64,000 nucleotides of DNA from Tribonema minus (lineage: Eukaryota; Sar; Xanthophyceae; Tribonematales; Tribonemataceae), in NCBI GenBank assembly GCA_017506865.1, contig JAFCMP010000523.1:1-64000 (forward strand), written 5' to 3'. The notes beneath the pieces are model-generated. The model was not told the DNA's origin and ran no database searches. It saw only the letters and a list, made by a program, of their open reading frames with translations. The position numbers and the translations under genes were made by a program. Shown piece by piece: positions 1-64,000 of this stretch; within the stretch, counting starts at the first letter, position 1, and each line of letters begins with the position of its first letter.

Positions 1-3000
1 CTCGAGCTTGGCGCCCGCGTAGCGCGCCACAAACTTCTCCAGGTACTTCTCCCAGATGGGCTTGACGTAGGGGAAGGCAAACAGCCCCACGCCCTTCTCG
101 TACACGGCGAAGGACTCCTCGAAGTATCTGATACGGGAGAGGGGTGGGGGGCCGGGGGTGTCGGAGTCAGCGCTAGCACAGATTGGGGAAGGGGTGACCG
201 GGTTCCAGGGGGGGGGTGGGGGTCAGTGTCAGCACGTGTCGCACGTGTGGTAGGGTAAGGCAAAGAGCCCCATGCCCTTCTCGTACACGGCAAAGGACTC
301 CTCGAAGTATCTGAAATGGGGAGAGGGGTGGTGGGGGGGGGGGGGGGTGTCGGACTCAGCACTATTTAGCTAAGATTGAGAGAGGGTGCGGGTGTGCCAG
401 GGGGGGGGGGGGGGGGGAGGGGTCAGAGTCAGCACGTGTCGATGCTCAGTTCAGCAGCAGCAGCGCCCATGAATGAAATGATGCATTGGGGTAAATGTGG
501 CTAAAAAGCCGGACGGCGCAGAGGCTCAAAACCGCTGCGACACGCGCCAACGCAGCGGCCTCTATGGTGCTGCACAGACCAAGGAGGCCGCCGCCACCAC
601 CTGCCAGATCCTCTGCTGACCTAATGTACCGCATCTTCCTCAGGTGAAAACGCACGCGTGACCAGCGCACACGGACAGCCACGATGGCTCTGCGGGTGCA
701 CGTCAGCGGCAACGCTCCGCACTGTCGAGCGCTGCTTTGCGGCGCCGTCCGCCGCACGTGCCTGCAGCAAAGCCTCAGCCTATTGCAGTTCTCGCGTAGA
801 ACCTCGTTGCGACAGCCGCCGCACGCGCCGACGGCCTCGGAAACAACCTGATTGCGAGGCGCGACACGCCGAGTCCCAGGCGGTGCACAACGCTTCACCG
901 CCCCCCCCCCCCCCCCCGTGCACACCTGTGCTCCTCGAGGAACGTGGTGTAGCAGCAGGGCCTCAACCTCCTGCATTTCTGAGCAGCATCTCATTGCGAT
1001 CGGTCACCGCGCGCCACCAGCCTCGGGACTACACATTGCAAGCGTGACACCCCAGCGTCACAGGCGGTGCACGGCAGATTGTCACGCCGCGCACGCACCT
1101 GTGCTCCTCGAGGAACGTGGCGTAGTTGAGGACCATTCCCGGCGTCGCGACGCGCAGCTCCATGGCGCGGTCGTACGCGGCGCGCGTCGTCTCGGGCGTG
1201 CCGAGCGACTCCTCCAGGTCCAGGTACGTGCTCCACACCTTGGTGCTCTTGTACACCCTGCGCGTGCGCGCGGGGAGGGGGCGGGGGGGGGGGGGGGGGG
1301 CGGCAGTGAGCAGTGTTCTGAATAAGCATCTGCCAGAGTGTCGTGCGCACACAGGGCATGATCGGCGACGTCGCACGCCATGAAAACATTCTCCTGACAC
1401 AGGACACGTTTACCCCGAGGAGCGCATTGACACCATAGGCTGAGCACTGTATACAAGCACTTGAACTGCACAAACTTCGAAGCATTCACATATGTACATG
1501 AATGTTGCATATACTGTACCCACGCGCTGACCGGAACACTCACCTATCCTGCACGGCCGACTCCGCCATGGCCTAGTTGTGCAGATACATATGAATGCAT
1601 AGGAATACATTCATATTACACATACTGTACCCACGCGCATACATATGTATCACCTGTCCTGCACGGGCGACTCCGCCATGGCCTTCTGCGCCGACGCCGC
1701 CGTGTGCCCGCCGGTGAGCCGCCGTCGCTCCACCGCCGCCTCCGGCTCTGCGGCGCACACAGGGTGACAAGGGCATGTAAAGGTAAGCGGCAGCGAGCAG
1801 CGCCGGTGTTTGCGGGGATGGAAATAGGTCAGCGTTGAGCGAATGAATGAGCACGTCCATGCGGTGTATGCGGACAGTGCCGAAGCACGCTGCCGTTGTG
1901 CGATGTTAGTAGGCGAATTCGCGCGCATGACGGGAGGCGCATTTGCGCGCACCGGCGGTCAAGCAGGAGCGTCAGCTGCTTCGCACTCATGCCGGCGCTG
2001 TGCTAGCATGGCGGCGGATCGGCGCCTGCACAACGTGCAGCACCGAACGGCAGGCATGGCAGACGTCAGAACCGTCACATATGGCGAGCGCTGCCGTACT
2101 TCAAGATCTCCGACGCCGGGGCCCCCGTTGAGCGATGCTGTCCAGGCCATTGCCGCGCTCCTTGACCTCACGGCTACCGCTGACTTTAATTTTAACCGGA
2201 CCCTACAGGCCCCTCGACAAGCGACATCTAAGTTCGGAAACTAAAGGCAGACAGCCGCGCTTGCCTGTGCTGATTCTGACCCCCCCTGACCCGAATCCTG
2301 ACCCGACAGCACCGCTCAACAAGTGACACGACAGCGAACAATCAAATGGTGGCCAGCCGTGCTTGCCTGTGGTGGCGCGCTGCACAAACTTGAGTGCCTT
2401 TGTGAAGCAGTCGTGGCGGAGTGAACTTCACAGCTACTGCACATAGAGACGCTAACCCCCCTCAATCGACCTACCCCTGACCTGACCCTAACCCTACAGC
2501 CCCTTTCGCCCCTAATCGGAAAAGCAGCCAGCCACGCTCGCCTGTGGTGGCGCGCTGCATGACCTTAAGCGCCTCCGTGAAGCAGTCGTGGCGCAGTGAA
2601 CTTCACAGTGAAATTCACAGCTACTGCACACCGACACCCTTAGCCCACGACCCTACCCCTCATCTGACCCTAACCCTACAGTGTTGCCCCTGGCTGCGTG
2701 ACCCCCTTTGGCCCTTCTAGTGGGAAAACAGGCCAGCCGCGCTTGCCTGTGGTGGCGCGCTGCATGACCTTGAGCGCCTCCGTGAAGCAGTCGTGGCGCA
2801 GCTCAAAGTCGGCGTAGGCGCACCACACGCTCGCCAGGTCATCCACGTTGCGGTACGTCGGGAGCAGCGCCTTCTCAAAGACGGTGCGCGCGTTGCTCAT
2901 GTCGCCGTGCTCCTCGTAGAATCTGTCGGATAAGGGGGGAGGGGGGGATGGGCAAGTAGGGGGGGTGATGCGGGGTATCAGTGCACACTGCACACGTCAC

Positions 3001-4808
3001 GGCAACACAATTCAAGGTGTGTTTCAGCGATGATAGACACTCAACATCTTCCACAATTTGCCGGCAGCAGCACCGTCTCTAAAGCGGCAGACGCACTGGC
3101 CTGCGACCAGATTTGCTGTAAAGAGCCCAAGTCAGCCATGCGCAGCCTACAAGAAGCCGTTGGGCAGTTCGAGACGTACGAAAGTATAGCTGCACTGCTG
3201 CGAGTTGCGCGCCTGTGCCCCACAAAGCAACTTCAATGGCACGGCGAGAGCGATGGCGATCGCGATCGCGCAGCGTGCACACCACAGACGCCTTGCTGCT
3301 CGCGCAGCCGCGACCGCCAACATCACCCACTTCAACGGACACACATCCGAGACCAACACTGCGGTCGCGCGGTCTCACTCACTTGGCGAACTCAATCCAC
3401 AGGTTGCACAGCTTGCCGACGGCGAGCTTGGGGCTGATGGCCTTGACGGCGTCGGCGTACGTGCGCACGGCGTCCGCGGGCTTGCCGGCGGTCACAAACA
3501 GCTTCACGCGCTTCTGCCACTCGTGGACGTTGTGCGGGTTCTGCCGCAGCAGCACGCTGCGCGGAGCAAGCGGGGGCGGGGGGGGGGGGGGGGGGGGGGG
3601 CACAACGGCAGCGGAAAGCAGTGCTCAGCAGCAGCAGCAGCAGCACGATATGGTGAGTGTTCATGAGGAACATGGCGCTTGCCGCAGATGCCACGCGCAC
3701 ACACGCACGCACGGGAGATGTGCATGCCAGCAAGTGCCTGCACTGCGGCAATCTGCGATCGAACGCCTGCTACACGTGCAACTCTAGGCTGCCATGCACT
3801 GCGCCGCAGTGCTCTGGTGGCAAAAGGCCTGCGGCGGTGGCGATGGCCTCACGGCTCGTATAGACAACGCCGTGTGCGAGCTGTCAACAACTTCAAGAGT
3901 ACCCATGGACTTCAAGCGTGCACCTGGATATCAGGAGCCTCACGGCGCAGGTGCATGGCATTCGCGTTGTGACCTGTCACCAACTTCAAAGTGCACCCAC
4001 TAACTTCAAGTTTGTACCTGAATATCAGGAGGCTGGGCTGTCACCAACTTCAAGTGCAACCACTAACTTCCAGTATGTACCTGGATATCAGGAGCGGGCG
4101 CCGCTCCAGCAGGTGCTCAAGGCGCGCCAAGCGCAGGTCGACGTCGTCCGCATCGTCGTCGAGGTCCGTGTCGGAGTCGGTGCCGGCGGCGTCCTGCCGA
4201 GCGTCACATGCGAAGTCACAAGGCAGTTGAAGATGGTGAAAACGCTGAGTGATGGGGGCGGTGCGGGGCGTCACAGGCGTGGTCGCAGAGCACAGTTGGG
4301 AATCGTGAAAACGCTGAGTCATGGGGGCAGTGCGGGTCTCACGCACAGGAGGCGCGTGAGCGAGATGCAGACCGTACCGGGGTAGGCTGTGAGTTGTTGG
4401 AGTGCACGGGGGTGCTGGCGGCGGCGGTGTGCGGTGGCGAAGGAGCTCGCAGCACGTCTCAGCACGCCACTGCGGGGCGGTCCGTGACAGCAGCCGGTGC
4501 CGTGTAGCCATGTTTGACACACAAATCAGCGAGGTGGCAAAGCAGTACCACAGTGCAAATGTTCTGTACTCGAACGTGCGTGCGCATGTTTCAGCTCATC
4601 ACTGCATCGGCAGTTGCAGGCGGAGGGCAGCACCACGCCGATGCCGCAGGACCTGATGTGCCCATGCCAGCGTGGTACAGCGTGCAATTTCCATGCGCGC
4701 CAGCACATGCTGACTCTGCACGAGCTCCGCAAGGTGTACCACCATACCAGCCAGACACATATGTGTTCAACATACAGAGTGCTACTTAGGCTGACGGCGC
4801 GGCAGCAC

Positions 4809-4843
<35 letters not shown>

Positions 4844-7800
4844 CCTGTGACTCTGACTCACCTCGCCGTCCGAGTCGCCGTCCTCCGCCAGCTGCATCTT
4901 GGCGCTGAGGACGCTCTCCTCAAACTGTGAGTACGCGTCGAAGACCATGGTGAAGTCACGCACGGTGATGACGGTCGTGATGCCCTCCTCGTAGACGTCG
5001 CGCGCACGCTCAAACTGCGGCGCACGCAGCAAGAGCAGAGTGTAGCAGCGGCATACGCGCATATGGACAGGGCGTCAGTGCATGTTCTGTGCACAGGGCT
5101 CAGGCTGCAGTGCGCGCGGCGGCAGCACAGTGTAGCAGCAGCGTACGCGCATATGAACGTAGCGTCAGTCAGCATGGCGGCGGAGACACGCCTGCTCTAT
5201 GCGCAAGGCTCGAGCTGCGGCGCGCGCAGCGAGAGCGGAACGTAGCAGCAGCGGCGTACGCGCACATGCATAGGGCATCAGCATGGTGGCAGAGGCGTGC
5301 ATGTTCTGCGCGCAGGGCGGGGCGGCGAATGCCAAGCGTGGCGCGGTGGGATGGCGTGGTGCGCTGGGGGCAGCATATGAACATGCAGGTGTGCAGGCAT
5401 ACGTGGCGTCATACAGCATGGGGGCGGAGGCGTGCCCGTTCTGTGCCGGCAGGATCGGGGCTGCAGGTCGCAGCGCTTATCGGAGGAGGAGACTTTCGGT
5501 GCGGCATGGTGCGTATATGGTGAGCGCTTGGGACGCTTGACGAGGTGAAGTCGGCGTTTGGACCAGGCGTGTGCTCAGGGAGTGCACGCAGTGCGCATTA
5601 CTGATGCTGCGCCCAGCACACGTTCGAAACACACGACTTGCAAGTATGTATCATGCAAAGAGCTCATGGCTTCTCCTGCACGTGCCTACGGCGCCAACTG
5701 TCACTGTACGCGTGGCTGCACGCTGTCTGTCTGTTGCGATGACCGCCCCCATCCGCCCATCTGGCGCACGCTTTTGCGCCAACCCCTTTGCTTGCCAGTT
5801 TGGGCGCGCCATCGTGTCGAATTGGAGCATCAATTACACAGCCCTCAGCAGTCTTGTCACTGAAGTACAGCGCTGCGTCAATTGAACGGGCTATACATAC
5901 CTGCCCCAGGCGGATGTAGTAGTCCGCCAGCTTGCACCAGAGGCGGCCGACCTCGTCCGTGAAGCGCGTCAGCCCGCTGCGGATGATGGCGTCGACCTTG
6001 AGGCCGCCGCGCGCCACCGCCTGAGGGTGCTTGGCGCACATGTTGCACAGGCGCATCCACATCTGCACGCGCGGGGGGGGGGGGGGCAGCGGCGCGCACG
6101 TGAGTGCGCAATATGTGCAAGTTGGCACGGCATGTACCCAATGGATGTACTTCGAAGTAGGCACTTTGAGGTATGTGCGGCAGGGTATGTGCGCTTAACG
6201 TAGACGCCGCATGGGCGCATTGCATGGCTGCGCCGCAGGAAGCAGCGGCGTGTGCGCGCATGCGCGCGCTTTTGCGGTCTGCACGATATGATGGAGTATG
6301 CGTGTGCGTGTGCAAATGCGTGAGTTGACACGGCTAGCTTGGCGCTGCTGCAGGTCTGACAGTGGTCCCGGCTGTATGTCGTGGCAGTATGTAGCTGAGA
6401 GCCACGTATAGCCTGAGCACAGAGGGGGGTGAAAGAGCTCAACATTCAGGGAGCTGAAGAGGACACTGGTTAACTGGCGTCTACATCAGGCGACTTGGGA
6501 TATCTGACTGAAGTGCTGCCAGTGCTCTTGGTGGCTGTAGGCCACCGTATGTCACCCCATAGCTAGAGTGTGGAAATACTCAGGTGTTGTAAAAAAGGGT
6601 ATGATTTGTTGCGCTGCTCACCTTCGTGGGAGACGAAGCACCTGATGCATCTCATTTGAGTAAAGCATGCTATAGGGTCAAGTGTTGAAATACCAGAGAG
6701 ATCTTGATGCCAGCTTTCTGAAAGGCAGCGGCGTACTCGTTTGCGCACTGTCTCTGTTTCATGGGTCATAAAAGCAGCGCACAGCTGCTGTTATCTGTTG
6801 TCATAAATATCTGCCGCCTATTAACATCCGCAACCAGGCCGCAAGCCCTTGTCAAACTCGTACGCACTGTGTGCAGCGGCTGCTCTGCAGGTCAGCGGTG
6901 ATGTAAAGTCACCAGCTCACCTGATGTCTTGTGTGCCCCTCGGGGCTAATAAAGGACTCATCGTTCACACAGATCGCCAGCTGGTGTGCTGCCTCCTCCC
7001 ACTCCCCCTTCCCTTCCAGGTACTCCACGTATTGCTCCCTGCAACAACAGACGGCGCAAATACAGACAATCAAGTGGATGGCAGATGAGGTTATATGGCA
7101 TAGTGCAAAGCAGCACAAGTGCAAAATTTTTAGAGCAGAAGTGCCTCCTACAAGTGTAGAAAAACTGCGCGTAAGCAGACAACTCGAGTGGATTACAGAT
7201 GAGATCACACGACATGGTGCAAATAAGCTTAAGTGCACGAATGTGTAGTGCAAAAGTGCCGCTAGAAGCACAAATAGCTGCTCTGCGTGTCAGAAAACAC
7301 AGCCGCAGTGGCTTGCTGACAAGGAGCACCCACAACATCATTGGAAGTAGGCACTGCACAGCGCTCAGGAGCACGTGAAGCTGCATGGCGCACGCACACA
7401 AGGTCACCATCGTCAACCCCCGTCGCGCACAGCGCACTTCATCAGAGCCCCCTTCCCCATCCTTTCAGCTCACCTGTGCAGCGGGTCATACATGAGGTAC
7501 CGCCTGTACACCCTGATGGCAGTCTCCTTCACCCCGATGCCCTTGGCCCACTCCAGATACAGCGGCCAGATGCGGTCGTGCTGGGTGATCGGCAGCGACT
7601 GCAGCGCTCTGTCGAAGGCCCTGCGCGCCTGCGTGCCCCTCCTCAGGTGCGTCAGGATCTTCAAGTAGTCCACCCAGATCCTGGGCATCTTGTGCAGGTG
7701 CACCAGAGCCCTCTCGAAGGTGTTGACGACGATCTGACAGGCAGGGTCCGTGATGCACTTGCCCTCCACAGCACTGAGCCTCTCGGTGAGGTACTGATGC

Positions 7801-8009
7801 CAGAGCTTGTAGCTGGTGGGCAGGAATTTCAAAGCTCGCTCGTGCAGGATGTTGCGAGCTCTGCGATTTGTGCTGGTCTTGGCTGCCAGATATCGGACCC
7901 AGTTTTTTAATCGAAATGGGGCCCGAGAGATCTCCGTCTCGTACTCGAAGTCTGTAGCATCAGCCAGCAGCGCCTGCACCTCCTCCCCAGCCTCGTCCTC
8001 CGAAGGCAT
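1..8009 (-). CDS. SYF1: Pre-mRNA splicing factor SYF1 / XAB2 (HAT-repeat protein), 3' part cut off by window edge
   Basis: Exons, in gene order: 8009-7474, 7038-6921, 6062-5901, 5014-4862, 4193-4081, 3556-3383, 2922-2747, 1747-1654, 1257-1099, 127-1 (continues left). They give 604 codons in one open frame with consistent phases. The product is SYF1/XAB2, a superhelical scaffold of HAT (TPR-like) repeats in the Prp19-associated (NineTeen) complex, acting in splicing and, in animals, transcription-coupled repair. Family segments seen in order include ALKFLPTSYKLW, ALQSLPITQHDRIWPLYL, VDAIIRSGLTRFTDEVG, RARDVYEEGI, VLLRQNPHNVHEW, NVDDLASVWC and MVLNYATFLEEH. An acidic DxDxD-rich stretch precedes the LRLARLEHLLERRPLL segment, as in the family. 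The start at 8009 gives the usual acidic N-terminus. The donor after 2747 is GC (GCAAGC). Several introns hold decayed copies of exon edges. The C-terminal HAT repeats lie outside the window. Identity is secure; single splice sites are predictions. Confidence 0.93.
71..313. repeat. Acceptor-edge duplication at SYF1 exon 10
   Basis: The first part of SYF1 exon 10 plus its acceptor (71-131) recurs almost unchanged at 253-313, inside the upstream intron. The copy keeps the CAG acceptor and about 60 bp with few mismatches. Confidence 0.85.
750..1126. repeat. Donor-edge duplications at SYF1 exon 9
   Basis: The end of exon 9 and its donor (1093-1126) recur at 921-952 in the downstream intron. The similarity extends into flanking intron (851-887 matches 1035-1072). 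A more decayed third unit covers about 752-850. Confidence 0.75.
1511..1690. repeat. Donor-edge duplication at SYF1 exon 8
   Basis: 1511-1575 matches 1622-1686. Both hold intron sequence, the GT donor and the last bases of exon 8. The exon is functional only at the higher coordinates. Confidence 0.8.
2247..2808. repeat. Three to four copies of the SYF1 exon 7 donor edge
   Basis: The last 55-60 bp of exon 7 with its GC donor (about 2730-2802) recur at 2527-2599 and 2350-2419, and as a short fragment at about 2247-2277. All lie in the downstream intron. The two full copies keep the GCAAGC or closely related donor context. CCCTAA-like tracts lie between the copies. Confidence 0.85.
3888..4110. 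repeat. Donor-edge triplication at SYF1 exon 5
   Basis: The exon 5 end and donor (about 4060-4096) recur at about 3900-3945 and 4000-4035. Each unit contains ACTTCAAG-type motifs followed by the donor context and TATCAGGAG. Confidence 0.8.
5001..5300. repeat. Acceptor-edge tandem units at SYF1 exon 4
   Basis: The acceptor region of exon 4 and its adjacent intron recur about three times in the upstream intron, recognisable by TAGCAGCAGCG and TACGCGCATATG near 5045-5065, 5130-5155 and 5243-5270. Confidence 0.65.
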
Positions 8010-8321
8010 GGTGCCTGTGCTCTATGCTGTGACACCGTGCGGCTCCAGTGCCTTCCCTGCCTTCCAGCTGGTTGAGTGCCGTGCCAACTAGGATGCACTC
8101 ACGAGCACATGGCCAGGATCTTCTGTGGGCCCCGGGTTTCCTCTCGAGTAAACCTCAACTAGAAACCTCAACTCTCAGAGAGGCCGTTTCGAGGCCAGAA
8201 AGAAAGATCGGTGGCTCCTCCACACACACACTCGGAGACAGCGCTCATCATCGGCGGATAGACGACAAGCGGCAACCAGGCAACTTTCGCGCTACACCCA
8301 GCATAGATATACCAAGACAAC
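8010..8321. promoter_or_regulatory. Divergent intergenic region between SYF1 and the F-box-like gene
   Basis: These 312 bp separate two start codons pointing away from each other, so both promoters and 5' UTRs should lie here. I see no TATA box or other named element. A short repeat of AACCTCAACT occurs near 8150-8180. The regulatory role is inferred from position only. Confidence 0.4.
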
Positions 8322-9627
8322 ATGCCTCCTTACACGGAAGAGGTGCGTTTGATCCATGTTCAACTCGAACGCTCGCATGCTACCTGCGGCCAGTACTTCG
8401 CGCGTCAGAAGAGGGTGGATACTGGCGTGCTGTGTGCTGAAAGCTGTGGCTGCCGCTGCACCGCCCCTTGATCGCCTTATCCGCGTATCTTGCGATGACA
8501 GAACATCGCGAACGCATGCATACCTTGCCTGCTTTTGCACATGCGACAGGTCGCCGAGAGCTTTGTCGCCGACAACGAGTGCTGCCAGGAGCTCACCCTC
8601 ATCATAGCCTCTCTGCAAGCTGAGCTGGCCGACGTCAAGCACTCGCTGGCCACCTGCGAGCGGCGAAGGGCAGCTCATGTCGTGGAGAAGCTGCGCTGCC
8701 CCCTAGAGAACCTCCCGCTCCTGACCAAAGTCTTCTCTTACATTGGCGGTGGTCAGCATCTGTTTGTTGCGGTGAGTCAATCCACACCGGCCGCATCGAA
8801 TGGGACTCAAATTCAGTCAAACAGCACGCTGCACAAACACGCCCTTGGGAGCCCATAGCCCTGTGCAGTTCCAGGATCCTGAAGTGTCAGGCGATCAAGT
8901 ACAGCATGCACTCATTGGCTGTGGCGACTCTGAGTGAAGAGCTATGCGATAAAGTGACATGTACTGATGCCTTCCCGGGTGACTTGTCTCAGTGCCAAGG
9001 CCGCAATTGCATGCTTCCATTCCAAGTCGAAGGCAACAATGGCTGTGTTTCAGTCTATGCATGGCGCGTGAGTACCCACTGGCGGTTGCGCCAGCCACTG
9101 CTGCCAATGCTAAGATGACGAAATCATATATGCATTCGGGTAGTTACCAAAGGCACCCCCATACATCCGAGGTATGAAATGCGATCTTCCTGCAGGCCTC
9201 TTCTCATAATCACCAGCTATGTGCGCTGCGTGCAGCACTGCCAGTCATGGCGCATTCTGCCACACACGACGCATTGCGAACTCATACACTCCACGCGCGC
9301 ATCAAATGCCACATTCGCACATCAAATGCCACGTTTGCTCACAACCCGATGACCCCACTCGCCCTCGTAAAAACCGGCATCGCTCAGGGCGTCAACCGCC
9401 AGTGGCGCGGCCTGTACCTGCGCCAGCCGGCGCCGCTGCGTACGGCCACATCCGTGCGCGAGGCGCTACGCTCGCTGCCGCGCCTGCAGCTGGCCGCCAA
9501 GAGCGGCCTCGCGCTGAGCGATGCGCGCGGCGCCGTCGTCTGGCTCGCCGCGCGGCACGCCGACGCCGCGACGCTCGACTGGGCGCAGCGCAACGGCATG
9601 CCGCGCATCCTGCGCATCAAGGGCTAG
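8322..9627 (+). CDS. Small F-box-like protein (three exons, 160 aa)
   Basis: Exons 8322-8342, 8550-8771 and 9388-9627 join in phase 0 to a 160-residue protein. The centre reads LENLPLLTKVFSYIGGGQHL, then across the last intron FVAGVNRQWRGLYL. This L-P-x-L-x-x-x-F-x-x-h-G-G-G-x-x-x-x-x-x-V-x-x-x-W-R pattern resembles the F-box-like leader of many algal and protist ankyrin-repeat proteins. The C-terminal 80 residues contain LRSLPRLQLAAKSGL and end in one WLAARHADAATLDWAQRNG segment resembling a single degenerate ankyrin unit; no array follows. The N-terminal half carries a short possible coiled coil (LTLIIASLQAELADVKHSL). If the F-box reading is right it would bind SKP1 in an SCF ubiquitin ligase, which is inference. 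The first exon is only 21 nt, so an alternative start within exon 2 is possible. The family call is tentative; the exon structure is well supported. Confidence 0.6.
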
Positions 9628-11214
9628 GCGCAGCGCGGCGTGACGAGTGAGGGCTACAGGCAGCGCATACCGAGGACTATCAAGGGCCAGGAAGTGCAGC
9701 ATGGCGCGTTGCCTGAGCATCAAGGGCTAGGCGGGCAGGCGGACAAATCATGTGTGTGGGCGGGGCAGGAGGGGGCAGTAGATGCGCACGCTGTCGCGGC
9801 GCTCGTGCCCTGAGGATGAGGCCTTTACTGTAGATTCAAACTGATACGGCACCTGTGCTCAGCACCGTGTGCTGCGCGCTGTGTTTAGGGGGGTGGGGGC
9901 AGCTCGCACTCTCCGTGCGTGCCACACGTGTGCGGCTAGATCGAGGTGAAGCTGGGGGGGGGGGGGGGTGTACAGAATGCGTCCGTCGGTGGTGCGGCAA
10001 CGCAGAGCGAGAGATTGCACATTTCGGAGGGATACAACCGCCATCAAGCTATCAGCAATGATTTACACGGGCGTTACAGCAGCGACGGTCCTAGCGGAAG
10101 GAGAGTGTTGTGTTATCGCTACAGTACTGGTGGCATGGTGTGCAGTCATCGGCTGTGCAAACCATGTGTGTCAGTCCGCAACGAAGAATTCGGGTTCTTC
10201 CAAGCCGCTGACAATGCGCATCGAGTGATGTGAAGAGTAGGTAGGCACGCACTGTTGCACGCATGGCATTTTGCTTTCGTGCGCGCTCGCGATTCCAGCG
10301 GCTGCTCGTTGACGGGCCATGAGTGAAGGGTGTGTCGGGGCAAGCCCAGCTTTGGGTGGGCGTTTACATACTTGTCGGTGTGCAGATGCACAGCAGTGGT
10401 GGGTTCTGGCTTCAAATGAAGCCGGCAATTTCCCTGTCTTGCATGGCAGCTTACGTGTTGTGCTTTTGTGGGTTCTGTGAGATGATAGACCCACATTCAC
10501 TTGGCGTGAGCAGCATATGTGCCCTTGACCAGCCGCAACGTTCTTCTCAGTCATGCTTGCCTGTTGCAGCTCATACTGCAGAGCGAATGCACCAGCAGGC
10601 ACCAGGGAGCATATGCACCTACACTCCTCCATAGCAGTATGTACAGTGTGCACAATGCAGTGTGCACAGTAGTCCCCTGTGGCAAGGATGACATTGCTCC
10701 AAGCTTTCGTATGTTGTCTCCAAGTGCCCAAGTCAATTGTGTGATTGGAACCATAGAGCAGTGTTGCTGCGAACTACCGGAGGAGTTTTGCATGCGTCCT
10801 CTGTGCATGCTGGATTGTGCAGGAGGACGGCTGCTGCGTTGATGACAGAACGTCGAGCCTGGCATGGTTCGACAGGCCATTTTTGGCAAGGCTGGCAGCG
10901 GCAGCTAACTATGGCAGCTGTATTTGAGTGTGCAGAGCATCAGAAGCTGCATACAACCCTCACTCACCCGGCACCCGGCACTACCTCAACGGCATCCTCA
11001 ACTGTAAATCAGAGCTTCATCCTCAATGCAGGTGGCACCTATCCCTTGCGCTCGCGGCTATCATCGTGATGTTGCGAAAGGCGGCGGCGGTGCTAGCAAT
11101 GTAGTGGTGCACTCTCCTGGTACGCCGGCAATGTCAAAAAGCACAACAGACATGCACAATTCTCTGTCAGACAGCAATGATGCCATCTGTTTGTGCTTGT
11201 ATTACATGCTGCTG
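9628..11214. other. Gene-free convergent intergenic region
   Basis: The 3' ends of the F-box-like gene (plus) and the CYB5D1-type gene (minus) face each other here. Long open frames exist on both strands, but none has exon-like composition, flanking splice signals or a recognisable domain. A G homopolymer lies at about 9955-9968. I see no RNA gene. Confidence 0.5.
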
Positions 11215-11964
11215 TCATGCTACGGTCAGGTCATCATTGAAGTAAATGTGTAGCACCGGCGCGGAGCAGTCAGCATCCGCGCCAAGCTTGCCGAAGGCGT
11301 CCGAGTCATCTACGACGCCGTTCTCTTCCAGCGTCTTCTCCATGTCCATGGGGACAAACTTCGCATCTTGTGAGCCTGAGGACAGCGCCTTCCAGGTGTA
11401 GCTCCCCGCATGCGCGTTCCTCTCCTCGTATCGCCGCTGTATGCTGGCCACGGTGTCCTCGCAAGACACCAGGAGCTCGTCTTCTTGCTGAGTGAGCACG
11501 TTGACAATCCGCACCATCCGTGCACGAGCTGTGAGCGTGCCAACTACGTAACGCGCGTCTTGCCACCACGGTGCCCCGAAGTCGGTCCTCCATGCCGTCG
11601 TTGGAAAGTTTGGTGGGACGTGGATGAACCTACCGGAGGGTGTGTAGGCCACCGTGAGGCCTGTCACTGGATCTATGCAGGTCTTCGGATCTCCTGTTTT
11701 TGGGTTGAACCAGTGAGAGATGTCGGAACCTGCTGCCGCTATGATAGGCTCCGCCAGAGGGCCTCTGTGCTCCTCAATAAGCGCAGTCAGGTCCAGCACT
11801 CTGTGGCCTGCTGACACCCAGCAGTCTTCGGCGCAATTATGCTGAGCTACATCCTCAGGGGTAAAGTACCTTAGCACAGCTGCTGCCAGCTCGCCTGGCT
11901 GCTCCATTTGTATGATGCGCGCTGTCCCTCTGATTGCGCTGTGCTGTTCCCCAGGTAGGTGCAA
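11215..11964 (-). CDS. CYB5D1: Cytochrome b5 domain-containing protein 1 (CYB5D1-type, cilium-associated), 249 aa
   Basis: A single uninterrupted 250-codon frame. The N-terminal half is the divergent cytochrome b5 fold of the CYB5D1 family: RYFTPEDVAQHNCAEDCWV, then VLDLTALIEEHRG and IIAAAGSDISHWFNPKTGDP. The two candidate haem-ligand histidines are in EEHRG (replacing the HPGG of classic b5) and ISHWF. The second half keeps the family segments YTPSGRFIHVPP, FGAPWWQDARYVVG, RIVNVLTQQEDEL, NAHAGSYTWKAL and MEKTLEENGV, followed by a short acidic stretch and HIYFNDDL. CYB5D1 proteins are tied to cilia and flagella (ciliary redox signalling; conserved in ciliated species). The first in-frame ATG is at 11964; a second Met 19 residues on (in IIQMEQPGE) is also possible. 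It is the only intronless gene in the window. It diverges from the EF-hand gene 203 bp away. Confidence 0.9.
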   Translation of the reverse strand: MHLPGEQHSAIRGTARIIQMEQPGELAAAVLRYFTPEDVAQHNCAEDCWVSAGHRVLDLTALIEEHRGPLAEPIIAAAGSDISHWFNPKTGDPKTCIDPVTGLTVAYTPSGRFIHVPPNFPTTAWRTDFGAPWWQDARYVVGTLTARARMVRIVNVLTQQEDELLVSCEDTVASIQRRYEERNAHAGSYTWKALSSGSQDAKFVPMDMEKTLEENGVVDDSDAFGKLGADADCSAPVLHIYFNDDLTVA

Positions 11965-12167
11965 CTGATGGACCCTGTGAGGTGGCGGTTACATTAAAAC
12001 TGTAGAGGAGGAAAGAAGTGTGTGTGTGTGTGTGACAGTGCTGTGCTAGCACGTTACGGCGCCTAAGAGCCCATTGCCGACAAGCAGAAGAAGTTCCACG
12101 GCCACTGTTGGGCAAAGCTTTGGCAGAAATGCAGGTCTACTAGTGTTGGCGCCACTCCGCACGCGTC
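11965..12167. promoter_or_regulatory. Short divergent promoter region between CYB5D1-type and EF-hand genes
   Basis: Only 203 bp lie between the two opposed start codons, so the genes very likely share a bidirectional promoter. A TG dinucleotide run of about nine units lies at about 12017-12034. I did not see a clear RFX X-box or TATA box. Regulatory function is inferred from arrangement. Confidence 0.45.
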
Positions 12168-15100
12168 ATGGCGGAAATAGGAGCCCACGCGGCGCTGGGC
12201 GCAGTCCTACGCAGGTGAGCCGGACGCTTCCTGCCCGCCGACTGATGCGGCTTGCGCAGCACGCAACTGCAACGCTGCATAAGCGAGCGTCGCGCCGATT
12301 TAGGCCAGTCAAAAGCGCTCGCGCTGTGCTTACATCGCATCTACACCTAGCATCGCGCCGCAGAACCCCAGCAGAACAGGCAATATCTTAATGCGTTCAA
12401 ACACAATTGAGTCTGAACAAGTTTTACATTGTCTCTCCGTATGCACAGAGTGCGTCGGCTGGTCAGAGAGAAACGGATACCCCTGGAGACGTTCTTCACC
12501 CCCTTCGACCAGCACCACAGCCGCAAGATCACCAAGAAGCAGTTCGTCAGGGCGCTGAGCGGGACGGGCGCGGCCCTCACGGAGGCGGACACCGCCCTGC
12601 TGTGCGACGTGTACGGCCTGCAGCAGCACGGCATGAGCGACCTCGTCCTGTACAGAGACTTCTGCGAAGCCGTCATGCAGGACAACTTTAAAATTAACGC
12701 CGCTGCGGCAGTGATGCTCCCCAATGACTGCGAGCCCCCCGTGGTGTTCGGCGTCGCAAACCCAGCGCTCAGCGCGCACGAGCGCGCGCTCCTGGTCGAG
12801 GCGCTGCACGAGATGCGGCGCGCCGCGCGGGAGAAGGGGCTCGTCGTGAAGAACCTGTACCTGGATTTTGACCCGCTGCGCAGCGGCTGCGTGAGCGGCG
12901 ACCAGCTCATGCGCGTCATCGGCGCGTACGCGCTGCTTTGCGGGCAGAAGGTCGGTCGCTACTTTTGTTACCTAAAAAACTTTGATGCGCTGTGCGTGTC
13001 AGTGTGGCGTGTGCGTGGTCTGACAGCGGAGGGATCGCATGCGCGCCGTCGCCGTGCCCCTACTAGTTGTCGCTGCTGGTACTACAGCCGTCCAGCTGCA
13101 GGCGGCAGGTGCTTCGCGCGTGCGGTCCGCTGACCGAGCAGCACGCATGCAGCTGCACTGCAGAAAAATGAAGGCGGAGTCTTGCACTTGAACTTGAACT
13201 TGATCGCTCCACGCGGTGCATCTCTCTTATTGTGCACTTCCCGTGCTCGCAGCTGCTCAACACGGACAGCTACAAGGACGTGGTGACGCGCGCCTACAGC
13301 ACGCGCCCCCTCGCCTCCTCTGCTGCGCCGTTGGAGACGGTGCTCTGCAACTACCGTGCGCTGCACGACGACGTGGAGGCCGACGGCGGCGGCGTTGCTG
13401 CCGGCGCTGCAGCACCAGCAGCGCTCAGCGAAGGGGCGCTGGCGGTAGCAGCAGCAAAGGAGGAGCGCAGCGGCAGCAGCAGCAGCGGCAGCAGTAGCAT
13501 GAAGGTGCCACTGCTCAACACCCGCCACCATGGCATGGCAATGGTTGGCGGCAGCGGCAGCGGCAGCGGCAGCAGCGGCGCCAATGATGCGCATGCGCTC
13601 GAGCGCGCAGTCGGCGAATTCGTCGTGCTGAACGGCATAGACCTGCTGGAGCGCGTCTGCAAGGCGGTGCCGGCGGCGGCGACCAGCGGCAGGTGCGCGG
13701 GCGCCCGCACGCTGGCCCCCTTTGAGATGCCTGCATAGCCTCGATCTGCATTGTGCCGCTGTCGAGTCACACAAGTGGCTTTCTCTTCTTTGCTTGCTGT
13801 CTCGTCTTGTTGGAGAGCACGCTGGGGCGGCAAGCCCGACATTGCCCGCTTCGCCCATCAGGCGCGTACTAATGTGAGCCTGCTTTCTGTCGCTGGGTTC
13901 CGCACTGAGCGCTGTTGCTGCCGCTGCTGCTGCCCGCTCGCGTCGCACGCGCGCGCGGCAGGTGCGAGCGCGGCGCGTTCCTGCGCGCCGCCGCGCCGCT
14001 GCTGCGCCGCGCCTTCACGCCGGACCAGGTCGCGGCCGTCGCCGACAGGCACCTCTGCACTGGCAGCAACGGTGGCGGCAGCGGCGGCATCAATAGCGCC
14101 GGCGCGCCACGCACCGGCGGCAGGCGCCCCAGCAGCGGCGGCGGCGGCGGCAGCAGCGGCAGCAACGGCGGCGGCGCGGAGCGGCAGCTGGTCGACGTGG
14201 CGCAACTGGTGCGCGCGCTGCGGCGGCACGTGGACCGCGGGCGGCAGTCTGATGAGGGCAACGGCAGTGGGCTTAGCCCATTGGAGGTACGTGTTGCGCT
14301 AATTGCCACTTGGCGGCGCGCGCCGCTCGTGCGGAAGCCGATCGCGAAGTTGCGCAGCGCGCAGTAGCGGGATGGCGGCGGTGCTCGCGGCCACCACGGC
14401 GGCGGCTGCGCACAACAGCGTCGTGGAGGTTGCCGTCGGTGCTGCGCGCGGACGCATGCGCGGCGCTGCTGGCTGTAGCAGTAGAGACAGGCAGCGCGAC
14501 CAACCCGCTGCCACTGTCATTGATACATACCAGACAAACCCTGAACTACTACTTGACCGCGCTGCACTTCATGTTGTTTTTTGCCAGGCCCAGCAGGTGC
14601 AAAATCTACTGGAAGACATGGCGCGGCAGGTCGCGCGGGAGGGTCTGCTGCTCAAGCCGGCATTTGCGGGCTTCGATCGCTGCCACGAGGCGTGCATTGC
14701 CAAGGAGCAGGTGCGCCCCAAGCAGTGAACCTGTTCGACGCATGTATTGATGATCATGGCCTTGCCCAGTATGCACTGTACTCAAGATTGTCGTACTCTA
14801 AGGTGTATGAATTCAAGACAACACTTTTATGTTACCATGTGCAGTTCCAGATATGTAAAGTGGATTACTGCTGAGCTCAAGGAGCACGTGTGCGGCACAC
14901 GTGTGTCAGTAGTTGTTGCCTTCCATTTGGTGTGTACAGCACCATTGCCTTGTGGCAATCTAGTAAACCCAACTGCCTGAAGCTCGCGCGTATCAGTAGT
15001 TAACACGTGAACTCTAGTGACATCTGCATGTGCACCGGTTCTGTTCAGCCGCCTCCCACAGCCACACTGCAGCCATGGCCCCCCTCCCGTCCCTCCCAAG

Positions 15101-16828
15101 CCTACTCACTTCTCTCTGGCGCCCTGAACAACGCATTTTCATCACCGCGCCGTGCCCTGCACGCACGCGTCCTCACACTCGGCTGAGCGCTGTTGCAAAT
15201 ACACTTTTAGCGGTGACCCTACACCCTAACCCTACAAGCCCCCCCCCCCCCGCCCCCGAACGCGCCCGCCCCTGCCTGCGCGTACTGGACAGCCTGAAAT
15301 GGCTGAGCACTGTCACAAATACCCTCAACCCATCTTAACCCTACAACCCCCCTCCCTCCCCCGGCGCAGTTCCTGCGCGTACTGGACAGCCTGAAGCTGG
15401 TCAACGTGGACTCGAGCGCCGCACACGCCCTGTGCCGCCGCTACTCCGCGCGCGACGTCCACCACCGCGCCACCAAGCACCAGTCCTTCGTCCGCTACCT
15501 CGCGTTCGTGAACGACGTGCTCGCGCTGATGCGGCATGACGCGACGCCGCGCGCCGCCGCCAGCGCCGCTGCCGCGGCGGCGACGCAGCAGCAGCGCAGC
15601 GCCGGCGGCGCCTGCGACGGGAAGGTCAGCGGCTGCGGCGGCGGCGCCGGCGCGAGCGGCAGCAGCTGCGGCGACGACGCAACCGTGCCGCGGCGGCGCG
15701 CGCCGCGCGATGCAGCCGCACTGCTGCGCGCGCTGCGCGAGGAGCGCGCGACGCGCCCCTGCGCAGCTGCGGAGCTGCTGCGCGACTTTGACCCGCTGCG
15801 GCACGGCACCGTGACGCGCGCGCAGTTCTCGCGCGCGCTGCGCGCGGCGTCCGGCATCGAGCTGAGCGATGCGGAGGTGACGGCGCTGTGCCGGCGCTAT
15901 GCGGCGGCGGGCGGCGCGGCGGCGGGCGGCGCGGCGGCGGCGGGGCCGCAGCTCGATGTGCTGGAGAGGATCGTGTACAGACCGTTCCTGGCGGACGTGG
16001 ACTGCGCCGTGGCGGTGCCGGAGCTTGAGAAGTGAGTGGAACAAAGGTTTGTTGAACGTGTGGCAGCGGACGGATGAGCGCTGCCGCCTGCTGAGCCGTG
16101 CTTGCTACACGTGACGCCTCATGAAGGGGGGCAGGCGCGTTGTAGTGCTGCCCGCTGCAGCTGCTGTCCGCCGGCCCGCCATTTGTCGTGCCGATGCGGC
16201 AGCGCCTGTGCCGCAGCGCTGCTCAGAGCCCGGATGCTGTCAGGAGCACATCCGAGTGGACATGTGACCCTCAGCATCATGGGTTGAAAGCTGACCACGC
16301 ATGGTGCCGCTACGTGTGCGCGCAGGTGCGACACTCGGCTCGATGTGCGGCGGGCGCTGCGCGAGGCGCGCGGCGGTGCTGCGGGGGCGGGGGACCCTGC
16401 AGCGCGTGCTGGCGCGCCTGCAGCACTGACGACCGATGACGAGGTGAGGCAGCAACTTCAGCACACAATTAATTAGCTGACACCCACTTCTGAGTGCTCA
16501 TCTGGGCGCTGGCGCAAAGTGCATGGCACGTGCTCACAAAGACCGCCGACGGTCGTGCCGATAGTGCTGCGCATAGTAGAACAACAGCGCACACCGATCC
16601 CATCTACATGGACAACATTCACACGTGCGTACTTTTACAGACGCCTCACCATGGGTGGCTCCATCATCATCCCCCCCCCCCCTCCTTGCGTGCTCTGTCT
16701 CTCCCTGAAGCTTTTGTGCGCGCACGGCACCAACACCCAGACGCTTCTCGCTGCACCATGCACCCACATGCGCACACACGCATGCCTTCGACAGCAGCGT
16801 CTCCTCACCACCCTCCGCTGCCGTCACT

Positions 16829-16862
<34 letters not shown>

Positions 16863-19507
16863 AGATGCGCGTGGCCGCATTCCTGCGCGATGCGGCGCTG
16901 CGGCGCGTGCAGCGCGGTTTTGACATTGCACGCGCGCTGCGTGACCTCGACCCGCGCGGCAGCGGCACCGTCACCGACGCGCAGCTGCAGCGGGCCCTGT
17001 CCGCGGAGGGTGAGCGCTGCCGCCGCTGCTGCTGCTGCTTGCACCAGTGCCCCAGGAGATGCATACTTCAAGTAGAAGTACGATTGCCGGCAGAAGTGAA
17101 TGCGCACTTGAGTCGGAAGCGCCCTGCGCCGTTTGCGGCGTCCGCCCTGCTCTCCACTCCAGTGACGCGTCTAAAACTCCTGATGCCTTCGAGTAGGATA
17201 AACATGACACCATCGGCACAGACATCATCCACGAGCCGCGCTTTGCAGAGCACATGCGCCACTTCACCAGTGCCTCCGCCAAGCGCCCACATCTACCCGA
17301 GCGCTGCTGCTGCTCACTCCCTGCTCCCCCCCACCCCCCCACCCCTGTGGCACATGCAGGCGCCGCCACAGACACCGCGACGCTGCACGCGCTGTGCGCC
17401 AAGTTCCGCCACGAGAGCGAGGACAGCGGACTCGTCGCGTACCGCGCGTTGCTGAGCGCTGCCGAGGAGGCGGCGTCGCGCGGCCCGCTCGCGACGCCGC
17501 GGCGCGCCCCCGGCGTCGCCGAGTACAGGTCAGCGTGCGCGCAACGGGGTCTATTATAGTAGAGTACTGCGCAGCGGGGGCGGTGCGGTTTGTGTGCGGA
17601 TGGCCCTTAAGAATGTGCGCCGGCAAGGGGGCAAGGGGGGGTGCACTTCTGAGCAGCGCTGCTTCGCATCGAGCGTCCCGCGCAGCGTTGCGCGCCGCTG
17701 CCGACAGCAAGCGAGCAACCCATGTGCAAGCCCCGCGTACGCAGGCAGCGATGCCGATGAATCTGACGGAGGTCGACCACGGCGATGGTTGCGTGTCGCG
17801 CCAGCTTGCTGCGTGCTCGCCATGCACCTGGCGTTGATCGGATGGTGCGAGAGCGTGCTTCACGTGCGAGTACAAAGGAGCAATTGCACTGCTGCCGAGT
17901 GAGCGCGGCAGCGACGCTCGCAGAAGTTTCCCTTTGAAACATACGTTCTGCTTCGCGTGCCGCCTAGCACTGCGCATGACCCATGTCAATGCTCAAAGAT
18001 ACACCATGTCAGCAGCGCTCAGCTTCCCCCTCTCGCCCCTCTCCCCCCTCGCCCATCTGCACCAGGGCCCTGGTTCAGGCGCAGCGCGCCACCGTGCCGA
18101 CCGCTCCCGCCGCGCAGCAGCACGGCGCCGGCGCGCGCGCGCCGCCGGCGGCAGCAGACGCCGCGGCAGTACGCGCCGCGCTGCTGGCGGTGCGGCGGCA
18201 CGCCTTGCGGCTGCGCTGCGACCTCCGAGCGCTGCTGTCCGCGGAGGACCCGGCGGGGCGCGGCGAGATCACCGTCAGCGCGCTGCGCCATCGGCTGGCG
18301 CTCGCAGGTGGGTTCGCTGCGTCGCTGTGCGTGGCAACAGTAGATGCCACAGATGCATTAGTTAGAGCCTTGTCTGTGCCAGAGTCGCGGCAGCTCATGG
18401 GGGAGGTGCCGAGCTGCCGCTCCGGCGTCGCGTTACGGCCGGCGCGCTTGTGCAGCTGATGTTGGCGCGGCGTAGTGCGCTGCGCGTCAAGCGCGGCGGC
18501 AATGGGCCCTATGCTGCGCTCACGACAATGGCGTGCGCGCAAGCAGACCGCCACATCTAGTGACCACATTCGCCCTGTCGTGCGGCATGCGCAGGCAGAC
18601 GTCAATGCTGCGCTCGCTGCCTCAATGCGCGCCCCGCGTCGCAGGCATCGCGCTCGACGCGCGCTCCCTGCGCGCCCTCGAGGCCAGCTACCGCGGCACC
18701 AAGTTCGGCGACCACCTGAACTGGCGCGCCCTCTGCGCGGACGTCGCCGCTGCGCGCGAAGACACGAGCACTACAGCCAGCACATCCGCCATCACCGCTG
18801 CCGCTGCCGCGGTGACAGGCGCCTGCTGCCTGCCTACTATCGCGGCGGCGGCGGCGCCGTTCGCCGGGCTACCAGGCGCGGCGGCGGCAGCGGCAGCAGT
18901 GGCGGACGGGGGGGCAGCCAGGGGGAAGGTCGCGACGCCGCGCTCGTGGGGGCAGCAGCGGCTGGCGCTCAAGCTGCGGCAGGCGCTGCACAGCCAGGAC
19001 GGCGCTCCGCTGAGTGAGGTGCGCCTGCGCCTCCTCTGTGTCCGCATGGGTTCGCTGCAGCTGCTGAGCACTGATGACTGCCGCATCTCCCTGCCATGCC
19101 TACCCGCATGCTATGAACGCTGCCGCACCACTCCGCCACGTTGCACGCGCGCACGCTTCGTCAAGCATCACGAGAACCCCGCGCAGCGCGCAGCACCCAC
19201 GCGGTCCTCCGACAGGGACACAGAATGAGTGCAATTGTGGCTACATCTTCAACATTCAATGTGTGCGCCCCGTCACGTGCCGCCGCAGCTCGTGCGCACA
19301 TGCACGCGGCACGACCGCGGCGAAGTCGGCCTTGTCAGCGAAAGCGCCTTTTTCGAGGCGCTCGCGGCGACGGCGGGCGCGGGCGCGAGCGCCGTGCGGC
19401 TGGGCGCCCCAGAGCGCGATGCGCTGGCGGACCTGCTCGTCGTGCGCAAGCCGGGGGAGCTGCTGGGGGTGGTGGACTACCGGCGCTTCGTGGCGGGTAT
19501 GGCGTAG
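12168..19507 (+). CDS. Large multi-EF-hand protein (EFCAB6-like arrangement), 12 exons, 1121 aa
   Basis: Exons: 12168-12214, 12449-12950, 13253-13692, 13962-14286, 14588-14710, 15370-16031, 16326-16443, 16865-17009, 17360-17528, 18066-18307, 18645-19018, 19289-19507. All phases close (3366 nt with stop). At least seven EF-hand-like units recur, each an aromatic or Leu, D, a Gly-turn and a hydrophobic position: FDQHHSRKITKKQF (residues about 35-48), FDPLRSGCVSGDQL, FDRCHEACIAKEQF, FDPLRHGTVTRAQF, LDPRGSGTVTDAQL, a GRGEITVSAL unit and the last RHDRGEVGLVSESAFFEAL. Most loops lack the standard ligands at positions 3, 5 and 12, so calcium binding is doubtful for most. Long Ser/Gly and Ala linkers separate them. 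Many degenerate EF-hands in one chain recall EFCAB6-type proteins. The head-to-head CYB5D1-type neighbour suggests a flagellar role, which is inference. The start ATG encodes MAEIGAHAAL; the first exon is short. Confidence 0.8.
15182..15400. repeat. Acceptor-edge duplication at EF-hand gene exon 6
   Basis: GCGCGTACTGGACAGCCTGA in exon 6 (from about 15375) also occurs at about 15277. The upstream intron units begin with GCTGAGCGCTGTT (15182) and GCTGAGCACTGTC (15302) and carry CCCTAA-like tracts and C runs. The repeat period is about 100-120 bp. Confidence 0.85.
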
Positions 19508-20737
19508 GGGCGACCACAACGGCCGTATGGTTTGCGGCAGGCATGCGCTGCTCCGCGGCGCCGCTGCGTGCGTGCCAGACGACAGGCGTGGCGATTTGTT
19601 GGCTCGCACGCGCGGCGCGCATCTGCGGGGAGTGTGCTGCGGGGGCATCGGCGTGCTGGTGTGGCGGCGCGGCGTGCGTCGAGGCGCCATGGTGTTGATG
19701 GTGCGGTGCACGTAATTGTTGCAGGCTCATTGGGTCTCCCGTGCATGCTCGGGTGGCGTGAGGCACGGAAGTCTGCCTTTCACTGGAATTTGCTATTCAT
19801 ACATGACGCTTTATTTCTTGTGCAGAGCTCTTGCAATCGGTCCCTACTGCTGTCACCGGCCCTTTTGAAGCGTCTGAGGATGTGTAACGGTAGACCTAAA
19901 GCGACAACAAGTGTGGGCATTAGTGCGGAGGTTGCAACTGCAAGTTCAACCATGATTTGCAAGGGATGATTCTGTACTTGCTCCATCACTCAAAGGTCCT
20001 GATTCAGGCACCTGCTAGCACTGAGTTGATGAAAGAACGACATGTGTAGGTGTGGCACAACAAGCGTGACTCTGATGCATGTGCGCATGACAGGGGCTGG
20101 TCTCAGGTGCTGACTACATGAGCACACCGCATTTGCTACTATTGGAGGTACTAGCATGTTCGCCATGCGATCAAAGCGCATGTTGATTGGCACAACCCTA
20201 TTGTGCGCGTTCGCTAATGCAGATCAAAACAGTGCTGCACCTGTCCACTCACCAGTTACCGTGGCAGGCACAGTCTCACAAAATCAACACGGAGAGGCGC
20301 GAACGAGTCAAAGAAGCCAACGATAGCGCCCTTGTCATTAAGGTTTGACCAACTGTGAAAGCGCACAAACTTCAAGCGAACAAGTCGCCGCAACGCGCAA
20401 CCATCTAGACGGCGTCATCGGCTACACCCCCCGCCGTGGACATCATGAGGGGGGCAAAACATGCCATATATCACAGGCTGTGCCGCAAATAGCGCGATGG
20501 TCACACTAGTTGGCTGCGGCGCGCACGCCCCTTTTCACTGCGGAACGCGCATACCGGCCCACCGGAGATGCACACCCCTTGCTGTGCATGCTCTACAGCA
20601 AACGCAGTGTAGCGCTGCCGCAACAACCCGGCTCATGGGTGTTCGTGGGTGCGGCACGGGAGCAGGCCCTCTAGGGCCGGCTTCAGGCGGCACCGCGCGG
20701 TGCCTCTCGCTTAGTACATCGGTCAACCTCAGGCGCC
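19508..20737. other. Gene-free convergent intergenic region
   Basis: Here the 3' ends of the EF-hand gene (plus) and POLA1 (minus) converge. I see no exon-like frame, RNA gene or repeat array. The stretch 19800-20450 is noticeably less GC-rich than the exons, as expected for non-coding DNA here. Confidence 0.5.
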
Positions 20738-23700
20738 TCAGGCGCAGTGCGCCGCACGCGCGGTGCCGAACACGGTCGCCCAGAGCGTGGGCTTGACCCA
20801 GTTGTAGTCGCTGCTGTCGACCTCCGCCTTGGCCTTCACGAGCAGCAGCTCCAGCACGCGCTCGTGCGTCTTGGGCACCGCGAGCTGGCCCGTGGGCAGT
20901 TTGGTCCTGGCGAGGCGAGCGACATGGTGCATCATGGATACTTGCTCAGGAAACAACAGCATCCGCCAGTGCAGTGGGTCGATGCCGCAGCAACCAAAGC
21001 GCGCATATTAGGGAATGGTACAATGGAGAACGCAGATCCGGCTCAGTAATCCAGTAAAAGCGTGCGGCCCAAGGCCATGTGTGACAGCATGAGAATCGCT
21101 TAATCACATTACGCATACTCCGTCAGCACACTACTACACCATATATTGCACAAAGGTAAGCATATGTAGCGTCCTGCACAGTAGCGATGCTCAGCACCCA
21201 CGCATCAGCGCTCACCTGTCGTGGCAGCGCTTCTGCGCGCGCTTGAGGTCAAACAGCGCCTCAAAGCTCTTGAGCTGCTCGTACAGGTCCTTCTCGGAGT
21301 ACTGCATTTGCGGGGCGGAGACAGCGGGACGGAAGGCACAGCGATCAGTGAATGAGCACTGCCATGCATGTCTGCACGCAGGATACGTAGCGCCTGCACA
21401 CATTCGAGCACACTGCACATCGTCTGCAGCACCTGCTGCTGCTGAGGGTCGAGCGTGCATGCATGTGCAGTGCGTCAGAATGTGTGCACGCCACAGGCGT
21501 TGCTGCCAACTGTGAGAGCAGCGTCGATGCCCGGGCAAGGGTGCAGCATCGATGCTTGGGCAAGACGACACGTCGCCAGCAGAGGCTCATCCTTGGGAGA
21601 GTGACATCCGCTCCGACACACTTCAACTTCAACACCATCAACATGTGACACCCCACGTCCTCACGCGGCGCGAACGCGCAGACCGATGCAACGCACCTCC
21701 GGCGAGAGCCTGCCCTGGCGGCAGCCGGGCGCGGGGCACGCGCTGCCGCGCACGCCGACGTCGCGCGTGCGCGCGCCGCAGCACGTGTCGTCGCACACGT
21801 ACCAGCCCTCGGCGGCGCGCGCCTGCGCGGCGCGGATCGCCAGGACGAGCGCCTGAACGAGCGCGCTGAAGCACGCCACCTCGTTGCGGTGGCCCCAGAG
21901 GGGCTGCGGTTGCGGGGGGGGGGAGGGGGCAGGTGTGAGGGCGCTGCTGCTGGGGTGTGTGTCAGGTGCACGCACGGCACAGTGTGCAGCAAGGGAGCTC
22001 GGTGTCTTAGAGGTTGAAGTCAGGGCTCCTCAGAAAGGTGGACGGCGCTTCGCAGCACGTGCACGCAACAGATTGGTGGGAGCGGCACACTCGCGTTCAT
22101 GAAAGTGGCTGAAACAAGTCACAAATAACTTGCCACGACTTACCGCGGAGCACGACGGGCATGCCAGCGAGGGGCGCAGGTCGGTGGCGGTAGTGGGGGC
22201 CCCGCGCGTGGCGTCCCACGACAGCAGCGCCGGCACGGCGGACACCGCGGCGCACCTGGCGGCAGCGCGCAGCAGCGGCGCGGCGGCAGCAGCGGAGGAT
22301 GAGGTAGCGTACAACGTGAGAGCCGCATGGGGGTGGTGAAAGTGGTCATGTCAGATCAAGTAACGTAGTGTGTTGCAAAAGAAGCAGTAGTAGTGCCGCA
22401 AGTCATTTTCTGATTGCAGGACTACTGATCGCTCCGCACGTTGAGCCATGCCACGGCAGCAGGAGCGTCACGCGCGCCACTCACCCCGCGCAGCGCGCCC
22501 GCAGCGGCATGCAGTCCTTGAACCTCTCCTCATCTGACATGAGGCTCACGGGCGTGAACGCCCAGTCCTCCGCATCGTTGTCGCGGTTGCCGCCTGCACC
22601 GTCACAAAACCAGAGTGACGTTCATCAGTCTGTCGAAGGGGCGCACAGAGGAAGGTTGGGATGCTGAATTGCGCGGGCAAGCCTGCCTGGGTTACGGTGT
22701 CAAGCCTTTGCAATTTGTTTCATACTTGTACTGCATCGATTGCCGCGCTGCGCGCACTGAGCGCAGTGACACCGATACCACAGTCATTGCCGCGCACAGA
22801 CACCATGAAAGAGATGCACTTGAGGTGCGCGTGCCGGTGCCAAGCACTCGCAGCGCCATCAATGCTAACAAGGGCACATCTAACTTCAACTAACCTGCTT
22901 CAACACAGGGAACAGGCCTAACAGAGTGTAAGTCCTTGCACAGAGTCTGCGAGAGGCAGCAGCGTGTGTGCAGCACTCCGTGCATGGCACCGACCAGCAA
23001 GGATACGCACACAGCCGCAGCAGAGTAACAGCTGGCTAGAATACAGCAGCGCAGCGCAGCTCACCGCCGCCGCCGCCGCCCCCCTTGCTGAACCGCGCGG
23101 GGTCGAGCCCCATCTGCTGCGCGATGATGGCGGCGCTGGTGCCCTCGATGGGCTCGCAGAGGCGCGCGATGGGCGGCACCATCTGCTGCGCAAGGTACCA
23201 CTCCACGTCGGGCACGAGCGCGCCGCCGCTGCGCATGACGTCCTCGGGGTGCCGCGCGCGCTCCGCGGGGGTCTGCGTCTGCGGCGGCAGCGGCGGCGGC
23301 GCTGCTGCTGCCGCGGGCGGCGCCGCGGCTGCGCGCAGCGGGGGAGAGCATGGGAGAGGGGGGGGGGGGAGTGGGGTGGTGAGGTGGCGGCAAGAGCCAC
23401 TGGCACTGGCTTTGCTGCTGCTGTGATCATAGGTCTTGTGGTTGCAATGCATGTTCGTCAAGTGGGATTACTGCACGAGCGCAATAAGGCTCAAACTACG
23501 CTTTCTCACACTGAGCAGTGATTTATTTGTGTCTTCTCTGTGAGCTTGTACTGCACACGCTGGCGCCACCGTCGCCGTGCTCTTGCAGTTCACAACCCAT
23601 GCACCTAGCAGACGCCGTACCCTTGCCGTAGCACAAACGTCATGCGCCAGGGCCACAAACGTCATGCGCCAGGGCCACCCGTGACCCCCGCGCACACATC

Positions 23701-26700
23701 CCGCGCACCCTCACTGCTGCCGCCCTGTTTCAATCATCCCCTTCCACAGCCTGCCGAAGCTCACACACAACTGCCGCTCTCATCCCAAACCTGAGCGCTG
23801 CTGCCTGTTCGCGTACCTTCGCCACCAGCGCTCAGCGCATCCGCCGCCGCGCCGTCCGCCGTCGCCTGCTGCGGCTCCTCCTTGGCCTGCGGCGACGCGG
23901 CGGCGGCGGCTTCGACCTGCCGGCAGATAATGTAGGGGATGTGGTTGCCGACGTTGACGGGCTTGCCGGCGCGCTGCATGGCCATGGCGACCTGAGGGGG
24001 GGGGGAGGGGGAATAGGGGGGTTGGGTGGGGGGGTGGGGGGAGGCAGCGGGGGCGTCGACACATGACGTACACACAATTGTGGAGAGGTCGCTTCTCGAA
24101 GAGGTGTGGTTCGATGGCACGTGCCCGACAGGCGTAGCTCCAACAGGCGTCCGCTCACGCTGCCAAGCACGGGCGACCGCATTCCAGGACACCCTGCGTA
24201 CGCCCACCTGGAGGTGCGGCTCGTTCTTGGCGTTGGGGTAGTCCTGCGGCGGCTTGGACAGGCCCTTGGTGATGACGTACTGCCCAATGGGCACAGCGCC
24301 GGCGCGCATGGCGTCCGCTAGCGCGCGCAGGTGCTCGTGGATGCTCTCCACGACGGTCTCGCGCGCGTCGCCGCTGAGGATGCGGTCCAGCACGTGCTGG
24401 CCAGCCTCCTGCGCGCGCGGAGCGTTGACACATCGAGTGAGACGGGGCTGTGAGGATGGCGAGAGCTGCGCTGATGCTCAGCACTGAGGCAGGCGGCGAC
24501 GCTTGGATTGCATGCCGCCGGGGAACCGTGAGCCCGTGGCGGATCGCACCAGGACACAGAGATGCAAAAGGCCAGCTATATCGCGTGCGCACGTGAGCAC
24601 GCATTGTGTGTGATGCGTCAAGAACTTGTTCTCTCTCAAGAAGTACAGCTTGTGAACAGCTTGTGAACGTAGCGCGGAGCAGAGCACCACGCAAGTTCAC
24701 GCACGCGGGGGCGGCGCAGCGACTGCTGCATTTCACGCATTACGCATCAGCGATCCCGTAACAGCGCTCCGCACCTTGGACAGGCCGCACCAGTCGCGGC
24801 GCACGAGGTCCAGGCCCTTGACCTCGCGCTGCACGCCGATGGTGCCGTCGGCGTTCTCCACGACGACGAGCGCGGCGTACTTCTTCTTCTTGAGCAGCAG
24901 CATGGCCTGGAAGATGCCGTCGAGGTCGAGCTCGAGGCTGCTGTACAGCTTGTTGACCTCGCGCTTGATGAGGTTGCCCTGCGCACGCACAGTGTGGAAG
25001 CAGCAGCGCTCAGGCTCAGTTTTCGAGCAATAGAGTGAGCTCGTCCATCTTTCTATTCGTTTTCATTTCTACGTAGCAGCGCAGATGTTGAACAGTACAG
25101 TGGTCAGGTTTTGGGTGGGGGGGGGGGGTGTTCGAGGGAGACTCTGCTGCAGCTGCAATCACGGCAGGCACAATGAGCGCCATGCATCGAGCACACAGGC
25201 AGGTGACCAGAAGGTGTGTCGCACACTGCCAGCCCGGCACAGCATCACATGCACGACATGCGCCATGATGTTCATTCAGTGCCAGGTGCCTGCTTCGCTG
25301 CACGAGGCGAGCAACCGACGGCAAGTGACAGCGGCGCCTCGCCACCGAAGGCCTCGCTCCTGATGTGCTAACCCTAATTCGAACCCTAACCCTAACCCTA
25401 ACCCTAAGTGTGCTTGCCTGCTGCTTCGCCTGCGGCAGGTCCTTGGTGCGCGTGTTGACCATGACACTGTCCGTGTCGCCGTACACCACCTCCATGCCGA
25501 GCTCCGTCTGCGCACGCACGCGCACACGCACACGGGCACGATGGCAGAACGTCAATTGAGCGCTGCAGTCTGTGTGCTGCTGCGCCACGCGCTGCACGCG
25601 GGGCGGGCGCCCGTGGTCAACAATGGTCTGCAGCGCTCAGCAAAGCATGCGGCGCTCCAGGGTGCGCCCGCTGCCTCTGTGCCAGGCTGTCGTGCTTCTC
25701 AGTATATACATACATGTACAACTACGTGTACCTTTATGAATATTCTTGTGTATATTACCTGACAAGCCATGACAGTCACAGTGCGCGCTCATGTGGCATC
25801 ACTTCAAGTCTTGCGCCGGATGATCTCTCCCTGTGCTTTACTTCACGGTATGTATGATACAAGGCCCTTGTTAAAAGCACCTGGGTGACGTCGACGGTTC
25901 GCTGCAGCGCCTCGCGGCCCTTGGACGTCACGAGGGCGGCAATGGGCTGCGGAGCAGATGGGCATCAGGCAACGCAGCAGCGACGTGTGTCAGTGCAAGG
26001 CGCGGTCGAAATGCTCTCCTGTTGCGATGAGGCAAGTCCACCGCCCAGGAGCACAACACAGGTAGGGTGGACTGTGCTGCTTCACAAGCGAACACGGTGG
26101 GTGCATTGCGCGGTGAAGCGCATAGGTGAGGGAATCGCACACAGAGAGCAGGCGGGAAGCGTCAGACAATCACGAGTCTTGTTTGAAAACTTCCACGCGA
26201 CCACCAAATGTGGCACGCATTGGCTGGCAATCACGAGCTCTGTGGGCCAAACACGCTTCAAAGTGCGTGGTCGCTGAACTGCCATACATGAAAAAACTGT
26301 CATTTGACACGCATGTGCGGCGGCGCGCGTGCCCCACGGTGCAAACACAGCAGCGACCCAAACCTTCAGACGCGCAGGGTACGGCGTTGTCACAAGCAGC
26401 CACGGCGCGATGCAAACCCTGACGCATCGTGCGTCCATTTCCTTTTGAGAGAGCGCATAACTGCCGTTCAAATGAGACGTCGAGCAACCATTTTGCGCGT
26501 AACTACCACCTGAACAGAACTGTAACTGTCGCTGCGGCGCGCGCTCACCTGCGCGCAGAAGCGGCCGTGCGTGAAGCCGAGGCACCCGTACATGGAGTTG
26601 GCGGTGAGCTTGAGCGCCTTCTGGCGGATGTCGAGCTCCTGTCGGCGCCCCGGCTCCTTCTCCGCCTTGAGCATCTGCGTCAGCGCGAACGCGTGCACGC

Positions 26701-29700
26701 GGGGCCGAGCCTTTAGACGGTTGTCGCATCTGGTGGCATAGTTTGATGCAGGCCTGCAATTTGAAAGCTCTGCGGGAATGGCATCCCTGACGCGCGCTGC
26801 CGCGCTGAGCGGTGTCACGGCGAAGCTGGCTCACGGGAGCACAGCACGCTTTGTTTGTCCTGATGATCGTTTTCCTGTTGTCTTCTTGCCAGAGCGCTGA
26901 CAGAGGCTCTCCATGACACGCCACTGCACCTGGCACTGCGACACACCTCCTGGATCTACTGCTCCACGGAGCTCTTGGTGTCACGCTGCCCCTAGGTCAA
27001 AACTCTGAACTCGCATGGCACAGGCTCGTCAACCCTACCACAGTTTACCCTGCCGCCACTGCCCCCTCACCTTCTGTAGGACCGCGCTACACGTGCAAAC
27101 CCTACCACAGCATACCCCACCCCCAACTCTGCCCCCTCACCTTCTTTACGAGCGCGCGCCGCTCCACGAGGCTCTTGATGACGCGCGGCAGCACGCCGGG
27201 CGGCGCGTCCTCGGGCACGGGGGGCAGCTTGGCCCCCTCATAAGCGGGCTTGGCAGCAGCAGCAGCGGCCGCTCCGCCGTCTTCTTCGCCGCCGTCGTCG
27301 TCCGCCATGATGTCATCGGCGTTGTCGACGTCCATCGCGGCGGGGGCATCGGCGTCTGTGCGCGCAAGCAGGGACGGGCGGTGTGGGGTTAGGGCTAGGG
27401 TCGAGGCGTGAGAGCGGCGGACGATGTGGCAGGGAACAGCCTTTGCGGTGCGGTGCGCGCGCGCGCTGAACTTGGTGCCTGCACTCGCCGGGTGCCGACC
27501 AGCGCTTGCGCGTTGGGCAAGCGCATCGGCGGCGGCGGCGTGAGGCTGCAAGCTCGAAGGATGTGACGGTATACACAGTACGCTTCGCTGACCGCCCGTT
27601 CCCAGGCCGCGAATCTACCTGCGCAATCTCTTCTCCGCTGGGCATCCACAGCAGCGGCACTCAGTTGCTCCCTTCTGCTGAGCACTGATGCAGCGCTCAC
27701 AACTCTGCCTACCCGCTATCGTCTGTACTGCAGCTGTGCCTGACTGTCAGCGCAAGGTGTGATTCGGCACAATGCCGGCTTTCCCCCGGGGGCCTGCAAC
27801 AAATACCCCATTCAACGCCTGGTCCTCCTTCTACTGACCACTGCAGCAGCGCTCACCATCGCCCGTGGCCGGCTTGGCGGCGGCCTTGCCCTTCTTCTTC
27901 TTGCCCTTGCCCGCAGCAGCGCTCGGCGACGGCGCGGCGGCGGCAGGCGGCGCGTCGAGGTAGCGCGTCCAGTCTATCGTCGTGAAGCACAGGTTGTACT
28001 CCTGGATGATGGACGGGTAGAGGGAGTTGAAGTCGAGCAGCAGGATGTATTCGTCGTAGAGGCCGCGCTTCGGCTCGAGCACAAGGCCGCCAGCGTATGC
28101 GGCCTGCGGGGGGGGGGGGGGCGCGGCGACGGAGGGGAGCGTCGCCGAGCGTGAGGTTACATGAAGTTCAATTTCAAGTACTGCATGTTGAAGCGCCCTC
28201 CTGCAGCTTGATTAGGGTTGGCACATTGCGTATATTTGGATTTTGCATACCCGCATATATACGTATTTTTGGCGTACAATACGTATATACTGCGTATATT
28301 AGCGTATCTGACAAAGCCAAATCTCGCTACGACGACTTGTCGTCTTTAGATTTCTCTGAAACCAGGTGCATTCGAACGGGCTCAGGGTGCTGATTACAGA
28401 CATGCAGACACTAGAAATAATTGCCTTCATAAAGTGTCATCAGAGCAACACTTGAAGTGTGGGATTTTCTTGAAGTTGGCCGAAATGCCAAAAGAAGCTT
28501 GGTTACGGCCTGAGTGCGCCGACCGCATGGTGCCGCTGAAAAGCTGCGCCTCGTCAGAGGGCAGCGTGTCTGTCAGCATGTGCAGCGACTCCCTTCCCAT
28601 CGTCCTCTTCCACATCACCGACAGAACAAGCCGTGAAGGCTCATGCAGGCTCTGCTGGCCAGGTGCGAAGCTGCCTGAGCCACTGAATTGCCAAGTTCAG
28701 GCTGTGCAGGCGCCTTCTGTGGCTTGAGACCACCGCTCAGCCCTGCCTTTCCGCTTCTGGCCCCCAGATAGCCCTAGCCACCTTACCCTTGGCATGCGCT
28801 GGGCCACGGGCAGCGCTCGTGAGCACCACAGCGGTGCAAAAGCGTATACGCGAATATACGCCCCGTTTCGGCGTCTACGCGTATATATACGCGTATGTAC
28901 CAATATACCGTATATATACTATCTACGCACGTGCCAACCCTAAGCTTGATGCATGCAGGCTGCAGCGGTCAGGCCTGACACCGGAACCAGATCCATGCGT
29001 TACCAGGTAGGTGGCTGCGTGACAAGCGCTGGCAATTGGTAGTGTAGCCCCACGAGACTGGTACACTCTGAAACGCAATGCAACATGGGTGTTACCGTCA
29101 TGTTGACCCTGGCACCGACCTCAACGCCCAAACTCACTGACCCTGACCAGAGCTTGCCTTTCTTCCCCAGCCCTGACCAACACATCGTCATGGGTCTACC
29201 AAGACCATTTGACGGCAGTTGCAACTGCATGGTGCCCCTGTCTCCCGGCGACCGATCGCTGCCGTACTTGAAGTTGAACACGACAGTACTTCAAGCTGCA
29301 GCAGCACACGCACCTTGGCGCGGACGCGGCCGCCCGACTTGCCCACATACACCGGTTTCTCCGGCGTGACAAACTTGCGCTCGTGGAACTCGTGCAGCAG
29401 CAGGTAGTCCACGCGCTCCGCACGGCCGAGGCGCAGCGTGCGGCTCCACAGACCCCCGCTCAGGCACGTGAGCTGCTTGGTCAGGGGGACGACCTGGGGG
29501 ACGTTGGGTGTGTGTGGGCGGGGGGGGGGCAGTGCTCAGAGCTCGCATCTCCTGCTGGTCACGCTGCTGTGCCGGCAGCTATATGCACAAGCGGCGGCCG
29601 TTCGCTGTCGGGTGTGGGCTGTGCTGCTACACAGCTCAATGCACGCGACTGCTGTCAGCAAGTGACAAGAGGCGGTAGGTAGGTAGCGAACGCCGTGCAT

Positions 29701-32700
29701 GAAGCCGCACGCACACTGCAGAAAGAACAGAGTGAGACACGCTGCCTTGACATCAAGACTCCTGCAAGCCTGACCAGCAGCGGGGTGTGCAGACTCTAAG
29801 GCGCGCGAGCTGCTCCGGCTGTTCTGCAAGCACTCCACTCACAACACTCTCAAGCTTGCACATCAAGCAGGTACGCAGCCACAGTGGCTGGGTCGCGTGC
29901 GACGCGCGCCACCGCCACCAACCGCGCGCATGTTGCCCAGCTGCAGCGAGCCTTGACGGCATGCTCGGCGGGCACATACGCAACACAGACACAGCGCAGC
30001 GCGGGCATTATCAAGGCATGCGGAAGAGCAGCGAGCGTGTGCGCCGCGCCACTCGCCTGGAGGTGCAGCATGAGGCGCTGCACGAGCGTGGAGTCGTACG
30101 CCGTGTGCTGCGCGAGGCGCAGTATCGACGGCGCGCCCTCCAGGTACACCTGCGGCACGTCGGAGGGGTCCACGTCGTTCCTGCAGCAGCGGCGGCAGCG
30201 GCGGCGGCAGCGGCGGCGCAGGGCGCAAGTGAGCAAACCGCAGTCCACGAGAGAGGGGGACGTTGCTGTGCGCGCTTGTAGTACACGTCAGAAACAAGGG
30301 TAGGTATACTAGAGCGGCGTGCAGCGTACCTACGGGCGCCGGGCTGCGATGCGCTGCGGTGCTTGAGGCTGCGCGTCGTGTCTCGAAACGCGCTTGAAGT
30401 AACACGTTCAGCTGCGCGCGGACAGGTACGCATGTATGCACAAGAGAGTGAGATGCGCGACAGCGAGCGTCGCACCTGCGCGCGCCGAGCTGCGACGCGC
30501 TGAGGTGCGTGAGGCTGTACGTCGTCTCGCGCAGGAACTCCTTGGCGCTGAGGTATGTGTCGCACACGAGCCGCCCCGCGGTGAGGCCCGCGCCGAACGT
30601 CTCGCGCCCGTGCGCGCCGCCGCCGCCGCCGGAGAACGTGCTGGGGAAGATGCTGCGGCGGAGGCGGCCCACGGCGCTCCACGTGAGGCGCACGCCCTGG
30701 GGAACAGGGTTGAAGTTGGAGGCAGGGGGGGGGGGTTGAAGTTTGAGATGGGGGGCGAGGGTGCTGCGACTCGTGCGTGTATACGTAGGCGTCAGAGGGT
30801 GCCGCTGCAGCGGGGCCGCATTGAATGATGCAGGGCAACGGCAGCAGCGCGGCAGCGGCAGCAGCGTTGAAGTGGCACCATCGCGAGCAGTTGCTGCGCA
30901 AACAATTGACGAATAGACAACTGTCAAAGCTCATCTACACGCAGTCTGCGGTGCATCTGGCTACATTGCAGGTAGCTACACAAGCAGTTCTCTTATGCCA
31001 GCGAAGGGCGCCCGGCACTGCTCAGAGCCAAGTACAAACAAACTACAGCTCACAATGACAGCCGCGCCACGGTGCAGCCGCGCGCTAGAGGACGCGCTGC
31101 CGCACACCACGGCACACGCGCGAGCGCATCAAGCGAGCGGCGCGCGCAAACTCACGTTGCGCTTGGCGCTGGCGAGCAGCACGTCGAGGTCGAAGCCGAG
31201 CAGGTTGTGCCCCGCGATAACGTCCGGGTCGTGGTGCAGCAGCAGCGAGAAGACGCGCTGCAGCAGGCGCCCCTCGTCCGCGAAGGCCTGCACCTGGCCG
31301 CAGCCGCCGCCCCTGTTGGCGGCGCGCACGGTCGCGTCCATGTCGTGCGGGAGGACGCCGGGGTAGCGCCCCGTCGCCGCGAAGGCGCGCCCGAGGGGGC
31401 GCACGCCCACCCACGACTGCATCAGGTCGGGGGTCTCCGCCTGCTCGCGCAGGGGGAAGGGGGGGGGGCGGAGGGGTAAACCGAGTCAGCATTGATCGTT
31501 CGAAGGGGGCCGGGGGGGGGGGGGGGGGGATGAGGTGAGGGAGCTCTGTTTGAATGCTGTGGCCTGAGCACAGTCGCTGCACCTGAGCGGCACGGGGGGC
31601 AATATGCTTGACCGTGCTGCGAAGCGGGGGCGGGTGCGGGGGTACGAGCGAGGGACCTCTGTTCGTTGGCGATGGCCTGACTGCGGTGCCGCTGCGCGCG
31701 CTCGGGGCGTTGCGCAAAGGTCCGCGGCATCGCTGCGGCAAGCGCACCACCTGCCAATCAACCCTGTACCACCCTGACATGTAACGCTACTAGAGCAGAG
31801 GCACCAGAAAAGCAAGTCTCGGCTGCATGTTCTTCCTACGAACAGGCTCCTGATGGGCCGGACCACTCCGCACGTAGGGACACAACTACCACGCACTCCA
31901 CTTCTGCACGCATGCTTGCCTACGAGCAGCTCTCTTCGGCGGGCCGCTTGCATCGCACGCAAACACTGCGCAAGCACTCAATCATCGGCCGCGCACGCAC
32001 CGAGTGCGCGTCCTGCTGCACGCGCGTGTGCACGAGCGCGGCGACGGCGACCGCCTCGTGCGCCTGTGTGCTCGGGTTGATGACCGTCTTGGTGGCGAGC
32101 GACATGGTGACGAGGGGGGGCGCGGGGGGGGGCTGGCGCGCCTCGGCGCACGGCTCCGCGGCCTTCTCGGGGGTGCCGCCCTCTGCAATAGGCGGAGCGG
32201 CGTGCGGACGCGACGGAGAGTGAGCGCAGTGAGGGGGGCAGGGGGGCGTGAGGTGTGCGTGGGACCAGCATTTGGAGCCGGTCATGAGGGGGGTTAGGAT
32301 TAAGGTCACCGCTGCTGAGCAGTGGCTGCTGCGAGTCCGGCAGTCATGGCGCGAGCAGGCGCGTGGGGAGAGCGTGAAGGCTGGCGGCCCTCCGTGTGCG
32401 CTGATGCGATGCTCGCTTTGCGAGGCGAACGGCGTGTACACAGTGCGCCGCCCGCTGCGCCGTGCATCGAAGCGAGCGCCGCCGGTTACCGCATCATCTG
32501 ATCTGCAACCACATCAGACCATCAGGCGCAGGCTGTGGAACTCAGGTTGAGACATGCTGCAGAAGGTGCGTGCGCAGTGGCAGCGCTCACCTTGGCTGGA
32601 CGCGGGGGGGGCAGCCGGCTGCTTGCTGCCCATCTTGGCAATGTCCTTGGGGCTGCCGATGGCCACCTCCACCTTGCACCAGCTCACGTGGTCCGCTTGC

Positions 32701-35700
32701 ACGCACGGCTTGCGGATGATGAGCCAGCACGGCCCCATCAGCTGCGCACGAGGGACCAGGCGACACACACGTCAGTTTCGATGATCACATTTAATTTTGG
32801 CCGTTTTGACCACTGAGTGTAATGCTGACGGAAGCATGTAAATGACTTGTGAACAGATGTCGCGCTACAACAACATGTACAGTAGCTCGCACACGGGCCG
32901 CGCGTAGCGGTGCTGAACGCTGGCAGTGACGGGGGGCACCAAAAGCGAACGCAACGAAGCATTGGCGGCCGGCCACGCGCCTCCTGGCGCCCCGCCGGAG
33001 CCCCTGACAACGACCGATGAACGGCCGCCTGCGTCTGAGACACCGGCGCAAGCGTACACATTTGAGCTGCTGCTATCTGAGCACTGCTGCAATGCCATCG
33101 GGCAGCGCACGCACACACTAGCAGCGCCGCACAGCACTTGACCCCGTGCGGCAAGCGCGCGTCATCACGGGCGCCGCCTGCACCCACCTTGCGCTTGACG
33201 AGGAAGTTCTCGAGCAGCGACGTGCGGCCGCCGACGATGCGGCTGAAGGTCTCGCCGCCGCGGTCGCACAGGTCCTGCGACGGCGGCTTGGTGCCCTTGG
33301 CCGCGTACCAGACCTGCGGCGCACGGCGAGCATTTGAGGGGGGGGGGGGGGGGAAGACGCGAAGAGAGTGAGTGAATGTGCACAGCGGGGGAGATGTTAC
33401 AACACGAGACCCGGTTGAGACGTCGCCACTTGCTTTTGTTATGCTACAGGTATTCCACTTGGGGCTGCGGAAGTACTGTTGCCAGTAGTGGCTACTGGGT
33501 TTCTGCTGACAGCACGGTCGCTGGCAGCACGGCCGTGTGCGGGCAGCTGTGCCGCGTGGTGAGCGCGCGGGCATGCAAGCTTCGTCCCGCCGTCGCTCAC
33601 AAAAGTTGCTGTAAGCGTGTGCGCGGCCGCATCGAAGTGAGCGGCACGGCGGCGCAGCAGGCGCTCAGCGCTGCGGGCGAGCGGCGCGTTCGCAGTGACC
33701 AGAAAGCAGTTACTTGAGCTGCCTCATTGATGAGGGTGCGCAGCACGTCATCGGTTACGCCAGACGCCTTCGGGCTGCCAAACACATTGGTCCTGATGAG
33801 GCAGCAGCGCCACTGCCGTGCACAACCCGTTAGTGTCAGCAGCAGCGCACCGACGAAGCCCCGCATCAGCACCAAACGTGAGCGGCGACATTGCCCCAAG
33901 TTGAACTCAAATTCTGCAAAGGGTCAGGGGGGGGAAGGGGCACTTGCCTTGAGGTACTCTGTCTCCGCACGCGGCACGTCCGTCATGCCAAAGGCGTACT
34001 TGCGCTTGACGGGCTTGCAGCGCAGCACGAAGCCGCGCGGGACGAAGCGCGGCACGAGCGCGCCCTGGATCTCCTTGTATACGTCCATGATGGGGCGCCG
34101 CGGCCCCTCTACACCTGCAGCAGCGCTCAGCAGCAGCAGTGGCGGCGCGCACGGCGGTTGAGCGCTGCTGGCATTGTTCGCATGCGATGACGCTCCAGAA
34201 CGGCTGCACATGGCAGAGGAGCACTGGTGCCAGAATGGGTCTGCCGCCGCCGCGTTCACAAAGGCAGCCAGTCGTCTCTCAGAGTGTTGCTCACAGCAGA
34301 CTTGAGCGCCGCCTCACAAGTGACGCGCAAGTGCGGCAAGCCATGCGCCATGCAGAGCTCATGCTTCATTGGCGTAAAGCGGCTGCCGACTCGCCCTTCT
34401 CCAACCACACGCACATCGCACAGCCAAGCAACCGGGCATGCAGTGAAACACGTCTCCCTGCGTCGCACGCGGCACCAGCGCCGAGCACTGCTGCTGCGCT
34501 CCATACCTACCCCTCATCATCCAAATACCTACCTAGGTCATCATCGTCGCCGCCGTCCCCCACCTCGCGCAGCAGCCGTGGCAGCACCAGCAACGTCGTC
34601 TCGGCGCCGTTGACGACGACGCACGCGCTGGCGTACTGCGGCGCAGCGCCCTGCGCGGCGCCGGCGTTGGTCTGCACCTTGCCAAACAGGTAGATGGTGC
34701 CCTGCGTGCGCGGCGGCGGCGTGTGCACACTCGGCAATGTCAGTGCTCAGCTTAGGCTTAGGTTTAGGCAGGGGTTAGGGTGATATCAGTGCCCAGCGCC
34801 AATGGTGAGGGGTGCCTGAGCTGCGCGCCTCGCACGACGACCGCAGCCGCCCGGCAGCGGCGCACGCTGCACAGGGCAGGCCAGATGCGCGCCCGTGTGA
34901 TTCCGTCGCGGGGCGTTGGGCACGTCAGCATCGGCTGCGCCGCACGCGTCATGCTGCGAGCCACGGGCGCCCGCGCTTGCCACCTTATTGCTGATGCTCA
35001 GTTTATTGCTGATGCTCAGTGGAATTGACGTGATGGAAGACACTGCTGGCAGTTCCGTTCCTTCCTTCGAGCCGCGCCGCCTCCCCCCCCTCCGCAGGGC
35101 CCCCTCATGACAGCCTCCACACCTCAGACACCAGGGCAGTTGTGCGCCGAAACGCTCGCGCGGCGACACGCCACATCTGCTGAGGGGCTCACCTGCTGCT
35201 CGCTCGCGTCGAGCCAGTACATGCGCATGTACGGGCCCTGGTCGTCGCTCTCCTGCCACTGGCCCGTGGCGGCCTCCGCGAGTGGCGGCGTCGCGGGCGT
35301 CGAGGACGCGGAGCCATCGGGCGACGTGGCCTGCGCAGCGGCGGCGGCGGTGGCGCAGGCGCGTTATGTTGTGAGGGCAGGCGGATACTGTCATCTTTGG
35401 CGGTGAGGGTGGAAACCACTGCTCGATGTTGTCGAAAGGTCCAGCAAGAAACTGACAACGACGAACGTACATGCAAGGGGCGTCATACATGAATGAAGAC
35501 GCGGCGTGGCCTGCGTAGCGGCGGCGGCGGCGGCGCAGGCGTGCGTGCGTTGTGAGGGCGAGCCGGTGCTGTGGTCGTTGCTACGAAGGCAGCGTTCACA
35601 CTGGCGGGCTGTGCACATACACCGCCAGTGATGGAATGGTGAAGACAAGCACAATGCTTGACCGTCGTACATGAATGAAGACGCGGCATGAACAAAATAT

Positions 35701-38700
35701 GCAAGGCCAAGACGGCACTCTGTGTGCGGCAAATGCCATCCATGGCGCTGAGGTGTGGAGTGGGGGCGGACTTCACCCTCCCCCCCCCCCCCCCCCCCCC
35801 CAAAAAAACACACACACACCGGCACAGCAGAGACGTCGATCATACACGACGCAGGTGAGGGCAGCACGAGGCGTAGATCAGCACACAAGCACGCACGCTG
35901 CCTCATGGCACAGCGCTCATGTATCGGAAGCCCCCCCCCTGTTCCCTTCGCAAACGCACCTCCGGCGCCGCAAACGTGTACTGCGGGCCGCTGAAGTCCA
36001 GGCTCGGCACGAACGCCGTCGCTGCAGCGGGCGCGGCGGCGGCGGTGGCCGCTGCCGCCTTGGCCTTGACGACCGCCGCCGACGCCTTGATGTCGTTGGT
36101 GGCGCGCAGCGTGGCGAAGCGGCTGCGCGGCGCCGCCGGCGCTGCTGCTGCCTCCGCGCCTGTCGCCGCCGTCGCCGCTGGTGCCGCCGCCGCCGTTTCC
36201 TCCGGCTTGACGGCGTCCGCCATGACGGCGTCGGCGGCAGCGTCTGCGCAGGGGGTGGGTGGATGAGACACGGGAGGGGGGGGAGGGGGGAGGAGGCGCT
36301 GTGTGATGGGGTACATAGAAGTATGTATATGGTTGTCTGCGTTTGAACTGTTATCCCAAGGTAGGCAGGTATGGCCGTTCGCAAGCCTGTCGCCGCCGTG
36401 TGAGCATGTGAAAATATCAGGGGGCGACTCGTGCCAGTGCGCACATGGGCCCTCCAGACATCATGTTCACTCGGTTGGCGGGCACTGGCCGTGGAGTGGA
36501 TTGGCGTTTGGATTCCTTGCTCAGCCGCGTTGCCAGCAGATTGGGGAGCGTAAGAGCTCCAACAGCAAGGCATATTGTCAGCCGCTGCGCGCAAGGGCGG
36601 TGCTGCGCGCACAGCAGCAACAGCAGAGCAGCTGCCGCGCGCTGCCACTCCGCATGCGCTGCAGCACCACTCGTGCGCGCTGCAATCGCGCAACACTGCG
36701 CTCGCTGCAGCAGCAGAGCGCTGCCGCTGCGCGCAGCACTGCTCTCCACAGCGCTCATATTCACTGACCTGCAGCTCCCCCCGCCACGGCAGCGCCATCG
36801 TCGGCAGCGCCAGCAGCGAAGTCCTCGTCGCCGCCGCCGCCGCCCTCAAAGTCATACCCGCCGCCGCCGCCGTCAAAGTCGTCCGCCGCCGCGTACTCCT
36901 GCGGCTCCGGCTTGGCGGCGCGGCGGCGCTGCTGCGGCGCGGAGGCGGCTGCGCGCCGCGCGCCGCCGACGGGGGGCGGGGAGTCGAAGGCGAGGCGGGC
37001 GCCGCGCGCTGGGCTGCACAGGCGAATGAAATGCGCAAGGGGCAGCGCGGCGTCAGCGTCTACTGGGGCGTATGTGCAACACACGACGTGCTTTGGGTTG
37101 TTGACGGCAGCTTCAACCTCAGCGCACAGTGCCGTAGGCACGGGGAGGGTGGAGAAGAGGGGTGCGTGCTACATGGCGCTCGGCGTGGAGGCGCGGTCCC
37201 CGCGTGGTCTGCACGCACCCTGCAGAGACAGCTCTGCCGAGCGCTGCCTGAGCCCGTGCAGCACCGCTGCGGCACGTCACCCTGAACTTTAACATCCCCC
37301 GGACGACCTCAACATCAAGCTGCTGAACAGTCACAACTTCCACAACGGCCTACAGTTACAACTTTCGTAACGGCCTACACGATCACGGCGGCACGCACCG
37401 CACGTCGCCCATGCTGCGCCGCCGCGGCGCGCCGCTGCCGGCGGCGCGCCCCAGCGGATCCGATGCGAGATCCTCCAGCAAATCGTCCAGGTTGAGCGAT
37501 GCCTCAGCCGCCGCCTTGGGGCGCGCAGTGGCGGCCATGCCGGGCCCGACAGCCTTGCCCGTGGTCTGCATGTACTTGAGGATGCTGCGCGCGGCGGGAC
37601 GGCGCAGCGGAACGGGGTGGCAGCGAGTGCCATGTGAGCGCGCGCGCAGCTTTGATACTGGTTGGTAGTTTCAATGTCAGTTGGGCGATGGCAATTCACA
37701 CAACACCGCAGCATGGAGGGCCTTGCCCATGGTCTGCATGTACTTGAGGATGCTGCGCGCAGCGGAGGGCGCAGCGGAATCGGCGGCAGCGAGTGCTATG
37801 TGATTGCGCGCAGCTGTGATACACTTATGGTCAGGTTTGGTGGTGGCAATGCACGCCACACTGCAGCGTGGAGGTCCCGCACTCCCTTGTGCCGTGCGGA
37901 AGACACGGGTGCGCGGAGGCGGCGAACACGGGCTGAGCACTGCTCTTGCTGAGCGTTGCTGACTGCGCCCTGCAGCGCCCCTGATCTGCTGCACCACTCG
38001 TCTACACGCGCTGGTGCAATGGCAGCCGCGGCAGTCCTTTCAGCACTCGACGCCTCAATCAGTGGCCGCATCCCCCCCGCTGCAACGCAGACATACCAAG
38101 TTGAAGTCGGTGTTTGAAGTACGTCAGTAAGTGCACAGTACTACTAGAGGCTCACCTGGCCGACTGCACGCCGGTGCCGCCCAGCGCGCCGAGCTTGTTG
38201 AGCTTGCGCGCCTTCTTCATGGCCTCGTCCGTCGCGGTGGCGGCGCGGCTCCGCTTGGCGCCCTTGGCCTGCGCCGCAGACGCGTTACACGAGGAAGCAG
38301 CGCTCGGCATCAGCCGCATCTCAACGACACGAGGAAGCAGCGCTCGGCGTCAGCCGCGACTCAACCTCCGCTGCTGGCGCGATGTGGAGCACTGAGGCAG
38401 GCTGCTCAGGATCGTTCAGCGGTGAGCGCAGCGCGAAGGGGCGCGTCAAGCCCCGCAGCCGGCTCCGCGCACGCGCGCAGTTGAAGCTGGGATGAACCCC
38501 CCGCGCATTGAACTTCTGTTGGTCATGTTGCAGCGTGCCGGCGCGCGTGTGCCGTTTGGCGCGCACTTGCCCCTGGGGAACGGGCTAGCCGTAAACCCCA
38601 AATTTGAGCGGACGACCGTCCCGCGCACGCTTGCACTGCACATCCGCTACGAGCGGCGTTCGCAATAGGTGTAGTCTGCCACAGCCAAGCCAGACCGGAG

Positions 38701-40043
38701 GCTGTGGATTGGTCCAAGATGCCATTCCACCGTGCGATTACACTCGTTGTGTTTGAACGCAGGGCCCGCAACCGCCTCGCATAAGAATGGCATTTGTGGG
38801 CGTCCCTTGTGGGATTGTCAGCGAAAACTAGCGCGACACACAGATCGTGTAAGATAGCTGCTGCCCATGTTGAACTGGTCTCGTAATGCACTCTGACACA
38901 CGGCCGCTTCGAGACCCCAGTTTTGACGCTGACACGCACCTGTCATGTGCCACAGTGCTCAAACATGCATTATATTTGTGCACTTTTGTGCAACCATACA
39001 TGCATACCTCTGCGCCCGCCTCCTCCTCATCCGACATCCTGTCCAGATACTCCTCTCCGTTGTCCACGTAGCCCATTCCGTCATCGTCCACAACCTGCGC
39101 ACGGCGCCAGCGCATCGCGTTGCGCGTGTGAGGCTCAGCGCAGCAAGCCACTCGGGTGACCGAGCAAGAGGTGCCTGCACTCAAGCGGATCCCGCTAAAT
39201 GAGGCATGCGCAGGCGCAAAACGATCAATGCATGGAAGACCAGCAGCACTCAAAGCCAGTCCGGTGAAGTACTGCAGCAATGGCTTCATGGCGCATGCAG
39301 CCCGATGCATGAGGTTCTTACTCCTCCAGAACTGCATGTGCATTCGCACTTGATTATTCGCCTAAGCGATGTAGACCACAACTTCAAACAGGGGCGTGAA
39401 CGACATCGCTGCCACATCACATGACATCTTGTCCGACAGCTACGCATCATCAACAGGTGACGCTGCAGCTGCTGCTTGCGTTGCTACATACATGACCTTG
39501 CCCCCGTGTATCCTTGGAGCATGCGGTGTATGTCATGTCACGTGTATTGCAGACTTACAAAGTCATCCTCTGCCTGGCGCTTCCTGACAAGGGCCTGGTA
39601 CTCCTCCTCCGGCACCACGTCAAACAGCTCGTCATCAGACTCCACCTGCCGCCCAAAGAGCAGATGAAGGCAGCACAAGGAGCAGCAATGTGATAAACAT
39701 CAGCAATGCTCTATGCAGATTGGCACCTCGGACAACGGGGGATCCGCGGTGCTGATAATTCATCAGCTTCTTGCGCCACCAGCATGCATACTTTTAGGCT
39801 AAACCTTCCGCAGCGTGCCCTACAGGCTGCTTGAGGTGCCACAGACCATTTTGCTTGCAGCGCGGCAACACAAACCAGAAGGTGTATTTCCGGCTTTGCA
39901 CGTGCCTCATACTGCTCCGCACGAGACTCTCGCTTCTCCCTGGCAGCGCGCAGCTTCTCCAAGGCTGCCTGAGCCTTGGTTGGCTTCCGGCTCCTCCCAC
40001 GTGCAGAGGGTTCCCTCATAGGCGCTTCGTCCGCTTCGTCCAT
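20738..40043 (-). CDS. POLA1: DNA polymerase alpha catalytic subunit, 31 exons, 1717 aa
   Basis: Exons: 40043-39906, 39645-39559, 39094-39008, 38268-38156, 37584-37399, 37013-36769, 36243-35960, 35330-35193, 34701-34533, 34114-33948, 33313-33188, 32741-32591, 32182-32001, 31440-31156, 30696-30476, 30180-30057, 29493-29314, 28103-27857, 27355-27141, 26674-26549, 25946-25881, 25507-25418, 24978-24775, 24408-24208, 23991-23817, 23328-23065, 22593-22485, 22255-22144, 21903-21697, 21301-21216, 20906-20738. The phases close exactly (1718 codons). This family-B polymerase extends primase RNA primers at replication origins and lagging strands. Seen: the N-terminal [15 protein letters not shown] motif, exonuclease-fold [19 protein letters not shown], motif [11 protein letters not shown] (about 985), motif [10 protein letters not shown] (about 1137-1145), motif C YGDTDS (about 1188-1193), thumb [14 protein letters not shown] and two C-terminal Cys clusters. 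Donors of introns 1, 10, 16 and 22 are GC. Ala/Gly-rich inserts make it longer than the animal protein (about 1460 aa). The first ATG is 40043. Confidence 0.95.
25372..25407. repeat. Interstitial telomere-like tract in POLA1 intron 22
   Basis: About five units of CCCTAA, one interrupted, start roughly ten bases inside the intron after the GC donor at 25417. In transcript sense the intron begins with GCAAGC followed by TTAGGG repeats. Confidence 0.9.
27020..27165. repeat. Donor-edge duplication at POLA1 exon 19
   Basis: GCCCCCTCACCTTCT plus the preceding CCTACCACAG stretch occurs at the functional donor (about 27098-27160) and again at about 27030-27090 downstream in the gene. Confidence 0.75.
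28201..28965. mobile_element. Foldback / MITE-like element in POLA1 intron 17
   Basis: The left end reads CTGCAGCTTGATTAGGG then TTGGCAC. The right end, read on the minus strand, gives CTGCAG, then CAAGCTTAGGGTTGGCAC; the 13-base core TTAGGGTTGGCAC is identical. Inward of each end lies an AT-rich tract full of CGTATATAC (28225-28315 and 28840-28925); on opposite strands the two tracts match imperfectly. An internal open frame at 28434-28727 shows no recognised domain. I could not fix a target-site duplication. The structure suggests a non-autonomous DNA transposon. Confidence 0.65.
30326..30540. repeat. Donor-edge duplication at POLA1 exon 15
   Basis: The end of exon 15 (about 30472-30540) recurs at 30326-30393 in the downstream intron, with about 80 percent identity by eye. 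Confidence 0.75.
35300..35690. repeat. Acceptor-edge duplications at POLA1 exon 8
   Basis: Exon 8 start, acceptor and adjacent intron (about 35305-35400) recur at about 35490-35585. The phrase CATGAATGAAGACGCGGC at about 35488 and 35668 marks a further unit. Confidence 0.75.
37546..37880. repeat. Acceptor-edge duplication at POLA1 exon 5
   Basis: A unit of about 170 bp holding the first bases of exon 5, the acceptor and following intron is present twice in tandem, with GGTCTGCATGTACTTGAGGA at about 37563 and 37730. Only the lower-coordinate copy joins the rest of the exon. Confidence 0.85.
38285..38372. repeat. Short tandem repeat in POLA1 intron 3
   Basis: Two adjacent copies of a unit of about 44 bp beginning ACACGAGGAAGCAGCGCTCG lie just upstream (in gene sense) of exon 4. 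Confidence 0.8.
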
Positions 40044-41093
40044 TGTCAATTCCTCAGCACGGAGCTTCACTCAGCAGTACGGCTGCCTCGCGCAAGCGGC
40101 TGCAATGATTGCGACGCAAAGTGCAAACAGCTGGCCTTGCAAGACCTGCACTTGTCACCCCCCTGCACGTGTGTGTGAGCCTAGTTTGAACGCACAGGCG
40201 CCAAACTTTGAATTTGTTTTCGCGCGCGACTTGCCCGAGTCTGAGTCAAACGACATGTTGTGAAATCAAGTTTTTTTTCGACCTTTTGTGAAACAGCCAA
40301 AAAAATACTCAGCCATGACGTGCCATGCCGACAAAAATGGCTGCGGCAGTACTTGTAGAGTAGCCAAAAAGTCTATACTATACAGACCGTATATCAGTTT
40401 TTTCAAACACACTCAGCAAGTCACAGCTTCAGAATCAGCGCTCCACATCAACTTCAACAAGAGCCCTGGCGTGTCACATTTGTGCAATGGCAGCATCCAG
40501 TTTCCAACACGCAAAATGTAACATCATGCTGGAACATGCGGGGCAAGCGAAGCCTGTACAACGCTGTCGCACAGGCATGTCCCTGGGGCACATTTTTGAA
40601 CGCCGCTTGTCGGCAGTCTTGTATTTCAGTCGCCTCAGCGACGCGGCGGCTCACTCGCCGCGTCGTGCCCGGCGAAATGCGGACCAAACACGTGGCACCG
40701 CCACAGGTCTGGTCCTCCGCACCACCATCTCGCCGTGATCGCCCGCTGCTGAGCACGCGCTTTCGCCGCCGACCCCGCCAAACCCCCTAGGCTCAGTCAG
40801 CAGCTGTGCGCGTTTGCCATCGGCCCCTCCCCCCCCCCTCCCCCCGGCCCCCAACATTCTTGCAGCAGCGCTCATCATACGAGATGAGCCGCGCGCGCGG
40901 CACAGCCCGTCCCGCGCTACCAAAGTAGGCATTCGCAGCGCTGATCCCCGGCCTCAGAGTACACGTGGGAGAGACATATCGGCGGCCCGCGGCGCACAGG
41001 CGCGCCCCCCCCCCCCCCACCCCCACTCTCTGCAGGCTTTGCATGGCCCGCAGACTGTGACAGAGACGGACATCTACGCCCCTAATGTCACAA
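40044..41093. promoter_or_regulatory. Intergenic region: POLA1 promoter side and SEC63 3' flank
   Basis: About 1.05 kb between the POLA1 start and the SEC63 stop (both minus). The POLA1 promoter should be near 40044-40300; this part is AT-richer and has T and A runs near 40267-40310. C homopolymer tracts lie at about 40829-40850 and 41007-41023. No further gene is seen. Confidence 0.4.
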
Positions 41094-44000
41094 TCAGTCC
41101 TCGTCAGACTCCTCCTCGTCTTCGTCGTCGTCGTCGTCGCCGCCGTCGCCGCCGGCAGCAGCGGCGCCTGCGTCAGCCGTTTTCGCCTCGTCCTCCTCGT
41201 CGCTGTCCGACTCACTGTATCCCTGCATTACCTGCGCAAAACGGAACGATGGTGATAGCGGTCAAGGGAAAGTCAGGGGCAGGGGCGCCGTCGTGGGGTG
41301 CAGCTGTGGCGGCGTTGACGCCGCAGCAGCGGCGGCAGTGCGTATACGGTGCGTCTGGCTGTTGTGAAAGGTGAGCGGCATGGGCGCTCGCAGCGCACCG
41401 CAAACCCTCAGCGACTCTGCGCAGCACGGCAGCGTCTGAACGCACAGCAGCGAGGGCGTAGCACTGATAGCAGCTGTTGCCAGTCAATTGGCAGCATGCG
41501 AGTTTGAGAATTGACATCACCCACACCAGGCCAGAGTTGAGCCTTGGAAAGGTCGGCAGCCCCAAGAGCAAACAGATGAATACCACAAATCTATCCGGCA
41601 TCGGCATTGTTGCGAGCACCACTGGTCCAAAATTCAATTTCAGCCGAGAGCCGCTGGCGCAAACTGACGCTGCAGTGAGCACGTACCGGACGATCTTACC
41701 CTAACACACACACGCAGCACTTTTGCACTTCTGCGTCACATTTCTGCGTCATAAGTCACAGTTCAACAAGACGAGTGTGCTGAGCGCTGCTGCAGCGGCG
41801 GCGGCGCGCACGCACCTGCTCGAAGAGCGTGGGCTCGTCGTCTAGCTCGAGGTCGTCCGGGTGCGGCTCGTACACGGGGAGCGTGGACGCGGAGACGACG
41901 TCGAATTCGAGCTCGTGCCTGCGGTCGAGCCCCCGGTAGCAGTCCGACTTGACGAGGATGTCCAGCTGCACCTTGCTGGGGCGGTTGGGGGCCATCAGCT
42001 GCAGGAGTGGAAGGGGGGGGGGGGGGGGGGTCAGCTCGAGTTGTAAATGCGAGAGTTTGAGTGACTTTGTGGGGTTCACGAATGCATGTCAAGCGGGCCA
42101 TGCAACATTCTGCCGGCAAGACATTTGCGCACATCCTCCCTCGTGTATTATGGCCAGGAGCCTTCACGAACAGCGCACAATGCAGAGGACACTGCAAAGA
42201 TACTGAGACATGGACGTCACCAAGCACTGCTGTAGCTGCGGTACCGACAACCGCAGCGACTATCAGGCGCTGGTCGCTTCCAATGCTGGATGAAACCCTC
42301 CACACCACATACTCCATCTCCATGCGCAACCGCCACTCCAAAGCGCAAACGCGCCACCAAAAGGAGCACGCGCCGCATGGCCACTGATCAGACTAGTGTA
42401 CGCAACGCCGACAGAAGCACGGCGCCATGCACCATGCGCACGCCGCAGCGCAGACGCACCTTCAGCTCCGTCTCGGTGACGCGGTCGGTGACGGTGACGT
42501 GCTGGCACGCGAGCACCTGCGAGCTGCGCACGCTGGCGAGCATGACCCACCACCCCTCCTGCCGCGCGCCGGGGTAGTGCGGCGCAAACGCGGGCGGGCA
42601 CGTCTCCCCCTCCCGCAGGTTCTGGCGCGTTATGGTCACCTAAGCAGAGAGGGGGGGGGGGGGGGGGGTCATTGAGCCGATCTCGAACGGCGTCGGAAGC
42701 GTGGAGGTGGGTGCACGCGGGGCGGCAGGTTGGGGGTAGGGTGAGGGGTAGCAAGCGTCGGGCGCATGCTCACGCGGAAAGCATGGTCAGCGCGGTGCGG
42801 CGTGCATCGCATCGGCACCTGACCTGCGCATGGCATGGCTCTCAAGTGCACTGTGCTGCAGTTGGCAACTTGAAGCAGCGGCGCGGGGGGGGGGATTTGT
42901 CAACGCAGCCAGTGCGCGCACAATCGCTGGCGTGCAAGTGTAGAAAACGCTATCACAGACACCCAGCCCCTGGGCGCGCTGCGGAAAATGTGACCCACCC
43001 CGTTGACACAGCGCAACCGACGCACACCGCCTCTCGTCGTGCACGTCAGCGTCGCTTTGGCTCACACCACTGCTCACAGCACGAGAGCGGCTTGCCGGAG
43101 GCGCAAGGAGCCAGCCAGGGCGAGCTACCGCCCCTCCCAGCCTCCCCTCCCCCCCACAAGCACGCAGCACAACCAACGCCTCACACGTGAGACGCTTCAG
43201 CAGACCCCCTTCTCCAGGTACGGGCGCAAACGTCCCCAAAAAGTACAGCAGTGATTGGCAATGAGACACTCTCAAGGTGTTCGCCAAGACGCATGTAGAC
43301 TCTGGTTGCGAGTCCACGGACATCCGCCATCCGGGCTTTTTCGCGCCCCCGAGCGAGAATCATCAACAAGTGCAGCAATACATACATACCTTGATGGTGA
43401 CCAGGTCCCCCTCCGCGATCTCCCCCTCGTCGTCGACGTACGCCTTGACGTCGACGAGCACGTCAGGCAGTGCCCTCACCGCGGCCCACACGTCGCGCCG
43501 CTGCGCCGCGTCCATGTCCTTGAGCAGGGACTTGGCGGGCGGCACCAGCGGCTCCGCGGCGGCGTCGCCGCTGCTGCTGCCATTTGCGGATGACTCCGCG
43601 GCGTCCGCCGCCGCCGCCTGCGGGTATGGGGACGGTGCGCGCAACGGCGGGATGATTGATTGGCGTTGTGGTGATGTCACGTGCGCAGGGCGCCAAGGCA
43701 TCGGGCATGAGGTTGCGCGCGGGTCATGGTCCTGCAGCGCTGTCCGCGGCGATGATGGAGCCGGCGTCAGAGGCCGCCGCACCCCGCCGAGTGGCGTGGC
43801 TCTTGCGCTGAGCGCTGTTGCCAATGCTCGGTTGACGTGCACAGCACCAGGCACGCAGTTGCCCTACTGCATGGGGCATTACAGAGGTGGTCAGCAAGTA
43901 TATGTAAGGCGCTATTGGTGGCGCAAGCGCGTCACCATCTGCGCTGACAGCGGGCGCGCGCGGCGGGCGCCAGACGCGCTGTGCGCCACGCGCGCAGGCA

Positions 44001-47000
44001 TGATTAGCGCGCAAGGCAACGCCGCGCCAGCTTCGTTAATTTTTTGCACATGTGTGCGTGCAGTCCGCAAAGCAGCGTGCTGAGACGTGTTGTCAATCCG
44101 ACACAGGGCAGCGAAGCACCAGCTGTGCCTAGTACAAGTAGCTGAAACAGTGTTGTTGAAGGGGTCCGATGCGCACCAGCGCTCTGTCGAGCTTGACTAC
44201 TGCTTTCTGGGGTGTCCAGTCGATGCTCTTACTACTGGTCGATGGACCTTTGTTGCCCGCAACGACAGCTGCTGCGGTGTCCGCGGCCTGGGAGGGTACC
44301 TCATTTGCCAGGAAGTCGCGGAACGACGGCGCGCCTTCGCCGACAAACTTGGCTATCTGCAGCAGTACAGGCATTCAGGGCACCACGCAGAGGCTCAGAG
44401 ATGGTGACGATGCCCAGATGCGGAGGTGCAACAGGCACATTACGCAGTTCTCACGACGCAGCGCGTGCTGCAAACGGCGATGTCGCACAGCAAGTCATAC
44501 GCTGAATCTGCGAAAGCATGGCAGCAGCTCCCGCCGCAAACTGCCATCAACAGAAGTATCCGAGGACGACAACAAGAGAGGTGCAGAGGCGCCACGGTCG
44601 AACGTTGAGCATGCAACAGTGCAGGTGCGCCAAGCCAAGTCGCGCATGGGCCACCACGCTCCAAATGCCGACACGCACTCAGGACTGGCCTTTGTGATGT
44701 GATCGCAGCGCCATCGCAGGCGCAGGTTCGACGTGCAGACCGAAGAGGCCTGGCGCAGCACACTGCTGTCTGTGTTGTGGCGCGTCTCACTCGACAGTTA
44801 CTCAGCAGTTACAGCGCCCTGGCGCGGCGCGGCCGCTACCTCCGTGCACGCAAGCTTTGACCTGGCGCGCGACAGTCTCGCGACGACAAACGCAGCAGCG
44901 CTCAGTGCCATGGCACTGCCGTTTGACTGTCAGTGCAGCCCTCGATGTCCGCTGTCGCTCGCAACCCCAGCCAGCGTGCGGCACCCCACGCACCTGCGCG
45001 GCCGTCAGGTGCGGCAGCTGCGCGTGCGGGTGGTCGCGCACCCACACCGCCTGCGTCGCGCACTGCGCAAAGTCCATGGCGGCGACCGTCGCGATGAGCC
45101 ACCGCCGCCCGACGGCGAGGTCCACGACCGCCTCCACGAGCTCCGGCACGCGCCGCAGGATCGCGTGCTGGTCGCGCCGCAGCGCCGCCGTCGGCAGCGG
45201 CCGCCGCGTCGTGTGCGCCACGAGCAGGACGCTGCCCTGTTGGGCCGGGGGGAGGGAGAAGGGAGAGGGGGGGGAGAGGGCGGGGGGAAGGGGGGGGGGG
45301 GGGGGGGGTTGAGATGGCGGTGGTCGAGGTATGGATTGTGATGTGGATGTCGCGAGTGATGCGGGCGCTGCATGCTTTGCGCAGGCACCAGTTGGAGGGA
45401 CGCATTTCATTGGTAGTCACACATTGCAATGGCGCCACATGAGTTCGATGTCGACGCATACACGTCCCATAACGCAGCGCCCGTATATGTCAACATCTCG
45501 AAGTAAGCATTGACAAACGAGGCTTGGTGTGCACTTGAGACCTTCCAAAGAAGCAGGAAGATGCAACAGGAAGATGCAACAGACCGCCACTTGCCTTCAG
45601 TATGATGGGGTGCTCGTATTTTAGCCGCGGCAGCACCACCTTGTCACGCGGTGCCATGGCCATCTCCCTGGGCAGAACAGAAATGCAAGCGTGGCGGAAT
45701 CATCAGCATGACAGGCGCGCATCTATGATGAGGCAAGAGATCCATATTCTCATAGATGACGTGCGGCGCATTGACCCACACAGGATAGCAACACGATAGT
45801 CATGATTGAAGTTGAGTGCAGCTTCACTTGAACACAAGCCTCGAGCTACTTGCGCTCCCCTTGCGCGGCTTGACGAACTTGTGGTTGCGGTTCTCTGCGA
45901 CAGGTATCCTTGGCAATACATTCTTTCATGTACTGCAACACATCCGAGAGACAACAAACACCACAGTGATTGCAATGGAACAAGTCTTTGAGCGGCTCGA
46001 GCTCCCGTTTTGCGACTTGCCGAGCTTGCAATTCAGCATGTCGCTACACGTATTCTTTGAAACACATTGACTACAAACTGCAACAAATCCCGGAGGAAAC
46101 AAACATCAATAATATGTGCAGCTGAAGTTGAAGGTCTCACTTGAACAAATCCTTGAGCGGCTCGAGCTCCCCCTTGCGCGGCTTGCCGAGCTTGCGGTAC
46201 TCGGCGCTGCCCGCGAGCACCTCCGGCACCTGCATGGTGTGCATCTTCTCGCCGACCATGTGGTTGTACCACGTGTACGTGTCGTACAGGATGTTGTTGT
46301 CGCCGTACTTGCGCGACCCCGCGTACCACACGGCGACGAGCGCTGTCGCGCGTGCGAGAAGGGGGGCGGTGCGGAGATAGACACGGTCAGCGAGAGCAGC
46401 GCAGAGGGGAGGTGGGGCTTTCCGTGACAAGATGCGCCTGTACAAGTAGAAAACGTGAGCTGGAGGGTGAACATACGTAGTTGTTGCGGTGCTTGCGCCA
46501 CCCTGTGCAGCGCACGGCGATGAGCACTGACATCAGCAGCAGGGCGCCTACAGTAGTGAATCGTGTGCGCTTGAGGTAGAGCGATGTCGCTGCTCGAGTC
46601 TTCGCTTCAATGCAGCCAAGCCTTCAGTAAAGAAAATTCAACTGTACATATGCTCGAGCTACGCCGCGAGGTAGCCGGGCCATGAGTGACACGACCGAGG
46701 CGCGCCGCACGCCGACGCAAGCGGCCATGCCCATCGGTGAATGCGGCGCATGCGAGGCGAGGTGCCCGGTGGCGCGCGGCAGCAATCAGTCGGCAATGCG
46801 TCAGGTACGTGTTGCGTAAGCGGCAGCTGCGGCAGGCCGGGTCCTGCACGTGCGCTGTGGCAGAGCGCAACGGTACGCGCGTGCTGCCAGTGGCGCCGCA
46901 CGCGCTTGGCCCTCAGGCGTACTCGGGCCTGGCCCCGACCCTAATCTTGCCCGAAATACTGACCAGAATGACAACCACTAGGCTGCGCGCACTCACATGG

Positions 47001-50000
47001 GATGACCACCACCATGGCGATGAGGTAGAGGATGAGAATGCTGTTGTGGTGCGCCTTGTCGAGCAGCCACGTAGGCAGCGCGATGGACACAGCCATTGAC
47101 TGCTTGCCGTCGGGGTTCCCGTACTTCTCCCAGTTCTCCTTGGACTGCGGCGGCAGCGGCAGCGGCATGCGTGCAGCGTGAGTGAACCAAGTTGAAAGAA
47201 AAGATGTGTCTCAGACAGCAGTGCTGCAGTTGACGTGGGGGACGCCGTCAGTCACCCACATGATGAGTTCAATACTCAAGACTTGCTCAGGACGCAAGAC
47301 TCACTCAGGACCCAAGACTCTGGCCGTGTTGACCGCCCCACGTGCCGCGCATCAGCGCTAGTCGCCTCCTGTCGGATGGCCGCACTGACAGCGCACACGC
47401 TTCAACACGCCGCTAAGTAGAAACAATATCTCGGCGGCGCATGCGGCCACTGTCATGGGCCAGCACACGACGCGGCGCTCCACTTGAACTTCCTTCTTCC
47501 AACTGCACTTCATTTTTCCAGCATGTGCACTGTCGTCGCAGCAAAGCGCGCCGCAGCCTCAACATGATCGCTCGCCTAAACCTGCACCGTCGTGGCCGTG
47601 TCAAACAATTGCGCTCCGCCCCAATCCGCTCCTGAAGGGCGCCAGAGCCCCTGCTGCAGTCGACGCAGGTGTTGCACCCACAACACACACAACACTTACG
47701 CTATGCCTGGCGCACTAAACAAGGAGCGCGACCACACCAGCGGCGCCGCACGGCGCACTGCAGCAGGAGGGTCACATCGGCTGATGCGCACGCCTTCTGT
47801 CGGGGCCAGCACAGCACGCGCCGCGCTCTACTTTGACGCACATCATCGTAGCGAAGCGTGCCGCCTCCAATGACGACAACTGGACAACATGACCGGCGCC
47901 GCGTTGCAGCAGCGCCTTGGCGTCCAAGAGCTACTGTTGTGCGCGTGAGCTTGTACACATATCGTCATAAGGTGCTCGGCGCGTCAAGCAACAACCACAG
48001 ACATGAGAGCGCCGCCGCGCGCCGCGCCGCGCCGTCGCCGCAGCGGGGAGCATAACCTCGGGGTCCGTGAGCACCTGGCATGCACGCGTCAACGGCAGCG
48101 TCGGCGAGTCCAGAGCGCAGAGCAGCCACTTCGCCGCGCCGCAGCGGGAGAGTCACGTTGGGGTGTGCGAGCGCCTGGCGCGCGCGCGCGATCCATGTGC
48201 ACATGCAATTGCACGGTGTTCAGTGCACCGAGCAACAAGAACACTACAGGCATGGGAGCACCGCCGCGTGCCACGCCGCGCCGCACCGCGCCGCGCTGCG
48301 CCGCAGCGGGGAGAGTCACCTTGGGGTCTGGTACGCGCGCGCGATCTTTATGGACATACGATCGCAGAGTGCTCCGCACATCAGGCAACAACCGCACCGC
48401 AGCTGCACGGTGCTGGCCGCTTCAAGCAACAACAGCCACGCCGCAGCGGGGAGAGTCAGTTACCTTGGGGTCCGTGAGCGCCTGGTACGCGCGCGCAATC
48501 TTCATGAACATGTCCTCCGCCATCTTGCTGCCGGGGTTCTTGTCGGGGTGGTACTGCAGCGAGAGCGTGCGGTACGCGCGCTTGATCGCCTTGGGCTCCA
48601 CGCCGACGTCGATGCCGAGAATCGCGTACGGGTCAAACTGCGCGAGGCTCACGGCGCCGCCGTCCATCGTGGAGACGAGCGCTGCGCAGGAGGGGGGGGG
48701 GGGGGGCAGCGTTGAATGAGTGAGTCACTCACTCGGGAGGGAGCGAGTCGTGGAGACGAGCGCTGCGCGCGGGCGGGCGGGGGGGGGGGGGGGGGAGAGT
48801 CACTCACTCACTCGGGAGAGAGCGAGTCGCGGCGGTGAGGGGCGCGTGCACGTCTTGTGCGGCTCAAGCCGAGGCGACAGTGCAGCGGTCTAGTCACTTG
48901 AGGCGCGGCCGTAACGGACTGTTTTGACACCTTCCAGATGGTGCCTGTGATGGACTGTGGTTGCCTTGAGCTGAGACTGAGCATGCGGAAGCGGAATCCA
49001 CGTCGCCATCAGGGTCAAGTACGAATCCAATCTGCGCCAGGCTCGCTGCGGCCGCAGTGCACCGCAGGCGCGCCGAATCGGCAATGCGGATGCATGCATG
49101 CACCACACAGGTGATGCGCTTCACATGTGGTTGCTACAGTGCCCAGAAGAATACGGTGGTGGCCAGCACAATGCGTGGGGCCCGCAGCGCAAGAGCCAGG
49201 GTGCCGCTGACCGTTAAGCCTTATGTTCAAGTTGAACGTTGCGGTTGAAGTTGAACCATCACAGAGTCCCTCTCAGTGACTTTGCTGGATGATTGTCATC
49301 AAAGAGCTAATGACTGCCTACTTTGACAAACTCATGGCCATGTATGGAAAGTGCCACTGCAATCAGCCACTTCCCCCCACTCCCTGTACAGCCCTTTCCC
49401 CCACTCCCTGTACCTGCAGAGCCACGCACGCACTGCCGATATCACCTCTACGCACAATGCACATGCGTTGAGGCCACAAAGTGTGCGCAGAATCAGCAAG
49501 CTGCATGCGATGATTATGACGGCGCACTTAAGCTGCATGAGCCTAAATCGCCATTGATCAAGTTGTATTTTTAGTTGAAGTTCAAGAAAGCGGAAAGGAG
49601 TCTGGCGTCCATCCAATGTGCTACATGCTCGACAGGAAACCTCTGGCCCGATTGCTGCCGAGGCATCAGAGTCCACCACACGCTACACAGTGCATCGACA
49701 GCAAACGCAGCGTATAGGTCTGGCAGCCTCGCCACTTGAAGTTAAGCACGCCAACCACTCTTTCACTGAAGGTGATTGCTTCAGCCAGAATGTTGAGGAT
49801 CCGGTCGCATGAAAGCATTAAATCGTGCGGGCAGTCGTGGCATTCTTTCTGCCATCACTGCAGAACACGCGGCTCATCTTAACCCTACGCAACTGACAAA
49901 TCACAACTGGTGAGTGCTGCTGCGTAAAGCAGATGCCTGCAAACCTGCACGGCATCGCGCACCTTGCCGGTGCCCCAACGCGTGAAAGCCGCGACAAAGA

Positions 50001-51419
50001 AGCAGCAGACTATAGTAACCGAGCACCGCAGGCTGCAAACACAGCATGGACGCGCTGAAGCGCACAGCAGCGCTCAACATTCACCACAGAGCGCCTCACT
50101 CCCCCCCCCCCTCTTGACAGTCGCTGCGCCGCGTCCTGCAGTTCACAGCAGGCAGTTGCCGGCTGCCGTCCGGTCAGCAAATGTGCGCTGGAGAGCGGCG
50201 CATGCGCGCTGCGGCAGCCGCGAGCAGCGCTGCTGGGAACCGCACCCCGCCCCACAGCAGTGCTCTGCGCACGTGCGCCTGCGCACGGCCTTGGCCACGC
50301 GTCTGCCACACGCTTCAAGTGGTACTTCGAGTGCACTGTTGAAGTTGAGACAGCGAAGTGACGCACCCTTAAGCACAACACTTGCAGTATGCGGCAACAG
50401 CGCTCGGCAGTCTGTGAAGTGCGCGCGCGCGCGCGGGCTCTCACCGTAGAAGGCCGCCCAGCCCGCCACCAGCGTCGCCAGCTTGAAGAGGAACGCGTGC
50501 GACGTGAACAGCTTCCGCGCGCTGTACACCTCGCTCCGGATGAGCCGCAGCTTCTCCTGCTCCTCCTCCGTCCGCGCCTTTGTGAGGGCCGCATCGCGCG
50601 GCACCAGCACGTTCACCACCTGCACGCAGCGCACGTGTGGGGGTGGGGCGCAACAATGCTTTGATCGGGCTGTGCTTTGGCGGCAACGGTCGCCGTTGAT
50701 AGGGCACGAACGGCGGGGCATTGACAGGGCATGACTGGGGGGGGGTCCAAGAGGTATGCATGCTCCTGCGTGGTCTAGGGTGCGGCGAAGCTGTGATGGC
50801 GTCTGGAATGCCACAGCTGTCAGCAATGTTCCAAAATGCGTTGAAGATGCGCACTTGCGGTAATCAGGACGTGATGCTTGTGAGCAGCAGCACCCATACA
50901 TGCGAGTGTCGTTTGCACATCATGCAGGCAGGGCAATGTACATGTCAACAACTAACTTGACGTGAGTCGCACAGCCGCCCTCGCGATCTGGTGACAGTTA
51001 CATGTGCAACGGTGCACACCAAGCGTGGCCCGTTTGTGAGAAAGCTGGGCAACACGTTCTCTCAGCACCAGCCTGAATGGTGGTTCAAATCATCAATTTT
51101 CAGGTTTAAACCGTACGATGGTGCAAGCGATCCAGAGACAGGTAGGGATAGCAGCTTCATCAGGGAATTCTCGGCACCATGCACGCACACACCTTCACAG
51201 CCGCAAGTGTTCGCCACAAAAAAACAGCGTGACACTGCATTCATCGATAAAATCACTGAGAAGAAATTGAGCTTTTCAAGCAGAAGTTGAAAAATAAAAC
51301 TAATGTAGTTGAGCAGCTGCACTTACCTGAATGATGGTGCTCAACGTGACTGGTATAACATAAAATGTGACCAGCGTCAGGGAGAAGTAGTAGAACGCGG
51401 AGTCATCGTATTCCAGCAT
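41094..51419 (-). CDS. SEC63: SEC63, ER translocon J-domain protein, 12 exons, 645 aa
   Basis: Exons: 51419-51327, 50619-50445, 48681-48464, 47144-46997, 46342-46141, 45667-45595, 45236-44994, 44356-44300, 43617-43390, 42639-42460, 41998-41816, 41231-41094. The phases close (646 codons). SEC63 is an ER membrane protein that recruits BiP to the Sec61 channel. Order: MLEYDDSAFYYF and a first membrane segment (about 9-30), a charged loop, a second membrane segment in FLFKLATLVAGWAAFYG, a lumenal J-domain with FDPYAILG and the HPD triad at 134-136, NWEKYGNPDGKQ, a third membrane segment, then the Brl region (GDNNILYDTY, EVLAGSAEY, AQLPHLTAAQIAKF, KSDCYRGLD). It ends in an acidic tail rich in D and E, as expected for binding SEC62. 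It is shorter than animal SEC63 (about 760 aa), with a shorter linker in the Brl region. The donor after 45595 is GC (GCAAGT). Confidence 0.93.
45240..45310. repeat. G-rich homopolymer tract in SEC63 intron 6
   Basis: Long G runs on the plus strand (C runs in the transcript) immediately upstream of the exon 7 acceptor at 45237. They act as an all-C polypyrimidine tract. Confidence 0.8.
45832..46205. repeat. Donor-edge triplication at SEC63 exon 5
   Basis: The last 50-60 bp of exon 5 with its donor (46139-46205) recur at 45975-46040 and, more decayed, at 45832-45890. The period is about 145-167 bp, and intervening intron sequence is also shared. Confidence 0.85.
48038..48512. repeat. Four copies of the SEC63 exon 3 donor edge
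   Basis: The functional exon 3 end (about 48444-48510, the part encoding ALTDPK) is followed downstream by copies at about 48304-48362, 48143-48200 and 48038-48100. Each copy starts with GCAGCGGGGAG or GCAGCGGGAG and holds a variant of CTTGGGGTCCGTGAGCGCCT. Confidence 0.85.
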
Positions 51420-52167
51420 TGCAGGACAGCTGGAGCTGGGTTCTCCAGCGGCCTACTGCTGCACGTGAGTACCTGGAATCGGCACGACGGGAGCAAGACA
51501 AGGCTAAGCAGGTGGTTCGCGGCAGCAGATCATCGCCGCCTCGCACCACCATGTGCAGAGCGGGAGGGATTAGTGTTTTTCGTCCACACGTGGTTGTAAC
51601 AGAACTCCTGAAGTTGAGTTTCCCGACGACAGCCACAAGCTGATAGGCGATCGAGGGCTTCGAACAAGAGGCCACACCCTTCTCAGCTAGTGTTGTTGCC
51701 CTGCCGCCGTGCAAGTCAGTCGAGTGGGCCCTGAACTGTGTATGCAGGTGTGTCTAGCGAAGCTGCACATGACGTGACCACTCGGCTGCACACTCGCCTG
51801 ACCCAAAATTGTTGGCGCGCCAGTAAAAAGGCCCGAACAGAACAAGATGCACCACTCACCTCAAGCGCGCCGTGCCAGGCGTGGTTTCCTCCTAGGTCTC
51901 ACAGGGTATTAAGTGTCATACCCTACCGTACGTATACCCCGCCCCAACTTCCTCCGAAATGAACAGGTGCTTAACGCGTTGTCGGCGACCGTACGCGTGT
52001 ACCCTCCCCCGTGCGCCTTCCGTCTCTTTCTGGAGGCCACGACTCCATCCGAATAGCGCCCTGCTGTTCGTGAGGGTTTAGCTCACTCGTCGCAGCAGTC
52101 CCGAATTGGGTCGCTAACCGCACAGGAGAGGGAGCCTCGCCTCCGCGTGGCGCGGATCAAGCGCGCC
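51420..52167. promoter_or_regulatory. Divergent intergenic region between SEC63 and the secreted repeat-protein gene
   Basis: These 748 bp separate two opposed starts. Both promoters should lie here. I see no TATA box or other recognisable element and no gene of its own. Confidence 0.4.
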
Positions 52168-55100
52168 ATGGTGTGTGCTTTCTCGGTGCGGGCATTGTGC
52201 CTGGCGCTGGTGGCGGCATGGGCCATGGGCGAGGTGAGAAATGATCGGCAGCAAAGCAGGCGCAAATCACACAGGACATGATGTGTGCTTTTGTGCAGCT
52301 GACCCGACCCTTTACCGCATCTGAGAGATGGATTGCCATTGTGTTGTCGTATATTGCTGATGCTCCCTTTCGCGCCGCTGTCTAGGCAGCGCTTGCATTT
52401 TTGCGAACCTTGGTTCGTCATCGTATCAACTGCTGTCTCCAAGCGGCGGGCAGCACACACATATCCGGCAACGCTGCTGTGCGTCTGTTATTGCGCTCCT
52501 CTACTCATGCTATGACCTCCTTGTGTCGATCATTGCTGACACAACTCGTTTTTTGGTTGCTTGCTTGCCTGCCTGCCTGCCTGCCAATGGGGGGTTACCA
52601 TCGCTGCCCGCTCCAGCCGAAGCTCATGGAGGTCAGTTGATGCACATGCGATCAGCTTGTAAAGCATTTCTCCCTGCTGTCATGTTCGAACGGTTATGCA
52701 TCCTGCTGATGTTCCAGGGTGATGCGATCATGCCTGCATCAGAGGCGGTGATTCGTTTAGCGATGACATGTGTGGGCGCCTTCAACCCATGCAAGCACAC
52801 CTGGCCATGTCTTCTTGCTTCTGGCAACAGCGCTACATGCACACACAATGAATACGACAATGGCACATGCTGGTGCTTCACCAAAAATGGTAACAATTGC
52901 AGTTTGCTACTTGAGCATTTGGCATCCCTGCAAGTGTATCTGTGAAATACGTGCGAAGCATCAATACAGCCCTCACCTCACCTTTCGCAGATGCTCAACG
53001 CTCACTCGCTGCTAGACTTAGTGAAAGTCCACTCTGAAGGCCGCAACGACAGATGCACATGGTCAACATCGCGTGCATGGGGGGTGATGCGGGCATGTCC
53101 CGCTGACCAAACACTATTGCTGCAGCCATCTGCCCACATGACATCGAGCTCCATCTGTCCTCACCGAAACTCCCCCCCCTCCCCCCGGTCCATAGAAAAA
53201 GGACGGCGTGTACGCACACCAGCCCAAGCTGCGCGTGCAGGGCGAGGAGCTGCCGGCGGACGCGGCCGCGGTGGCGCTGACGTTTCTGCCCAAGCTGGAG
53301 GCGGGCACGGACTACAAGCTAAGCGTGCAGTCGACGGCGCTGGTGATGGAGCTGGTGGAGGGGCGCGCGTGGGTTGAGATGGAGGAGGGGGCGGGGGGGC
53401 AGCCGCTGTACCTGACGAGCGCAAAGGTGAGGGTCGCGGTGCGTCCTGAGCGCTGTTCCTCCGCGGTGAGACTGATTTAGCTCAGCGGTGAGTCTGGTTT
53501 GCACAGGCGCGGTGTAGATGTGACGGCGGAGTTGGCGCTGGTTGAGAGCACTGGCGCGCAGCTGTTGTGGACACCGCGACTCCATGCTGAGCTGCACTGC
53601 ATCAGGATCAAGCACGTTAGCACATGTACACTACTGGAGCATCACGTGTGGCGCAACGCAGTGCTCAGTCGGCACTGTGTATTGCATGGGCTACGCGCAG
53701 CAGTGACAGCACTGGGCGAGAGCGGAGGCCCGCCATGCTGCTCACGACAGCATGATCGTCACGGGTTCACGAGCATCACTGCAGACCCCCTCGTGCTAAG
53801 GATCGCAGGCTGCACGCGGAGGGCTGCACCAGTTTGCACGTGCTCTGCACCATCGACGGCGCACGGTTGAGCACTGATGTTTTTTGATCAAACAACGGTG
53901 GCAGCGCTCAGCAATATGCCCAGAGCCGCATGGCTCAGTCGCGTAAGCAGAGTGCGATTGGTTTGACAGCGGCAGCTTTACCGCAGAGCAGCGCTGCGCG
54001 TGTGCGGTTGACGGGTGCGTGCCATTTGTGCCTGCATTGAAGTGTGAGCTTGCACATAGCGGCGGGGCGCCACGTGATGCAGGAGGCAATGCATCAGGTC
54101 AAAGGCGGCTGCACAAAGCGCGTGCTTCGAGAGGCAAGCTCTCTTTGTACGCATCACTGCAACATCAGTGTTAGGGTTAGGGGCACGGCCAGGGTCAGGG
54201 TCAGGCAAATCACGTGTGTGACGACCACTGGCTTCTTAGCAAATGTATGAGCAGTTCGGCAGGTGTTGAGGTCAGTCATGTCAGTTTCTTGACTTCAGCT
54301 GCATACTTTGTTTACAATACGTGGCCGTGGATCAGTGCATTGTACACTGATAGAAATCAGAGCTGATGGCATGGTGTCCATATGCGGGGTATTAGCACCA
54401 CTCCAACCACACCCTCGGACCGCTGATTTTCTGAGCTGGTGACAGAAATCATTTTGTAGAATTATCAGTCGGCAGCAGCGACAGCATTCAAGGTAACCAG
54501 TGTGTTTCAGCGTCCTTGAAGTACGTGTCATTGTACCATCGCTCTTTACGCAAGCACGCATTGGCATCAATCGCAAAGGGGCTCAGAGGTCAAGTTGGCA
54601 GTCAATATTCCGGTGTGCACGTTACCCACATTATCGGACCGCTGATCTTCTGAGCTGTTGACAGGAAACGTTGTGCAGGATGATCTGTCAGCAGCAGCGA
54701 CAGCATTCACATTCACCAGCCGTGTTCCGCCTTATTTGAAGTATGTGCCACTGTACGACCTCCCTTCATGCAAGCACACATTGGCATCGTCAATCGCATA
54801 GAGGCTTGGAGGTCAAGTTGGCAGTCAATATTCCGGTGTGCACATTGCGCAGCCACGCTCAGTGACCTGAACAGGAAGTTGTGCAGTAACTGACAACTTC
54901 ACCTGCTGGTGACGCTCCGGACAAGCAACAATTGTTGTTGGAAACCACCAATATGCTTGCAATTAGGCAGCTCGATGGATGCAGCGAACCAAGTGTGGCG
55001 GTCGCAAAGCAGGGTGACATGATGGCAGGCGCTTACCGTTCGAAAGTGCTGCGGCGCGCGCATATGGAAGTACGCCAGGCCCTGAGTATGACAAGTATCT

Positions 55101-58100
55101 TTGTACTAGGCAACAGTGGAGTAGCTAAACACTCATAGCGTACGTGCGTTTGCCATGGACTGGGAGCCGCAATTGCTTGCAGTGATCGTGACTGTTGAAG
55201 TGTTCAAGCACGCACACTTGTGCAATGCACAAGTGTGCAATGCACAAGTGTGCAATGCACTGACCATGCATACTGTGCAGGTGCCTATGTAGAGGTGTCT
55301 ATCCAGCATACGTGAAGCATACACCTGGCAGCTTAGGGTAAGGGTTAGCAGCGCGCTAGCTCATCCGCCGCGCAGCTGGCATGTTGGCAGTGGCTGGCGT
55401 GGCACGTTCTGGAGCCGCGGGGTGCACAACGGCACCGCACTCTCTTAGACAATTTGCTGTGTAGACGCATAGAGGGCGTCCTCTTACACGATTGCTGTCC
55501 ACCCACTGGCCACTGGTTTGTGTTATGCGACTAAACTCTGTGGGGCATGCCTGCACAAGCGACTACTTCGCGGCCTGGGAGGCATCACATTCGTGGTCCT
55601 GCGCATCAGCCCCATGATTGTGTAACCATGTCCGCTGGGATGGCAGTCGCGTCTCAGCAGCAGCCAAACCCTTACCCTTGTTGAGCGGCACTCCGGGGGC
55701 TGTGGGTCGCCGCCGTCCGCAACACGCGTGATTGTGCACTTCAGCGCGATGCGCTTGCACGCATCTCCGCGCACGTACGAGTGTCGTACAGGCACCGCGG
55801 TGCGTTGCATCGACAACACCTGAGCGGGCGCACACAAATTGTATGGTCATGTGCTCAGCGCTCAGCACACACCACTGAGTAGGTGCATGCCTCTGCTCAA
55901 ACTGCCCGCGCCAGAGGCTGAGCAAGGCATCCCAGTAGCTGACAGTTTCAGCAAGACGGCCATCGTGTGTGCCGTATCTGCTGCGCGTTTCGGCACAAGA
56001 CGGCGTGCTGCCCCTGGCGACATTGGCAGATTCAACTGTATGACTCGTATGGCGCCATGATGTTCATCTCTTGAGGGCATCCAGATGTACACCGGTTGTA
56101 GCTGGATGCTTGGAGGGATGCTCCTCGTTTCATGACAGCAACCAACGTTTGCTGCGCCTGCATGCACGCACAGCGCACCGCGTCCCCTTGCCCCCCTTCG
56201 TTGAAATTGAACTCACCAACTTCAACCCGTGACGCTGCCCACCCCACCCCCCCTCCCCCCCGCCGCCCATCAGCTCAACGACGTGGAGATCCTGGGTAAC
56301 GGCATTCAGGTGGCGACCGTGTACCCGACCCCCGACGTCGAAGCGTCCGACGCCCTCGTCTACACGACGACGCCGCCGAACCTCATCGTCAACGGCACCA
56401 ACTTCAACATCAAGCACACGGCGCTGTTCTTCGACCCGCCGCTGCAGGACGGTGAGCGCCGTGCATAGCTGCCGCGCGCGTGCGTGCGTGCGTGCGTTCA
56501 TGTGTGCACGATGGAGCATGGGCTGCACTAGTGCAGCTGGTGCGTGCGTGCGTGTGCGCGTGATCACACGTGGCGGCGGCACTGGCGCAGTTGACGCGGC
56601 GCCGCCGGCGGCGTCGTCCGTGCCCCCGTGCCCATGCGCTCGCGACGCACGGCGCTGCCTGACGCTGAATCATGCTGCGCAGCGGAGGCTCGGCACTGCG
56701 CAGCGCTGCCGGCCTCTCGGCAGCTCGCGCAGCAGAATTGCGCTGCGCTCTGCTTTTCACCCGTGCGTGTTCACGTCGATCTGCCCTCGTGCGAGGGCCC
56801 GCGGGCGGCGCGCGCACGCGCTGAGCAGCTGCCATGCACGCACGCGCACGCTGACCTGAGCGCTGCTGCTGCTTGTGCTGACGCTCCTCTGTGCCTGTTT
56901 GCAGGCGTGGACATCAGCACGCAGGTCGTTTCCCCCACCCAGATACTGCTGGTGAAGCGCTACGGCAAGATGTGGCGCTCGGAGGGGCCGGGCCCCCTTA
57001 AGCTGGTGGCGATAGACACAGGTGATTATGCGTTTGGTTCGAACTTGTTTGTTGGCGTGTGGTTGTGAGCGTACGCAATCAGAAAGTAGCCTCTCCAGTT
57101 GATCGATGGACAGACGCCAGGTATCTGCTGCATGTAGATTTTTGGACCAGTTAACTATTGGGATTATCATTTTTGGTAACAAGTCCGTCGTCAAGGATTA
57201 GATTGTGAAACATCTGTGCAGGCGTGTGCGGCGTGATCACCGCCACGCAGCACTGCAGTCGTGTTCCTGAGTGCGAGGCCTGTGCGCGCCTCAAAAACGA
57301 CATTGGCGCTGCCTCTCGCACGCAAGCCTTGCGTGCAACGGCTTACATGGCCCCACTCAGTGAACCTGCTGCTGCTGGCACGTCACACTTGAAGTAAACT
57401 TCGGTCTATGTACGGCCAGTCGTTGTGACGCTATCTTTTGTGGCAGTTTCAGCGCTGTGCAGAAGCTTTGCTCATGGGGCTGACTGTGGAATGCTATGAA
57501 GAGCACATCTCGCGCGCTGGCCTTTGACCGCGACGGCTGTGAGGGCACCCACGCGTCAATGACTTGCTCACGCTTGTCTTGGCAAGTCACCTCTCTCATG
57601 TGACTCTAGTGCGGCGTGTCTGTTGGCTGTGGCTGTGCCCAGCACACAAATGATGCAATACCTGAGTCTGCTCGACCCTGCGCAGCCACGTTGAATCTCA
57701 ATGGTGCGTCAGCATCAAACGCGAACAATCGCCAACGCCTTACACACAGGTTGTCTGTGAAAACCCTGCCGAACAACACAAATTGACGCTGGGGTCGTTA
57801 CCTGCTTGGCGCACTTTTGTCCCTTGGCGAGCTTATGCGGATGGAGCGGCGCATGCAAACTTTAAGTTGAAGTACGTATCATGCGCGCGCTCAAACAACG
57901 TCTCATTGCAAACGGCACCCACTTAGTGCGCGCGCTCTGCATGCGCCCCGAGTACAAGATGCTGGGCGTCTTGAAATCACCTAACCCTTACCCCAACCCT
58001 AACCCTCACCACCGACGGCACACGCTCAGCGCTCATCAAGTCGTACTACCGCGTGCTTTGGAAATGGTGCTTGGTGCCCAGGAACCGAGTGCTTCAGCCC

Positions 58101-61100
58101 TGACCCATACCTCAACCCTAACCTGACCCACAGCAGCACAGTCAGAGTACACGTTGTTCACGGGTGTCTTTGACGGCGCAGCATCAGCGCTCATCACGTC
58201 GCGTGCTCCGAATGGTGCTCTGTGCGCAGGCGGCGGGCGACTGCCGCTCGACCCCGACACCAACGAGTTCAATCCGCTGTGCGTCTTTGACAAACCTAAC
58301 CCTGACCCTCACTGCGGACGGCACATGCTCAGCGCTCAATGAGTTCAATTCGCTGTGCATCTTTGACAAACCTAACCCTAACCCTCGCTGCGTACGGAAC
58401 ATGCTCAGCGCTCAACGAGTTCATTTCGCTGCGCGTCTTTGACAGACCTAACCCTCGCCCTCACTGCGGACGGCACATGCTCAGCGCTCAAAGAGTCGCG
58501 TGCTGCGTGCTTTGAAATGGTGTGTTGTGCGCAGGCGGCGGGCGCCTGCCGCTCGACCCCGACACCAATGGGCGCATCATCATCGCGCTTCAACCCTAAC
58601 TTTGACCTCAGCCCTAACCCTGACCCAGTCAGAGTACACGTCGTTGGTGGGCGTCTCTTACAATGCAGCATCGGCACTCATCAAGTCGCGTACCGTGTGC
58701 TTCGAATGGTGTGTTGTGCGCAGGCGGCGGGCGCCTGCCGCTCGACCCCGACACCAAAGGGCGCATCATCGCGGAGGTGCAGGCGGATCGCGAGGGGCAC
58801 GGCGTCACCGTGGAGACGCACGTGGAGAAGCACGTGAGTCGCACAGCCTAGACAGACAAATCTTTTTGATGGTGGCTGAAGCTAGTTAATTTGTACTGTT
58901 CCACGTTGAGTTCCTCGTAGGAATCGAACACGTGTTTGAGGCGTTATCAGCCCCACAAGTGTTCAGCTTAAACCACTGAGCTGTCAGACCACGGTGCCTA
59001 TCACCATGCCGACGGTGGCGGGCGACAGTACATGCTCGCGTCAGCAGCATCGCTTCACATGATGTGAAGTGCGAGAGCCTGCACTGGCGCCTGCTGGCAT
59101 CAAACAAATCATGGACGGCACCACATGCTCCCCCCCCCCCCGCCCCCCCCCCCCTGCGCAACAATACACCTTTCAACAGCGCCTCTGCACACTCTATCTG
59201 CAGAGAGCGCGTCTCCCATGCACGCCTACACAACTCCCACGCACAGAACATGCCCTGCTCACCCCCCTCCCCCTTCCCCCCCCCCCCCCCCCCCCCCCGT
59301 CCGCTACCCCCCCCCCCCTGCACCGCCGCCACTCAGATCTACCAGTCCACGCCGACGCTCGAGATCGACGGCGTCGGCTTCAACCCCGACGGCACGCAGC
59401 TGCGCTTCGCCAACGGCCTGCGCGGCGGCGGCGCCAATTACACGGCGAGCACTGTCACGCCGACGCGCATGACGCTCGACCTCGCACCCGGCTCCAAGTG
59501 GCGCGGCAACGTCGATAATCTGCCCGGCGCGCTCGTGCTGCTCGCCGCCGACGCCGGCGCCGGGTTCGTCGCGCTCGGCGCCACCGCCGTCAAGTCCGGC
59601 CGCAAAGTCGCCACGGTGAGTAAATCCCGAGTGACTCTGAGTCGCAAGACAGTCAGGACTCATGGTGCGAGTGACTCTGAGGTGCCAGTGAGTCAGGACT
59701 TGCCGCATGCGTGGTTAGTCATCCAGGTTAGGTGCTGTGCAGCTGGATGGAACAGCGTTGTGGCAGACACTGGCGCCGGCTTTTGTCGTGCTCGGCGCCA
59801 CCGCCGTCAAGTCCGGCCGCAAGGTCGCCACGGTGAGTGACTCCGAGTGTCAAGTGACTCGGAAATCACAATGTGCGTGGTTCATGTCGCGCTCGGCGCC
59901 ACCGTCGTCAAGTCCGGCGCAAGGTCGCCACGGTGACTCATGATTCATGACGCATGAGTGACTCAGGACTCGCAATGCGCGTGGTTCATGTCGCGCTTGG
60001 CGCGACTGGCGTCAAGTCCGGCCGTAAGGTCGCGACGGTGAGTAGTGACTCAGAGTCGCGAGTGACGTGGGACTCGCGGTGCATGCGGTTCATTGTCTCA
60101 GGTTAGATGCTGTGCAGCTGGAGTCACCTCAGGCACGATCTGCGCGCTCTGTCCAGCATCTCGCCGAGCTGCGTCGCCCAATTGTGTTGTACGCTTGCTC
60201 GTGGACAACGGCGCGAGTACATCACGCAAGCGTACAGTGGTGATGACGCATCGGGCATCGCAGCCGCGAGGCTGCGGCAGCGCAGCGTGCCGCCGCCGCC
60301 ATCATCCTCGCTCGATGCTGAAGTTCCGACCAGCATACGCCCACTGCATTCCGCAGCGTCACAATGAGGCGGCGCCTGCGTGACGCCAAAGCGCACTGTG
60401 TGGCATCGCTCCGCGCGCAGGTTTACGAGGACCCCAGCGTGAAGGCCAGCGAGGTGGAGATATTCCGCACGCACACGCACACGCTGTCGATACAGGGCGC
60501 CGGCTTCAACGACGAGTTCAGCCCCGTATTCAAGTTTGAGGGGGACCACCTGCAGCCCAGGTGCGCGCCCGTCGCGTGCCGCCGCTAAACTGATTTGGCA
60601 GTGCGGCGATTACAGAAGGACGTTAGAGATACCGCGGAGAGGGGGCTTCATGACATTGTTGCGAGCTACGTTGCCGTGCAAAGTCGGCTGCTCTTACCTC
60701 CGGCGGCCGGCGCAGGTGCTACGTCGTGTCTCGCGAACTCTCATACGTGCGCCATCCTACAAGTCGTATTCAGTCTGCGCCATCACCATCAGCTCGCCTG
60801 CATTGTGGCGCCGGCAGTCGCGAGAGGAGGTGTGCTCTGAGCACTGCGTATCTTCTCGAGCCCCCCCCTCCCCCCCTCCCCTTCCGCGCACCCCCAATTT
60901 TGGCCACACTTTGGACTATTCCTCGTAGCTCATCGCCGCAGCGCATACAATCAGAGCCGCAGCTGCCACCGCTCTGCACGAGCTGTGCCTTTTACCCCCA
61001 GCTGAAGTTTTTTTGTCCCCCCCCCCCCCCCATGCCGCCACCCCTTTCGCGCTGCCGCCGCTGCGCAGGAAGGACTACTACGTCAACGTGGTGAACCGCA

Positions 61101-64000
61101 CGCACGTGGACCTCATGCTGACAACGGACGACGCGTGGGCACCCGCCGCTGGTCCCCTCAAGGTCGTGTCCGTCGACACGGGCGCGGGGCCGGTGAGTAG
61201 CTTCAATTGAAGTTGGGGCGTGCGCCTCGCTTGAACTTTGTGCCTTGTGTGTGCGCGACGCGCTGAGCGGCGCGGCCTGTTTGTCACTGCTTCGGCAGCA
61301 GCTCTCATGATGACCCTAACCTTAACCCTGCACGCGCTCAAACCTAAGCCTACACGTGCTCAAGTTGTGCGAAGGCCACGCATGATGGCACGGCACGGTG
61401 GGACTCGTCACCGCGCAGCGTGCATGCGCGGCCCAGCAACGCGCCCCTTCCCCAGGTGGCGCCAACGCACCTCGCGGCATGCGCGCCTGCGCGCTGCAGG
61501 CGTCAACCCCAAGACTTTGTTTAATCGCTTGAGAGACAGATCCCATTCATCCTTTCATATGCCTTGGTCGCTCCTACGACTCATCGTGTGGCGCGCTGAT
61601 TCGCTGTGCGAGCGCGCAGGTGGCGCTGGAGCCGCCTGTGACGGTTGCGGAGGTCGTGGACGACACGGCGGAGCACCCCAGCGGCGTCACCGTCACGCCG
61701 TCCAACACGCAGGTCATCTACCAGTCGGACGCGTCGCGCGAGATCAACATTGCAGGCACGGGGTTCAATGTGAGTGACTCCCCTCTTTGCGCGTGCGCAG
61801 CATTCATCGGTGCTTGTGTCGCCGCAGATGCTTCCTTTTCCGATGCGGTGGGAGCCCGCTGTGCGCTGCTGCTGCTGCTGCTGCTCGCCGCGGCCGTGCC
61901 TTGCAGGCCAGCAGACGCAATGGCGCTGCCATGCCGCCTCTTACGGTTCGTGCGAGCGCATCTATGTCAGCGCCTTCTCTTGCGCAGCTTTCACCGCACA
62001 TCCTGCAGGCGTGCAGCGAAACTGTACTGCACACACAGCAACGCACGGCATCGACAGCTCCCCCCACTGAACACCCCCCCCCCCCCCTTCCCCCCAACTA
62101 CCCTTCCCCAGAGCCACCCCACGCTGGTCTTCGACCCCCCCCTGAAGGCGGGCACCAACTACACCGTCGTCGCGGCCGTGGACACCATGATCACGCTGCG
62201 CCTGCAGCCCGGCAAGAAGTGGCGCGAGGCGGCGGGCCCGCTCATGCTCATGTCCATCGGTGCCGGCGCGGGACCGGTGCCGCTGGGCGGCAGCAAGGGC
62301 ATCAAGGTGCGTGTGTGCAGCAACACGCAGTACGAATGCGATTAGGCAAGACAACCGAAGCGCGCCAGGCGCCGGCCGCGTCCGCCGGGGGCGCTCGCCA
62401 TTTCTCGCTCAGTGTATATGCGCAGCATGGCGTTGGCAGTGCTGGTGACGGCGTTGGCGCAGGACCGGTGCCGCAGGGCCGCAGCAAGGGCATCAAGGTG
62501 AGCGGGCGCGGCGCGCGCGCGCGGCGGCGGCGGTGGCAGCGGCGGCAGCGCCGCGGAGGTGCTAACCGGGATCAGACAGGGCTGCTGCTGCGCGCGAAGC
62601 GCCGGTGGCAGCGTTGCTTCACCGAGGCCATGGCCTGTCATGCGAACATTCATGGGCCATGCCCTGTTGTCCCGTGGGCAGGTTGGGCGAACAGCGCAGC
62701 GTGCGCGCGCGTGCGCATGAGGGCAGCGGCGGGTAGCACAACCGATGATTCACCTGCTCGGCGCACGAGGCGTGCGCGCGTCATTGCCGCACGCGCGCTT
62801 CATGAATGCGGCAGCTGCAGGCACAGCATTGCGGCCGATGCCTCCATGGCGGCCGCTGGGCGGCAGCAGACAGACGCCACTAGCAGCAACAATCGCCATG
62901 AGCACTTCGTACGCGCGCTTGCCAACACCGATCGCGATTGCTGCCTGTCACAAGTGTTCTCTGCAATGTGGACCGGCATCAGCTCACATGCGCCACCACC
63001 CGCGCATTGATGCCCCCCCCCCCCCTTTGCGCGCAGGTGGCGTTCATCCTGGCGGACCCCACGGTGAAGGAGGAGAACCTGCGCATCTACGCGACGCACT
63101 CCAAGCACTTCAAGTTCTCCGGCTCCGGCTTCCTCCAGCAGTTCAACCCGTACCTCAAGCCCATCGTGGAGCTCGCCGGCGTGCCGGCGGACGTCTTCAA
63201 GGTGGACTCCAACTGGACCCCCACGTGAGCCCCCCCCCCCCTTCCCAATGTACTTCAATTTGAAGTTGGTTTCAATGCAGGTGCCATGAAGAGCGAGCAA
63301 GTCTCGGTGCGCTGCCTCGCGCTGCCGTGCGCAGTGTCGTGCGCTGCCTCGCTAATCGTGGCCGCGACGGCGCAGCGTTGACTGCAGTTGACGGCGGACT
63401 CGAAACGCGCGTGCACCTCTGTGCGTGCACACGCGTTCGGTACCCCCCTCAGCAACGAGCGTGCTCGCGCACGAATTACGTCCGTACGCACCTCTCACAA
63501 GCACATCAGCCACCCTCCTTTGACGCACCATGTGTAGAAGGGTCGTCATGCCCTGCACACGTCTCCTAGGTTTCCCTTGCAGCCGAGCAGCTGACCGCAC
63601 GCGCTGCTGCTGCCATGCCCCCCCCCTCCCCCCTACTCTAAACCCCCACGCAGGTCCATCCAGCTGCTTCTGAATGAGGGCAAGTCCTGGGCGAAGCTCA
63701 GCGGCGCGGAAACCGCCTCCCTGAAGGTCTCCAAGATAGACACCGGCGCGGGCCTGGTAAGTGCGGCGCCAAGCGGTCGTGCCGTGAGCGCTGCCCGGCA
63801 AAAGCCGTTTGCTGCTGGGTAAGCGCTGCTTGTCGTTTGGCAGGGCGGCGGAGCTCTTGCGAGCTCTTGCGGTTAACAATAGATGAGGCGCACAGCGGCG
63901 CGTCTGTTCTTAACGTGTGGGCCGGCCTGCGCTGCGCAGCATCGTACTTGCCAGGGTGCAACTCAGATGAAGCTGTGACGGCGGCGGCGTGGGACTTGTG
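52168..64000 (+). CDS. Secreted protein with tandem IPT/TIG-like repeats; 3' end beyond window
   Basis: Exons: 52168-52233, 53196-53426, 56274-56451, 56905-57021, 58724-58833, 59337-59615, 60421-60560, 61069-61192, 61620-61769, 62112-62306, 63037-63224, 63654-63756, then a GT donor leading out of the window. They give 627 codons in one frame. Exon 1 alone encodes a signal peptide (MVCAFSVRALCLALVAAWA, then MGE). At least six repeats of about 75-115 residues follow. The shared pattern is an aliphatic-Y start, L-x-I-x-G-x-G-F, then F-x-P-P-L-x-x-G-x-N-Y, T-x-M-x-L-x-L, G-x-x-W, G-P-L-x-L and a closing IDTGAG box (for example INIAGTGFN, LVFDPPLKAGTNYTV, LQPGKKWREAAGPL). The G-x-G-F strand start recalls IPT/TIG immunoglobulin-like folds. 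I do not know the family by name. Introns cut the repeats at irregular places. A surface or extracellular role is inferred. A small extra exon between 52234 and 53195 cannot be excluded. Confidence 0.75.
54400..54860. repeat. Two tandem copies of a 220-bp unit in intron 2 of the repeat-protein gene
   Basis: CTCGGACCGCTGATTTTCTG (from 54414) and ATCGGACCGCTGATCTTCTG (from 54633) start matching blocks, and the later phrase CAAGCACGCATTGGCATC recurs 220 bp on. There is no open frame or recognisable exon, so this differs from the exon-edge copies. Confidence 0.85.
55213..55262. repeat. 15-bp tandem repeat forming a hairpin
   Basis: About three units of ACAAGTGTGCAATGC. CACTTGTGCAATGCACAAGTG at its start is self-complementary, so the tract can fold on itself. 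Confidence 0.85.
57980..58770. repeat. Complex tandem array: acceptor-edge copies of exon 5 plus CCCTAA-like units
   Basis: The exon 5 start and acceptor of the secreted repeat-protein gene (58721-58762) are preceded by copies at about 58520-58560 and 58225-58262, all reading GCGCAGGCGGCGGGCG and then TGCCGCTCGACCCCGACACC. Between them, units of about 75 bp with CTTTGACAAACCTAACCCT and GCTCAGCGCTCAA repeat three times (58285-58480). A related block lies at 57990-58085. Confidence 0.85.
58909..58990 (-). ncRNA. tRNA-like sequence (pseudogene or tRNA-derived SINE head)
   Basis: On the minus strand CAGCTCAGTGG (58983-58973) resembles an A box and TGTTCGATTCC (58930-58920) resembles a B box, each with about one mismatch. 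A CTGATAA loop-like stretch lies between them. Acceptor and T-stem pairing is poor and the D-to-anticodon spacing is too long for a working tRNA. It lies antisense within intron 5 of the secreted repeat-protein gene. Confidence 0.4.
59280..59320 (+). repeat. Poly-C tract ahead of exon 6 acceptor
   Basis: Near-continuous C runs directly upstream of the acceptor at 59336; another long C run lies at about 59130-59154. They are an example of the C-homopolymer 3' splice-site tracts seen across the window. Confidence 0.8.
59540..60050. repeat. Four copies of the exon 6 donor edge in the secreted repeat-protein gene
   Basis: The functional exon end and donor (about 59540-59625) are followed by copies at about 59762-59842, 59884-59940 and 59988-60046. 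All contain CGTCAAGTCCGG and end in CGACGGTGA or CCACGGTGA. Indels break the frame in the copies. Confidence 0.9.
62258..62510. repeat. Donor-edge duplication at exon 10 of the secreted repeat-protein gene
   Basis: The end of exon 10 with its donor (62258-62312) recurs at about 62440-62500. The shared phrase is GCAGCAAGGGCATCAAGGTG; the copy is otherwise diverged. Confidence 0.85.

What the first reader, a model, noticed from the sequence alone, without database searches (positions are those of the whole stretch)
1..64000. Introns grow by tandem duplication across exon-intron borders
In five of the six intron-containing genes I found intronic copies of the adjacent exon edge with its splice site. 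Donor-edge copies always lie downstream of the real donor and acceptor-edge copies always upstream of the real acceptor. A direct duplication spanning a splice junction, spliced at the outer sites, lengthens the intron without changing the protein. Over a dozen independent cases in 64 kb imply an ongoing, genome-wide route of intron expansion, leaving arrays of decoy splice sites.
Basis: partly seen in the sequence, partly recalled or inferred. Interest (0 to 1): 0.88.

Follow-up and report, generated by a model that had tools for sequence, protein, structure and literature searches.

The report
Introns lengthened by duplicated exon edges
In this algal genome many introns contain extra copies of the neighbouring exon's edge, splice site included, left by local DNA duplications that seem to have lengthened the intron without changing the protein, and these duplications sit at exon borders more often than random placement would give.

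Summary
With a gene finder trained on this genome (38 loci, 290,662 nt), 83 of 446 exon edges (68 of 223 introns) have a copy of their exonic edge inside their own intron, against 3 for inverted sequence and 2.6 for introns of other loci. In the window it is 13 of 152 edges, in five genes. The copies come from direct local duplications, mostly with units of about 110-240 nt; one adjacent pair is 177/177 identical. Donor and acceptor edges are hit equally. Where testable, protein homology runs across the outer sites. Of 95 copies that keep the splice dinucleotide, 3 could be used in frame without a stop. Array ends lie from 75 nt inside to 25 nt outside an exon edge in 63 of 83 arrays, against 20.0 expected. 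The excess is smaller but persists with exons masked and with another repeat finder. So intron growth by junction-spanning duplication is well supported; why junctions are preferred is open. Use of the outer sites is inferred, as no RNA was available.

The parts
67..441 (-). SYF1: edge of exon 1-127 (acceptor side) and its upstream intronic copy; pair 67-241 / 250-441; the gene finder called the copy an exon (245-310)
   Evidence: self-alignment 78.8%; SYF1 homology runs on without the copy
764..1125 (-). SYF1: donor edge of exon 1099-1257 (junction 1098) and intronic copy; pair 764-952 / 952-1125, directly adjacent
1495..1684 (-). SYF1: donor edge of exon 1654-1747 (junction 1653) and intronic copy; pair 1495-1574 / 1606-1684
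2283..2801 (-). SYF1: donor edge of exon 2747-2922 (junction 2746, a GC donor) and two intronic copies that also carry GC
   Evidence: pairs 2283-2596 / 2474-2801 and 2351-2421 / 2731-2801; sequence
3880..4095 (-). SYF1: donor edge of exon 4081-4193 (15 exonic nt) and intronic copy; pair 3880-3938 / 4037-4095
   Evidence: not among the 13 edges
5002..5471 (-). SYF1: acceptor edge of exon 4862-5014 (13 exonic nt) and intronic copy; pair 5002-5225 / 5201-5471
   Evidence: not among the 13 edges
15369..15369 (+). EF-hand gene: acceptor junction of exon 15370-16031 with an upstream intronic copy (26 exonic nt aligned)
30317..30531 (-). POLA1: donor edge of exon 30476-30696 (junction 30475) and intronic copy; pair 30317-30385 / 30463-30531
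   Evidence: POLA1 homology continuous across the outer junction
35321..35690 (-). POLA1: array reaching 10 nt into the acceptor edge of exon 35193-35330; pair 35321-35508 / 35501-35690
   Evidence: not among the 13 edges
37552..37877 (-). POLA1: acceptor edge of exon 37399-37584 (junction 37584) and upstream copy, adjacent units 168 nt apart; pair 37552-37722 / 37720-37877
   Evidence: 78.5% identity
45807..46198 (-). SEC63: donor edge of exon 46141-46342 (junction 46140) and intronic copies
   Evidence: pairs 45834-46029 / 45980-46195 and 45807-45885 / 46123-46198
46293..46529 (-). SEC63: acceptor edge of exon 46141-46342 (junction 46342) and upstream copy; pair 46293-46345 / 46477-46529
47897..48512 (-). 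SEC63: donor edge of exon 48464-48681 (junction 48463) and intronic copies; pairs 47897-48205 / 48132-48512 and 47941-48088 / 48337-48495
48667..48829 (-). SEC63: acceptor edge (junction 48681), probably the two-copy tandem array of about 80 nt period found here
   Evidence: TRF; edge copy with 15 exonic nt; that the two are the same is inferred from position
57992..58770 (+). IPT-like gene: acceptor edge of exon 58724-58833 (junction 58723) with upstream copies; pairs 57992-58263 / 58447-58757 and 58261-58581 / 58413-58770
59547..60093 (+). IPT-like gene: donor edge of exon 59337-59615 and three downstream intronic copies (about 59784, 59885 and 59989 onward), each with GTGAGT or GTGACT
   Evidence: sequence; one search counts it at 59832
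62258..62512 (+). IPT-like gene: donor edge of exon 62112-62306 and intronic copy; pair 62258-62321 / 62449-62512 (copy called as an exon, 62477-62497)

Best explanation
DNA-level tandem duplication of a unit mostly of about 110-240 nt that starts within about 75 nt of an exon's end, usually inside the exon, and runs past the splice junction into the intron. The gene goes on splicing at the outermost donor and acceptor, so the second copy of exon edge plus splice site becomes intron, the intron grows by one unit and the protein is unchanged. Shown: direct local copies crossing the junction, equal numbers at donors and acceptors, adjacency of units in many cases, a spread of identities up to 100%, and a concentration of arrays at exon edges beyond random placement. 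Inferred: that the outer sites are the ones used (homology, frame and stops; no RNA). Also inferred: that copies are tolerated because a decoy site without the rest of its exon is not recognised as an exon (exon definition). Not known: whether the concentration at junctions is a mutation bias or selection.
For: Edge copies 83 of 446 against 3 (inverted) and 2.6 (other loci). They cross the junction in 128 of 156 copies with at least 15 exonic nt, 67 donor and 61 acceptor (score at least 22, where the inverted control gives 16). Homology continuity: SYF1, POLA1 donor 30475, kinesin introns in L040, L045 (two) and L051. Decoys that keep the site: 3 of 95 in frame and open. Array ends from -75 to +25 of an exon edge: 63 of 83 against 20.0 +- 3.8, maximum 35 in 1000 placements in collapsed introns. 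In the better supported genes (SYF1, SEC63-POLA1, kinesin loci L039-L058) 41 of 49 (no separate expectation). Exon-masked detection: 26 of 76 arrays continue into the exon against 12.4 expected, 0 of 2000 simulations, with present-day intron lengths. Masked arrays of at least 80% identity: 9 of 16 against 1.9. TRF arrays: 22 of 42 against 9.0, maximum 16. One adjacent unit pair is 177/177 identical.
Against: Masked arrays under 70% identity show no excess (3 of 23 against 5.1), those of 75-80% little (3 of 15 against 1.7). A cruder expectation for masked arrays gave 0.21-0.23 against 0.34 observed, inside the range of its 1000 simulations (maxima 0.37-0.38). The conserved exon half and the undeletable real edge favour junction arrays; I reckon up to about 4-fold in the unmasked test (reasoned, not computed), so the residual preference is perhaps 2- to 4-fold. 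Arrays away from exons exist: 14 of 83 at 25 nt or more, in the window for example 31511-31707. Gene models are ab initio outside homologous regions, with 51 called exons of 45 nt or less, some of them copies.
Confidence: 0.83

Rival explanations
1. Unbiased local tandem duplication: units fall anywhere, and only those that leave the protein intact survive, so junction-spanning ones are a by-product of geometry and of better detection.
For: Geometry alone predicts 20-30% of tolerated arrays to cross one junction. The exonic part stays more similar (median identity 0.89 against 0.82 in the intron part), which aids detection. Purely noncoding arrays exist (25 of 104). Old masked arrays show no excess, and one cruder masked test is within its simulations.
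Against: Observed 36 of 61, 63 of 83 array ends near exon edges against 20.0, and an excess that persists with exons masked and with TRF, strongest in the youngest class.
Confidence: 0.2
2. Intron birth by tandem genomic duplication of exonic segments with AGGT, so that the introns themselves are duplicated exon.
For: 7 of 267 introns pass each of two tests (exon 1 end like intron end; intron start like exon 2 start) against 1.3 expected.
Against: Of the seven best in each test, 8 of 14 involve a called exon of 45 nt or less, probably an edge copy. The copies carry intron start or intron end sequence, which a purely exonic duplication would not have.
Confidence: 0.04
3. The copies are alternative or mutually exclusive exon ends used in some transcripts.
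For: 51 of 67 donor copies and 44 of 61 acceptor copies keep the dinucleotide; 27 of 51 and 21 of 44 of those score above the lowest quarter of real sites.
Against: Only 3 of 95 are in frame and open; distances to the real site show no preference for multiples of three; site bases are kept about as often as neighbouring bases.
Confidence: 0.05
4. Assembly artefact or gene-model artefact.
For: The gene finder is ab initio and called some copies as exons.
Against: Most copies differ from the edge (median identity 0.89 exon part, 0.82 intron part); the contigs of these loci run from 45 kb to 2.0 Mb; homology confirms exons in SYF1, POLA1 and kinesins; removal of all called exons of 45 nt or less does not weaken the array-end result (56 of 71, 63 of 83).
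Confidence: 0.02

Closest known systems
Intron gain by tandem genomic duplication (reviewed in PMC3443670, passages read)
   Same: Tandem duplication at the DNA level; splicing at the outer sites removes the extra copy and leaves the coding sequence intact.
   Different: There an exonic segment with AGGT creates a new intron; here the unit spans an existing junction and lengthens an existing intron. The birth signature was found in few introns, over half of the best hits involving called mini-exons.
Introner elements (Amoebophrya, PMC7789003, passages read; PMC9860276, search listing only)
   Same: Repeats that change intron content across many genes of a protist genome.
   Different: Introners recur in many genes and, in the cases described, carry inverted repeats; here copies match their own locus and hardly ever other loci (2.6 of 446), and inverted pairs within 500 nt are few (7 in 38 loci).
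Intronic minisatellites and local tandem duplications from break repair (recalled; no paper read on this)
   Same: Direct adjacent units, variable copy number, decay with age.
   Different: Arrays are tied to exon edges and include a splice junction.
Duplicated splice-site competition constructs (Reed and Maniatis 1986, recalled; no call)
   Same: Two copies of one splice site with its exon edge compete in cis.
   Different: Here the competition is natural, occurs at many sites, and the outer site appears to win.

Membership tests
Tandem genomic duplication (intron gain) | tandem duplication in direct orientation | tested here: met
   174 direct against 7 inverted pairs within 500 nt
Tandem genomic duplication (intron gain) | duplicated unit is exonic and contains AGGT that becomes donor and acceptor of a new intron | tested here: not met
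   units include intron sequence on one side; birth signature 7 of 267 in each test against 1.3, 8 of the 14 best with a called exon of 45 nt or less; a few true births are not excluded
Tandem genomic duplication (intron gain) | intron absent in a close relative | not testable with these tools
   the search tool holds no relatives of this genome
Introner elements | near-identical introns in many unrelated genes | tested here: not met
   exon-edge queries match introns of other loci in 2.6 of 446 tests; 40-mers sampled every 200 nt are shared by one pair of loci only. Only 38 loci were compared
Introner elements | terminal inverted repeats or target-site duplications | tested here: inconclusive
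   inverted pairs are few (34 in all, 7 within 500 nt); target-site duplications were not looked for
Exon duplication / mutually exclusive exons | whole exon duplicated with both splice sites and usable frame | tested here: not met
   3 of 104 arrays duplicate whole exon(s) against 3.5 expected; 36 arrays hold one partial edge, median 37.5 exonic nt; 3 of 95 decoys in frame and open
Intronic minisatellite | tandem array of direct repeats | tested here: met
   60 TRF arrays with period 60-500 in 38 loci

The most novel reading that the evidence does not exclude
Exon-intron junctions are hot spots of a duplication process with a unit near 170 nt (about one nucleosome repeat, recalled) whose exon-side break falls within about 75 nt of the junction, so that introns grow from their ends inward and their interiors are decayed copies of their own edges. 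The outermost splice sites win over near-identical competitors.
Probability: 0.4. Interest if true: 0.85.

Novelty: new variant of a known kind. Interest (0 to 1): 0.68.

Why it matters
How introns lengthen is usually put down to transposons and random insertions (general knowledge). Here is a visible, apparently still active route that uses the gene's own junction, leaves the protein alone, and marks each event with a datable copy of exon sequence. In effect it is a large natural experiment on how the spliceosome chooses between near-identical splice sites: with RNA reads, it would directly test whether outer sites win because a decoy lacks the rest of its exon. It is also a practical warning: gene finders can call the copies as exons, as ours did.

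Tried and rejected
Intron birth by exonic tandem duplication was tested and set aside as the main cause. Use of decoys in frame was tested and found unlikely. Purging of decoy sites was tested: at the site bases the copies match about as often as at neighbouring bases (donor G 0.88, T 0.80; acceptor A 0.85, G 0.87; all positions within 15 nt 0.67-0.97), so there is no clear sign of selection against or for them. A frame rule for unit length: distances mod 3 show no excess of 0 (17/25/24 donor, 23/16/22 acceptor). RNA-mediated copying was judged unlikely because donor and acceptor copies are equally common, while a splicing intermediate would keep only one kind (reasoning, not a test). Microhomology at breakpoints could not be settled: 12 clean two-copy events gave length minus offset from -22 to 20. 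The first edge test counted the window twice (found; the training did so too) and let an edge's own intron into its control; it is not used. In a masked set, 27 of 50 arrays not seen to cross still lay within 30 nt of an exon against 5.8 expected, but masking itself cuts arrays at exon edges, so I do not count this as separate evidence. Rows dropped before the main count: of 104 independent arrays 19 hold more than one exon edge or are all exon and 2 have both copies exonic. Genome-wide counts with other protein families failed because the tool did not complete. The organism was not identified; high GC, GC donors and light-harvesting genes fit a haptophyte or other alga (haptophyte GC of 58.7-73.3% in a table of PMC11347835, passages read). 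Passages of PMC8724738 and PMC12081236 were looked at and not used.

Full report
WHAT WAS CHECKED. The window (64,000 nt, 62% GC) belongs to a genome of 158 Mb in 554 contigs with light-harvesting genes (PF00504), so a photosynthetic alga. I trained a splice-aware gene finder on coding seeds from kinesin hits and window genes. On 38 loci (290,662 nt; the window, 30 loci fetched as kinesin regions and 7 fetched through a low-complexity match) it gives 279 introns, median 491 nt, with 250 GT and 29 GC donors. The window genes are SYF1 (PDB match over residues 9-604 of 604), an EF-hand gene (a weak Pfam match below its cut-off), SEC63 (recognised by recall from the translation, not searched, and fused with POLA1 by the gene finder), POLA1, and a repeat protein that I recall as IPT/TIG-like (two pieces gave no Pfam hit).

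THE COPIES ARE REAL. Direct repeats outnumber inverted ones, 174 to 7 within 500 nt. With called exons of at least 46 nt, 83 of 446 exon edges have a copy of their exonic edge in their own intron, 42 donor and 41 acceptor; the same test gives 3 for inverted sequence and 2.6 for introns of other loci. In the window it is 13 of 152 edges, in five genes. Of 156 copies with at least 15 exonic nt, 128 cross the junction (score at least 22; the inverted control gives 16). Examples are printed: the P-loop exon of a kinesin (L051) followed by two decayed copies with their donors; an L042 exon with two identical 177-nt units (177/177) and a third, older one; POLA1 and SYF1 in the window.

WHICH SITES ARE USED. 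No RNA is at hand. Among 25 introns flanked by called exons that match the kinesin profile, 7 have edge copies: one in L040, two in L045, three calls in L051 (two of them halves of one intron, split by a called mini-exon) and one in L029. The profile runs on across the outer sites: 98 to 97 in L040, 242 to 244 and 291 to 289 in L045, 280 to 280 in L051. In the other L051 intron the hits 13-94 and 97-280 flank a copy that itself matches 73-95. L029 has an overlap (300 to 287) and is less clean. SYF1 aligns to solved homologues across its outer junctions, and POLA1 across the donor at 30475; the POLA1 acceptor at 37584 lies outside the part searched. Of 95 copies that keep the dinucleotide, 92 would bring a stop or a frameshift or both, and 3 would not. 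The gene finder itself avoids stops, so this is not independent of its choice of the outer site. Many decoys are still strong: 27 of 51 donors and 21 of 44 acceptors score above the lowest quarter of real sites.

IS IT MORE THAN RANDOM DUPLICATION? Random placement of the same units predicts 20-30% of tolerated arrays to cross one junction, by four variants of the null; 36 of 61 do. Measured by array ends, in introns from which detected duplications were collapsed and with small exons removed, 63 of 83 lie from 75 nt inside to 25 nt outside an exon edge (20.0 +- 3.8 expected, maximum 35 of 1000), and 14 lie 25 nt or more into noncoding DNA (46.9 expected). Part of this is detection, because the exon half diverges on one side only. 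With exons masked, so that arrays are found on noncoding DNA alone, 26 of 76 continue into the exon against 12.4 expected from real divergence profiles at present-day intron lengths; a cruder expectation gave 0.21-0.23 against 0.34, within its simulations (maxima 0.37-0.38). TRF gives 22 of 42 against 9.0. By identity of masked arrays: at least 80%, 9 of 16 against 1.9; 75-80%, 3 of 15 against 1.7; 70-75%, 11 of 22 against 3.1; below 70%, 3 of 23 against 5.1.

HOW IT PROBABLY WORKS. A DNA duplication of mostly 110-240 nt (arrays reaching into an exon: median 172.5, 10-90% range 121-236, n = 42) begins inside the exon near its end and runs into the intron. Outer splicing turns the extra copy into intron. 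The exonic part is short (median 37.5 nt, random 59), as expected if a longer copy were more likely to be taken for an exon. Equal numbers at donors and acceptors argue for DNA-level duplication. Detected duplications make up about 12% of intron length (11.8% removed on collapse), and introns with edge copies are somewhat longer (median 579.5, n = 76, against 472, n = 189; p = 0.047). Whether breaks are more frequent at junctions (GC falls from 0.66 in the exon end to about 0.55 within 75 nt of intron) or selection keeps such duplications is open.

WHAT IS KNOWN. Tandem duplication as a source of new introns is established (PMC3443670, passages read). Ten full-text searches listed no paper that, by title and start of abstract, treats intron lengthening by junction-spanning duplications. 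Searches listed only part of their hits, and the library lacks most subscription journals, so this is weak evidence of novelty.

Noticed in passing
introns of the 38 loci: The 8-mer AACTTCAA / TTGAAGTT is strongly over-represented in introns (91 against 1.4 expected from base composition, both strands) and is scattered, often as short runs.
   Followed up: partly
introns of the 38 loci: Telomere-like CTAACCC is common in introns and strand-biased near acceptors: 28 within 140 nt upstream of the acceptor against 0 for GGGTTAG (89 and 64 in all). It may supply CTAAC branch points.
   Followed up: partly
all loci: About 10% of called donors are GC (29 of 279), and copies of a GC donor can keep it (window 2283-2801).
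   Followed up: no
L048 4318-5004: The start of this intron resembles the start of the next exon, including the acceptor-side AG; possibly an acceptor-edge copy lying close to the donor.
   Followed up: no
window 51742-64000: A protein of repeated units that I recall as IPT/TIG-like, without Pfam hits in the two pieces tested.
   Followed up: no
L004 731-1216: Five 27-nt called mini-exons, starts about 90-160 nt apart, probably copies of one exon edge.
   Followed up: no
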